From the NCBI GenBank assembly GCA_947568835.1, contig OX387610.1, positions 15,853,001-15,917,000 of the forward strand: a stretch of 64,000 nt of DNA. Reading direction: 5' to 3'. The notes under the pieces are model-generated. The model searched no databases and was not told the DNA's origin. It was given only the letters and a program-made list of their open reading frames with translations. This document shows positions 1 to 64,000 of the stretch, piece by piece; position 1 is the first letter of the stretch; each line of letters opens with the position of its first letter. The DNA comes from Protonemura montana. Lineage: Eukaryota; Arthropoda; Insecta; Plecoptera; Nemouridae. Both the position numbers and the translations under genes were made by a program.

Positions 1-219
1 ATCATAATTATAAAAATAATAAAACAACTGTGAAACTGCTCAACTGGAACGGTGGATTCTTCCTGAGCTACCAGATGAGTTTAACAGACATTTGGAGGAA
101 AATCAGCAAGTGTTTTCAGGGGATGAGTCTGCAAAGCCACTCTTTAGCTGCTGGTCTTCATTTGGCAGGAGTAATACAGACACTTCTCTTGGTCAAAATA
201 GAAGAAAGTTGGGCTGCAG

Positions 220-579
220 TTGACAGAATCACTGCAAATTGTGAACGACCCACAAGAAAAGCTCCAAACAGAACCGGGAAGAGTTACACCAGTTGCTTGC
301 AACAAACTGGATCTTGTGTTGGCAAAGAATCCATCGTTAGCACTCCTTCAGAGTGTGGGGCAAATTCATGCCGGAAAAGAAGCCGACGTTCACGGTTTGA
401 CCCCAACGGATACTTGTCAATTTAAATATGCACCAATTAATCTGTTGACGTGGAGAGATCATTCTTTGTTTATAAACATATTCTTACTGACAAGCAACCC
501 TAGACTAACATCAGAAAATATTGAACAAATTATTGTTAGTCACTGCTATGCCAAACAGGCAAGCAAGGCTAGCAAGTAA
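220..579 (+). pseudogene. hAT transposase dimerisation-domain (hATC) relic
   Basis: The translation reads like the C-terminal dimerisation region of hAT-family transposases: a FKYAPI-type motif (nt 420-445), then in a neighbouring frame the VDVERSF and YKHILTDK blocks (about nt 446-505), then back to LTSENIEQIIVSHCYAKQ. The family pattern of APIxxxDVERSFSxYKxILTDRR followed by an EN helix is therefore present but broken by frameshifts. There is no zinc finger or catalytic DDE part in the window, so this is a fragment. Family assignment is from memory of the motif and no search was run. It lies directly upstream of a second hAT-type fragment of a different subtype. Confidence 0.6.
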
Positions 580-613
580 TGCATCTTATCATATCATCTG
601 TCATCTGGTGCTT

Positions 614-1198
614 TCAGCGCCTTTCGTTGCAGCGGCAAGTACTTTGTAATGCAGGAAGGCGTTCCGATCGGAAGGTTTGCCTTGAAGAAAGGCAAGACAC
701 ATGATGAGCAATATTCGAATAAAAGCCATAAAAAATATAAAAACAGCGTTATCATACGTTCTTTCACCCTCATTCTATCCTGTGTGACTTATTCCAGGTA
801 TAAACTACCTGTCGGTAGTTACCTGCCAGGTTTGAAGATATGGGACCGGCGACTTCCCAAGTTCTCCCGACTTCTCAAGAATAATTGACTTCTCAGGAAA
901 GGGTGCAATGGCTGCACCCTGGCTGCGGGCTCCGCTGAAGCCACCGCCGGCGCTGCAGGGGGGACGGAAGGACCGACACAGCGACCCGGGGCCCCCGCAG
1001 AACCCGAAGAAAACGTGTTGCGCAGTCTTACGATGGAGCTAGCGTTATGAGCGGTCAAATGAATGGTGTCCAGGAAAAGTTTCGCCAAGTGGAGGGTAAT
1101 GAGATGGCTATTTACACTCATTGCTATGCACACAAACTTAATCTCGTTTTTGTGGCGACGTGCCAATCAATATCAGAAGCAAGCGCATTTTTCAGCAT
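614..1198 (+). repeat. 585-bp direct duplication, copy 1
   Basis: Nearly identical to 1611-2195 at an offset of 997 bases, with only scattered substitutions. It contains an AT-rich part, a short hairpin motif near 797, a GC-rich patch (about 895-1015) and the first 55 or so residues of the hAT/DUF4371-like relic. Both copies start and end at a TTCAGC hexamer, so microhomology-mediated duplication is plausible. Confidence 0.85.
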
Positions 1199-1640
1199 TC
1201 TGCAAGGTTTACATGCATATTTTTCAGCTTTCTGCAAGGTTTACATGCATATTTTTCAGCTTTCTGCAAGGTTTACATGCATATTTTTCATCTTCAGTAA
1301 TCCACCACAAAGGTTTCATTGATATGCAACAAAAATTGGGCATGAAACCGAAGAATATAGATGCTCTTAGTACGATTAGATGGAGTAGCTACGTTAAGGC
1401 TGTGAAGGCGCTGAAATTGAACTACAAAGCAGTTCTGGCATATTTGTCATCAGTAAAAATGGGAGATCTTCCTAAAGCCAAAGGCCTCCACCTAATGATG
1501 AACAAGTTCTCAACCGTTTTGTGCATGTTTGTTTTTGAAAAGCTATTAGGAATAGCAGCAGGAACCCACGCTCTTTTACAAACAGACGATTTGGATCTCC
1601 TAACAGCTATTCAGCGCCTGTCGTTGCAGCGGCAAGTACT
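1026..1640 (+). pseudogene. hAT-type transposase relic, ZMYM1/DUF4371-like
   Basis: From nt 1026 the frame reads SYDGASVMSGQMNGVQ and then an IYTHCYAHKLNLV block, the signature core of hAT-derived DUF4371/ZMYM1-like transposases (C-Y-D-G-A-x-x-M-S-G, then H-C-x-A-H-x-L-N-L). After a tandem insertion at about 1195-1295 the frame continues with IDMQQKLGMKPK and LSTIRWSSYVKA, matching the downstream L-x-x-T-R-W block. The ORF runs to a stop at 1701 but enters the second duplication copy and loses similarity. The 34-bp tandem triplication inside the coding part and the missing ends make it a dead copy. Family placement is confident from motif order; subfamily is a guess. Confidence 0.72.
1192..1296 (+). 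repeat. Tandem triplication of a ~34-bp unit
   Basis: Three copies of a unit containing TTCTGCAAGGTTTACATGC and a TTTTTCAG end sit inside the transposase relic. They insert about 33 residues of repeated frame-rotating sequence between the ASAFFSILQ part and the SSSVIHHKGF part. Confidence 0.9.
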
Positions 1641-2195
1641 TTGCAATGCAGGAAGGCGTTCCGATCGGAAGGTTTGCCTTGAAGAAAGGCAAGGCACATG
1701 ATGAGCAATATTCGAATAAAAGTCATAAAAAATATAAAAACAGCGTTATCATACGTTCTTTCACCCTCATTCTATCCTGTGTGACTTATTCAAGGTATAA
1801 ACTACCTGTCGGTAGTTACCTGCCAGGTTTGAAGATATGGGACCGGCGACTTCCCAAGTTCTCCCGACTTCTCAAGAATAATTGACTTCTCAGGAAAGGG
1901 TGCAATGGCTGCACCCTGGCTGCGGGCTCCGCTGAAGCCACCGCCGACGCTGCAGGGGGGACGGAAGGACCGACACAGCGACCCGGGGCCCCCGCAGAAC
2001 CCGAAGAAAACGTGTTGCGCAGTCTTACGATGGAGCTAGCGTTATGAGCGGTCAAATGAATGGTGTCCAGGAAAAGTTTCGCCAAGTGGAGGGTAATGAG
2101 ATGGCTATTTACACTCATTGCTATGTACACAAACTTAATCTCGTTCTTGTGGCGACGTGCCAATCAATATCAGAAGCAAGCGCATTTTTCAGCGC
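1611..2195 (+). repeat. 585-bp direct duplication, copy 2
   Basis: Second copy of 614-1198. It re-encodes the SYDGASVMSGQMNGVQ start of the hAT relic (near 2023), then stops at TAA soon after ASAFFSA (about 2197-2200). The conserved frame is thus duplicated but ends abruptly at the copy boundary. Confidence 0.85.
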
Positions 2196-2505
2196 TTAAG
2201 CTGGGATAGGGAAGAAATCCATCTACAGCCTGGGTGAGGAACCTACCGGGGGAGATACTCGAGACAAGCACCGAGGTTCAGCAAGGCAAGACCTGTGGTA
2301 GAAGACCAAGCTATTAAGGTAACCAACCCTGAACTGCCAAGTATCAGATAAAGATAAAGATAAAAGATAAGTAAAGATAAAGCTTGGCTTGAAATAGCTT
2401 CAATTTTAAACATGGACCGTAAGTATTTTACTCTGATGGTGATTATTATTATCTCTCGTGTGATTACCTAGGGTAGCTTATAATATCATTGTTATTGTTT
2501 CACAG

Positions 2506-2759
2506 CTCTAGAATGTGAAAAGAAATGGAAAAACCTACGGGATACCTTTCTTAAGAACCAAAAGGAAGTAAAAATCGAAATGCGAAGTGGAGCAGGGGCC
2601 AGCCAAAAAAAAAGGTGGTACCTAATGGATTCTCTCAACTTCCTTACAAACTTTGAGCATGGTGATGCCCATAAAAGGGAATCAAACATGCCCCCGGCCA
2701 AACAAGCTACCTTCAACAGCGCACCTGGATGCAGCGGTGAAATCGCAGCGCGCGAGTAA
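2506..2759 (+). CDS. MADF-domain protein, C-terminal exon (partial)
   Basis: A good acceptor (TTATTGTTTCACAG) precedes a phase-1 exon that reads LECEKKWKNLRDTF, then KKRWYLMDSLNFL, then a hydrophilic tail to TAA at 2757-2759. CxxKWxxLRDxF followed by a W-x-x-x-x-x-L-x-F-L helix is the second half of a MADF (Myb/SANT-like) DNA-binding domain, found in small transcription factors and in transposon-encoded proteins. An AATAAA at 2940-2945 could end the transcript. I did not find the first half of the domain in 2200-2500, so upstream exons may be lost or displaced by the transposon debris. Functional status is open. Confidence 0.6.
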
Positions 2760-3830
2760 ATCGTATGTAATGGTAGCGTAGTAAATCCTTGGCCAACAAA
2801 TGCAAATAACTTAAAATTAAGATTGAAAGAAGCTAGATGTAAGATATGAAATGTAACTTAGATCTAAGAATTGTTTTTTGTAACCTAACAAAACAAGGAA
2901 TATATAATATTTGTACTATAAACCACTGTGCGAGAAACAAATAAAACTAATTCAATTCAATCATGTTTCTTTTCAAACGACAACTGGTTTTTGTTTTCTT
3001 AGAACTAGTGTTTGGGTTTTGTGTAGCTATAATTATTTAGTTAGCATTTTGTATTTTTGTTCTTCATAATTAAAACTTTTGTTCCGGGTGTTTTCCTTTC
3101 TTCCTAAAGTGAGGAGAATGTGACCATTAAGGGTATAAACTACCCGTCGGTATTTGCCTGCCAGGACCAACGAGGAGTCGGTGGTCCCCCAGCCAGTCAA
3201 CGTGATAGAGCTTGCCTCCATACACTGCCGTATTATCTGGACTGATTAGAACTTTTGTGTTCTCACATTAATTCCGTGTTCATTACTTCATCTCTTTGCC
3301 ACCACGCCTTCTCGAGTATCGCTACTACTGGGATACCGCATATTTGGCAATTTTTGTCCAATGTTTCAGTTTTTGATAGCGCATATTTTGCATATTTAAG
3401 CTTTTGACTTTGCATATTCTAGCTTTGATACTGCATTACTATCCTATCACTAGTCATAGTCATTGTCATAGCAGTACATGACAAGAACCATCAAAATGTT
3501 CTGAACCATTCGATAACTAACCCGACCACCCAACAACCTTCCATAGTGGGGTCCTCCTGCACTTAGAGGTGGCTGATTCACAAGGACAAGCGCCACGGCC
3601 CATGTGAATTTGGAAAGGCAAACTCAGACCTGAATTTTGCTTCTCGGTTCCCATCAGGGCTACTCACATACAGAGTCTGCGTTGCGTTGTCTAGGTTACA
3701 ATTGCTCTTCAGCCAGCAGGGTCAACCACGCTGACTGCCACGCTGAGGTACTCCGAAAGTCGAGGCGGCATCGGACACTGAGAAAGAACAATTTTAAATA
3801 AGAGTTGGTGTCGAGTGATGACGAGCACTT
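2760..3830. other. No gene seen
   Basis: AT-rich sequence after the MADF stop. It holds the AATAAA at 2940 and a third copy of the short motif GGTATAAACTACC/GTCGG near 3132 that also occurs at about 797 and 1794. Short ORFs here show no recognisable domain. Confidence 0.5.
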
Positions 3831-3835
3831 GGTTT

Positions 3836-3915
3836 GATTATTACGAACACTATAACGCCTCGAAAATTGATGCCCAAACGGGGACTCGAATCCCGATCTC
3901 CACCTGTCCACATGA
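3836..3915 (-). repeat. tRNA-derived SINE fragment
   Basis: On the minus strand this contains the 3' half of the tRNA-like unit (B-box region GGGATTCGAGTCCCCG, then TTTGGGCATCAA) and the start of the GAGGCGTTATAGTGTTCGTA flank shared with the other copies. The A-box half is cut off after the GGTGGAGATC part. Confidence 0.75.
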
Positions 3916-3919
3916 TTTA

Positions 3920-5470
3920 GCAGAATTATCGACTCTGCTCTGGCATTTCCGAGAATTTCGCGAGTCCGCCGCTAGGTCGAAATACGAATAGTTAGCGAAT
4001 ACAAGACTTTGCGGCTTTTGGATTTGGCCCAGTTTGACCGACAGCCAAAAGCCGCAGTTTCAAAGCCGCACCAAGTTGGTGAATAGGGGTTCAGGTAGCT
4101 CAACATTAACGTTGCCTCTGCCTATAAACCTACACACTGAACGATACAAGTCACAAACTAAATATTCAAATGACATTAATAATCGGGTGGTAATAGAGTT
4201 GAAGATGAGCTCACCTAGTGGATCTTTGCTTACCTTTGTTTCGGTAATTATTGCAGGGAACCACAAACAAACATATTTTGGCAGAACTCAGGAATTGAAC
4301 AAAATTCAATAACAAACCTCGTCGTAATTGCGCATAGAATCGATGGCGGGGAAGGGATGAAGACGCGCGGGCTTTCCTAACCTCCGAATGTCGAGAGAAA
4401 GCATAGTCAAATGTTCTGTGCCTTCCAGAGGGATACACGAATAACCCACACACACTTAAATAACACAAGCACTCAGTAGGAGTAGCTAGGGTTGGAAATC
4501 TTGTGACAAAACAGATCGATCGCAGTATTCAACCACGTGGTTCACTGCGGATTAACTCATTTAAAGACACGCAGAAACAATTAAATAAAACAAACTCTGT
4601 AAAGAATCTCCGACACTTAGGAACGCGTGAATTTTTAAAACACAAGTCGTGCTCAAACTTAAATAGGCAAGGAACCGGCGTAGATGGCGCCGAATCTCGA
4701 CACGTCGCCTCTAGAAGCACTGGCTTATTGCATTGTGGGTCTTCATCTCACTACCCTAGCTTCACTAGGGGTGCTAGCAGGTGGCGCTAGTTGAATTTAG
4801 TGGCACATCAAGCAACTACTGTCAAGACTGTCTGTCGACGGGCTGTCGACGGGCTAGCGATTGCCAGGTAGAGAAAAAGGTTTGCTAATTTTAGAAACGG
4901 GTAGCAACGGTTTTTTTTATCAGTTACAAGCTGGCTTCACAGAACTACTTGTGTAAGACGATACCAAATCGAGTATAATGTTTACAGGGACAGTTTTACA
5001 GAGACTAGGAATATGGTTCCTTTTATTCGCAAGGCGCATCATTCCCGCGGGTTAAATCGTAAAAAATGGGTCTCAAATGGTTGTATAGCGTTAGTATTAT
5101 GTTAATGACAAGGAAAAGAGAGTGCTGGAAAATTGGTGTTTCCTGGAAAAATGAAATCCTTTGTACCAACCAGCACCTCAAAAACACGAGTTTAAGAGTC
5201 AGCGATTTTTTTCGCCAGTGCCTTAACATGGTCTTCCCAAAAAAATATTCGGTAATCACAGCTAAAATATTGATTGAGTTATCAATTTTCAAAAACTCTT
5301 TAGTTAGTCTCAAAATGTTTCTGATTTTAAACCGATCGTCAGCCGCACAAAAATGGTCCATTGCACTAATTAAAAAAATGTGATAAAGCATGCAGATTTG
5401 AAATATGTGTGTTTCATCGCGATCGTACAGACGATGTAGGTGCTGTTGCGTACAAAGTAAGCGCTTGCAA
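3920..5470. other. No gene recognised
   Basis: Contains short ORFs on both strands, including a 206-codon minus-strand frame (5023-5643) rich in hydrophobic and basic residues. That frame runs into the MITE at 5472 and matches no family I know, so I do not call it a gene. Confidence 0.4.
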
Positions 5471-5471
5471 C

Positions 5472-5931
5472 TAGGGTTGCCATAATAAACATTTTGGAAG
5501 GCGGGACAAATTTTAGCAAACGAAAAGTAGTTAGGCCGGAGGCTTGGGGGGGAGAGACAAAGCTCCCCAAAAAATAAGGGCGTGGATAAAGATATTAATG
5601 TTTTTCTTGGCACTTGAAATCCTGAGTCATATTTATGTATCAACTTTCAATTTATTAGCAGAAAATTTAGGTATAATTCGAGTAACTATTAAAAAAAAAA
5701 AAAATTTATTTTACTATAGATTTTTAATTTTTTATATACGTACAATCATAATGCCATTGGCACAATAAGAGGAAAAATTAGCTATTTATTAGGAACAATG
5801 CAAATGCAATGTTCGATATCGCGATTTTTTAAAAGAAAATTACGATCGAGCGGGACATTCGTCCTGCAATGCGGGACTTTGGAGTGAAAATTGGGACTGT
5901 CCCGCCGTAAGCGGGCCGTATGGCAACCCTA
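5472..5931. mobile_element. hAT-like MITE with 13-bp terminal inverted repeats
   Basis: The left end TAGGGTTGCCATA is the exact reverse complement of the right end TATGGCAACCCTA, and the span is 460 bp. Subterminal sequences also pair: GGCGGGACAAATTTT near the left end, GGGACTGTCCCGCC near the right. No transposase is present. The YAGGGTTGCCA-type end is typical of hAT non-autonomous elements. The flanks CTTGCAAC and CTTGTACT could be a decayed 8-bp target duplication (5 of 8 match). Confidence 0.75.
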
Positions 5932-6749
5932 CTTGTACTCTATCATGAGGCAAGAGAGTTTGCAAGTGGTCTTATCGCTGTAATCCTCGACTGGAATTGT
6001 TTTTTAATTCCCTTGTGAATAAGCCAAGATTACCGCAAGATATCAGAATGTGTAGCAAGAATGATTTGCCAACAAGACTTCAATTATTATTTTGCTATTA
6101 TTTTGCAAAGGTGCGGGAGCAGTTGGACATGTATTTCATTCGGGTTCTCCAATAGTAGCGATTGACGTATTGGTGCTACATATTATTGTAGCTATACATT
6201 ATTTATTCACAGATGTCAACACGGTACGCAGACGCCATTCGAGGATATCAAATCTTCAAACCATGTACTATATTACGTATAATCAGCCAATTACTAGAAC
6301 CAGATTCCCAATTTTCCTGAATAAAAGTTCTTGCAATTGCGTTAGAGAGTGATTGGATTTTATCGCATTGGAATGTGCGTAAGATCCAGAATATTTTTTA
6401 CGAGTTTTTTTTACTCCCTCGGTCAAAATTGACTCTGAAGTTCGTTTAAAAAACGATCATCGGTTACGTGTCAATGCAGTAACGACAGTAATCACCAATG
6501 AATCGAAATCAAGAAATCAATTGATTTAAAATGTATTGATTAGTGCTGAGTATTTTATTGCCTGGCTTTAAGCACAGAGCAATGAAAATATCAGTCTTGT
6601 GATAAGAAGGCTTAGTGATTAGCAATGACTCATTTGCAAAGATACCAGAAATCTCTACTTTGCAATGAGCTTGGTTTTGCCCATTTCTTGTGCTAGAAAT
6701 TAGATTGAAATTGACTTGAAATCTGGATGCAATGAAATTCCCGATTTAG

Positions 6750-7060
6750 TAGGTTTTTGTTAGTTGAGAAATAATAATCCTTCAGTGCGATAAGCCTGAT
6801 AGATCATGTTTACAACATGATGTAATTTTGCTCTGTGAATATTCATCAGTACTATAAAAAAACAAAGTGCAATCATATTATTCTTCACGCCATATTTAAG
6901 ACTATCTCTGCTTGCATGTGCTTTTTTAAATAAAATTACTTCCAAAATAAAAGCACTTGGTAATGTATTAAGATCTTTAAAAGCTTTTCTGCATGTTCGC
7001 CTCTTCCCTACTTTACCCATAATCCGTATTGTCTTTTTTTGTTTAATGAACAATTTGTGT
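6750..7060 (-). pseudogene. LINE reverse-transcriptase 3'-end relic
   Basis: The minus-strand frame starts LFIKQKKTIRIMGKVGKR, then RKAFKDLNTLPSAFILEVILF. This is the stretch downstream of the RT core in APE-type LINEs (compare IFILQKRALRIIKRAKKR in the LINE at 41-43 kb in this window). Only the C-terminal ~95 residues remain. Confidence 0.75.
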
Positions 7061-7534
7061 GATTCAGGTAAACTAGTTGGACCTTTTTTAATATTTTTCG
7101 ACTGGATAAAACCAGGAGCTTGCGAAATGAACGACCTGTCTCATTGAGATCTGAAACTCGACTGCAGAGAGGCTCTACTGATTTACTGAAGTTTCAAGGT
7201 ACTTATTCAATATGAGCGGTGAAATACACGACTGACCTGTTTACAGATGTAAGGTTAAGTTAAGACGTAGCACCGCAACCGTCGAGTGTGCACACGCATG
7301 ACACAAAATAATGGGAAACCACTCAAGTTCATACAAGCGAGTAATCAATATATAATCAAAGCACACAAATTAATTGCGATGCTCATGAACGCTGCAAGGC
7401 AATCTATATCAATGACAGTCACGTGATCCTATCCAAGCCGGCGCCGGCCGATGACTGACTGTAGCGGCACGCTACCTCGTGGCGCGAGGGGAAACTAAGC
7501 AAGTGCGGGTAGCTATTTCTAACCGGGCGATTTG

Positions 7535-7800
7535 ACTTGTTGGAAACACCGGTTCATGTGAGATCACCGAAGTTAAGCAACACTGCGCTGGGTCTGGTAT
7601 CGGATGAGTGACCATCATACACATGACCAGTTCTGTTCGGGAGAGAAGAAGGCTACATGCCGGCACCGGGTTTCTCCTCCTCCCTTGTAATCTCTGTTAG
7701 GTTAATCATCATCCTCATCATCATCCACTCATTCACCGACGCCATAAGACCAGTGCCAGATGGCCCGTGGTCAAAACAGCGCGTCTTTAATCAGCAAAAT
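7535..7800 (+). mobile_element. 5S rRNA-derived SINE
   Basis: The head has GAGATCACCGAAGTTAAGCA and a GGATGAGTGACCA block, matching the 5S rRNA internal promoter (A-box/intermediate element and C-box). A body follows with GGCTACATGCCGGCACCGGG, then a tail with the CCAGTGCCAGATGGCC motif shared with the copies at 10.6, 29.3 and 54.1 kb. Part of the central body is missing. Confidence 0.8.
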
Positions 7801-7997
7801 CAATAAATTCATTTAAACTACTCTTTATTTATAAATCGCCATAGATAACAATGAGAGTAATTAGCCTTACTAGAAAAATTAGTTAGCAAATATAAAATAA
7901 CTGTAATCACTCAATTGTCCGATAAATCATGCTTACCCGATGCTTGTCCGATGCTTGTATGGTGGGCGTAGGACATGGGCGTAGGACATGGGCGTAG

Positions 7998-8945
7998 GAC
8001 TGTGGATACTTAGCTCGCAAAATCTAAAACGCCATCTAAAGGCACCAACTCAACATAGCGTATCGACAAAACAGCCTACAAAACTCATATGCGCTAGTCT
8101 TCAAAAACACGCGATTGCACTGAATGAAACAATCCAACTCTTACAAAATTTTGGTTTTCATTTACTTGCGCGAAAATGAAGGGGATGGGGGGTACTCCCT
8201 TGAAATTTTCTCAGATGATAGCGTAAGTGACGGGCTTTCGATCTGGGAGTCTTAATTTTTGACCCAGCCATGGACGTTCTCCTTGCTTCACACCAGACCA
8301 ATCCTTATAAGGAGTCGATGAAGGTCTTGCATGAGTTGACCGAGCTTGTGACGATCGCGCCACCAGCAGCAGATTATCTCATTACACTTAACGACGACCT
8401 CCCTCCAGTCTCAAAGACGCTATACCAGAGAAGCAAATTTTACCAGGTTTTTTTCCAGCGATATTCCCGTGATAGACGAGGTTTTGATAGCCAATGAGCA
8501 GCCCACACCGAAAAACACGGTACACAGCGTTGAGATCGTATATCTGCTGCTAAAACGCTACATTCCATAACTACTGCTGTGGACTTGTCTGATGGCAGAA
8601 TGAGTAGCGGACCCGTAGAGTTATTTCGGAATATAGTAAAACACCAAATGGAACCACAGGCAGTAAAAACCCGGCCAATGCGGTTTCTGCGGAAGAGCCG
8701 AGAATACGTTTTGGGGTTTTACGTGCTGATAAAGCACGATATTCCGAAGACCCTTCTCGCAAATGGGAAGAAGAGAACGCGAAAGGCTGCGCAACGCGCC
8801 CTATCCCTTCAGAGGGAAGGCAACAACGCTTGCGACGATCCCACCTCCTTTATCGCGTGCGATGACCCCGTCGCACACTGTTTTTACTGCGGTTTGTTCA
8901 CATAGGCGAAGGCTGAGGCTAATTTCCCACGAACGGGCGTCGGGG
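7998..8945 (+). mobile_element. Unidentified dispersed element, longer copy
   Basis: Its left part (about 7998-8165) is found inverted at 47795-47965, its right part (about 8870-8930) inverted at 45890-46000, and it has one copy of the 148-bp unit (8160-8280) that is amplified at 46.0-47.8 kb. Between these are two decayed ORFs, 8270-8497 (75 aa) and about 8579-8905 (VDLSDGRMSSGPVELFRNIV onward). The first continues in another frame as SSDIPVIDEVLIANEQPTPK, so a frameshift is likely. I recognise no transposase domain. The shared segments in the same order argue that both loci derive from one mobile or duplicated unit. Confidence 0.6.
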
Positions 8946-9057
8946 CATAGAATGCACCACAAAGTTATTGTGAACGAGGATTAGTTGTGATTATCGAATG
9001 GATTCTTTTATAAAATATAGACAACTTAGGATATAAAACAACAAAATAGTTTTTACC

Positions 9058-9265
9058 TTGCATGTGCCCCGCCCTGTACCAGGCATCTCACCATCTAGCA
9101 TCTCGACACCAAGCAGCCTCGGCCGACGCAGATAAACGAAACACTGACTTGCACAAAGGCAGAGAGTTGTAAAGGTGTGTTCCAACATCGGAGGGGAGGA
9201 TAGACGATGCCGCTACAGTTATGTTAGCCTTACCTTGCTTCAAGCTGGTGGACTCTGACCTGACT
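9058..9265 (-). other. Possible minus-strand exons, unassigned
   Basis: Two excellent donor sites occur on the minus strand: CTTGAAGCAAG followed by GTAAGG (boundary near 9231) and GGCACATGCAAG followed by GTAAAA (boundary near 9058). An acceptor-like GTGCAAGTCAG precedes the second. The potential exons are short (about 30 and 90 bp) and the encoded peptides match nothing I know, so these may be chance sites. Confidence 0.2.
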
Positions 9266-9989
9266 ACACATTGCCAACTTTAGAATGCAAAATAAAGCCA
9301 GTCTTCACCGGGGAGTTTGAAATTAACCAGAAAATTATGACCAAACAATGCATCATGCACTTAAATTCTTTGAGGATTTATCAGTTTATTTAAGTGAAAT
9401 TAATTCTATTGAAAAATAAGAACTTAAATACAAAACTAAAAGTCCTAATGACTTCTGCTAAATACCTACCGTACACTAGCGGATTCTAGCAATGGCTGCC
9501 AAAAAGCAGTTTGCGAGCTTGGTTTCCTGCCTAAACCTGATAAAAGTTAAAAGTAATCCAAAATATATTAATTTTAACTTTGGTCGATAAACATATATTG
9601 TTTTTCATTAAATATTTTATTTTCCTGAAATTAGTAAATGTTTCATCCAAAGAAAAACATCATTTTGTTTGTTTTAAATCGGATAGTTAACAGTAGCATC
9701 ATAGTGTCATATTTTCCTGGTTGGTACAAGCACCCCAGAAAGTGGCAAACTCAAATTAATCCTAGGTAAGCTAGAGCGAGAGAAGCGATGGCGAGAGGAG
9801 AGGCAGCGAGTGAGCGGGAAGTATCTATCTCCCCTCCGCTATCGCCTAATCTGTAAATAGACCAAACAAACAAGATACGAGAGTCTGAAGCAAAGATACT
9901 ATACGAAGCCATCTTTACTTACATAACGTTACTTATACCATGATCATGGACAGCTGGTTCATCAGGGTCTGAATTTGTCCATTTCGCGA

Positions 9990-10275
9990 AACGTTGCTGC
10001 ACAGTCTTTATTATTATGAACACTGTCTCAAAAATTGATGCCCAAACGGGGACTCGAACCCCGATCTCCACCTGTCGCGGGTGTTGCTCTAACCGTTTGT
10101 ACACTTTTAGCGTACAAACACGATTTTACGATTTAAGTGTATTTGATGAGAATGACGGATCTCCAAGGAGTGGAACCATAATAGTGCAGTGTAAAATTGT
10201 TGATAATAATAAAATACCCCGCGCTTTGCAAGCGTTGGCAAATTTAAATGCGATTTCATCTGTACCTATTCACGG
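9990..10275 (-). mobile_element. tRNA-derived SINE
   Basis: Minus-strand copy with a tRNA-like unit (B-box GGGGTTCGAGTCCCCG, GGTGGAGATC), GTTTGGGCATCAATTTTTGA and the flank AGTGTATTTGATGAGAATGA of the family. The A-box part is disturbed (GTTTGTACAC instead of GTAGCTCAATTGG), so a degenerate copy. The tail at 10200-10260 (AATACCCCGCGC, GCAAGCGTTGGCAAA) recurs at 11.8, 21.4, 40.4 and 44.5 kb. Confidence 0.8.
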
Positions 10276-10599
10276 CGGAGATCATTAACTAATACAGAAA
10301 GAATGCCGTTATTCACGAGGGTTGTCACGCGTGTCTTCATCATCGCGGATTGTCCGGCGATACGGAGCCTCGTCGTAACATAAGCATCCGTTATCAATTA
10401 AGTTGATAAGAATTCCGACACAGCGATAGTCCCTGGTTTGCTACTAAATAGAAACTTCCAACTAATCATTGTTTCAGAAATCTTCTGTTTATTTCTGCAG
10501 ACACTTACAGATGAAGAGTGGGCGAGAGGGGCTACGTGCGAAATGAATTGGGCTAAATAATTTGTTATGGAACAGGGTGGCTTAGGAGGGGAGAACCGA

Positions 10600-11215
10600 A
10601 CGGTTTGGCGTGTTGGAAACACCGGTTCTCGTTAGATCACCGAAGTTAAGCAACACTGCGCTGAGTCAGGTATTGGATGGGTGACCTTCATACACATGAC
10701 CAGTTCTGTTCGGGAGAGAGGTTGGAGGGATGAAAGTTAAGCAACACTGCGCTGGGTCAGGTATTGAATGGGTGACCATTATACACATGACCAGTTCTGT
10801 TCGGGAGAGAGGTTGGAGGGATGAAAGTTAAGCAACACTGCGCTGGGTCAGGTATTGAATGGGTGACCATCATACACATGACCAGTTCTGTTCGAGAGAG
10901 AGGTCTGAGGGATGAAAGTTAGTACAGCAACTTCATTCGCCTTGCTTATCAACCTCTCGACAGCATGGATTTGTGGAGGAATCCTGTTGTTCGCGTTGTA
11001 CCGTCCTTCGGAAGGGACGTGAAACCGGTGGTCCCCTTGGTGCTCTTCGACAGGAGTAGGCTACGTGCCGGCACCGAGTTTCCCCTCCTCCCTTCTAGGC
11101 TAGGTTAGTTTCATCATCATCCACTCATTAACCGACCCCATTAGACCAGTGCCGCATGGCCAGATGTCAAAACAGTGCGTCGTTAAACACCACAAATAAT
11201 GATAATAATAATTAG
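10600..11215 (+). mobile_element. 5S rRNA-derived SINE with a tandemly repeated head
   Basis: Begins GTTGGAAACACCGGTTCTCG, followed by the 5S-like A-box/C-box region. The C-box-containing part is repeated three times with a period of ~91-92 bp (about 10640-10915). A single body follows with CGACAGCATGGATTTGTGGA, ACCGTCCTTCGGAAGGGACG and GCTACGTGCCGGCACC, then a tail in (AAT)n-like sequence. The body resembles conserved SINE central domains of invertebrates, though I cannot name the superfamily with certainty. Confidence 0.85.
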
Positions 11216-11219
11216 GAGG

Positions 11220-11815
11220 GGAGCGCGTCTGAACGACTCGCTGTCGCTATCTACTGTTATGCAATGCAGACTTCAGTTTCACTGACACTATTTGTTTGAT
11301 CGAGATAAGATTAACTTTTCTGGAATCGTCTTGCTTTAGAGTTTGTTATAATAAATTATCGCTTTCATAATTGTATTTACTGGCGAGATTTCGGAGTTAA
11401 AACATGGCGGAGTTTTATATTCATTTTATACTCATTTAAAACAATTTTTTTTTTTGAATTAGATAAGATGGCTATAAGTGTGTTCTTATCTCAAGATTAG
11501 TTTTGTAAATATAATTGCTTATCACTCAACTCTATTACTCAATCCTATTACTTCTTGGGAAACCAAAGGCGCCAACAAAAAGTCGGAATGATGCAGCATA
11601 TAAAATAATATTTTATTATTGACAAAGTGACACGTGAGAATAAATCCATGTAAACAGATTTGTTCGAATATTGATTTTAACGGTCCCTACGAACCACCTT
11701 AAACAAACGGAAGTCAAGTTCAGACCAAGATTGTAGAAAGTACTACTTGTTTGAATTATTGATTTATTTTCTACTTAAAGTTAAAACATCAAATGGATTT
11801 TTAGATGAAATCTTA
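11220..11815. other. No gene seen
   Basis: AT-rich intergenic sequence without a convincing ORF. It contains (ATT)n-like runs towards the right edge. Confidence 0.5.
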
Positions 11816-11879
11816 TTATTATTATTAATAATAAATTTACAAACGCTTGCAATGCAGCGTTGCATTATTGTATAATGTT

Positions 11880-12025
11880 GTATTATGAACACTACAAACG
11901 TCTCAAAAATTGATGCCCAGTCGGGGACTCAAACCCCGATCTCCACCTGTCGCGGGTGATCTACTTGGACACTACCTGTTTGGGCATCCATTTTTTAGAC
12001 GTTTTTAGTGTTCATAATAATTTAA
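11880..12025 (-). mobile_element. Foldback tRNA-like element (short SINE copy)
   Basis: The two ends are inverted copies: ATTATGAACACTA, CGTCTCAAAAATTGATGCCC on the left, and GGGCATCCATTTTTTAGACG, TAGTGTTCATAATAAT on the right. Between them sits a shortened tRNA-like unit (CGGGGACTCAAACCCCGATC, CACCTGTCGCGGGTG). The whole ~145 bp could fold into one long hairpin. This shows the symmetric flanks of the family most clearly. Confidence 0.75.
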
Positions 12026-12029
12026 TCAC

Positions 12030-12641
12030 ACGGTTTTTGTTACCAAAATCACTCATCACTCATAAAGAAGAAAACTTTGCCCAAGCGTATGTGTTCAATC
12101 ACGTGGGTCCTCCATCCTAAGGAAAGAAACAAATGTGAGAATAATACGGGCAGTTTCCAGTTAGAGGCACGGGTTGCTAAGCCCTGGGGATTTTTGTGCA
12201 ACTTATTGGAGGTTTATTCAGTTGTGACCTGGCCGCCATCTTTCCATTTCAACATGCACTCGTCTGGAGTTTTCTTTCAAAAGCGTCAGGCGCCAAGGGC
12301 ATTAAATAGTGCTAATGGTAATCAAACTCTTGACCATGTTCAGAAGAGAAGTGAATAGAAATACATCAACCAAGCTCATCAACCTCTTGACATTGAGTAT
12401 TAGCAGAGAATTACTGTTGTTGATTGTGTTCCTTCATTAGAAAGTGTTCAGCCATTAGTCTCATTAGCCCTCTTCAGAAAAAGCTTTGCAGTAGCAACAA
12501 GTTTCTGCCCATCCCCTTCAGAATAAGTGACCTTCATGAAGACTCTCATAATATCACATCAACTAACGGACAGCATTTAACCAACGCCGAGGACAAATTG
12601 CTCAACAAAGAAAGACGACAAGATCCAGCGATAAACGCAAG
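12030..12641 (-). other. Probable SMC6 3' untranslated region
   Basis: Directly downstream of the SMC6 stop codon on the minus strand. A minus-strand AATAAA lies at 12213-12218 and could define the transcript end, giving a 3' UTR of roughly 430-450 bases. No coding sequence is supported here. Confidence 0.45.
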
Positions 12642-15600
12642 TTAAAGATTCACTCGCCTGTAAATCGAGACGTCTTTGTCTGTCGCAACCGAGGCCACGT
12701 CCTGAGGCGTAAGGAACACGAACTGGCGTCCGTGCCGTTGCTTGGCGTGCTCCATTAACATGCTCATGATCACCTTGCGGTTCACGTTGTCCTGTTGAAA
12801 TACCACACACAATAAGCTTGGCATCTTCAATGGGAGCCAGGGACATGTGTATCAAGGTATAGGGCATGGTGCAAGCATGGATGTGTACAGCTGGGTTGGC
12901 ATCTTCAATGGGAGCCAGGGACATGTGTGTCAAGGTATAGGGCATGGTGCAAGCATGGATGTGTACAGCTGGGTTGGCATCTTCAATGGGAGCCAGGGAC
13001 ATGTGTGTCAAGGTATAGGGCATGGTGCAAGCATGGATGTGTACAGCTGGGTTGGCATCTTCAATGGGAGTCAGGGACATGTGTGTCAAGGTATAGGGCA
13101 TGCTGCAAGCATGGATGTGTACAGCTGGGTTGGCATCTTCAATGGCAGCCAGGGACATGTGTGTCAAGGTATAGGGCATGGTGCAAGCATGGATGTGTAC
13201 AGCTGGGTTGGCATCTTCAATGGGAGCCAGGGACATGTGTGTCAAGGTATAGGGCATGGTGCAAGCATGGATGTGTACAGCTGGGTTGACATCTTCAATG
13301 GCAGCCAGGGACATGTGTGTCAAGGTATAGGGCATGGTGCAAGCATGGATGTGTACAGCTGGGTTGGCATCTTCAATGGGAGTCAGGGACATGTGTGTCA
13401 AGGTATAGAGCATGGTGCAAGCATGGATGTGTACAGCTGGGTTGACATCTTCAATGGCAGCCAGGGACATGTGTGTCAAGGTATAGGGCATGGTGCAAGC
13501 ATGGATGTGTACAGCTGGGTTGACATCTTCAATGGGAGCCAGGGACATGTGTATTAAGGTATAGGGCATGGTGCAAGCATGGATGTGTACAGCTGGGTTG
13601 GCATCTTCAATGGCAGCCAGGGACATGTGTGTCAAGGTATAGGGCATGGTGCAAGCATGGATGTGTACAGCTGGGTTGGCATCTTCAATGGGAGTCAGGG
13701 ACATGTGTGTCAAGGTATAGAGCATGGTGCAAGCATGGATGTGTACAGCTGGGTTGACATCTTCAATGGCAGCCAGGGACATGTGTGTCAAGGTATAGGG
13801 CATGGTGCAAGCATGGATGTGTACAGCTGGGTTGACATCTTCAATGGGAGCCAGGGACATGTGTATTAAGGTATAGGGCATGGTGCAAGCATGGATGTGT
13901 ACAGCTGGGTTGGCATCTTCAATGGGAGCCAGGGACATGTGTGTCAAGGTATAGGGCATGGTGCAAGCATGGATGTGTACAGCTGGGTTGGCATCTTCAA
14001 TGGGAGCCAGGGACATGTGTGTCAAGGTATAGGACATGGTGCAAGCATGGATGTGTACAGCTGGGTTGGCATCTTCAATGGGAGCCAGGGACATGTGTGT
14101 CAAGGTATAGGGCATGGTGCAAGCATGGATGTGTACAGCTGGGTTGGCATCTTCAATGGGAGTCAGGGACATGTGTGTCAAGGTATAGGGCATGCTGCAA
14201 GCATGGATGTGTACAGCTGGGTTGGCATCTTCAATGGCAGCCAGGGACATGTGTGTCAAGGTATAGGGCATGGTGCAAGCATGGATGTGTACAGCTGGGT
14301 TGGCATCTTCAATGGGAGCCAGGGACATGTGTGTCAAGGTATAGGGCATGGTGCAAGCATGGATGTGTACAGCTGGGTTGACATCTTCAATGGCAGCCAG
14401 GGACATGTGTGTCAAGGTATAGGGCATGGTGCAAGCATGGATGTGTACAGCTGGGTTGGCATCTTCAATGGGAGTCAGGGACATGTGTGTCAAGGTATAG
14501 AGCATGGTGCAAGCATGGATGTGTACAGCTGGGTTGACATCTTCAATGGCAGCCAGGGACATGTGTGTCAAGGTATAGGGCATGGTGCAAGCATGGATGT
14601 GTACAGCTGGGTTGACATCTTCAATGGGAGCCAGGGACATGTGTATTAAGGTATAGGGCATGGTGCAAGCATGGATGTGTACAGCTGGGTTGGCATCTTC
14701 AATGGCAGCCAGGGACATGTGTGTCAAGGTATAGGGCATGGTGCAAGCATGGATGTGTACAGCTGGGTTGGCATCTTCAATGGGAGTCAGGGACATGTGT
14801 GTCAAGGTATAGAGCATGGTGCAAGCATGGATGTGTACAGCTGGGTTGACATCTTCAATGGCAGCCAGGGACATGTGTGTCAAGGTATAGGGCATGGTGC
14901 AAGCATGGATGTGTACAGCTGGGTTGACATCTTCAATGGGAGCCAGGGACATGTGTGTCAAGGTATAGAGCATGGTGCAAGCATGGATGTGTACAGCTGG
15001 GTTGACATCTTCAATGGCAGCCAGGGACATGTGTGTCAAGGTATAGGGCATGGTGCAAGCATGGATGTGTACAGCTGGGTTGGCATCTTCAATGGGAGCC
15101 AGGGACATGTGTGTCAAGGTATAGGGCATGGTGCAAGCATGGATGTGTACAGCTGGGTTGGCATCTTCAATGGGAGCCAGGGACATGTGTGTCAAGGTAT
15201 AGGACATGGTGCAAGCATGGATGTGTACAGCTGGGTTGGCATCTTCAATGGGAGCCAGGGACATGTGTGTCAAGGTATAGGGCATGGTGCAAGCATGGAT
15301 GTGTACAGCTGGGTTGGCATCTTCAATGGGAGTCAGGGACATGTGTGTCAAGGTATAGGGCATGCTGCAAGCATGGATGTGTACAGCTGGGTTGGCATCT
15401 TCAATGGCAGCCAGGGACATGTGTGTCAAGGTATAGGGCATGGTGCAAGCATGGATGTGTACAGCTGGGTTGGCATCTTCAATGGGAGCCAGGGACATGT
15501 GTGTCAAGGTATAGGGCATGGTGCAAGCATGGATGTGTACAGCTGGGTTGACATCTTCAATGGCAGCCAGGGACATGTGTGTCAAGGTATAGGGCATGGT

Positions 15601-18600
15601 GCAAGCATGGATGTGTACAGCTGGGTTGGCATCTTCAATGGGAGTCAGGGACATGTGTGTCAAGGTATAGAGCATGGTGCAAGCATGGATGTGTACAGCT
15701 GGGTTGACATCTTCAATGGCAGCCAGGGACATGTGTGTCAAGGTATAGGGCATGGTGCAAGCATGGATGTGTACAGCTGGGTTGACATCTTCAATGGGAG
15801 CCAGGGACATGTGTATTAAGGTATAGGGCATGGTGCAAGCATGGATGTGTACAGCTGGGTTGGCATCTTCAATGGCAGCCAGGGACATGTGTGTCAAGGT
15901 ATAGGGCATGGTGCAAGCATGGATGTGTACAGCTGGGTTTGCATCTTCAATGGGAGTCAGGGACATGTGTGTCAAGGTATAGAGCATGGTGCAAGCATGG
16001 ATGTGTACAGCTGGGTTGACATCTTCAATGGCAGCCAGGGACATGTGTGTCAAGGTATAGAGCATGGTGCAAGCCTGAACATGCATACCATGAAGACGTC
16101 GAACTCGTCCATGAAGTAGAATGGTAATTCGATGGCATCCCAGAGCGCCATGATGAAGACCACGGTTGAGTAAGACCGCTCTCCCCCGGACAGCGAGTGC
16201 GGGTCTTTGCTCGAGTCACCTTCGCAGCGGTGGCTTGGGACCACCTCCACCGACAGCGTCTTTGCTGCGTGGTCGAAGATCAATTCCCCCTGGCAATGGT
16301 AGCACTTATTAGCTCAGAACTGCTTTCACCGAAGTTAAGCAGCAGTCCGAGTATTGGTACAGAGTATTGAGTCAGGTATTGGATGGGTGACCACTGAACG
16401 GTTTGTCGTGTTGGAAACACCGGTTCTCGTGAGATCACCAAAGTTAAGCAACACTGCGCCAAGTCAGGTATTGGATGGATGCCCACCGAACGGTTTGTCA
16501 AGTTGGAAACAACTATCCTTGTGAAATGATCTGAAACCCTGGAAGTCAAGAGATATTGTCTGAGATCCCTGATGTTCTCACCGTGTACTTGCGTTGTTTG
16601 AGGCGCAGGTGGAAATAGTGAGTGACAACCCACGAGACGAGACGCCGGACATTTTCATATCGACTCGCGCGCTCCTTGATGATCTTGCTCAGCCTCTGTA
16701 AGCAACAGATGAACACGGCTCAAACACAGCTCAAACACGGCTCAAACACGGCTCAAACACGGCTCAAACACAGCTCAAACACGGCTCAAACACGGCTCAA
16801 ACACGGCTCAAACACCGCTCAAACACGGCTCAAACACAGCTCAAACACGGCTCAAACACGGCTCAAACACGGCTCAAACACGGCTCAAACACGGCTCAAA
16901 CACGGCTCAAACACGGCTCAAACACAGCTCAAACACAGCTCAAACACGGCTCAAACACAGCTCAAACACGGCTCAAACACGGCTCAAACACGGCTCAAAC
17001 ACGGCTCAAAGTCAGACTCAAAGTAAGACTCAAAGTCAAAGTCAAATCTGATTTTAATTGTGCAAATATTTGAACACAGTATTTTTTTGATGAGCGAAGC
17101 GAGCGGAGCGAAATCTTTCATTTCACTTAACCCAGAAAACAAATCACAAACCATCTAAAAGATTGATGAAAATAAATAATAATTAATTAAAATTGATATA
17201 AAACTTTGTTTGAGACGGTAGCTGTGTTTATAATAATTAATTATTTGGCGCATTGCAATTGTTTGCAATTTAAATAAGATTTCACAAATTTACGACTTAA
17301 TTTTGTGAATTTTGGCCGTTTTGCTTTAATCTGTGCAATGAATCAGCTTTGTATTTTATCGTCCCCAAATATTGCTACGCTCATCGCGTCTTCATCGTTG
17401 TGAAGCGCTAGTAAACTTATAAGTATAATTCTGAGCACCAGCACAATACCTGAACATAATGCAATAGCAATGCCGAGCAAATGCTGTTGAAAATGTTCTG
17501 CAAATAATGTATGTATTGTAAAATGTTTTACATTCAGGCGCTTAATTTTATAATAGCGTTGCCACTCAGGCTCAAAAACACAAAATTAAACAGAACAAGT
17601 TTTCAAAACAAAGTAAAGCATTATTTAATAACACATTGTTTTTCTAGTATTGATGAATTCTTAGAAAAGAAGGAATGCACGTGTGACCGCATCGACATCC
17701 ATAAACACGCAAACACAACAAATTCACCCAAAACAACCCTAACATTGACCTACACACCGACTCCCTAGACAGGTTTAAAACTCGGCACAAGCAGAGGACA
17801 TCCAGAGGCCATGTTACGAAATAAATAGATTAAATAGACTAATAACTTGACATATTATATTATACTATATTATATCACACTTGTGGAATTCTTATGTATT
17901 CTGTTGTTTAAATTATGGAGTTTTGTGAATTTGTATTTACATTTTTTACTTAATTTTAGTTTTTAGCGTTATGACAATTTTCAACGCTTGTACAAGTAAC
18001 CACTTTTTTTTTTTACGAAAGGGCATGGACCGGTACAGGGGACAAATATAAATAAAAATTTAAATAAAAAATAATAAAAATGATAATGTTGTGGTAAGTA
18101 ACGGACTTGCTCTGGTGGGATTGACTTGTGGTCCTAAAAGGTCCTTTAGGGACCTTTTAGGGATTGACCACAAGTCAAACCTAAGTCAATCCCAATCCTA
18201 AAAGGTCCTTTAGGGACCTTTTAGGACCACAAGTCAATCCCACCAGAGCAAGTCCGTTACTTACCACAACATTATCACACGGCTCTGAACCACTTCACCA
18301 AAATGAAAATACCTTAAGCAGTGCACCGGTGGCGTTGACCTGCCCCTTGACTGAGTCCAGCTTGACCTTGACTTGCTGGTAATCTTGGTAGACTTGAAGA
18401 TAATCTCCTTGATCCTGGACCAAGCTGTTCAATGCAGCCTCCAGACGACGTCGCTCATCGTTCAACACCGACATCGAACTAACAACAAGCAAAGTCAGCC
18501 ATTTTACCATCAGCATCAGTTAAACCGTTGAGTGTGCAGGTTCTAGGTAGAGACAGAACGTTAATGTTAAACCGTTGAGTGTGCAGGTTCTAGGTAGAGA

Positions 18601-21600
18601 CAGAACGTTAATGTTAAACCGTTGAGTGTGTAGGTTCTAGGTAGAGACAGAACGTTAATGTTAAACCGTTGAGTGTGCAGGTTCTAGGTAGAGACTGAAC
18701 GTTAATGTTAAACCGTTGAGTGTGCAGGTTCTAGGTAGAGACAGAATGTCAATGTTAAACCGTTGAGTGTGCAGGTTCAAGGTAGAGACAGAACGTTAAT
18801 GTTAAACCGTTGAGTGTGCAGGTTCTAGGTAGAGACAGAACGTTAATGTTAAACCGTTGAGTGTAGGTTCTAGGTAGAGACAGAACGTTAATGTTAAACC
18901 GTTGAGTGTAGGTTCTAGGTAGAGACAGAACGTTAATGTTAAACCGTTGAGTGCGCAGGTTCTAGGTAGAGACAGAACGTTAATGTTAAACTGTTGAGTG
19001 TGCAGGTTCTAGGTAGAGACAGAACGTTAATGTTAAACCGTTGAGTGTGCAGGTTCTAGGTAGAGACAGAACGTTAATGTTAAACCGTTGAGTGTGCAGG
19101 TTCTAGGTAGAGACAGAACGTTAATGTTAAACCGTTGAGTGTGCAGGTTCTAGGTAGAGACAGAACGTTAATGTTAAACCGTTGAGTGTGCAGGTTCTAG
19201 GTAGAGACAGAACGTTAATGTTAAACCGTTGAGTGTGCAGGTTCTAGGTAGAGACAGAACGTTAATGTTAAACCGTTGAGTGTACAGGTTCTAGGTAGAG
19301 ACAGAACGTTAATGTTAAACTGTTGAGTGTGGAGGTTCAAGGTAGAGACAGAACGTTAATGTTAAACCGTTGAGTGTGCAGGTTCTAGGTAGAGACAGAA
19401 CGTTAATGTTAAACCGTTGAGTGTGCAGGTTCTAGGTAGAGACAGAACGTTAATGTTAAACCGTTGAGTGTGCAGGTTCTAGGTAGAGACAGAACGTTAC
19501 TGTTAAACCGTTGAGTGTGCAGGTTCTAGGTAGAGACAGAATGTCAATGTTAAACCGTTGAGTGTGCAGGTTCAAGGTAGAGACAGAATGTCAATGTTAA
19601 ACCTTTGAGTGTGCAGGTTCAAGGTAGAGACAGAACGTTAATGTTAAACTGTTGAGTGTGCAGGTTCTAGGTAGAGACAGAACGTTAATGTTAGTGCAGG
19701 TTCTAGGTAGAGACAGAACGTTAATGTTAAACTGTTGAGTGTGGAGGTTCAAGGTAGAGACAGAACGTTAATGTTAAACCGTTGAGTGTGCAGGTTCTAG
19801 GTAGAGACAGAACGTTAATGTTAAACCGTTGAGTGTGCAGGTTCAAGGTAGAGACAGAATGTCAATGTTAAACCTTTGAGTGTGCAGGTTCAAGGTAGAG
19901 ACAGAACGTTAATGTTAAACCGTTGAGTGTGCAGGTTCTAGGTAGAGACAGAACGTTAATGTTAGTGCAGGTTCTAGGTAGAGACAGAACGTTAATGTTA
20001 AACCGTTGAGTGTGCAGGTTCTAGGTAGAGACAGAACGTTAATGTTAAACCGTTGAGTGTGCAGGTTCTAGGTAGAGACAGAACGTTAATGTTAAACTGT
20101 TGAGTGTGCAGGTTCTAGGTAGAGACAGAACATTAATGTTAAACCGTTGAGTGTGCAGGTTCTTGGTAGGGACAGAACGTTAATGTTAAACCGTTGAGTG
20201 TGTAGGTTCTAGGTAGAGACAGAACGTTAATGTTAAACCGTTGAGTGTGCAGGTTCTAGGTAGAGACAGAATGTTAATGTTAAACCGTTGAGTGCAGGTT
20301 CTAGGTAGAGACAGAACGTTGATGTTAAACCGTTGAGTGTGCAGGTTCTAGGTAGAGACAGAATGTTAATGTTAAACCGTTGAGTGCAGGTTCTAGGTAG
20401 AGACAGAACGTTAATGTTAAACCGTTGAGTGTGCAGGTTCTAGGTAGAGGCAGAATGTTAATGTTAAACCGTTGAGTGCAGGTTCTAGGTAGAGACAGAA
20501 CGTTAATGTTAAACCGTTGAGTGTGCTGGTTCTAGGTAGAGACAGATAAAATCTCTAAAATCTAAATAAATGTCAACTCAATGCTTTAATGAATCTTGTC
20601 ATTAAGTTTTTTGTTCTATTATCTGTTAGTAGCTATCTGCGTGTTTTGTTCAGTGGCTTCAGTTGCTAATCACTGCCCCCTCGAGTGCTGATTGAAACAA
20701 CATTCACCAGAAATAATGAAAGTACGGCCTCGTACTCACGCGGTGGGCTCCAGTCGCGGCACGATGAGCAGAGCATTCTCCGCGAGTTGCTCCGCCTCCC
20801 GCCTCACGGCATTGGCCGCGTCTTGCGCGACCTTGAGAGCGGTCAGCTGGTCACGCAGACGACCTTCACTGAATTGTTTAGCGGCGGTGGAAGCTGTCAG
20901 ATCTCCGCGGATTCTCTGCATCTCGGCCTGCAGTGAAATTAAACTTCAAGAACTGGAGTGGAATACAAGTCCTGGACCATCCGGTTGCTGGATTCTATAA
21001 AAAACAACTAGTATTTTGATGCAAAAACAAGTAATTATCCTAACATTTTGTAACTTCTGCCCCTAACCATGTTACCAGCTGATTTAACCCTTGATGAACT
21101 AACAGGAACCAGAGTTGCAAAACATTGTGGAAATCATTGCTTTTTACAAAGTATTCAACAACGCAGTTATTTTTTAAATATATTATTTTCTAGAAGAGAG
21201 AAGTTCCAAGCGAAGACTCTGACCAGTGTGAGAGCAAACCTTGCGTAATTAAACATTTTAGTGAATGTTACGTATTTAACGAATTATAAATGCTTTGACT
21301 TCCAACTGTCTCACCCCGGAGGTGACAGAGCTAACCAGTAGTTAGGATGAACTCTTATTAAAATTGCAAACCCTTGCAATGCGCGGGGTATTTTATTATT
21401 AACAACACTATAACCGTCTCAAAAATTGATGCCCAAACGCGGACTCGAACCCCGATCTCCACGTAACCGAGTAACTCGAGATTGACAGGTTGTGACATAA
21501 CGTCACTAGAATCAGAGTGACTGTGAGTATTCACAGCCTCTTGGTTCTACTCCTTGGAGATCCGTCATTCTCATCAAATACACTAAAATCGTCTCAAAAA

Positions 21601-24600
21601 GCCAGTGTCCAAGTAGCTCAATTGGTTAGAGCAACACCCGCGACAGGTGGATATCGGGGTTCGAGTAGCTTAATTGGTTAGAACAACACCCGCGACAGGT
21701 GGAGATCGGGGTCCAAGTAGCTCAATTGGTTAGAGCAACACCCGCGACAGGTGGAGATCGGGGTCCAAGTAGCTCAATTGGTTAGAGCAACACCCGCGAC
21801 TGGTGGAGATCGGGGTCCAAGTAGCTCAATTGGTTAGAGCAACACCCGCGACAGGTGGAGATCGGGGTCCAAGTAGCTCAATTGGTTAGAGCAACACCCG
21901 CGACAGGTGGATATCGGGGTCCAAGTAGCTCAATTGGTTAGAGCAACACCCGCGACAGGTGGATATCGGGGTCCAAGTAGCTCAATTGGTTAGAGCAACA
22001 CCCGCGACAGGTGGAGATCGGGGTCCAAGTAGCTCAATTGGTTAGAGCAACACCCGCGACAGGTGGAGATCGGGGTTCGAGTCCGCGTTTGGGCATCGAT
22101 TTTTGAGACGGTTTTAGTGTTGTTAATGATAAAAAACTAACCAGTGGTTAATTTATAAAACAAAAGGTGGGTGGACACTTGATGATCTTCTGTTCTGTGC
22201 GGGGAGGGGGGAGGGGGGGGGGGGGGGGGGGTTTCTGTCAGTAAATAGTAAAAGCAATATCGGAAGGAATTCTGTCCAACTTATAAATCAAGTTTGAAGA
22301 AAATAAAAGTGTGTATTGTCTGGACTCTGAGTAAATTAGAAAAGCGCATTGACAGGCAAAATTAATATAAAAGGCATTTCGAAAATAATTGGGTGGGTGG
22401 ACGCCGCCCACCCTGAAATTAACCACTGAAGCCAACTCTGCCAGAACGTCAGGCAACCAAGTCTCATTAAGAACTGAAAACCACTCAAATAAGTGCATAA
22501 ACACAAAAAAAAAACACAAAAACCATACACGCAATGCCTAAATCACTTTTGCAATTCACAGTAATATAAAATAAATGACTAAACAAAGACGGATTGTAAA
22601 GATATTCTCACAACTAGCGGTGCTTCAGTTTGACCGAGCTCCTTCAGCTGGTCGCAGAGCTCTCTGGCGGCCATCTTGGCTGCGTCCACCTCGGCACTGG
22701 CAGCATCCAGTCGCTCCTGAGCGGCCTGTTCTGCGTTACCCACAGCAACCAACTCCTCCTCACAAACAACAAGCTCGGCAGCCTGCAAATACAATCACAT
22801 CTCAAATAACCTGGATAGAGCATAGGATCCAGCCAGCTGATCTCAAATAACCTGGATAGAGCATAGGATCCAGCCAGCTGATTTCAAATAACCTGGATAG
22901 AGCATAGGATCCAGCTAGCTGATCTCAAATAACCTGGATAGAGCATAGGATCCAGCCAGCTGATCTCAAATAACCTGGATAGAGCATAGGATCCAGCCAG
23001 CTGATCTCAAATAACCTGGATAGAGCATAGGATCCAGCCAGCTGATCTCAAATAACCTGGATAGAGCATAGGATCCAGCCAGCTGATCTCAAATAACCTA
23101 GATAGAGCATAGGATCCAGCCAGCTGATCTCAAATAACCTAGATAGAGCATAGGATCCAGTCAGTTGATCTCAAATAACCTAGATAGAGCATAGGATCCA
23201 GCCAGCTGATCTCAAATAACCTGGATAGAGCATAGGATCCAGCCAGCTGATCTCAAATAACCTGGATAGAGCATAGGATCCAGCCAGCTGATCTCAAATA
23301 ACCTGGATAGAGCATAGGATCCAGCCAGCTGATCTCAAATAACCTAGATAGAGCATAGGATCCAGCCTGCTGATCTCAAATAACCTGGATAGAGCATAGG
23401 ATCCAGCCAGCTGATCTCAAATAATCTGGATGCATAGGATCTAGCCAGCTGATCTCAAATAACCTGGATAGAGCATAGGATCCAGCCAGCTGATCTCAAA
23501 TAACCTGAATAGAGCATAGGATCCAAACAGCTGATTTCAAAAAACCTGGATAGAGCATAGGATCCAGCCAGCTGATCTCAAATAACCTGGATAGAGCATA
23601 GGATCCAGTCAGCTGATCTCAAATAACCTGGATAGAGCATAGGATCCAGCCAGCTGATCTCAAATAACCTGGATAGAGCATAGGATCCAGTCAGCTGATC
23701 TCAAATAACCTGGATAGAGCATAGGATCCAGCCAGCTGATCTCAAATAACCTAGATAGAGCATAGGATCCAGCCTGCTGATCTCAAATAACCTGGATAGA
23801 GCATAGGATCCAGCCAGCTGATCTCAAATAACCTGCATGCATAGGATCTAGCCAGCTGATCTCAAATAACCTGGATAGAGCATAGGATCCAGCCAGCTGA
23901 TCTCAAATAACCTAGATAGAGCATAGGATCCAGCCTGCTGATCTCAAATAACCTGGATAGAGCATAGGATCCAGCCAGCTGATCTCAAATAATCTGGATG
24001 CATAGGATCTAGCCAGCTGATCTCAAATAACCTGGATAGAGCATAGGATCCAGCCAGCTGATCTCAAATAACCTGAATAGAGCATAGGATCCAACCAGCT
24101 GATTTCAAATAACCTGGATAGAGCATAGGATCCAGCCAGCTGATCTCAAATAACCTGGATAGAGCATAGGATCCAGTCAGCTGATCTCAAATAACCTGGA
24201 TAGAGCATAGGATCCAGCCAGCTGATCTCAAATAACCTGGATAGAGCATAGGATCCAGTCAGCTGATCTCAAATAACCTGGATAGAGCATAGGATCCAGC
24301 CAGCTGATCTCAAATAACCTAGATAGAGCATAGGATCCAGCCTGCTGATCTCAAATAACCTGGATAGAGCATAGGATCCAGCCAGCTGATCTCAAATAAC
24401 CTGCATGCATAGGATCTAGCCAGCTGATCTCAAATAACCTGGATAGAGCATAGGATCCAGCCAGCTGATCTCAAATAACCTGAATAGAGCATAGGATCCA
24501 ACCAGCTGATTTCAAATAACCTGGATAGAGCATAGGATCCAGCCAGCTGATCTCAAATAATCTGGATAGAGCATAGGATCCAGGAAGCTGATCTCAAATA

Positions 24601-27600
24601 ACCTGGATAGAGCATAGGATCCAGCCAGCTGATCTCAAATAACCTGGATAGAGCATAGGATCCAGCCAGCTGATCTCAAATAACCTGGATAGAGCATAGG
24701 ATCCAGTCAGCTGATCTCAAATAACCTGGATAGAGCATAGAATCCAGCAAGCTGATCTCAAATAACCTGGATAGAGCATAGGATCCAGTCAGCTGATCTC
24801 AAATAACCTGGATAGAGCATAGGATCCAGCCAGCTGATCTCAAATAACCTGAATAGAGCATAGGATCCAACCAGCTGATTTCAAATAACCTGGATAGAGC
24901 ATAGGATCCAGCCAGCTGATCTCAAATAATCTGGTTAGAGCATAGGATCCAGCCAGCTGATCTCAAATAACCTGGATAGAGCATAGGTGAACACAACAAT
25001 CTACACTGAGTCAACTCTCCCCTGGATGGATGTACTGACCAGGGTTGAGATACTGCTTTCTTCCGGTTCTTCGGCATCTCTGAGCTGCGCCAGCTCGATG
25101 CGGATCCGCTGCTTGGTGCGTTTCAATCGGTCGCGTTCTTCATTAGCGCGGCGCACTTCGGCGCTGAGTTCCGCAAGCTGCGCGTTCAGTTCCTCCACAC
25201 GCTTGCGGTACGTCTCGTACAGCTCTCGCTCCGGCACAAGCATAGCTTCTAGATCTCTGCAGAACGGGAGACCCATATGATAACCAAGTTTTAGGATCTT
25301 TGTGTGCTATGCTTGTGCTTATTGCTATGTCAATTGTGTGCAGTCCCATATGATAACCAAGTTTTAAGATCCTTGTGTGCTATGCTTGTGCTTATTGCTA
25401 TGTCAATTGTATGCAGTCCCATATGATAACCAAGTTTTAAGATCCTTGTGTGCTATGCTTGTGCTTATTGCTATATTAATTGTGTGCAGTCCTATATGAT
25501 AACCAAGTTTTAAGATCCTTGTGTGCAATGCTTGTGCTTATTGCTATGTCAATTGTATGCAGTCCCATATGATAACCAAGTTTTAAGATCCTTGTGTGCT
25601 ATGCTTGTGCTTATTGCTATGTCAATTGTATGCAGTCCCATATGATAACCAAGTTTTAAGATCCTTGTGTGCTATGCTTGTGCTTATTGCTATATTAATT
25701 GTGTGCAGTCCTATATGATAACCAAGTTTTAAGATCCTTGTGTGCAATGCTTGTGCTTATTGCTATGTCAATTGTATGCAGTCCCATATGATAACCAAGT
25801 TTTAAGATCCTTGTGTGCTATGCTTGTGCTTATTGCTATGTCAATTGTATGCAGTCCCATATGATAACCAAGTTTTAAGATCCTTGTGTGCTATGCTTGT
25901 GCTTATTGCTATATTAATTGTGTGCAGTCCTATATGATAACCAAGTTTTAAGATCCTTGTGTGCAATGCTTGTGCTTATTGCTATGTCAATTGTATGCAG
26001 TCCCATATGATAACCAAGTTTTAAGATCCTTGTGTGCTATGCTTGTGCTTATTGCTATGTCAATTGTATGCAGTCCCATATGATAACCAAGTTTTAAGAT
26101 CCTTGTGTGCTATGCTTTTGCTTATTGCTACGTCAATTGTGTGCATACCTCAACGCTGAACTTAATCTACTCTAACAAATGTATTACTTGACTCGATCTG
26201 CGGTGCTGACTTGCAGGAACCGTGTCGTGTATCCCCTGCGACCGGCAAAAGTTCTGTAGTCTGGCGCCGGGTAAAACAGGTCACCGTTGGGAAGAACGCC
26301 GCGGCTGCAGTTCCGAGGAACGGTCTGTTTGCGTTGCATCATATCCAGCGCCAGGTCGAGCGTAGGGATCAGCAGGATCTACGCAGGCATGGCCAGCTAT
26401 CAAGTCGAGTTTCAATGCATGACCATGCAGTATAGTGTCCCAGGAATCAGAGTCACTGTTTGTAATTTTGTGTCAAATAACGCAAAGGATGGTATAAGGG
26501 TTACATGTCACAGCTCTAGGTCGGGGTTACTGCTTGGTGCTATGGTGGTGCTAGTTAGCACGGTGCTACTGATAGTAATACCAGGGTCACTGCTTGGTGC
26601 TATGGTGGTGCTAGTTAGCACGGTGCTACTGATAGTAATACCAGGGTCACTGCTTGGTGCTATGGTGGTGCTAGTTAGCACGGTACTACTGACAGTAATA
26701 CCAGGGTCACTGCTTGGTGCTATGGTGGTGCTAGTTAGCACGGTGCTACTGACAGTAATACCAGGGTCACTGCTTGGTGCTATGGTGGTGCTAGTTAGCA
26801 CGGTGCTACTGACAGTAAGACCAGGGTTACGAATCACCGCTCTAGGTCGGGGTCACTGCTTGGTGCTATGGTGGTGCTAGTTAGCACTGTACTACTGACA
26901 GTAATACCAGGGTCACTGCTTGGTGCTATGGTGGTGCTAGTTAGCACGGTGCTACTGACAGTAATACCAGGGTCACTGCTTGGTGCTATGGTGGTGCTAG
27001 TTAGCACGGTGCTACTGACAGTAATACCAGGGTCACTGCTTGGTGCTATGGTGGTGCTAGTTAGCACGGAGCTACTGACAGTAATACCAGGGTCACTGCT
27101 TGGTGCTATGGTGGTGCTAGTTAGCACGATGCTACTGACAGTAATACCAGTGTCACTGCTTGGTGCTATGGTGGTGCTAGTTAGCACGGTGCTACTGACA
27201 GTAATACCAGGGTCACTGCTTGGTGCTATGGTGGTGCTAGTTAGCACGGTGCTACTGACAGTAATACCAGGGTCACTGCTTGGTGCTATGGTGGTGCTAG
27301 TTAGCACGGTGCTACTGACAGTAATACCAGGGTTACGAATCACCGCTCTAGGTCGGGGTCACTGCTTGGTTCACTTACCTTCTCAATCTGGATGGAGTCC
27401 ACGAGAGCGTTAAATGCCTGTACGTCGTCGACGACGATGACATCAAGCATAGCCTTGGACCCGTTGGGTGCAAAGACGCAGTTGGGAGCGACGTTGTGCC
27501 TCTGAAGATACAATTCAAGAGCAGGAATATTATTAGGTCTACCCCAGAACTTGAAATTTACTCAGCATTGCAAACGCTACCAAACGTTAAATCTTCCATT

Positions 27601-30600
27601 GCACCTCCTATGCTAGGCCATGATATACCCGTGGTAACATAAGACAGCAGAATTTAGAAGCTCTGTCAGGCGATCTCAGCATCTCCATGGCTACCAAACG
27701 TTAAATCTACCATTGAACCTCCTATGCTAGGCCATGATATACCCGTGGTAACATAAGATAGCAGAATTGAGAAGCTCTGTCAGGTGATCTCAGCATCTCC
27801 ATGGCTACCAAACGTTGAATCTACCATTGAACCTCCTATGCTAGGCCAGGATATACCCGTGGTAACATAGGATAGCAGAATTGAGAAGCTCTGTCAGGTG
27901 ATCTCAGCATCTCCATGGCTACCAAACGTTGAATCTACCATTGAACCTCCTATGCTAGACCATGATATACCCGTGGTAACATAAGATAGCAGAACTGAGA
28001 ATCTTGTTGAGGTCAACAATTGAACCTTCCTAATAAAGATGGCTACAATAAGGGATTTTTAGTAGATATTCAGGGTTGTCTTGTAATTTTTTTTGTGTTA
28101 CAGATACAGAAAGTGGTTTTACGTTGGTGCCTGATTATCAGATTCAATGTCAGGGATCGTCGAGTCACTCACTGTTGCCTGGAATCGACTGTTGATGACA
28201 GTCGGCTTTCTGCGGTTGCCGATCACTTCTGTCATCAGCTTGAACAGCTTCGCCCTGCAAAACAAATACAAACACGTTGCAGTAATTGTCAGAAACCTGT
28301 GAACAACTTTACCTTCTTCTTAGAATTGACTTTGCACAAGCACAGGCATAGCACACAAGGATCTTAAGACTTGGTTATCATATGGGACTGCCCACAATTG
28401 ACATAGCAATAAGCACAAGCATAGCACACAAGGATCTTAAAACTTGGTTATCATAAGGGACTGCACACAATTGACATAGCAATAAGCACAAGCATAGCAC
28501 ACAAGGATCTTAAAACTTGGTTATCATATGGGACTGCACACAATTGACATAGCAATAAGCACAAGCATAGCACTTGGTTATCGTGTCTCTGTGTTATTCT
28601 TATAGGCCATGTTTTTCCAAGCAGTCCAATGTACTAGGTGCTATTGGTTGAACAATTACTCTGTGTTATTCTTATGGGCCATGTTTTTCCAAGCAGTCCA
28701 ATGTACAAGGTGCTAGTGGTTGAACAATGTCTCTGTGTTATTCTTATGGGCCATGTTTTTCCAAGCAGTCCAATGTACTAGGTGCTAGTGGTTGAAAAAT
28801 GTCTCTGTGTTATTCTTATGGGCCATGTTTTTCCAAGCAGTCCAATGTACTAGGTGCTATTGGTTGAACAATGTCTCTGTGTTATTCTTATGGGCCATGT
28901 TTTTCCAAGCAGTCCAATGTACTAGGTGCTAGTGGTTGAACAATGTCTCTGTGTTATTCTTATGGGCCATGTTTTTCCAAGCAGTCCAATGTACTAGGTG
29001 CTAGTGGTTGAACAATGTCTCTGTGTTATTCTTATGGGCCGTGTTTTTCCAAGCAGTCCAATGTACATTACCTTGCACAGGGTCATAATGTCCTAACTAA
29101 CTTTTAAATTCATACCTAAAAAACTACTGGAATTACTTGGGAGTGGTGTAATTTAATTTAAAAAACCCCTTTGATAAAAGTGGGTCAAAGATATACTGCA
29201 GAACAATTGAGCAAGCAACACCGTCTCAATCCATTCAGCCAAATAATTGAGCCAATATTGATAAATTTATTATTTATTTGTGGTGTTTAACGACGCACTG
29301 TTTTGACATCTGGTCATGTGGCACTGGTCTAATGGCGTCGGTGAATGAGAGAGTGATGATGAACCTAACCTAGCCTAGAAGGGAGGAGGGGAAACCCGGT
29401 GCCGGCACGTAGCCTACTCCTGTCGAAGACCAAGGAGACCACCGGCTTAACGTCCCTTCCGAAGGACGGTACAACGCGAACAACAGGATTCCTCCACAAA
29501 TCCATGCTGTCGAGAGGTTGATAAGCAAGGCGAGTGAAGTTGCTGTACTAACTTTCATCCCTCCAACCTCTCTCCCAAACAGAACTGGTCATGTGTATGA
29601 TAGTCACCCATCTAATACCTGACTCAGCGCAGTGTTGCTTAACTTCGGTGATCTTACGAGAACCAGTGTTTCCAACACGCTAAACCGTTTGGTCCTTGAT
29701 GTATTGTGTTTGACTCACCTGTCTTGTGTTGAGTTAACGAGGTACGCCTGCAACATGGCACCGAGCTGCTGTTCTATGGCCGACGCCCAGTTCTCTTGCC
29801 CGCTACGCAGTCGCACGTGTCTGCCAAGAGGTCCGACCGGCGGCCGGGAAAACTCTCTACGATTGACAGCGGCGTCGATACGTTCTTGCAACGGCACCGC
29901 GTACTGGCCGTACAACGACAGCACGCTGCTCGATCGTGACAACGTCTGCTCCAACCAAACAGAACAATATATCTAAGCATTAGCAACTTAGCATTCAAAA
30001 CCCAGTTGAAATAGTTTTTGTTAAAACTAGTGCTAAGTTTACATCAAGTAGACATGAGTCTAAAAATAATCCCAAAAATACTTCATGCATAACAAGCATC
30101 TGCACTTCTAATTCTATTTTCATAGCCTAGTGGTTTTACTCCCTGAAAATCTGTCATTCTCATCAAATACACTATTATCATCTAAAAATTGATGGATGTC
30201 CAAGTAGCTCAATTGGTTAGAGCAACATCCGCGACAGGTGGAGATCGGGGTCCAAGTGGCTCAATTGGTTAGAGCAACATCCGAGACAGGTGGAGATCGG
30301 GGTCCAAGAAGCTCAATTGGTTAGAGCAACACCCGCGACAGGTGGAGATCGGGGTCCAAGTAGCTCAATTAGTTAGAGCAAAACCCGCGACAGGCGGAGA
30401 TCGGGGTCCAAGTAGCTCAATTGGTAAGAGCAACACCCGCGACAGGTGGAGATCGGGGTCCAAGTAGCTCAATTAGTTAGAGCAACACCCGCGACAGGTG
30501 TAGATTGGGGTCCAAGTAGCTCAATTGGTTAGAGCAACACCCGCGACAGGTGGAGATCGGGGTCCAAGTAGCTCAATTGGTTAGAGCAACACCCGCGACA

Positions 30601-33600
30601 GGTGCAGATCGAGGTCCAAGTAGCTCAATTGGTTAGAGCAACACCCGCGACAGGTGGAGATCGGGGTCCAAGTAGCTCAATTGGTTAGAGCAACACCCAC
30701 GACAGGTGGAGATCGGGGTCCAAGTAGCTCAATTGGTTAGAGCTACACCCGCGACAGGTGGAGATCGGGGTCCAAGTAGCTCAATTGGTTAGAGCAACAC
30801 CCACGACAGGTGGAGATCGGGGTCCAAGTAGCTCAATTGGTTAGAGCAACACCCACGACAGGTGGAGATCAGGGTTCAAGTCCTTGTTTGGTCACTAATT
30901 TTCATATGGTTATTAGTGTTCCTTACAAACAAATTGAAAAAAATCGAAACAGGAAGTGACTTACGCTAAGATTTCGCTCGATGTTCTCCACCTTGCGCTT
31001 GACAAGGTTTTGTTCGGATCGCAACGTGTGTATCTTCTCACGCAGCGGCTCCTCGTTGTCCCTCAGCTGAGTGCAGTGAAGCTCGCTCGTCTGATTAGCT
31101 GCCTCAACTTGCGCCAACTGCTCGGCGCAACGTACAGTTCGTTGGCGCAGTTCAGTGCGTCGAACTAGGTAGTCCGGCTCTGTGCTCTGCCAACAGAAAC
31201 ATGCGTGAACATCGACTTAACTACAAAGCAGAAACTTATCATAGCAATAACTTGCCATAGCAATAACTTGACATAGCAGAAACTTATCATAGCAATAACT
31301 TGACATAGCAATAACTTGACATAGCAATAACTTGACATAGCAATAACTTGACATAGCAATAACTTGACATAGCAATAACTTGACATAGCAATAACTTGAC
31401 ATAGCAATAACTTGCCATAGCAATAACTTGACATAGCAGAAACTTATCATAGCAATAACTTGACATAGCAATAACTTGACATAGCAATAACTTGACATAG
31501 CAATAACTTGACATAGCAATAACTTGACATAGCAATAACCTGACAGCAATAACTTGACATAGCAATAACTTGACATAGCAATAACTTGACATAGCAATAA
31601 CTTGACATAGCAATAACCTGACAGCAATAACTTGACATAGCAATAACTTGACATAGCAGAAACTTATCATAGCAATAACTTGACATAGCAATAACTTGAC
31701 ATAGCAATAACTTGACATAGCAATAACTTGACATAGCAATAACTTGACATAGCAATAACCTGACAGCAATAACTTGACATAGCAATAACTTGACATAGCA
31801 ATAACTTGACATAGCAATAACTTGACATAGCAATAACCTGACAGCAATAACTTGACATAGCAATAACTTGACATAGCAATAACTTGACATAGCAATAACT
31901 TGACATAGCAATAACCTGACAGCAATAACTTGACATAGCAATAACTTGACATAGCAATAACTTGACATAGCAATAACTTGACATAGCAATAACCTGACAT
32001 AGCAATAACTTGACATAGCAATAACTTGATATAGTAAAAACTTTGTTTGCTTTTGTTTGCTTTGTTGGTTTTGAAAAAAAAAACACAAAATAGTGTAAAA
32101 TGTACAATGATAGTCACCTGTTCTAGACGCTGTATCTCCTGTATCAGCGCCATCTTGTTTTCCTGCTTGCGTTTCACTTGTTGCATCTGCATGCGCTTAT
32201 CAAGTTGGGCAGCCTGCATCAGCCGCTGTTGCGCTTTGTGTTTGTCACGTGCCTCCTGGAACCTCATCTCCTCCGACTTCAAGCGTTCGCGCAGTTCTGC
32301 CAACCTTTGCTGCAACGACCTGGTCAATGTGTTAATTTTGTTACTTTTACAAGCAAACAATTTATATCCTATCAATATCATTATTATAAAGTAATTTATC
32401 ATAAGTATTATTACTATATTAGTATCATAGTTTGTAGGTATGTTCGTACCACACTAGTATTACCACTATACCATCAGAATTATTATTATCATTATTACTA
32501 TATTAGTATCATAGTTTGTAGGTATGTTCCTACCACACTAGTATTACCACTATACCATCAGAATTATTATTATCATTATAACTATATTAGTATCATAGTT
32601 TGTAGGTATGTTCCTACCACACTAGTATTTCCACTATACCATCAGAATTATTATATCATTATTACTATATAAGTATCATAGTTTGTAGGTATGTTCCTAC
32701 CACACTAGTATTACCACTATACCATCAGAATTATTATTATCATTATTACTATATTAGTATCATAGTTTGTAGGTATGTTCCTACCACACTAGTATTACCA
32801 CTATACCATCAGAATTATTATTATCATTATTATTTTAACTGTATTTTATTAATATTACTTTTATGTACTATCCTGACGATCGCTAACGAGATTAATGGCT
32901 TGTAAATTTTTTTTTATTTAAGCCAATAAAGGAAATCAATCAATCAATTACGAACGAGTTAAAGTTAAGTGGAGTTGAGACGGTTACAGTGTTGATAATA
33001 ATAAAAAAAAAAGGAAGGCCCCTTTAAAATTGATGCCCAAACGGGGCATCGAATCCCGATCTTCACTTGTCGCGGGTGTTGCTCTAACCAATTGAGCTAC
33101 TTGGACACTGGCTTTTTGAGACGATTGTAGTGTATTTGATGAGAATGACGGATCTCCAAGGAGTAGAACCAAGAGGCTGTGAATACTCACAGTCACTCTG
33201 ATTCTAGTGACGCTATATCACGTCACAACCTGTCAATCTCAAGTAACTCTATTTTGACGTTAGACGTTTGGAATTTAAATAATATTTCATCAAGATCTTA
33301 CCTGTGTTGTTCCTTCATCATGTCGTCTTCCATGCCCTGACCGTCGGCCGCCATCTTTAGCTCCTCCTCCTTGCGTGACTCCGCCTCCACCACCGACTCG
33401 GCCGCAACAAGCTCCGCCTCCTTGTCTAGAACCTGCAGGCACAGATCCGGTCGGGATCAGAGGGGAGGGGCTTGTAAATATCATTGAAACTCTATCAGAT
33501 TGTTAGGGATACTAATAACTGCTCAACAAATCGATGCCCACACTGGGACTTTAACCCTCATCTCTACTTGTTTTTAAACAACATAATTTAACTACGTAAA

Positions 33601-36600
33601 CTGTTCGGTGGTAACTCATCCAATACCTGACCCAGCGCAGTGTTGCTTAACTTTCAACCCTCCAACCTCTCTCCCGAACAGAACTGGTCATGTGTATGAT
33701 GGTCACCCATCCAATACCTGACCCAGCGCAGTGTTGCTTAACTTTCATCCCTCCAACCTCTCTCCCGAACAGAACTGGTCATGTGTATGATGGTCACCCA
33801 TCCAATACCTGACCCAGCGCAGTGTTGCTTAACTTTCATCCCTCCAACCTCTCTCCCGAACAGAACTGGTCATGTGTATGATGGTCACCCATCCAATACC
33901 TGACCCAGTGCAGTGTTGCTTAACTTTCATCTCTCCTACCTCTCTCCCGAACAGAACTGGTCATGTGAATGATGGTCACCCATCCAATACCTGACCCAGC
34001 ACAGTGTTGCTTAACTTTCATCCCTCCAACCTCTCTCCCGAACAGAACTGGTCATGTGTATGATGGTCACCCATCCAATACCTGACCCAGCGCAGTGTTG
34101 CTTAACTTTCATCCCCTCAACCTCTCTCCCGAACAGAACTGGTCATGTGTATGATGGTCACCCATCCAATACCTGACCCAGCGCAGTGTTGCTTCTATTT
34201 GTTTTTATTCTAATCTAATGTTGTCTTCTGATTACCTGCGCCCACACAATCTGGTTCTCCAAGTCTTCAATCCTGCGTCTCTGCTCTGGGACCGACTTCA
34301 GTGCCTTGCACCGGGCCTCGAGATTTGATGCCAACTTCTCCTGTTGAGACATCACCACCGACTTCTCATTGAGGGCAGCACTCGCTAAAACCACGCAAGC
34401 ATGGATGTGTACAGCTGGGTTAGCATCTTCAATGGGAGCCAGGGACATGTGTGTCAAGGTATAGGGCATAGTGCAAGCATGGATGTGTACAGCTGGGTTG
34501 GCATCTTCAATGGGAGCCAGGGACATGTGTGTCAAGGTATAGGGCATGGTGCAAGCATGGATGTGTACAGCTGGGTTGACATCTTCAATGGGAGCCAGGG
34601 ACATGTGTGTCAAGGTATAGGGCATGGTGCAAGCATGGATGTGTACAGCTGGGTTGACATCTTCAATGGGAGCCAGGGACATGTGTGTCAAGGTATAGGG
34701 CTTGGTGCAAGCATGGATATGTACAGCTGGGTTGGCATCTTCAATGGGAGCCAGGGACATGTGTGTCAAGGTAAAGGGCATGGTGCAAGCATGGATGTGT
34801 ACAGCTGGGTTGGCATCTTCAATGGGAGCCAGGGACATGTGTGTCGAGGTATAGGGCATGGTCCAAGCATGGATGTGTACAGCTGGGTTGGCATCTTCAA
34901 TGGGAGCCAGGGACATGTGTGGTAAGGTATATGGCATGGTGCAAGCATGGATGTGTACAGCTGGGTTGGCATCTTCAATGGGAGCCAGGGACATGTGTGC
35001 CAAGGTATAGGGGATGGTGCAAGCATGGATGTGTACAGCTGGGTTGGCATCTTCAATGGGAGCCAGGGACATGTGTGTCAAGGTATAGGGCATGGTACAA
35101 GCATGGATGTGTACAGCTGGGTTGGCATCTTCAATGGGAGCCAGGGACATGTGTGTCAAGGTATAGGACATGGTGCAAGCATGGATGTGTACAGCTGGGT
35201 TGGCATCTTCAATGGGAGCCAGGGACATGTGTGTCAAGGTATAGGGCATGGTCCAAGCATGGATGTGTACAGCTGGGTTGGTATCTTCAATGGGAGCCAG
35301 GGACATGTGTGTCAAGGTATAGGGCATGGTGCAAGCATGGATGTGTACAGCTGGGTTGGCATCTTCCATGGGAGCCAGGGATATGTGTGTCAAGGTATAG
35401 GGCATGGTACAAGCATGGACGTTTACAGCTGGGTTGGCATCTTCAATGAGAGCTGGGGACATGCCTGCTTACCTTGAGCTCGAGTTTCTCTTGCCTTCTC
35501 GTGGTCGGAGATCACGAAGTCCATCTGTGTCGCCCTCATGAACAGGTTGTACATGTCCCCAGCGTCGGTGCTCTTCAGGAAGTTTCGGGAGGTGTCCTGG
35601 TTGAGTACCGCCACTGGGTTGTCCACTTGGATCTTGTGCGACTCTAACAGTTGCATTAGATCTATACGCCGAGTGGTCACAATCAAACCTGGCCGTGGAG
35701 AAACCAATTAGCAACAGCAGACAATGCTACTAGTGTTCACTTAGAAAAAAATATGAGGCTATCATTAGTTTTTGTCGTTTTTGTAGTTTGAACCACTCTA
35801 ATGGTCAGAATTGTTTAAAAACATGATATAAAGACGAACAAATTAGCTAGGTTATCCAAGATCAGCTGGCTGGATCCTATGCTCTATCCAGGTTATCCGA
35901 GATCAGCTGGCTGGATCCTATGCTCTATCCTGGTTATTTGAGATCAGCTGACTGGATCCTATGCTCTATCCAGGTTATTTGAGATCAGCTGGCTAGATCC
36001 TATGCTCTATCCAGGTTATTTGAGATCGGCTGGCTGGATCCTATGCTCTATCCAGGTTATTTGAGATCAGCTGGCTGGATCCTATGCTCTATCCAGGTTA
36101 TCCGAGATCAGCTGGCTGGATCCTATGCTCTATCCAGGTTATCCGAGATCAGCTGGCTGGATCCTATCCTCTATCCAGGTTATTTGAGATCAGCAGGCTG
36201 GATCCTATGCTCTATCCAGGTTATTTGAGATTAGCTGGCTGGATCCTATGCTCTATCCAGGTTATTTGAGATCAGCTGGCTGGATCCTATGCTCTATCCA
36301 GGTTATTTGAGATCAGCTGGCAGGATCCTATGCTCTATCTAGGTTATTTGAGTTCAGCTGGCTGGATCCTATCCTCTATCCAGGTTATGTGAGATCAGCT
36401 GGCTGGATCCTATGCTCTATCTAGGTTATGTGAGATCAGCTGGCTGGATCCTATCCTCTATCCAGGTTATTTGAGATCAGCTGGCTGGATCCTATGCTCT
36501 ATACAGGTTATTTGAGATCAGCTGGCTGGATCCTATGCTCTATCTAGGTTATGTGAGATCAGCTGGCTGGATCCTATCCTCTATCCAGGTTATTTGAGAT

Positions 36601-39600
36601 CAGCTGGCTGGATCCTATGCTCTATCCAGGTTATTTGAGATCAGCTGGCTAGAGCCTATGCTCTATCCAGGTTATTTGAGATCAGCTGGCTGGATCCTAT
36701 GCTCTATACAGGTTATTTGAGATCAGCTGGCTAGATCCTAAGTTCTATCCATGTTATTTAAGATATGTGGTCTTCACATACCCGAGGCAGACTTGATTTT
36801 GTAGCCGCCGCCCGCTCCGGTAGCGAGGATGGTTCTCACGACTGTGATTTTGTTGCCGTAAAGTTCGGCCTTGTACGGGTAGAGTCCGTCGTTCTTCAGC
36901 GTCACCTCAACCACGGCGGCCTTTTCACCTTTCTTGACGAAACCTGCACAAAGCAAGAAAAGCATCGACCACCAATGAGTTGAAACAAATGCCATGCAAT
37001 GCAGTCTCAAGACTTGGGCAGATAAAAACTGAGACAGGTAAAAATAATGGGTTTAATTTTTTAATTAAATTGAAGGAATATCTTAATTGAGAGTTTAAAG
37101 TCTGATCTAAATAAGTATCTAAAAAAACACACACCTAATGAGGTCAAAAAAAAGTTCATAAAGAGGAATTAGAGGAATGTTAGAGAGTAACGTAGAGTGA
37201 GAGGAACATTTATGTTAATCTGCCTCATTTTCGACTGACTTCCGTCCCATTCCATCGTGGGCTCAGTCCTCATGCCTTTATTCGGAGAGGAAAGAGAACA
37301 TACTTTCCTGCCACCTGTTGTTTCATGGTTTTAAATGACAAAACTGTTGCCCGGTATTACAAAATTTTTCAAGCTCGAGTCTAGCTTCTTGTTCTGAATT
37401 TTTTAATTTTTGAATAAATCTCAATGAGATTGAAAGCCGCCATTTGGCTGTTGTCCCATTTTAACCTGGAAGTTGAGACAGTTGTGATCCTAAACCTAAA
37501 CAAATTATCTACGTTGATAGCTGCCATTAAACTTGCGCTTCATCACTTTAGATGTGCCAAAATGGTTGGTCTTTGAAGTTAACAAAACCATATTTCTGGC
37601 AATTAAAACTAACTATAGAATAATTTGGCAAATATCATAACTGACATAGCAATAAGCACAAGCATTGCACACAAGGATCTTAAAACTTGGTTATCATATG
37701 GGACTGACACAATTGACCTAGCTATAAGCACATGCATAGCACACAAGGATCTTAAAACTTGGTTCTCATATGGGACTGCACACAATTGACATAGCAATAA
37801 GCACAAGCATAGCACACAAGGATCTTAAAACTTGGTTATCATATGGGACTGACACAATTGACCTAGCTATAAGCACATGCATAGCACACAAGGATCTTAA
37901 AACTTGGTTATCATATGGGACTGCACACAATTGACATAGCAATAAGCACATGCATAGCACACAAGGATCTTAAAACTTGGTTATCATATGGGACTGCACA
38001 CAATTGACATAGCAATAAGCACAAGCATAGCACACAAGGATCTTAAAACTTGGTTCTCATATGGGACTGCACACAATTGACATAGTGATAAGCACATGCA
38101 TAGCACACAAGGATCTTAAAACTTGGTTATCATATGGGACTGTACACAATTGACATAGCAATAAGCACAAGCATAGCACACAAGGATCTTAAAACTTGGT
38201 TATCATATGGGACTGCACACAATTGACATAGCAATAAGTACAAGCATAGCACACAAGGATCTTAAAACTTGGTTATCATATGGGACTGCACACAATTGAA
38301 ATAGCAATAAGCACAAGCATAGCACACAAGGATCTTAAAACTTGGTTATCATATGGGACTGCACACAATTGACAATGTCAGATGATTTGTTTTGGTTTTC
38401 AGAATTACAACTTCAGAACCGCTAGAAAAGAGACTTGTTCACTCACTTTTGAGACTGTTCCCTCGGTTGGTAGCGCTGGCCTTGCCTCCCAGACCGACCA
38501 CGAGACCGAGCAGGACAGCACTCTTGCCACTTCCATTGCGACCCACCACGAAGTTTATCCGCGGGTTGAACGTAACTTCCAGCGCGTCGTGACACATGAA
38601 GTTACGCAGGTACAGTCGCTCCACAATGCCACTGCACGAGCTCTGCAACGGATGGAGATTGTCAGTGACAGAAGCTTTTACTAGGAACACTAATAATCTC
38701 TCATATGGCATCAATAGAATCAGAGTGACTGTGAGTATTCACAGCCTCTTGGTTCTTCTCCTTGGAAATCCATCATTCTTATCAAATACACTAAAATCCT
38801 CTCAAACATAACGGATACCCAAGTAGCTCAATTGGTTAGAGCAACACCTGCGACAGGTGGAGATCGGGGTCCAAGTAGCTCAATTGGTTAGAGCAACACC
38901 CACTACAGCTGGTGATCGGGGTCCAAGTAGCTCAACTGGTTAGAGCAACACCCGCGACAGGTGGAGATCGGGGTGTGAGTCTCATTGAGGTTATTGGTGC
39001 TACTAATATTAAAATAATTTGCACATTTGAAGTTGATAACAGACTTTACAGTAGCGGTTGATGTTTGCGATGACAATGGAAGTCAAGCTCATGCTACTCA
39101 ATTACGCACATTTCAATTTTTATAACTTTGAAAGAATGAGAGGTGTATATATATAAGCAAGGAAGACTGCTCGGTGCTATTGTGGAGAATTTTGAAGAAA
39201 TCTTTAGGAATTAGACGTTTTGACGAGTTGCCTTTGTCGTTGTTAAAGAAGTTATTACAAATTTTTACAAATTTTTCGACAAGTGCACCACGCGACGCCA
39301 GTGTGAATGACTATTTGACTAAAAATAATTATTTGTACACATTTTATTTTTATTGACCTGTTACTATGTGATCAATTATGGGCGCTATATTATGTCAACA
39401 TTTTGTTAAAATATTTTATGTTTACTTATAAAAAAAAAAATCAGTAATTTTATATTTTATTTTATTTTTTGTGGTTCTTTTGTTATCGGAAAATTGTCAG
39501 GACTGCTTGTAACCCTTGATAAAGTAACAGGTACAAGTTACGAAACGTTGGGAAATTCAGTTGTTCTTCACTTAGCATTCAAAACCCAGTTGAAATAGTT

Positions 39601-39886
39601 TTTGTTAAAACTAGTGCTAAGGATAAATCAAGTAGACATGAGTCTAAAAACCATCATAAAATTTTAGTCTTTGGTAAGTTGCACTCCCTGTCTTTGCCTT
39701 GTTCATCAAATCATTATCTCTGGAGTTAAGATTAATAATTACCTTCGGAGGTGTTGCTAGCTCCGCGAGATGGAACTGGCTGAATTGCCCCTCCTCTGCC
39801 TCCTCTGCCTCCTCCTCTTCTTCACCACTTTCCTCATGGCCACGTTTCCTCGAGGCAGGTTCCCTGCGTGAAGTAACAGAAGGCAT
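12642..39886 (-). CDS. SMC6: SMC6, structural maintenance of chromosomes protein 6 (19 coding exons)
   Basis: Nuclear ATPase of the SMC5/6 complex, acting in recombination repair and replication-fork stability. Exons in transcription order: 39886-39743, 38642-38447, 36943-36782, 35688-35473, 34384-34236, 33432-33302, 32319-32118, 31186-30965, 29945-29719, 28254-28173, 27501-27379, 26378-26188, 25256-25040, 22782-22612, 20927-20740, 18478-18313, 16695-16582, 16289-16089, 12791-12642. All boundaries are GT-AG and all phases agree, giving 3252 nt and 1083 aa. Seen in order: acidic N-terminus; Walker A GRNGSGKS (82-89); ATNRG; Q-loop Gln near 198; coiled coil about 240-470; hinge about 475-680; second coiled coil about 690-935; signature LSGGERS (1000-1006); Walker B FMDEFD with catalytic Glu near 1029; FVFLTPQ near the end. 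The start Met at 39886 follows a TTTATTTGCAG acceptor at 39900, so a 5' UTR intron is likely. The C-terminus ends about 20-25 residues earlier than in vertebrates. Confidence 0.96.
12825..16078. repeat. 78-bp minisatellite filling SMC6 intron 18
   Basis: About 42 copies of a 78-bp unit containing CAAGCATGGATGTGTACAGC and GGGAGCCAGGGACATGTGTG. The array begins about 12 bases after the exon-18 donor (16088) and ends about 30 bases before the exon-19 acceptor. Variant units form higher-order repeats: the TGCTGC variant recurs at 13101, 14193 and 15363 (14 and 15 units apart). Because 78 is divisible by 3 the array is open in long frames on both strands. Confidence 0.97.
16305..16530 (+). repeat. 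5S-derived SINE fragments in SMC6 intron 17
   Basis: Two partial heads with CACCGAAGTTAAGCA and TATTGGATGGGTGACCA or a diverged equivalent, and one GTTGGAAACACCGGTTCTCG start. No SINE body follows. They nearly fill the 292-bp intron between exons 17 and 18. Confidence 0.75.
16712..17012. repeat. 11-bp minisatellite in SMC6 intron 16
   Basis: About 27 tandem copies of ACGGCTCAAAC with A/G alternation (CACGG or CACAG). On the minus strand the array ends some 15-20 bases from the exon-17 acceptor at 16696. It runs out into degenerate CTCAAAGTCAGA-type units up to about 17045. Confidence 0.97.
17100..17400. repeat. Dispersed AT-rich repeat
   Basis: The segment with TTTGGCCGTTTTGCTTTAAT, CAATGAATCAGCTTTG and AAATATTGCTACGCTCATC has a diverged relative in the same orientation at about 49790-49945. 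It contains no ORF. Its boundaries are not clear. Confidence 0.55.
17500..17775 (+). pseudogene. LINE 3'-end relic in SMC6 intron 16
   Basis: The plus-strand frame reads [20 protein letters not shown], then [17 protein letters not shown]. This is the extreme C-terminus of an APE-type LINE ORF2, equivalent to LPTTLKETRTDRNIFKSRVK and LIEHCFYTIDEYTK at 43.3-43.4 kb. Everything upstream is lost. Confidence 0.75.
18081..18277. repeat. 197-bp near-perfect palindrome beside SMC6 exon 16
   Basis: The left arm (TGATAATGTTGTGGTAAGTA, ACGGACTTGCTCTGG, TGACTTGTGGTCCTAAAAGG) recurs as its reverse complement on the right arm with about 60 matching bases, and the centre contains smaller palindromes around AAAGGTCCTTTAGGGACC. 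The right arm together with CGGCTCTGAACCACTTCACC reaches to within about 15 bases of the exon-16 donor (18312). One arm of the same element is present at 51083-51172. Confidence 0.9.
18520..20548. repeat. 47-bp minisatellite in SMC6 intron 15
   Basis: About 43 copies of a 47-bp unit including GTTAAACCGTTGAGTGTGCA and GGTTCTAGGTAGAGACAGAA. Some units are 45 or 43 bp long (missing TG or GC), and two lack the AAACCGTTGAGTGT part (near 19692 and 19965), giving useful higher-order markers. It occupies about 90% of the intron. Confidence 0.97.
20950..21340. other. SMC6 intron 14, left part; no gene
   Basis: Unique-looking AT-rich sequence. A segment at about 21084-21130 (ACCCTTGATGAACTAACAGG) resembles the one at 39510-39550, suggesting decayed ends of the same retroelement type. 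Confidence 0.4.
21345..22135. mobile_element. Composite tRNA-SINE with nine tandem tRNA-like heads
   Basis: A minus-oriented SINE end (21345-21470) abuts a plus-oriented copy whose flank reads GTGACTGTGAGTATTCACAG and CTCATCAAATACACTAAAAT. From 21610 a 52-bp unit (CCAAGTAGCTCAATTGGTTA, GAGCAACACCCGCGACAGG, TGGAGATCGGGG) is repeated about nine times. Only the last unit continues into the B-box GGGTTCGAGTCC and the closing GGGCATCGATTTTTGAGACG. Confidence 0.9.
22200..22232 (+). repeat. Poly-G tract in SMC6 intron 14
   Basis: A run of about 30 bases is almost pure G, interrupted by single A residues. On the transcribed SMC6 strand this is a C-rich run; the plus strand could form a G-quadruplex. 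Confidence 0.85.
22793..24988. repeat. 41-bp minisatellite filling SMC6 intron 13
   Basis: About 53 copies of a 41-bp unit containing CTGATCTCAAATAACCTGGA and TAGAGCATAGGATCCAGCC. The array stops about 10-18 bases from the exon-14 acceptor. The same unit, inverted, forms the array in intron 3 (35.8-36.8 kb), and in this orientation it recurs at 62.7-63.2 kb and 63.9-64.0 kb. Confidence 0.98.
25265..26145. repeat. 73-bp minisatellite in SMC6 intron 12
   Basis: About 12 copies of a 73-bp unit with CCATATGATAACCAAGTTTT, AAGATCCTTGTGTGC and TATGCTTGTGCTTATTGC. A three-unit higher-order pattern (TATTAATTGTGTG, then CTATATG, then GTGCAATGC) repeats three times. It starts about 10-15 bases from the exon-13 acceptor. 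The family is inverted relative to introns 2 and 9. Confidence 0.97.
26520..27365. repeat. 60-bp minisatellite in SMC6 intron 11
   Basis: About 14 copies of a 60-bp unit (GGTCACTGCTTGGTGCTATG, GTGGTGCTAGTTAGCACGG, ACTGACAGTAATACCAG). A TACGAATCACCGCTCTAGG spacer interrupts it near 26828 and 27333. The unit length is divisible by 3, so frames stay open on both strands. It ends close to the exon-11 donor at 27378. Confidence 0.97.
27565..28012. repeat. ~114-bp tandem repeat in SMC6 intron 10
   Basis: Nearly four copies of a unit including ACCAAACGTTGAATCTACCA, CCTATGCTAGGCCATGATAT and GAAGCTCTGTCAGGTGATC. Copies are 95% or more alike by eye. Confidence 0.93.
28320..28580. repeat. 73-bp minisatellite, short array in SMC6 intron 9
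   Basis: About 3.4 copies of the 73-bp family of introns 2 and 12 (CACAAGGATCTTAAAACTTG, GTTATCATATGGGACTGCAC, CATAGCAATAAGCACAAGC). It has the intron-2 orientation. The array begins close to the exon-10 acceptor side of the intron. Confidence 0.95.
28588..29075. repeat. ~72-bp minisatellite in SMC6 intron 9
   Basis: Six to seven copies of a unit with CTCTGTGTTATTCTTATGGG, CCATGTTTTTCCAAGCAGTC and GGTGCTAGTGGTTGAACAAT. It follows directly on the 73-bp array, joined inside a partial unit. Confidence 0.95.
29270..29705 (-). mobile_element. 5S rRNA-derived SINE, nearly full length
   Basis: Minus-strand copy. The 5S-like head (ATCACCGAAGTTAAGC part near 29640, GGGTGACTATC) is at the right. The body follows with CAGCATGGATTTGTGGAGG, CCGTCCTTCGGAAGGGACG, TGCCGGCACCGGG and the tail GACCAGTGCCACATG to about 29275. 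It carries a single head, in contrast to the amplified copy in intron 5. Confidence 0.85.
29985..30065. repeat. Dispersed ~80-bp repeat
   Basis: CTTAGCATTCAAAACCCAGT, TGAAATAGTTTTTGTTAAAA and AGTAGACATGAGTCT occur almost unchanged at 39570-39650, and a diverged copy lies at about 60880-60925. CTTAGCA near the left is answered by TGCTAAG. Confidence 0.75.
30120..30915 (+). mobile_element. tRNA-SINE with 13 tandem heads in SMC6 intron 8
   Basis: The flank CTGTCATTCTCATCAAATAC, then about 13 copies of the 52-bp tRNA-like head (CAAGTAGCTCAATTGGTTAG), then one B-box-like GGGTTCAAGTCC and TTGGTCACTAATTTTCA. Most heads lack a B-box because the repeat unit ends at GATCGGGG. The array fills most of the intron. 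Confidence 0.92.
31225..32038. repeat. 16-bp minisatellite in SMC6 intron 7
   Basis: About 50 copies of TAGCAATAACTTGACA, with interspersed 13-bp units (AACCTGACAGCAAT) and AGAAACTTATCATAGC variants that define larger blocks of about 100 bp. It starts about 40 bases from the exon-8 acceptor and covers about 87% of the intron. Confidence 0.97.
32395..32835. repeat. ~84-bp tandem repeat in SMC6 intron 6
   Basis: About five copies of an AT-rich unit with TTAGTATCATAGTTTGTAGG, TATGTTCCTACCACACTAG and ACTATACCATCAGAATTATT. Confidence 0.93.
32836..32950 (+). repeat. LINE 3' UTR tail, copy 1
   Basis: The segment TTTTAACTGTATTTTATTAA, ATTACTTTTATGTACTATCC, TTAATGGCTTGTAAAT ends in AAGGAAATCAATCAATCAA. 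The same segment is at 40110-40245. A shared 3' end with a short (CAAT)n tail is typical of a LINE 3' UTR. Confidence 0.7.
32985..33250 (-). mobile_element. tRNA-derived SINE with a single intact-looking head
   Basis: Minus-strand copy in SMC6 intron 6: AGTGTCCAAGTAGCTCAATT, GGTTAGAGCAACACCCGCG, then GATCGGGATTCGATGCCCCG and GTTTGGGCATCAATTTT. It has both A-box-like TAGCTCAATTGGTTAGAGC and a B-box, preceded by the AGTGACTGTGAGTATTCACA flank. The anticodon-loop positions lack the normal U33 and the acceptor stem is poor, so it is not a functional tRNA gene. Confidence 0.88.
33595..34196 (-). repeat. 5S-SINE heads in a tandem array in SMC6 intron 5
   Basis: Six to seven copies of a 91-bp unit on the minus strand: AAGTTAAGCAACACTGCGCT, GGTATTGGATGGGTGACCA, ATCATACACATGACCAGTTC. 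It keeps the C-box-like part of the 5S internal promoter in every unit. No SINE body follows; the array runs almost to the exon-5 donor (34235). Confidence 0.92.
34395..35462. repeat. 78-bp minisatellite filling SMC6 intron 4
   Basis: About 13.7 copies of the same 78-bp unit as in intron 18, in the same orientation. On the transcribed strand the array starts about 10 bases after the exon-4 donor GTAAGC and ends about 12-17 bases before the exon-5 acceptor GGTTTTAG. The units are more uniform than those of intron 18 and lack its higher-order variants. Confidence 0.97.
35845..36768. repeat. 41-bp minisatellite in SMC6 intron 3
   Basis: About 22 copies of the 41-bp family (GATCAGCTGGCTGGATCCTA, TGCTCTATCCAGGTTATTTG) in the orientation opposite to intron 13. 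It ends about 15 bases from the exon-3 donor at 36781. Confidence 0.97.
37620..38375. repeat. 73-bp minisatellite in SMC6 intron 2
   Basis: About ten copies of the 73-bp family (CACAATTGACATAGCAATAA, GCACAAGCATAGCACACAAG, GATCTTAAAACTTGGTTATC). Its orientation is opposite to the intron-12 array and equal to that of intron 9. The remaining intron (36944-37620) is AT-rich and carries no gene. Confidence 0.97.
38705..39005 (+). mobile_element. tRNA-SINE with three tandem heads in SMC6 intron 1
   Basis: The AGAGTGACTGTGAGTATTCA flank, CTTATCAAATACACTAAAAT, then three tRNA-like heads with the 52-bp period (AAGTAGCTCAATTGGTTAGA). The last one has lost a proper B-box (GGGGTGTGAGTC). An early stage of the amplification seen at 21.6 and 30.2 kb. 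Confidence 0.88.
39505..39560 (+). other. Hammerhead-like core, decayed
   Basis: CCTTGATAAA is followed by GTAAC, a short loop, GTTAC and GAAACGTTGG. This resembles a hammerhead core (CUGAUGA, stem II, GAAAC) with substitutions, the kind left by Penelope-like or other retroelement ends. Pairing of stem II (GTAAC/GTTAC) is exact, but the core does not fully match, so activity is unlikely. Confidence 0.3.
39570..39650. repeat. Dispersed ~80-bp repeat, second copy
   Basis: Same sequence and orientation as 29985-30065, about 92 bases from the SMC6 exon-1 donor (39742). Confidence 0.75.
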
Positions 39887-40099
39887 CTCGTAACTCGCCC
39901 TGCAAATAAAACATGTCGACATGGAGAACATGAAACGAAGATCACAAACCCACGCTAAAGTAGCCTAAAGATACATTTATAAACCTTGACCATCATTTAG
40001 AAGATGTTTAGTTGGCAACAGCAGAGGAAGAGAATCAGTAAATGACAACCCAGTTGCCTCTTCAGTGGGTCTCAAACACATTCACAACAAACATCATTA

Positions 40100-40245
40100 T
40101 TAATATTATTATTATCATTATTATTTTAACTGTATTTTATTAATATTACTTTTATGTACTACCCTGACGATCCCTGACAGGATTAATGGCTTGTAAATGT
40201 TTTTTTTATTTTTTATTTAAGCCAAATAAGGAAATCAATCAATCG
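40100..40245 (+). repeat. LINE 3' UTR tail, copy 2
   Basis: Near-identical to 32836-32950 with the tail AAGGAAATCAATCAATCG. It lies upstream of SMC6, in the region where its promoter should be. Confidence 0.7.
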
Positions 40246-40384
40246 ATCTCATTCAATAGGCTGTCATTATTCATCTCAAACTATTTTTACGGTAATTTTC
40301 TTTTCTTATTCCTATTAATGTTGCGAGGGAGTTTCGGTACTAAAACGTCACAACCTGTCAAACTCGAATAACTCCAAATTGACG

Positions 40385-40708
40385 TTGGATTCGTTGCTGT
40401 ATTAGGATGAACTCTTAATTAAATTGCAAACGCTTGCAATGCGAGGGGTATTTTATTATTATTATTTTATTATTGTGGCGTGATATAGCGTCACTAGAAT
40501 CAGATTGACTGTGAGTATTCACAGCCTCTTGGTTCTACTCCTTGGAGAACTGTCATTCTCATCAAATACACTAGAATCTTCTCAAAAAGCCAATGGTTCA
40601 ATGGCTCAATACCCCCTCAATGATAGCTCAATGGTTCAGAGCAACACCCGCGACAGGTGGAGATCGGGGTTCGAGTCCACGTTTGGGCATCAATTTTTGA
40701 GACGGTTA
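40385..40708 (+). mobile_element. tRNA-derived SINE, diverged copy
   Basis: Has the GCAAACGCTTGCAATGCGAGG piece, the GACTGTGAGTATTCACAGCC hairpin flank, a damaged A-box (AGCTCAATGGTTCAGAGC), an intact B-box GGGTTCGAGTCC and GGGCATCAATTTTTGAGACG. It directly precedes the LINE complex. Confidence 0.82.
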
Positions 40709-40941
40709 CTCACTAGCCCTAAATCACAGCCCATCAATACCATTACGCAAACCGCCAACTTCTAGGCTACCATCATCTCAACGTTCTGCCTAAACAACCG
40801 ACTTGCGCTACAGCCTTCCAAATCCACCTTCATAAACTTCCACACAAAAACCAAACTCCCTAACTCCACGCCACTCATACGGGTCAACAATAAGATAATC
40901 CCCAGCGCCACATCAACTAAATTTCTGGGGATCCACATAAC
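40709..40941 (+). pseudogene. Older LINE (host of nested insertion), 5' part
   Basis: The frame reads NRLALQPSKSTFINFHTK, then IPSATSTKFLGIHI, the RT thumb/connection region where APE-type LINEs have L-S-x-N-x-x-K-T and V-K-F-L-G-I-x-I-D. The text breaks off after FLGIHIT and resumes at 43586 with PDLDWSIHTQKTLSKIKS, so the intervening 2.6 kb is an insertion. Confidence 0.85.
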
Positions 40942-43450
40942 TACCATAATTACCAGATTAGAAAGGGAGGGTAAAAGGATCATTATCCTCTGTGACCTTA
41001 ACATCGACTTCATGACCCAAAACAAAAATAGGAACAAACTTGAAAATATACTCGCATTGCACAACATGACCCCAAACGTCAACTTCCCAACACGGGTCAC
41101 CAGGACAACAAGCACGGCCATAGACAACGTGATATCCAACTTTACTCTAGGAAAAAAACCAAAATCAGTTGAGACAGGGCTCTCAGACCACTATGGTCAA
41201 GCAGTGTCAGTAAAAATAACAGCTAAAGAGCAGGGAAGCAAAACAACCACCAAGAGAATAATATCAGAAATTAAGCTGGAAGAGTTCAAAGAAGAGCTAG
41301 CGCATCAAAACTGGCAAGAAATAACTGCTGCAGCTACAACAGACGACAAATTCAACCACTTTCTCAAAATCTTTCTATCAGCGTACGAGATAAAGTTCCC
41401 AAAAAAGAAGTACACCGCACGGAGCAACCGGAACAAGAGTAAACCCTGGATGACACAAGAGATAAAAGAAATCTGCATGCGCAAAAGGAGAACATACTTG
41501 CTCACGAGGAAAAGATTTGGAGAAAAACACGAGAAGGAACTACAAGCATTGAAAAAAAAAGTACAAAGACTAGTCCGGAGAAGTAAAAGAAGCTGGAATG
41601 ACGCAGCCATCAAGAAAGCAAAAAACAAGAACAGTGCTTCATGGGATATCATTCACGAATGCCTAAGTAAGAAGAAATTGGGCGAGGCAGGCAAAAATCA
41701 GCCTAAAAGATGGAAGATACTACTGGATGAGAAGATAACATCAAACGGAAAGGAAATAACAACAGCATTCAACGACTACTTTACTTCAGTGGCGGCAAGA
41801 ACAATCAATGATCCCACAGACACTCGACAAGAATGCATGAACAAACTTCAAAACCTCCCGACACCTGCAAACCTAATGCAGCTCGAGCCCACAACTTACA
41901 GAGAGATTATCGATATCATCAAGGGCCTAAAGGAGAAGAAATCATGGGGATGGGACGAGGTGCCGTGCAAAGTTGTAAAAAAAGTTAGCTTCCAGATAGC
42001 CGGCCCCCTGGCGGAAATATGCAACCATTCACTCGCGACTGGAGAGTTCCCAGCGGCTGCCAAGTGGACAATAGTGAAGCCAATCTACAAAAACAAAGGA
42101 CCGACCACCGAAAAGGATAACTACCGCCCGATCGCACTCCTCACGTACTTTGCTAAAATCATAGAAAAAGTATTCCTAGTCAGACTAAACAAGTTCTTGG
42201 CCGATAACAACGTAGTGTGCAAAAACCAACACGGCTTTCGTAAGGGGCATTCGACGAGCACAGCGATATATGCGATGACCCATCGAATAACAAGAGCGCT
42301 AGAAGACAAAACAAAGGTAAGCGCAATCATGTGCGATCTTACCAAGGCATTTGACACTATCAATCATGGAGCACTAATTGGGAAACTAGGCCACTATGGA
42401 ATCAGGGGCGCGGCGGGGAAGTGGGTTGAATCATACCTGTCTGGCAGGCTGCAAGCGGTGGAACTATGCATAGAAGGCGAAAACGTATCATCACATTGGA
42501 ATCCCATCCAGACCGGACTGCCACAGGGGTCGTTACTTGCCCCAATACTTTTTACCCTCTATATCAATGACCTTCCTGACAACATGAGAAGCGAGTGCAC
42601 CGACACCTTACTGTTCGCGGACGACACGAGCCTGATAGTCACAGGCGCAAATGAGGAGAAACTGACATTAAACATCAAACAGACCCTGACAAGAATCGAA
42701 GAGTGGTTCAAAATAAACAAACTAAAGTTGAACAGTGAGAAAACAAATATAATCAAATTCTCAGTGAGAGGAAACTCAAGAACCACAGAAGAAGGCACGA
42801 TTAAAACAGTGAACAACAGCACTTTCCTGGGACTAGAAATCGACCATAGACTCAAGTGGAAAAGCCACATTGAGAAACTAAAAAAAAGACTGAATGCAGC
42901 GTGCTTTGGACTTAAGATCCTAGCAAAGGAAGTAAGTTTACCTACCCTCAAGATGGCCTTCCACGCAAATGTCCAATCCCTGGTACGCTACGGAATAATA
43001 GTCTGGGGAGGGGGACCAATTGCGAGAAATATATTCATTCTACAAAAAAGGGCGTTACGAATAATAAAGAGAGCTAAAAAACGAAAATCATGTAGACCCA
43101 TCTTTAAAGAACTAGAAATTTTAACGGTGGCCTCACTTTACATCCTAGAGGTACTTTTGTTTGTAATTGACAATCCTGGTGCTTTTACATCAACCCAAGA
43201 AGTACACGGGAAAAACACGAGAAGAAAAGAAATTCGTGTAATAGAAAATGTGAAATTAGACATCTCCAGGCGTGACGCTTCATTTGCCGGTGCTATCCTT
43301 TTTAATACTTTACCGACGACCCTGAAAGAAACAAGAACGGACCGAAACATTTTTAAGAGCAGGGTCAAAACTTTTTTAATAGAGCATTGCTTTTATACCA
43401 TCGACGAGTACACTAAACGACAGAATTGCAATTGTTCTACTTGTAAATAA
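40942..43450 (+). CDS. LINE ORF2: partial APE endonuclease plus reverse transcriptase
   Basis: The open frame continues upstream of the Met at 41012 to the truncation point, reading IIILCDLNIDF (endonuclease D-N motif), then TTSTAIDNVISNF and LSDHYGQ (its C-terminal SDH motif). The RT domain follows: NYRPIALLTYFAKIIEKV (about residue 370 of the 812-aa frame from 41012), HGFRKGHSTSTAI, LTKAFDTINH, GLPQGSLLAPILFTLYIND, and the catalytic FADD at residue 535 (nt 42614). Then KLNSEKTN, FLGLEIDHRLKWKSHIEK, and a C-terminus with CNCSTCK. This belongs to the Jockey/CR1-like broad group; I cannot fix the clade. The RT is complete but the endonuclease is truncated, so it is not autonomous. Confidence 0.92.
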
Positions 43451-43585
43451 ATTTTATTATATTGACGTATTTCAATGCTCCTAAGTGTATCTATGTATTA
43501 TTTTATACTTTTATTGGAGCGTGTGTGTAATTTAAAAAAAAAACTTATGTACAACGAAATAAAGAACCTTTGAAATTGAAATTGA
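40942..43585 (+). mobile_element. 5'-truncated non-LTR retrotransposon nested in an older LINE
   Basis: It starts inside the endonuclease domain and ends with the short tail TTGAAATTGAAATTGAA. It interrupts the older element between FLGIHIT and PDLDWS. The shared AAC at both edges allows a target-site duplication of at most 3 bp. Its ORF is uninterrupted, suggesting a recent insertion compared with the host LINE. Confidence 0.88.
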
Positions 43586-44447
43586 ACCCCAGACCTAGAC
43601 TGGTCCATTCACACCCAAAAAACCCTATCCAAAATTAAAAGTACCTGTTTCCTCCTCCGCAGACTGAAACGCATAGTTAACTCCCATACCCTAAACCTAG
43701 TCTATCACGCTCACCTCCACTCACACCTTTCTTATGGCCTCCTGTTCTGGGGCACCTCCCCTCAAGCCAAACGTATCTTCACAGCCCAAAAACAAGCCAT
43801 CCGCGTAATTGCTGGAATATCCCGCCGCAAGACCTGCAGACCCAACTTTATTTCCCTGAAAATTCTTACTCTCTCCAGCACCCTCATCCAAATAGCCTGC
43901 ACCCTTGTTTGCTCACACCCCCACCTCTTCCCTCTTAACTCCGCAGTCCACTCGCATGCGACAAGGCAACGTAATGAAATCCGGTCCATCCCCCATGCTC
44001 TCTCCCTATATAAACACAGTCTGCTCTAAATATGCACTAAAGTACACAACCACCTTCCCTACCAAATCGCCCACTCGCCTAAACGCACAACCTTTGACTC
44101 CAGCCTTCGCAACTTTCGCCTTCAAAACCCATTTTACTCCCTCGACGAATACCTCAATTTCCAGACAAATCCCACCCCCTAAGCTTCCAGCAGCCTTACT
44201 AAAGTTCCCAATCCTCAACATACCAATATTATGATACTCACACCAACTATCTTACTCATCCTAGTTAAGGTTATCTCATTTTAATTTAATTTCTAATTAT
44301 TATCAATTGAGTAAATTATTATTATTAGTTATTCATTATTAGTTATTAGTTATTAGTTATTTTCATGACTTGTCTTATACGTATACCATGTATGTGTCCT
44401 GAGACAGAAATAAATACAAATACAAATACAAATACAAATACAAATAG
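43586..44447 (+). pseudogene. Older LINE, 3' part
   Basis: Continues the frame left at 40941: LDWSIHTQKTLSKIKSTC, LSYGLLFWGTSPQAKRIF, AIRVIAGISRRKTCRPNF, then a C-terminal LDEYLNF. In-frame stops and one frame change show decay. The element ends in about five ACAAAT-type units (44408-44446), a typical LINE tail. Confidence 0.88.
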
Positions 44448-44520
44448 TGTTGTTAATAATAAAATACCCCGCGCATTGCAAGCGTTTGCAATTTAAATAA
44501 GAGTTCATCCTAATAATTAA
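44447..44520 (+). repeat. SINE tail fragment
   Basis: GTTAATAATAAAATACCCCG, CGCATTGCAAGCGTTTGCAA, AGAGTTCATCCTAAT recur as the 3' portion of the tRNA-SINE family (10.2, 21.4 and 40.4 kb). It abuts the LINE tail directly. Confidence 0.7.
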
Positions 44521-45318
44521 CTTTATTCCAGCTTGTCTGAACGAGGTACCAAGAGCAATAATTAAGGTCGCCACTGTCAGAACAGAATCAACTAGTAAAT
44601 AAATAATAAAGTTGCATTTTGAAAACTTACTTTTTTCTTCAATAACTACAGTATAGGAAATTTCTTTTAGTTATCTTTGCAGCTCCAAACCTGAATACAT
44701 ATTTTAGGCCAAGTTGGGAAACAACCGACTCATGTACGCCACCGATACTCATTTCAATGAGTAAGACAGATATTGACTAGGAAACTGGCTTATCAGAGAC
44801 GAGTTTTAGGACCGCTGATGCTTGTGATGTGCCATGTAAGTACCCGGGTTTCTTCCCTCTACTGTCAACAATCCAACCTGATGTGGATTGCAACATCTTT
44901 AAGATGGACTGTTGTTAGATTTCAGCACCATTGATTAAAAACAAAGCACTATCTATCAATGCCAGTGCCTAACACCAAAGATATTAGTGATTAAATGTCG
45001 GTAATACATCTGTCTGGAGGCCGCATGTCCATGGCAAAGAGGTTATGTGTACTAAAGTGCCTGAATTGGACGAAAATCACTGACATTGCGATAAACCTCG
45101 ACTTGTTACATGTAAAAACAATATTGTGCATATTGAAACGCATTATAAAATCTGATCCACGATCTGATACTTACACTGTCTTTCTTTATAACTAAAATCC
45201 TAATCCAAACGCTACTGAATTAACAAATTGCGCGCAATGAAACAGTCCGGTTGCTAATTTAAGGAACATGACTGCTCTCTTCAGGCAAAACTTGTAAGCA
45301 GAGAAAGTGGGTCCAAAA
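44520..45318. other. No gene seen; upstream region of the THAP gene
   Basis: AT-rich sequence with short ORFs only. A transcription start for the THAP gene presumably lies near its right edge, but I see no clear TATA or initiator. Confidence 0.4.
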
Positions 45319-48300
45319 ATGGCGATGCCGCGTGCGAAGAGACCAAGTAAATTTTGTTCCGTTCCACAGTGCCACTCTTCAAATACTAATATGACACTGC
45401 ATAGCTTTCCTCGAGAAAAAAAGCTTCAACTGGAATGGAGCCGAATGCTTAGAATAGGGAAACCTATCTCCAAGTACATGCACGTTTGCACCCTGCATTT
45501 CAACGCTGAAGATTATCACCTGCCAGGTTAGTCGCATCATTAATTTGCTTGATTCTCGCTGAATTCACTATTATCTTCCGTGGCGTCTGAATCGTAATTT
45601 CACTCAGCCAATAGTAGTCAGAAGGTGTAATTGTTTCTCTTGATGGTAAAGGTCTCCTCACTGACGGGAAAAAATATTTGCGAAAGGGCGTGGTACCATC
45701 ACGAATGCTGTCTGTTACCAGCCACTCTCCTCAGGAAACGGCACCACATACCAGGGAATTGCGTGTCAAACGAACGGAAAAGTGGAGCCAAAAGCTAAAT
45801 GATCGGTAAGGAATTATTGCATTACAAATTCATGCAACTCAACTTTTATCAGGGTAGGTATTAAGTGTAAGTAATGACATCTGTTCGTGGGAAGTTAGCC
45901 TCAGCCTTCGCCTTCAAAAGCTCGGAATTGCTCGGAATTGCTTAACAGACTATGTGAACGTACCGCAGTAAAAAAAGTGTGTACAAAAGGAACAGCACAT
46001 AAATATTCCACTCTTAATAACACATGAAAGCAAATAGAAACTACATTGCATTTTTCACAGAAAATAGAGTACGTGATGGGCTTTTGATCTGTGATGGTCC
46101 TAATTTTTTGCCCAGCCCTGGACAAAAAAAGGCTAACTTTTACAAAATTTTTGTTATCATTTATTTGCGAGAAAATGAAGGGAGGCTACTCCCTAGAAAT
46201 TGTCACAGATGATAGAGTACGTGATAGGCTTTCGATCTGTGATGGTCCTAATTTTTGGCCCAGCCCTGGACAAAAAAAAGGCTAACTTTTACAAAATTTG
46301 TGTTATCATTTATTTGCGAGAAAATGAAGGGAGGCTACTCCCTAGAAAATGTCACAGATGATAGAGTACGTGATAGGCTTTCGATCTGTGATGGTCCTAA
46401 TTTTTGGCCCAGCCCTGGACAAAAAAAGGCTAACTTTTACAAAATTTTTGTTATCATTTATTTGCGAGAAAATGAAGGGAGGCTACTCCCTAGAAATTGT
46501 CACAGATGATAGAGTACGTGATAGGCTTTCGATCTGTGATGGTCCTAATTTTTGGCCCAGCCCTGGACAAAAAAAGGCTAACTTTTACAAAATTTTTGTT
46601 ATCATTTATTTGCGAGAAAATGAAGGGAGGCTACTCCCTAGAAATTGTCACAGATGATAGAGTACGTGATAGGCTTTCGATCTGTGATGGTCCTAATTTT
46701 TGGCCCAGCCCTGGATCTGTGACAATTTCAAGGGAGTAGCCTCCCTTCATTTTCTCGCAAATAAATGATAACAAAAATTTTGTAAAAGTTAGCCTTTTTT
46801 TGTCCAGGGCTGGGCCAAAAATTAGGACCATCACAGATCGAAAGCCTATCACGTACTCTATCATCTGTGACAATTTCTAGGGAGAAGCCTCCCTTCATTT
46901 TCTCGCAAATAAATGATAACACAAATTTTGTAAAAGTTAGCCTTTTTTTGTCCAGGGCTGGGCCAAAAATTAGGACCATCACAGATCGAAAGCCTATCAC
47001 GTACTCTATCATCTGTGACAATTTCTAGGGAGTAGCCTCCCTTCATTTTCTCGCAAATAAATGATAACAAAAATTTTGTAAAAGTTAGCCTTTTTTTGTC
47101 CAGGGCTGGGCCAAAAATTAGGACCATCACAGATCGAAAGCCTATCACGTACTCTATCATCTGTGACAATTTCTAGGGAGTAGCCTCCCTTCATTTTCTC
47201 GCAAATAAATGATAACAAAAATTTTGTAAAAGTTAGCCTTTTTTTGTCCAGGGCTGGGCCAAAAATTAGGACCATCACAGATCGAAAGCCTATCACGTAC
47301 TCTATCATCTGTGACAATTTCAAGGGAGTAGCCTCCCTTCATTTTCTCGCAAATAAATGATAACACAAATTTTGTAAAAGTTAGCCTTTTTTTGTCCAGG
47401 GCTGGGCCAAAAATAAGGACCATCACAGATCGAAAGACTATCACGTACTCTATCATCTGTGACAATTTCTAGGGAGTAGCCTCCCTTCATTTTCTCGCAA
47501 ATAAATGATAACACAAATTTTGTAAAAGTTAGCCTTTTTTTGTCCAGGGCTGGGCCAAAAATTAGGACCATCACAGATCGAAAGCCTATCACGTACTCTA
47601 TCATCTGTGACAATTTCTAGGGAGTAGCCTCCCTTCATTTTCTCGCAAATAAATGATAACACAAATTTTGTAAAAGTTAGCCTTTTTTTGTCCAGGGCTG
47701 GGCCAAAAATTAGGACCATCACAGATCGAAAGCCTATCACGTACTCTATCATCTGTGACAATTTCTAGGGAGTAGCCTCCCTTCATTTTCTCGCAAATAA
47801 ATGAAAACCAAATTTTTTTATTGTTAGTCTGTTTTGTTCAGTACATCACGTATTTTTGAAGGCTAGCGCTTATGAGTTTTGTAGGCTGTTTTCTAGTTGC
47901 GCTATGTTGAGTTGGTGCCTTTAGATGGCGTTTTAGATTTTGCGAGCTAAGTATCCACTAGTATGACATCTGCAGATAGGTTAGGTTAACCAACACATTC
48001 TCTGTCAAAATGACTTGATTTTTAATGACTGTTTCTTCTTTGTTTGACCCAGAAACGTATGCAAGAGTAAGCAAAATGCCCTTGAAAGGCAAGAAAAAGT
48101 CAACATAGTGGGTGATCAGGAAAACCGTAGAGATATTGAAATGGCTGCAGCAGAAGCATTGTTAGCCCTTTACACAACGACTGTAAAAGCTGCCGAACAA
48201 GAACCAGGAACTCTACGCGTGGAGTCCAGAAAATATAAATCTGTTCTGCAGTCGATTCGTTCCGTTAAAGATTCTAGTATGCAGTTGATTCGTTCGAATA

Positions 48301-48338
48301 AAGATTCCGGTCTGCATTTGGGTTTGCTCTGTAAGTAA
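45319..48338 (+). CDS. THAP-domain zinc-finger protein
   Basis: Three exons in consistent phase: 45319-45526, 45652-45805 and 48053-48338 (TAA), giving 215 aa. The start ATG at 45319 is in context AAAATGGCG. Exon 1 has the C2CH finger: Cys13, Cys18, Cys57, His60, with HSFPREKKLQLEWSR and HFNAEDY between and after; exon 2 supplies LLTDGKKYLRKGVVPSRM, the AVPTIF-like end of the THAP domain. Exon 3 (NVCKSKQNALERQEKVN onward, KYKSVLQSIRSVKDSS) is polar and possibly helical, with two related short repeats SVKDSS and SNKDSG. A perfect donor (CTCT then GTAAGT at 48331) overlaps the stop, so a longer isoform may exist. THAP proteins bind DNA and include host factors and P-element-type transposases; no RNase H-like catalytic part is visible, so the role is unknown. 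Confidence 0.78.
45890..46000 (-). repeat. Right end of the dispersed 8-kb element (inverted copy)
   Basis: GTGGGAAGTTAGCCTCAGCC, TTCGCCTTC and a TATGTGAACGTACCGCAGTA segment match the reverse complement of about 8870-8930. Lies in THAP intron 2. Confidence 0.75.
46060..47792. repeat. Head-to-head palindromic array of a 148-bp unit
   Basis: About 4.5 plus-oriented units (46060-46716) meet about 7.3 inverted units (46717-47792). The unit includes GATAGAGTACGTGATAGGCT, TTCGATCTGTGATGGTCC, GGCCCAGCCCTGGACAAA and ATTTGCGAGAAAATGAAGGG. Identity between arms is very high. The switch lies at GCCCTGGATCTGTGACAATT. The array is inside intron 2 of the THAP gene. Confidence 0.96.
47793..47970 (-). repeat. 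Left end of the dispersed 8-kb element (inverted copy)
   Basis: The reverse complement of this segment matches 7998-8165: GTGGATACTTAGCTCGCAAA, ATCTAAAACGCCATCTAAAG, GCACCAACTCAACATAGCG. Together with 45890-46000 it frames the palindromic array. Confidence 0.85.
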
Positions 48339-48379
48339 AACTGGTGTAATGCATACGTGCCATGCTGTTCCACGGTTGC

Positions 48380-48755
48380 AATGAATGTGGTGCTCAAACA
48401 CAAAGAAGCAGCTCCTTTAGATATTGCAACTTGTTGCCCAAGAACAGTTGGAGTTGGTACGGAATCGAGTTTTGTTATGGAGCTGGAGGTCTCTTCTCTA
48501 AGCTGTCGTATAACTTTCCAACGGGGCAAATGTTTGCCAAAAAATCCCTTGCCATGAAATGGGATCTTGGTGCTGAACAGACTCAAAGCAAAGCACCGAT
48601 GCAAAAAGTGTTCAATTTTCATATTTACAGAACTCTGTTAGTTGTTTCAGAATAATTTTTTATACATAAAGGTCAAAATATTGAAAATTCTATCAAAATA
48701 TTTTTAATTATCAGTGATATATAGTTAATTATATAATATTTTGAATGCAAAAATT
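48380..48755. other. Downstream of THAP stop; possible extra exon
   Basis: Overlapping frames exist (for example TSSFVMELEVSS-type text ending near 48560) and an acceptor-like AAGAAGCAG near 48403. None matches a family, and the 29-bp array follows. Treated as 3' flank. Confidence 0.3.
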
Positions 48756-48757
48756 GA

Positions 48758-49095
48758 GCCAAGAGGCTGGATATTGTGATGAAGATGCCAAGAGGCTGGA
48801 TATTGTGAATAGGGTGCCAAGAAGCTGGATATTGTGAATAGGATGCCAAGAGGCTGGATATTGTGAATAGGATGCCAAGAGGCTGGATATTGTGAATAGG
48901 GTGCCAAGAGGCTGGATATTGTGAATAGGGTGCCAAGAGGCTGGATATTGTGAATAGGATGCCAAGAGGCTGGATATTGTGAATAGGATGCCAAGAGGCT
49001 GGATATTGTGAATAGGGTGCCAAGAGGCTGGATATTGTGAATAGGGTGCCAAGAGGCTGGATATTGTGAATAGGATGCCAAGAGGCTGGATATTT
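48758..49095. repeat. 29-bp minisatellite
   Basis: About 11-12 copies of GAGGCTGGATATTGTGAATA plus GGGTGCCAA, with A/G variation (GGATGCC or GGGTGCC). Confidence 0.96.
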
Positions 49096-49099
49096 GTTG

Positions 49100-50200
49100 T
49101 GATGAAGAAGGAAAGAGACAGAACGCAACTAAATGGAGAAAAAAATTGGCGTTGCCTGTTGCACTTGTCGAGAAATTTCTGGAATTTCTAAAAATGTCTG
49201 GGTTTTGTCGAGATGCATTGTGCTCTGATTAGTTGTGCTTCCTCTCTCAAAATCAATAATATTATTATATATGTTATTATTTCTTATACTCATATTTAAT
49301 GTCAGAAACTACCTAGTTTTGTTTTTAATCTCTCTTTAAAAGAAATATATAATTTTGATTACAAGTTGCAACCATCTTGGATGAAAGTTTGACGATAGGA
49401 GATTATTGACGAAACTAAAACTAATCAATCTAACAGCTTACGGAGTCTTGCATTCGATTTTCCCACCAAAAGGTGAGAAGTTATTTCCATACGTCTTAGC
49501 GATCTTAGTAATTGATGAGTGTTGCAAAATCTTCAATTAAAAAAAATCAACTGTCTGTTTTGTTTGTGCTCTAGCGAGCAATCTCCTGCTATGATTTCAA
49601 CCAAGTTTGCAGAGCATGTTTTTGTGTTCTCAACTGAGACCTCTTGCGCTTTTCAGCAAAACCTGTCCAACAATTTTTAAACTAAGAATAATTTACGAAA
49701 TTTTTCAGATTTTGTTCAACTGTTTTGGAATTTTATTGCCGAAAGTTTACCAAACTTTACAACGACGTGAAATACATCAGTAAATCATTAATTGTGAAGT
49801 GTTTGAGCCCATATGTGATTTCTTCCTCGGTTTATTCACAAATTTCTGACTGTATTTTGAGACATTTGGCCGTTTTGCTTCAAACTATGCAATAGATCAG
49901 CTTCACATTTTCTCATCGCTAAATATTGCTACTCTCATCTTCCAACGCAACTCAAATTGGGTTCGCGAAGCCGAAGTCGTTGGTTGTATATAAACCAAAC
50001 ATTGGTTGGAACCGGCAATCGGTTGACTTTACTACTGATGTGCTTGTACAGACCTTGCAAGAATCAGAAACATTAGACTACGTACAAAGATTTCAATACA
50101 AAGCCAAAGCGTATTCTTGGATCTGTTTTGTTTTGAAGTTTTTTATTTAGCAAAAAAATGCTTTTTACAGTACATAATAAATTATTGTATTTTCTAAGTT
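49100..50200. other. No convincing gene; dispersed repeat at right
   Basis: About 49790-49945 is the second copy of the repeat at 17.1-17.4 kb (TTGGCCGTTTTGCTTCAAAC, CTAAATATTGCTACTCTCATC). A 74-codon plus-strand frame (49926-50150, KPNIGWNRQSVDFTTDVLVQ) has no recognised domain and starts inside that repeat. Confidence 0.45.
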
Positions 50201-50204
50201 AAAT

Positions 50205-50471
50205 GTTAACTTAATTACTAATATAGGTTTCTAATTTTCTACTAAACTTAACAAAGTTTTCCTCGCCTTTAATGTTTGCAGGAAGTGCATAATATTTTCT
50301 AGCCTTGTAATATTTTCTTTCTCCTGTATAAAGTATACTTTTACTGGCCTTGCCAATAATGCCAACACACGAATATCTCTCTGATCTAGTATTATGTTCG
50401 CGATCTTTAAAATTAAGTATACTTATTATTTCATAAAGTACACGATAATACGCGATAAATAAAAAGAACAC
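50205..50471 (-). pseudogene. LINE 3'-end relic
   Basis: The minus-strand frame reads EHNTRSERYSCVGIIGK, SKSILYTGERKYYKARKYYA, LPANIKGEENFVKFSRKLET. This matches the LINE C-terminal pattern of a tyrosine-rich stretch, Y-N-x-L-P-x-x-I and a final K-L-K-x-Y helix. Only the last 85 residues remain. Confidence 0.72.
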
Positions 50472-50479
50472 AGAATGAC

Positions 50480-51040
50480 AGTACCTACTGTCGAGTGCAA
50501 AACATGTAAACGGTTAGGTTAGGTTGTCATATTAGAACTGGCAGTTCGCATTACCTCCAGAACATCGTCGAGAATTCCTGACCGCATTTCCCATGATGAC
50601 GCCCAACGATTTAAAGAGGCAAGTCCAGGAAGCGGGTACTTAAGTTTTTCTCTCTAGTATAGGTATGTAGGACCTTTTACTCATATACCTATCTGAGAGC
50701 AAATGCAACAGAAATTGTGTCCTTATCCCAATTAACCCTTTGCTTGTTAAGTAGCATCCTCACTTGGCTAAGAGTGAACACAGTGTTCTACTACGAATAA
50801 TCTCAGACTGGGCGTTGTTAACTTTCAGCCCCTGGATTTCTCTTTTAAGGGATTTGATTCTACTGCTTATTAACTGTGACAGAATTTTTATAAACCTGAC
50901 ATTTCTTTTGCAAAACTAAATAGTCTTTCTAGTCTTTCTGTATGGTTCATTTAAAGAGGACGAAGAGAAAAATATAATGTAATATTGTTCTTTTTTAATA
51001 GCTAAAAAAGCTAAATAAAAACCATACAAACAAATGTTGT
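50480..51040. other. No gene seen
   Basis: AT-rich sequence without recognisable ORFs. Confidence 0.5.
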
Positions 51041-51172
51041 CCTGAAGATGTCGACGCCAACGCCGACGAAACGTCGACTTTTTAGGTCCTTTTTAGGACC
51101 ACAAGTCAATTACGACAGAGCAAGTCCGTCACTCACCACAACATTAACCCGCGGCTCTGAACCACTTCACCA
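51040..51172. repeat. Retroelement end shared with the 18-kb palindrome
   Basis: CCTGAAGATGTCGACGCC, GACGAAACGTCGAC is followed by GGACCACAAGTCAATTACGA, GAGCAAGTCCGTCACTCACC and CGGCTCTGAACCACTTCACC. The latter part matches 18212-18303 in SMC6 intron 16. The first part has the CTGAAGATG, stem, CGAAACGTC pattern common at ends of invertebrate retroelements. Confidence 0.7.
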
Positions 51173-51345
51173 AACAAAACAAATGTTTGTGATTCTCTCT
51201 GAGAGATTCTAGCTCAAACTTTACATCTTGAAGTGTGGATGATTCTTCTGTCTCCGGAGTGATGGTCTTGAGAATAATTGGTTTGTCTGTATATGTAGTA
51301 GTAGTAGTGTCAATGCCCTTCTTTGCTGTTCTACGTTCTTGTCGC
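51144..51345 (-). other. Minus-strand ORF of uncertain status
   Basis: The frame reads QERRTAKKGIDTTTTTYTDK, ILKTITPETEESSTLQDVKF, ELESLRENHKHL, a plausible protein-like composition with a short coiled-coil-like end. A GTGCAG acceptor-like site precedes it (near 51345). Its left end overlaps the shared retroelement segment, so it could equally be element-derived. Confidence 0.25.
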
Positions 51346-51617
51346 ACTGCACGATGTGAACTCCGAAGTGCGTAACGGTGACTTGACGGGGAGGTGCAGA
51401 GTTAATACAGTAGTTGACTTGAGCTTGGGCTGAAATTATCATACTATCATAAAACTGACTGATAGCATACATTGAACCAAATACCAGAAATCCATTGGAT
51501 AACGTCCCGTTTCACCTCATAGTTATTTGCTATTCAAATTAAGAATATGACTCCCAAAATAATGTAACAGTTTACGAAAGATTTTTTACTAATGTTACCT
51601 ACTAATAACCATCTATA

Positions 51618-51880
51618 AGTATCACGGAAGTTAAGCAACACTGCGCTGGGTCATTTATTTATTTATTTATATTTATTTATATTTATTTTGGTTTATTGTC
51701 TTAAAAAAAAATGAAATTTTGAATGCAGACAATCATAAAATAAGAAACATAAGAAACATAAAGAAGATGGGTTCATTTATACATACACATAAGCGCGTTT
51801 AGAAAAGTGAAAACAAATTTGGTTTGTAGCTGTCAGTTCTATAAAAAATTATCTTTTATTTTGTAGAGACAGATAGGTAC
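51618..51880. repeat. 5S-SINE stub followed by (ATTT)n and AT-rich sequence
   Basis: ATCACGGAAGTTAAGCAACA, CTGCGCTGGGTC is a cut 5S-SINE head ending at 51649. An (ATTT)n run and poly-A follow, possibly the tail of another retroelement. Confidence 0.6.
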
Positions 51881-54015
51881 TTAGAATGTTCACCTTCAGC
51901 CCATGTTAAACAAGGGGAGGGACAGATACTTACAAGGTGCACCTTCAGCCCATGTTTAACAAGGGGAGGGACAGATACTTACAAGGTTCACCTTCAGCCC
52001 ATGTTTAACAAGGGGAGGGACAGATACTTACAAGGTGCACCTTCAGCCCATGTTTAACAAGGGGAGGGACAGATACTTACAAGGTGCACCTTCAGCCCAT
52101 GTTTAACAAGGGGAGGGACAGATACTTACAAGGTTCACCTCCAGCCCATGTTTAACAAGGGGAGGGACAGATACTTACAAGGTGCACCTTCAGCCCATGT
52201 TTAACAAGGGGAGGGACAGATACTTACAAGGTTCACCTTCAGCCCATGTTTAACAAGGGGAGGGACAGATACTTACAAGGTTCACCTTCAGCCCATGTTT
52301 AACAAGGAGAGGGACAGATACTTACAAGGTGCACCTCCAGCCCATGTTTAACAAGGGGAGGGACAGATACTTACAAGGTTCACCTTCAGCCCATGTTTAA
52401 CTAGGGGAGGGACAGATACTTACAAGGTTCACCTTCAGCCCATGTTTAACAAGGGGAGGGACAGATACTTACAAGGTTCACCTCCAGCCCATGTTTAACA
52501 AGGGGAGGGACAGATACTTACAAGGTGCACCTTCAGCCCATGTTTAACAAGGGGAGGGACAGATACTTACAAGGTTCACCTCCAGCCCATGTTTAACAAG
52601 GGGAGGGACAGATACTTACAAGGTTCACCTCCAGCCCATGTTTAACAAGGGGAGGGACAGATACTTACAAGGTTCACCTTCAGCCCATGTTTAACAAGGG
52701 GAGGGACAGATAGTTACAAGGTGCACCTTCAGCCCATGTTTAACAAGGGGAGGGACAGATACTTACAAGGTTCACCTTCAGCCCATGTTTAACAAGGGGA
52801 GGGACAGATACTAACAAGGTGCACCTTCAGCCCATGTTTAACAAGGGGAGGGACAGATACTTACAAGGTGCACCTCCAGCCCATGTTTAACAAGGGGAGG
52901 GACAGATACTTACAAGGTTCACCTTCAGCCCATGTTTAACAAGGGGAGGGACAGATACTTACAAGGTTCACCTCCAGCCCATGTTTAACAAGGGGAGGGA
53001 CAGATACTTACAAGGTGCACCTTCAGCCCATGTGTAACAAGGGGAGAGACAGATACTTACAAGGTGCACCTTCAGCCCATGTTTAACAAGGGGAGGGACA
53101 GATACTTACAAGGTTCACCTTCAGCCCATGTTTAACAAGGGGAGGGACAGATACTTACAAGGTGCACCTTCAGCCCATGTTTAACAAGGGGAGGGACAGA
53201 TACTTACAAGGTTCACCTTCAGCCCATGTTTAACAAGGGGAGGGACAGATACTTACAAGGTTCACCTTCAGCCCATGTTTAACAAGGGGAGAGACAGATA
53301 CTTACAAGGTTCACCTTCAGCCCATGTTTAACAAGGGGAGAGACAGATACTTACAAGGTGCACCTTCAGCCCATGTTTAACAAGGGGAGGGACAGATACT
53401 TACAAGGTTCACCTTCAGCCCATGTTTAACAAGGGGAGGGACAGATACTTACAAGGTTCACCTTCAGCCCATGTTTAACAAGGGGAGGGACAGATACTTA
53501 CAAGGTTCACCTCCAGCCCATGTTTAACAAGGGGAGGGACAGATACTTACAAGGTTCACCTTCAGCCCATGTTTAACAAGGGGAGGGACAGATACTTACA
53601 AGGTGCACCTCCAGCCCATGTTTAACAAGGGGAGGGACAGATACTTACAAGGTTCACCTTCAGCCCATGTTTAACAAGGGGAGGGACAGATACTTACAAG
53701 GTGCACCTTCAGCCCATGTTTAACAAGGGGAGGGACAGATACTTACAAGGTGCACCTTCAGCCCATGTTTAACAAGGGGAGGGACAGATACTTACAAGGT
53801 GCACCTTCAGCCCATGTTTAACAAGGGGAGGGACAGATACTTACAAGGTGCACCTTCAGCCCATGTTTAACAAGGGGAGGGACAGATACTTATAAGGTGC
53901 ACCTTCAGCCCATGTTTAACAAGGGGAGGGACAGATACTTACAAGGTTCACCTTCAGCCCATGTTTAACAAGGGGAGGGACAGATACTTACAAGGTGCAC
54001 CTTCAGCCCATGTTA
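51880..54015. repeat. 49-bp minisatellite
   Basis: About 43 copies of CTTACAAGGTTCACCTTCAG, CCCATGTTTAACAAGGGGAG, GGACAGATA, with T/G and C/T variants (GGTGCACC or GGTTCACC; TTCAG or TCCAG). On the minus strand every unit contains ACCTTGTAAGTATCTG, a good splice-donor match. Confidence 0.97.
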
Positions 54016-54094
54016 AAATTCGGGAATCCGAGCCCTTTTCATTTTGAGGTCGGCTGGTAGATGGTTAAAAAAGGTGGCGCTGCTGTAGGCTGGA

Positions 54095-54475
54095 TGTTTT
54101 CATGTATTGGATGGGTGACCATCATACACATGACCAGTTCTGTTCGGTAGAGAGGTTGGAGGGATGAAAGTTAAGCAACACTGCGCTGGGTCAGGTATTG
54201 GATGGGTGACCATCATACACATGATCAGTTCTGTTAGGAAGAGAGGTTGGAGGGATGGAAGTTAGTACAGCAACTTCACTCGCCTTGCTTATCAACCTCT
54301 CGACAGCATGGATTTGTGGAGGAATCCTGCTGTTCGAGCTGTACCGTCCTTCGGAAGGGACGTTAAGCCGGTGGTCCCTTGGTGCTCTTCGAGGAGAGTA
54401 GGCTACGTGCTGGCCTCATAAACCGAAGCCATTAGATCAGTGCCGCATGGTTTGTTGTCGTTAAACCCCAATAAT
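54095..54475 (+). mobile_element. 5S rRNA-derived SINE with two heads
   Basis: Two C-box-containing head units (GTATTGGATGGGTGACCATC; AAGTTAAGCAACACTGCGC), then the body CAGCATGGATTTGTGGAGG, CCGTCCTTCGGAAGGGACG, GTGCTCTTCGAGGAGAGTAGG and a shortened tail. Confidence 0.85.
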
Positions 54476-54638
54476 CATATATAACCGTTTAGTCAAGGAA
54501 AAAATTACCTATTCACCTAAAAATGTAGTAAAAAAGAATCGACACATTTGAGACCTGTTTTTGAGAGGTTCTTAATGTTCCTTACCCCAACAATGGCAAG
54601 TGGTATTGTCTTATTGTGTTGAATTGCTCGATCGTCAG

Positions 54639-57600
54639 TTGCCAAGCAACCTCTCGGCAGACAGTCGATCGTTCGTATCCCAGCCGCGGAGCTCGCCACA
54701 CCTTCCGAAGGACAACACTCCGCCATGATAAACCTGTTGACATGGTTTCCCACTTTCAAGGGGCGTAAGATCATGCATGTGCAATACCATACACCCAAAA
54801 CCACCTTCGAGCAGGTGAGTGGTCTCTTCTCTCACGGGCTAGACTGTAGCAATGCAGGGACAGTCCTTGTGCTGGTATCTTCTCTCACGGGCTGGACTGT
54901 AGCAATGCAGTGGACAGTCCTTGTGCTGGTATCTCCTCTCACGGGCTAGACTGTAGCAATGCAGGGACAGTCCTTGTGCTGGTATCTTCTCTCACGGGCT
55001 AGACTGTAGCAATGCAGTGGACAGTCCTTGTGCTGGTATCTTCTCTCACGGGCTAGACTGTAGCAATACAGGGGACAGTCCTTGTGCTGGTATCTTCTCT
55101 CACGGGCTAGACTGTGGTAATGCAGGGGACAGTCCTTGTGCTGGTATCTTCTCTCACGGGCTAGACTGTGGTAATGCAGGGGACAGTCCTTGTGCTGGTA
55201 TCTTCTCTCACGGGCTAGACTGTAGCAATGCAGGGGACAGTCCTTATGCTGGTATCTTCTCTCACGGGCTGGACTGTAGCAATGCAGGGACAGTCCTTGT
55301 GCTGGAATCTTCTCTCACGGGCTAGACTGTAGCAATGCAGGGGACAGTCCTTGTGCTGGTATCTTCTCTCACGGGCTGGACTGTAGCAATGCAAGGACAG
55401 TCCTTGTGCTGGTATCTTCTCTCACGGGCTAGACTGTAGCAATGCAGAGGACAGTCCTTGTGCTGGTATCTTCTCTCAAAGTCTTGACTGTAGCAATGCA
55501 GGGGACAGTCCTTGTGCTGGTATCTTTTCTCACGGGCTAGACTGTATCAATGCATGGGACAGTCCATGTACTGGTATCTTCTCTCACGGGCTAGACTGTA
55601 GCAATGCAGGGACAGTCCTTGTGCTGGTATCTTCTCTCACGGGCTAGACTGTAGCAATGCAGGGACAGTCCTTGTGCTGGTATCTTCTCTCACGGGCTAG
55701 ACTGTAGCAATGCAGGGGACAGTCCTTGTGCTGGTATCTTCTCTCACGGGCTAGACTGTGGTAATGCAGGGGACAGTCCTTGTGCTGGTATCTTCTCTCA
55801 CGGGCTAGACTGTGGTAATGCAGGGGACAGTCCTTGTGCTGGTATCTTCTCTCACGGGCTAGACTGTAGCAATGCAGGGGACAGTCCTTATGCTGGTATC
55901 TTCTCTCACGGGCTGGACTGTAGCAATGCAGGGACAGTCCTTGTGCTGGAATCTTCTCTCACGGGCTAGACTGTAGCAATGCAGGGGACAGTCCTTGTGC
56001 TGGTATCTTCTCTCACGGGCTGGACTGTAGCAATGCAAGGACAGTCCTTGTGCTGGTATCTTCTCTCACGGGCTAGACTGTAGCAATGCAGAGGACAGTC
56101 CTTGTGCTGGTATCTTCTCTCAAAGTCTTGACTGTAGCAATGCAGGGGACAGTCCTTGTGCTGGTATCTTTTCTCACGGGCTAGACTGTATCAATGCATG
56201 GGACAGTCCTTGTACTGGTATCTTCTCTCACGGGCTAGACTGTAGCAATGCAGGGACAGTCCTTGTGCTGGTATCTTCTCTCACGGGCTAGACTGTAGCA
56301 ATGCAGGGACAGTCCTTGTGCTGGTATCTTCTCTCACGGGCTAGACTGTAGCAATGCAGGGACAGTCCTTGTGCTGGTATCTTCTCTCACGGGCTAGACT
56401 GTAGCAATGCAGGGACAGTCATTGTGCTGGTATCTTCTCTCACGGGCTAGACTGTAGCAATGCAGGGACAGTCCTTGTGCTGGTATCTTCTCTCACGGGC
56501 TAGACTGTAGCAATGCAGGGGACAGTCCTTGTGCTGGTATCTTCTCTCACGGGCTGGACTGTAGCAATGCAGGGACAGTCCTTGTGCTGGAATCTTCTCT
56601 CACGGGCTAGACTGTAGCAATGCAGGGGACAGTCCTTGTGCTGGTATCTTCTCTCACGGGCTGGACTGTAGCAATGCAGGGACAGTCCTTGTGCTGGTAT
56701 CTTCTCTCACGGGCTAGACTGTAGCAATGCAGGGGACAGTCCTTGTGCTGGGATCTTCTCTCACAGGCTAGACTGTAGCAATGCAGAGGACAGTCCTTGT
56801 GCTGGTATCTTCTCTCACGGGCTAGACTGTAGCAATGCAGAGGACAGTCCTTGTGCTGGTATCTTCTCTCAAAGTCTTGACTGTAGCAATGCAGGGGACA
56901 GTCCTTGTGCTGGTATCTTTTCTCACGGGCTAGACTGTATCAATGCATGGGACAGTCCTTGTACTGGTATCTTCTCTCACGGGCTAGACTGTAGCAATGC
57001 AGGGACAGTCCTTGTGCTGGTATCTTCTCTCACGGGCTAGACTGTAGCAATGCAGGGACAGTCCTTGTGCTGGTATCTTCTCTCACGGGCTAGACTGTAG
57101 CAATGCAGGGACAGTCCTTGTGCTGGTATCTTCTCTCACGGGCTAGACTGTAGCAATGCAGGGACAGTCATTGTGCTGGTATCTTCTCTCACGGGCTAGA
57201 CTGTAGCAATGCAGGGACAGTCCTTGTGCTGGTATCTTCTCTCACGGGCTAGACTGTAGCAATGCAGGGACAGTCCTTGTGCTGGTATCTTCTCTCATGG
57301 GCTAGACTGTAGCAATGCAGGCGACAGTCCTTGTGCTGGTATCTTCTCTCACAGGCAAGACTGTAGCAATGCAGGGACAGTCCTTGTACTGGTATCTTCT
57401 CTCACGGGCTAGACTGTACAGCAATGCAGGGACAGTCCTTGTACTGGTATCTTCTCTCACGGGCTAGACTGTAGCAATGCAGGGACAGTCCTTGTACTGG
57501 TATCTTCTCTCACGGGCTAGACTGTAGCAATGCAGGGACAGTCCTTGTGCTGGTATCTTCTCTCACGGGCTAGACTGTAGCAATTCAGGGGACAGTCCTT

Positions 57601-60600
57601 GTGCTGGTATCTTCTCTCACGGGCAAGACTGTAGCAATGCAGGGACAGTCCTTGTGCTGGTATCTTCTCTCACGGGCCAGACTGTAGCAATGCAGGGACA
57701 GTCCTTGTGCTGGTATCTTCTCTCACAGGCTAGACTGTAGCAATGCAGGGGACAGTCCTTGTGTTGGTATCTTCTCTCACGGGCTAGACTGTAGCAATGC
57801 AGGGACAGTCCTTGTGCTGGTATCTTCTCTCACGGGCCAGACTGTAGCAATGCAGGGACAGTCCTTGTGCTGGTATCTTCTCTCACGGGCTAGACTGTAG
57901 CAATGCAGGGACAGTCCTTGTGCTGGTATCTTCTCTCACGGGCTAGACTGTGGTAATGCAGGGACAGTCATTGTGCTGGTATCTTCTCTCACGGGCTAGA
58001 CTGTAGCAATGCAGGGACAGTCCTTGTGCTGGTATCTTCTCTCACGGGCTAGACTGTAGCAATGCAGGGACAGTCCTTGTGCTGGTATCTTCTCTCACAG
58101 GCAAGACTGTAGCAATGCAGGGACAGTCCTTGTGCTGGTATCTTCTCTCACGGGCTAGACTGTAGCAATGCAGGGACAGTCCTTGTGCTGGTATCTTCTC
58201 TCACGGGCTAGACTGTAGCAATGCAGGGACAGTCATTGTGCTGGTATCTTCTCTCACGGGCTAGACTGTAGCAATCCAGGGACAGTCCTTGTGCTGGTAT
58301 CTTCTCTCACGGGCTAGACTGTAGCAATGCAGGGGACAGTCCTTGTGCTGGTATCTTCTCTCACGGGCTGGACTGTAGCAATGCAGGGACAGTCCTTGTG
58401 CTGGAATCTTCTCTCACGGGCTAGACTGTAGCAATGCAGGGGACAGTCCTTGTGCTGGTATCTTCTCTCACGGGCTGGACTGTAGCAATGCAGGGACAGT
58501 CCTTGTGCTGGTATCTTCTCTCACGGGCTAGACTGTAGCAATGCAGAGGACAGTCCTTGTGCTGGTATCTTCTCTCAAAGTCTTGACTGTAGCAATGCAG
58601 GGGACAGTCCTTGTGCTGGTATCTTTTCTCACGGGCTAGACTGTATCAATGCATGGGACAGTCCTTGTACTGGTATCTTCTCTCACGGGCTAGACTGTTG
58701 CAATGCAGGGACAGTCCTTGTGCTGGTATCTTCTCTCACGGGCTAGACTGTAGCAATGCAGGGACAGTCCTTGTGCTGGTATCTTCTCTCACGGGCTAGA
58801 CTGTAGCAATGCAGGGACAGTCCTTGTGCTGGTATCTTCTCTCACGGGCTAGACTGTAGCAATGCAGGGACAGTCATTGTGCTGGTATCTTCTCTCACGG
58901 GCTAGACTGTAGCAATGCAGGGACAGTCCTTGTGCTGGTATCTTCTCTCACGGGCTAGACTGTAGCAATGCAGGGACAGTCCTTGTGCTGGTATCTTCTC
59001 TCATGGGCTAGACTGTAGCAATGCAGGCGACAGTCCTTGTGCTGGTATCTTCTCTCACAGGCAAGACTGTAGCAATGCAGGGACAGTCCTTGTACTGGTA
59101 TCTTCTCTCACGGGCTAGACTGTACAGCAATGCAGGGACAGTCCTTGTACTGGTATCTTCTCTCACGGGCTAGACTGTAGCAATGCAGGGACAGTCCTTG
59201 TACTGGTATCTTCTCTCACGGGCTAGACTGTAGCAATGCAGGGACAGTCCTTGTGCTGGTATCTTCTCTCACGGGCTAGACTGTAGCAATTCAGGGGACA
59301 GTCCTTGTGCTGGTATATTCTCTCACGGGCAAGACTGTAGCAATGCAGGGACAGTCCTTGTGCTGGTATCTTCTCTCACGGGCCAGACTGTAGCAATGCA
59401 GGGACAGTCCTTGTGCTGGTATCTTCTCTCACAGGCTAGACTGTAGCAATGCAGGGGACAGTCCTTGTGTTGGTATCTTCTCTCACGGGCTAGACTGTAG
59501 CAATGCAGGGACAGTCCTTGTGCTGGTATCTTCTCTCACGGGCCAGACTGTAGCAATGCAGGGACAGTCCTTGTGCTGGTATCTTCTCTCACGGGCTAGA
59601 CTGTAGCAATGCAGGGACAGTCCTTGTGCTGGTATCTTCTCTCACGGGCTAGACTGTGGTAATGCAGGGACAGTCATTGTGCTGGTATCTTCTCTCACGG
59701 GCTAGACTGTAGCAATGCAGGGACAGTCCTTGTGCTGGTATCTTCTCTCACGGGCTAGACTGTAGCAATGCAGGGACAGTCCTTGTGCTGGTATCTTCTC
59801 TCATGGGCTAGACTGTAGCAATGCAGGCGACAGTCCTTGTGCTGGTATCTTCTCTCACAGGCAAGACTGTAGCAATGCAGGGACAGTCCTTGTACTGGTA
59901 TCTTCTCTCACGGGCTAGACTGTACAGCAATGCAGGGACAGTCCTTGTACTGGTATCTTCTCTCACGGGCTAGACTGTAGCAATGCAGGGACAGTCCTTG
60001 TACTGGTATCTTCTCTCACGGGCTAGACTGTAGCAATGCAGGGACAGTCCTTGTGCTGGTATCTTCTCTCACGGGCTAGACTGTAGCAATGCAGGGGACA
60101 GTCCTTGTGCTGGTATCTTCTCTCACGGGCAAGACTGTAGCAATGCAGGGACAGTCCTTGTGCTGGTATCTTCTCTCACGGGCCAGACTGTAGCAATGCA
60201 GGGACAGTCCTTGTGCTGGTATCTTCTCTCACGGGCTAGACTGTAGAAATGCAGGGACAGTTCTTGTGCTGGTATCTTCTCTCACGGTTCTTTCAATGCT
60301 GGGTTGCAGGTTCTCGAGTTCTCTGCCGTCACATTGGTCAGCGCCAAGTCAGCACTGAACGAGACCTGGAGGACCTGGACCTGGCAACAGTCCTTTATGC
60401 TCCTGCTGCTCCTGGCCTATATCTTGTAAGCGACTTGCTTTATTGCGTTTCACAAAGCACAATTGCTGTACTAACTTTCATCCCTCCAACCTCTCTCCCG
60501 AACAGAACTAGTCATGTGTATGATGGTCACCCATCCAATGCCTGACCCAGCGCAGTGTTGTTTAACTTTCATCCCTCCAACCTCTCTCCCGAACAGAACT

Positions 60601-63600
60601 GGTCATGCGTATGATGGTCACCCATCCAATACCTGACTCAGCGCAGTGTTGCTTAACTTCAGTGATTCACCTTTATAATGACCGTGACGCTGGAATTTTG
60701 CAAATGTCTTTTCATGGGGAATTTCCGGGTACATTTAATTGTCACTCTACGGGACTATAATAGCATCTCAGCGCTATTAACCTCGAATTATGATTGTTTC
60801 TAGGCTCATTTCTACTTGATGTATCCTAAGCACTAATTTAGGTGATTTAGTTTAATTCAGCAATTTAGTTGTTCTTTACTTAGCATTTACAACCCAGTTG
60901 AAATAGATTTAGTCAAACCTCGAATAAGTTTCGTCAACGGATGTTGGATAAATGGAGTGGAGTGCTGGTAGCCATCTTAGTTTCTTCTGTCAAAAACAAT
61001 AAGCAACGATTAATAATGCAAGCACAGATATACATACAATTGACAGTATGTCAATCTGTGATGCAAGTTTTCAGCTGATAGCAGCACGAGAGATGGAACT
61101 ACGAGCCCACAAAACAAACAAAATGGCCGCCTCGTAATCCACCTGGAAATTCGTAACTTTTGGTTTGTTTTTATGTTTGTTTTTTCTCTCGCCCCCATTT
61201 CACCCCGGCAGCCCCCATCTCACCCCCATCTCGCCCCCATCTCGCCCCCATCTCGCCCCCATCTTACCCCCATCTCACCCCCATCTCGCCCCCATCTCGC
61301 CCCCATCTCGCCCCCATCTCGCCCCCATCTCGCCCCCATCTCGCCCCCATCTCGCCCCCATCTCGCCCCCATCTCGCCCCCATCTCACCCCCATCTCGCC
61401 CCCATCTCACCCCGGCAGCCCCCATCCCGCCCCGGCAGCATGGCGATCTCTTCACACTATATCGCCTCTGCCTTACACTATCAAAGATTGTGCAGCCCGT
61501 TGCAAGCAACAGGAATCTCTGATGTGCGGACATGCAAGGATTCATGCAAGGATCAACAATGTCGTGGAGGTAGAATGCATCGTTCAGCTTTTCGGCTGGT
61601 GTAATGCTGTCAAGCTTGGTAGTTAGTTGGTTTGACATTCCAAGATGGAATCGAGAAGAAAAGAAAAGAGAAAGGCAGTAAAAAGACTGACACGAAAGTA
61701 AGATTGTGACGATCTAAAACTCTGTCGTGACATGCAGATAGAGAAAAGCAGGTTGCATTCCCACTAGAAGTGAGTTTGCTAAATCTCCAATAGGGCTGTC
61801 AATTTAGTCTACGTGGGAGTAGGAATTGAAGTAGATGCGGAATTTCTAGCTCTAGGAGGAGCATTTCCGTTAGAATGTTCACATGACAGCGTTTTATGTG
61901 TTGCCTCGTGCGTAGGTTCACTGTGTTGACGGTGGTGCGTGCACGTCGAGTCTACTACACACGCATGCGTGATCTACGTCATCGCTCGCTGGAGCAGCTC
62001 AAGCTTGAACTCGAGGAGTTGCTGGAAGAGGGCCGAGCTGAGTTGCGTCGCTTGGAACTGCGCAACAAGTTTACCCTGACAGGCGTCGATCACGAGGACT
62101 TGGACTTGGAGGTGGGAAGTAAAAATATTAAAAGATATTATTGTGTTATTATGAACACTATCACCGTCTCAAAAATTGATGTCCAAACGGGAACTCGAAC
62201 CCCGATCTCCACCTGTCAAAGTGTTGCTCTAACCCATTGAGCTGCTTACACCCCGATCTCCACCTGAAGTGAGTGTTGCTCTAACCAATTGAGCTACTAG
62301 GAACCCGATTTCCACCTGTCACGGGTGTTGATCTAACCAATTGAGCTACTTGGACCCCGATCTCCACCTGAAGTGAGTGTTGCTCTAACCAATTGAGCTA
62401 CTAGGAACCCGATCTCCACCTGTCACGGGTGTTGATCTAACCAATTGAGCTACTTGGACCCCAATATCCACCTGTCGCGGGTGTTGCTCTAACCAATTGA
62501 GCTACTTGGACCCCGATATCCACCTATCGTGGGTGTTGCTCTAGCCAATTGAGCTACTTGGACCCCGATATCCACCTATCGTGGGTGTTGCTCTAGCCAA
62601 TTGAGCTACTTGGACCCCGATATCCACCTATCGTGGGTGTTGCTCTAGCCAATTGATCATTCAGCCAGCTGATCTCAAATAACCTGGATAGAGCATAGGA
62701 TCCAGCCAGCTGATCTCAAATAAACTGGATAAAGCATAGGATCCAGTCAGGTGATCTCAAATAAACTGGATAAAGCATAGAATCCAGTCAGCTGATCTCA
62801 AATAATCTGGATAGAGCATAGGATCCAGTCAGGTGATCTCAAATAACCTGGATAGAGCATAGGATGCAGCCAGCTGATCTCAAATAACCTGGATAGAACA
62901 TAGGATCCAGCCAGCTGATCTCAAATAACCTGGATAGAGCATAGGATCCAGCCAGCTGATCTCAAATAACCTGGATAGAGCATAGGATCCAGCCAGCTGA
63001 TCTCAAATAACATGGATGGAGCATAGGATCCAGCCAGCTGATCTCAAATAACCTGGATAGAGCATAGGATCCAGCCAGCTGATCTCAAATAACCTGGATA
63101 GAGCATAGGATCCAGCCAGCTGATCTCAAATAACCTGGATAGAGCATAGGATCCAGCCAGCTGATCTCAAATAACCTGGATAGAGCATAGGATCCAGCCA
63201 GCTGATCTCAAATAACATAGATAGAGCATAGGATCCAGCCAGCTGATTAAAATTTGAGTCAGGCAATCTATGGTTGGCAACACGTAGGAATCTCTAAATC
63301 CGAAGTGTCCCTATGAATTCAATATCAAATATAGAGTTTTTTAAATAATGATTTTAACTTACCTTGACCATTAAAATGGTGAAAAAAAAACCCCCCACTA
63401 AAACTGCTAATGAAAACTGCTGGATATGGCACGGGTTCTTCGAGATAACTCAAAATCAAGGACTTTCAAAATGTCGGCCCTGGCTTCAAAGTCTTTGTAA
63501 TAAAACCGCTATCCTGGTTTTTATCCAGCACCAGATCTCTTCTAGGCTAAAAGCATCATCATACTCATCATCACCCAGTCATGCATTGTCGCCACTAGAC

Positions 63601-63712
63601 TAGTGTGATCTAACGCCCCTCGTCCTAGCAGGATGCCGAGGTGGACGGCGTCGCTCGAGACTGGCACTGGCGTGAGGTACGCGATCAAATCCTGCGACAG
63701 CAACGCTTCTAG
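54639..63712 (+). CDS. Unidentified membrane-protein gene, last five exons
   Basis: Exons 54639-54814, 60310-60425, 61439-61600, 61916-62111 and 63632-63712 (TAG) join in consistent phase to 242 residues. The CAG/GTGAGT donor at 54815 is perfect; the donor at 61601 is chosen because it alone fits the next exon. Seen in order: LLTWFPTFKGRKIMHVQYHT; a strongly hydrophobic SFMLLLLLAYIF (likely membrane segment); a Cys-containing stretch (CKDSCKDQQC); hydrophobic FRLVFTVLTVV, followed at once by RARRVYYTRMRDLRHR; an acidic/leucine-rich helix (LKLELEELLEEGRAELRRLE); and DHEDLDLEDAEVD near the end. I do not recognise the family. The 5' exons are not in view; the first listed exon enters in phase 1. 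Introns are filled with tandem arrays as in SMC6, and 3' flank continues to 63930. Confidence 0.55.
54828..60290. repeat. 53-bp minisatellite filling a 5.5-kb intron
   Basis: About 100 copies of CTTCTCTCACGGGCTAGACT, GTAGCAATGCAGGGACAGTC, CTTGTGCTGGTAT (53 bp, or 54 with an extra G). It begins about 12-15 bases after the donor at 54815 and ends about 20 bases before the acceptor at 60309. A higher-order period of 1706 bp is visible: the CAAAGTCTTG variant at 56870 and 58576, and the TGTACAGCAA variant at 57415 and 59121. Confidence 0.98.
60470..60665 (-). repeat. 5S-SINE heads, two copies
   Basis: Minus-strand heads with AAGTTAAGCAACACTGCGC- and GGGTGACCATCATACAC-type blocks, 91-bp period, no body. 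In the intron after exon 60310-60425. The remaining intron to 61190 holds a diverged copy of the 80-bp dispersed repeat (about 60880) and otherwise nothing recognised. Confidence 0.82.
61192..61432. repeat. 11-bp minisatellite
   Basis: About 21 copies of CGCCCCCATCT, with CACCCCCATCT and CCCGGCAGCCC variants at the edges. The CCCGGCAG at the right edge is itself the acceptor of the next exon (61439), so the array reaches the 3' splice site. Confidence 0.95.
62145..62655 (-). mobile_element. tRNA-SINE with ~9 tandem heads
   Basis: Minus orientation. TGAACACTATCACCGTCTCA, AAAATTGATGTCCAAACGGG, then repeated tRNA-like heads (CCAATTGAGCTACTTGGACC) with the 52-bp period and sequence variants (GAAGTGAGTGTTG, TCACGGGTGTTGATC). 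A pair of units alternates at 62245-62460, a higher-order dimer. Confidence 0.9.
62662..63247. repeat. 41-bp minisatellite in the unidentified gene
   Basis: About 14 copies of the family seen in SMC6 introns 3 and 13, in intron-13 orientation. It joins the SINE head array directly at CCAATTGATCATTCAGCCAG. Confidence 0.97.
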
Positions 63713-63934
63713 ACGGCGGGCGTCGCGACGTCCCGTGGCTACGCCGAGACGTAACTCGACTTACAAATTCCCAGTGTATGTAATGTGATGTAACGCATGT
63801 AACGACCGCAGCGCCTTATCTATAACTATAACTTAGCACCGAAGCAAAAATACAAACCATTTGAAAAACACGAACACGACCCTGGTATTTACTTTCCAAT
63901 TGAAACTCGTCTAGTGCAGGAACAAGGTCACAAA

Positions 63935-64000
63935 TAACCTGGATAGAGCATTGGATCCAGCCAGCTGATCTCAAATAACCTGGATAGAACATAGGATCCT
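63935..64000. repeat. 41-bp minisatellite at window edge
   Basis: One and a half units of the 41-bp family (AATAACCTGGATAGAGCATT, GGATCCAGCCAGCTGATCTC) start here and run off the window, downstream of the stop codon of the unidentified gene. Confidence 0.9.

Follow-up and report, generated by a model that had tools for sequence, protein, structure and literature searches.

Dispersed minisatellite families in the introns of a predicted SMC6 gene of Protonemura montana

Results

SMC6 introns consist largely of tandem-repeat arrays

The stretch of DNA analysed here ("the window") comprises 64,000 nt of the Protonemura montana (Plecoptera; Nemouridae) assembly GCA_947568835.1, contig OX387610.1, and corresponds to C13:15853001-15917000 of the genome searched below. 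It carries an SMC6 gene on the minus strand, running from an ATG at 39886 to a stop at 12642 (Table 1). Splicing is predicted from a splice-constrained sequence model, which gives 19 coding exons and 18 introns, all GT-AG; two boundaries are unsure, namely the exon 9 acceptor (an in-frame alternative lies 24 nt off) and the exon 12 donor (possibly a GC donor). The coding sequence of 3279 nt, including the stop, lies within 27,245 bp and specifies a product of 1092 aa that matches Pfam SMC_N (4.4e-25) and, over residues 50-1088, the SMC6 chain 9lwi_A (E 1.7e-126). The 19-exon model and its two matches bear out an earlier, sequence-only reading of this DNA, according to which the protein is complete and in phase.

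TRF assigns 16,486 of the 23,966 SMC6 intron bases (69%) to arrays, while the number of exon bases overlapped by arrays is 0. The sequence-only reading had reported repeats in every intron it examined and had proposed the TRF run as a check; arrays are indeed present in 17 of the 18 introns, and intron 17 (292 nt), where TRF finds none, coincides in part with a match to Rfam 5S_rRNA (16401-16504). Introns 4, 7, 12, 13 and 18 had each been described as approximately one array, with only ~10-30 unique bases beside the splice sites. As to the first description, introns 4, 12, 13 and 18 are 94-99% array and intron 7 is 86%; the second is accurate for introns 4 and 18, roughly so for 12 and 13, and too strong for intron 7 (74+53 nt).

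Several unit families are common to more than one SMC6 intron: the 41-bp family occurs in introns 3 and 13, the 73-bp family in introns 2, 9 and 12, and the 78-bp family in introns 4 and 18, with orientations that are opposite in some cases. In introns 1, 5, 8 and 14, the 52-bp and 91-bp units are SINE heads, of the tRNA and 5S types, in multiplied form.

Table 1. Coordinates of the SMC6 gene, its intron arrays and the neighbouring features (window positions; array share and unique remainder refer to the whole intron)
Feature	Positions	Strand	Array share; unique remainder	Basis
SMC6 coding part, 19 exons / 18 introns	12642..39886	-		splice-constrained model, Pfam, structure-chain match
Intron 18, 78-bp array, 41.8 copies; donor gap 14 nt, acceptor gap 26 nt	12818..16074		99%; 40 nt	TRF
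Intron 16, 11- and 12-bp arrays; acceptor 16 nt away	16712..17046			TRF
Intron 15, 47-bp array, 43.8 copies	18519..20546		90%; 233 nt	TRF + genome search
Intron 14, 52-bp tandem tRNA-type SINE heads	21607..22076	+		
Intron 13, 41-bp array, 53.7 copies	22799..24987	+	97%; 68 nt (52+16)	TRF + genome search
Intron 12, 73-bp array, 12 copies, 3-unit blocks	25272..26145	+	94%; 57 nt (42+15)	TRF + genome search
Intron 11, 60-bp array; related sequence up to 8 nt from donor	26524..27333		81%; 190 nt	
Intron 10, 114-bp array	27576..28001			TRF + genome search
Intron 9, 73-bp array (orientation opposite to intron 12), then 72-bp array	28324..29066			
Intron 8, 52-bp tandem tRNA-type SINE heads	30198..30881	+		
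Intron 7, 16-bp array, 50.9 copies	31240..32043		86%; 127 nt (74+53)	TRF
Intron 6, 84-bp array	32407..32832			TRF
Intron 5, 91-bp tandem SINE heads, 5S-type by likeness to Rfam-matched heads	33609..34194	-		
Intron 4, 78-bp array, 13.7 copies; donor 9 nt, acceptor 10 nt away	34395..35463		98%; 19 nt	
Intron 3, 41-bp array, orientation opposite to intron 13	35859..36764	-	83%; 187 nt	
Intron 2, 73-bp array	37642..38374	-		
Intron 1, 52-bp tandem SINE heads, 3 copies	38819..38974	+		
Neighbouring gene, predicted intron (5,496 nt), 53/107-bp array	54815..60310	+		
41-bp array downstream in neighbouring gene region	62662..63247	+		

Arrays make up 44% of the window. Outside SMC6 they cover 3.4% of positions 1-12641, 0.8% of 39900-46000 and 62% of 46001-64000. 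A neighbouring gene, whose exon set matches no Pfam family, has a predicted intron in which a 53/107-bp array (54820-60287) leaves just 5 nt free beside the donor and 23 nt beside the acceptor. Elsewhere in the window, two 148-bp arrays abut in opposite orientation at 46055-47816, forming a palindrome of arrays, and similar sequence can be seen by eye near 8150-8290. Also by eye, a ~600-base segment is present in two copies within 600-2200 (~610-1190 and ~1610-2190), and an open frame of 894 aa at 40766-43450 resembles a non-LTR retrotransposon reverse transcriptase. A THAP-domain exon lies at 45298-45531 (Pfam 3.5e-09).

The same units recur at many places in the genome

The assembly (258 Mb, 34 contigs) was searched for seven unit families: the 41-, 47-, 60-, 73-, 78- and 114-bp families of SMC6 and the 53-bp family of the neighbouring gene. 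The six SMC6 families account for 10 of the 17 array-bearing introns, the 84-bp (intron 6), 16-bp (intron 7), 11-bp (intron 16) and 72-bp (intron 9) units being left out. Search patterns were stretches of 32 to 37 bases. With at most one mismatch, the genome contains 20,433 matches to the 41-bp family, 10,281 to the 47-bp, 5,832 to the 53-bp, 3,193 to the 73-bp and 1,477 to the 78-bp family; with at most two, there are 4,901 matches to the 60-bp and 6,736 to the 114-bp family. Each of the seven families hits both strands, and the reversed-pattern control returned 0 matches for each. The genomic places listed for these families are tandem clusters, and multiplying matches by unit length gives, arithmetically, ~3.0 Mb for the seven families, or ~1.2% of the assembly. 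The 52-bp tRNA-type and 91-bp 5S-type SINE-head units, found in four SMC6 introns, likewise recur in sampled loci.

The finding that all seven families are dispersed on both strands indicates that most SMC6 arrays were not born in their own introns. The sequence-only reading had suggested that the introns expanded from small ones, in which a native unit underwent duplication while the splice signals on either side stayed fixed; with between 1,477 and 20,433 matches on both strands, the six SMC6 families do not behave in this way. Since their units recur thousands of times in the genome, the filling of the SMC6 introns looks like the invasion of a region by spreading repeats, with nothing particular to SMC6. 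An assembly artefact is conceivable in that long arrays are hard to assemble, but the units vary, the exons are in frame, the window sequence read contains no N and members of the families turn up at many loci; we regard this explanation as scarcely credible.

Arrays concentrate toward the ends of contig C1

The SMC6 window lies ~1.9 Mb from the end of the 17.83-Mb contig C13. The distribution of the families can be followed best on C1 (33.1 Mb), where exact matches are fully listed for the 78-, 53-, 60- and 114-bp families. These form 25 clusters (7, 4, 7 and 7, respectively), 24 of which are no more than 3 Mb from an end; the remaining one is at 9.77 Mb. Among the matches listed for the 41-bp family on C1 (to 31.3 Mb), six clusters lie below 1 Mb, others at 4.95 and 12.4 Mb, and the rest at 29.4-31.3 Mb. 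On C2 (29.8 Mb), exact matches to the 53-bp family form three clusters, one at 1.36 Mb and two in the interior (6.4 and 17.8 Mb). Exact matches are listed first, and so older arrays in contig interiors are underrepresented in these distributions.

Array content was also sampled in 19 stretches of 10 kb. Between 4 and 24 Mb of C1, all six samples contain 0% array, while all seven from outer C1 (0.04, 0.5, 1.5, 30, 31.5, 32.5 and 33.1 Mb) contain 3-76%. No array is present in the samples at 10 Mb of C2, 8 Mb of C12 and 8 Mb of C13, or in the 10 kb next to the window; C13 was thus seen at three places (the window, the adjoining 10 kb and 8 Mb). Exceptions to the clustering at ends are found at 8 Mb of C5 (20.9 Mb long; 10.7% array) and at 28 Mb of C1 (5%). 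The array territory may be tied to chromosome position, and the window together with a few loci suggests that arrays may prefer introns over intergenic DNA.

TTAGG is the arthropod telomere repeat. It has 9,672 overlapping matches in the genome; among the matches listed, none lies within the initial 916 kb of C1, so that a contig end need not be a chromosome end. Many TTAGG tracts are internal on C1 (0.92-29.46 Mb). Near the C1 ends there are long arrays of short period: 22 bp x 284 in locus L031 (1-6256) and 10 bp x 592 in locus L043 (28-5963).

Other genes carry arrays, two of them apparently private and ending at a splice site

Exons adjoining arrays in outer C1 include those of an ALIX-like gene (Pfam PF13949, 1.5e-26) and of a KIND-domain, Spire-like gene (7.9e-11). 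Other sampled exons match Chitin_bind_4 (1.3e-16) and a Psq-type HTH (5.4e-16), both of which, like the TTAGG arrays, point to an arthropod genome; matches of an IF-2B-like exon and to L27 are below the Pfam cut-off, and the L043 exon set (CUB-like by guess) matches no Pfam family.

In the ALIX-like gene, the gaps that separate a 41-bp array from the donor and the acceptor measure 17 and 35 nt, respectively. Upstream of it, a 44-bp array runs into a 3' splice acceptor, its last copy there matching the repeat, by reading, at 22 of 24 bases. The 44-bp unit has 310 genome matches, on one strand only; all 100 of the matches listed fall at C1:236951-241342, and the array is still continuing at C1:249913. 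A 40-bp array in the Spire-like gene likewise ends at the acceptor, and its unit has 17 matches, on one strand, all at C1:924273-924945. As far as the matches listed show, each of these two arrays is private to one place.

The ALIX- and Spire-like arrays fit birth in situ from splice-site sequence. It is to these two genes that the duplication in place envisaged for SMC6 by the sequence-only reading does apply well. Extended to every array—each starting as a tandem duplication of sequence beside the splice sites of the intron that holds it and growing from there, as in avian sequence stuttering or amphioxus mirages—local birth would also suit SMC6 intron 11, where related sequence reaches 8 nt from the donor. 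However, all seven window families searched are dispersed on both strands, and families are common to different introns in opposite orientations; for the six SMC6 families searched, local birth is refuted unless the SMC6 introns are themselves the source. As a general account we consider it rather unlikely. Taken together, the private ALIX- and Spire-like units and the dispersed window families indicate that birth in place and dispersal both occur in this genome.

For comparison, 20 adjacent exon pairs were modelled in interior genes, of which 15 introns were kept (donor score >3) and 5 dropped. The kept introns have a median length of 697 nt, against a median of 239 nt for the SMC6 unique remainder (Mann-Whitney p=0.0025) and 1,090 nt for total SMC6 intron length (Mann-Whitney p=0.019), in a set that is small and selected and that includes one intron (locus L040) whose 57-bp array is possibly coding sequence. 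The codon model that picked the interior exons had SMC6 as its training set, and so small exons may be missed. GC3 offers no useful contrast (SMC6 0.68, interior 0.71, distal 0.77; the same selection bias applies).

Placement, junctions and local growth of the arrays

Array position within the unique remainder does not depart from uniform (17 introns, KS p=0.66). It had been suggested that selection trims repeats only at splice signals; given the uniform placement, such trimming is not needed, and we rejected it. Arrays come close to both splice sites because the remainders are short. In intron 4 (19 nt) and in the neighbouring-gene intron (28 nt) they look too short for a functional intron on their own, such that either part of the original intron has presumably been lost, or the array supplies the signals for splicing (e.g., a branch point inside the repeats).

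Remainders this short for an ancestral intron are also what introner-like gain would leave, in which array insertion made the intron at 54815-60310 and intron 4, with splice sites provided by the array or the target. On the other hand, neither target-site duplication nor inverted termini were found, the same families occur in both orientations relative to transcription, and the unit phase at the splice site varies between introns; we hold such an origin to be highly doubtful.

Two aspects of the junctions were examined in 47 arrays. Firstly, no target-site duplication was detected, direct repeats scoring 3.91 as compared with 3.87 in mismatched pairs. Secondly, inverted repeats in the flanks show no excess over chance (3.94 versus 3.97). 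For the non-SINE families, the lack of excess direct or inverted repeats speaks against a cut-and-paste element. Insertion as an introner or transposon was rejected, the junction test being at chance.

The arrays could have been carried by a transposable element that contains a tandem repeat (e.g., a Helitron-like element or a multi-head SINE). This is true in part: the arrays of 52- and 91-bp units consist of SINE heads (tRNA-type and 5S-type, respectively) multiplied within the element, and at least three 91-bp arrays have both flanks alike (window 10643-10921, Spire locus 3691-3878 and locus L048 7337-7615), which suggests that multi-headed SINEs may move as such, or arise more than once with identical breakpoints. 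In the other families, flanks differ and duplications are no higher than chance, making carriage by an element an unlikely explanation of the arrays as a whole.

Most array edges are sharp, and a margin of decayed repeat separating the array from the splice site was rejected as a general feature: 6 of 43 sides gave p<=0.03 (60 shuffles each, uncorrected), these being the acceptor sides of introns 3, 6 and 7 and the donor sides of introns 10, 11 and 16.

Local growth of the SMC6 arrays by multi-unit blocks, after arrival, is visible. In intron 18, identity is 99.6% at a lag of 29 units versus 96.6% at one unit, and one variant is found in this intron only, four times; intron 12 has a period of 3 units. 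Among ten 41-bp arrays (191 units; seven arrays from C1, three from the window), units of one array are on average nearly as far apart (0.058) as units of different arrays (0.063), for ungapped units with at most 10 mismatches from the consensus. Structure by array is small but real (Fst-like value 0.103, against a shuffle mean of 0.048 and maximum of 0.067).

Discussion

We think it probable that SMC6 lies in a territory where minisatellite families have spread, with arrays arriving by DNA-level copying and then growing locally. The observations behind this reading are the dispersal of the units, their clustering at the ends of C1, flanks that are not shared and lack target-site duplications, both orientations, block growth and the same pattern in other genes; the families, we infer, spread by a copying mechanism.

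The proposed course of events is as follows. Minisatellite families would have spread through the territory that holds SMC6, members forming arrays at many places. Introns would receive multi-unit blocks by DNA-level copying, with no transposase, either from reintegrated extrachromosomal circles or through break repair templated on an array elsewhere. Once in place, an array may grow by duplication of multi-unit blocks. Selection would keep exons free of arrays, and as a result the introns of genes in the territory would fill up; where an intron has little unique sequence, the array would come to span nearly everything between the two splice sites. Other arrays of the territory may instead be born in place, from splice-site sequence.

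A more speculative reading, which we consider possible but doubtful, joins these two origins: arrays that are mobile without being transposons would be born within introns near chromosome ends, by stuttering at splice sites, and subsequently copied between introns across chromosomes, with reintegrated circles or break repair as the route. Birth could then be represented by the private arrays of the ALIX- and Spire-like genes, and spreading by the families with units of 41 to 114 bp. If true, genes in such territories would acquire interchangeable, array-filled introns.

With the same families present in introns of different genes, the route by which minisatellites spread becomes testable, with birth, copying and local growth each readable within one genome. 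The locus also raises the question of how an essential gene is spliced when the interval between donor and acceptor is nearly all repeat, and whether branch points lie inside the repeats. A literature search, with subscription papers outside its scope, found no arthropod report of array-filled introns.

Human subtelomeric VNTR loci mostly have their own units, unlike the families common to several loci here. Human VNTRs are described as enriched near chromosome ends and linked to double-strand breaks (cited in PMC10097659), and the concentration of tandem repeats toward contig ends on C1 is similar. The TCAST satellites of Tribolium are reported as dispersed in gene regions, with more in introns than expected, and circles have been proposed for them (PMC5844308). 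Like these, the units studied here occur at many loci in gene regions; unlike the TCAST repeats, which are mostly single (PMC5844308), they form arrays of up to ~100 units that nearly fill introns. The kl-3 and kl-5 genes of the Drosophila Y have gigantic, megabase introns described as nearly all simple satellite (PMC6508621), whereas SMC6 introns are of kilobase scale and minisatellite. Introners, as characterized in PMC9860276, are repeat families common to the introns of many genes, with TIRs or target duplications in part of the families; in the present arrays we found neither inverted termini nor target duplications, nor splice sites carried along.

Two further systems concern arrays at intron boundaries. 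In amphioxus, "mirages" are minisatellite-like tandem repeats at intron-exon boundaries that cross into the exon (PMC3087553). The private ALIX- and Spire-like arrays also lie at a boundary but, in contrast to the description of mirages (PMC3087553), stop at the acceptor, and SMC6 arrays cover 0 exon bases and belong to dispersed families. On its published description, the nearest match in pattern is the "sequence stuttering" of avian dot chromosomes, in which tandem-repeat introns accompany intact coding exons (Hron et al. 2026, PMC12954441). Stuttering repeats measure tens to hundreds of bases, occupy one chromosomal territory and in some cases include the splice site; the authors of that study conclude that they arose locally and make population length variation part of the definition (PMC12954441). 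SMC6 is similar in that its introns are 69% tandem repeat with 0 exon bases affected, as are the ALIX- and Spire-like arrays, which reach the splice site and fit a local origin. Local origin is also where the likeness ends, since all seven window families are dispersed, on several contigs and both strands. What is new relative to stuttering as described (PMC12954441), local as that is in origin, is that a small number of shared families fill the introns of genes unrelated to one another.
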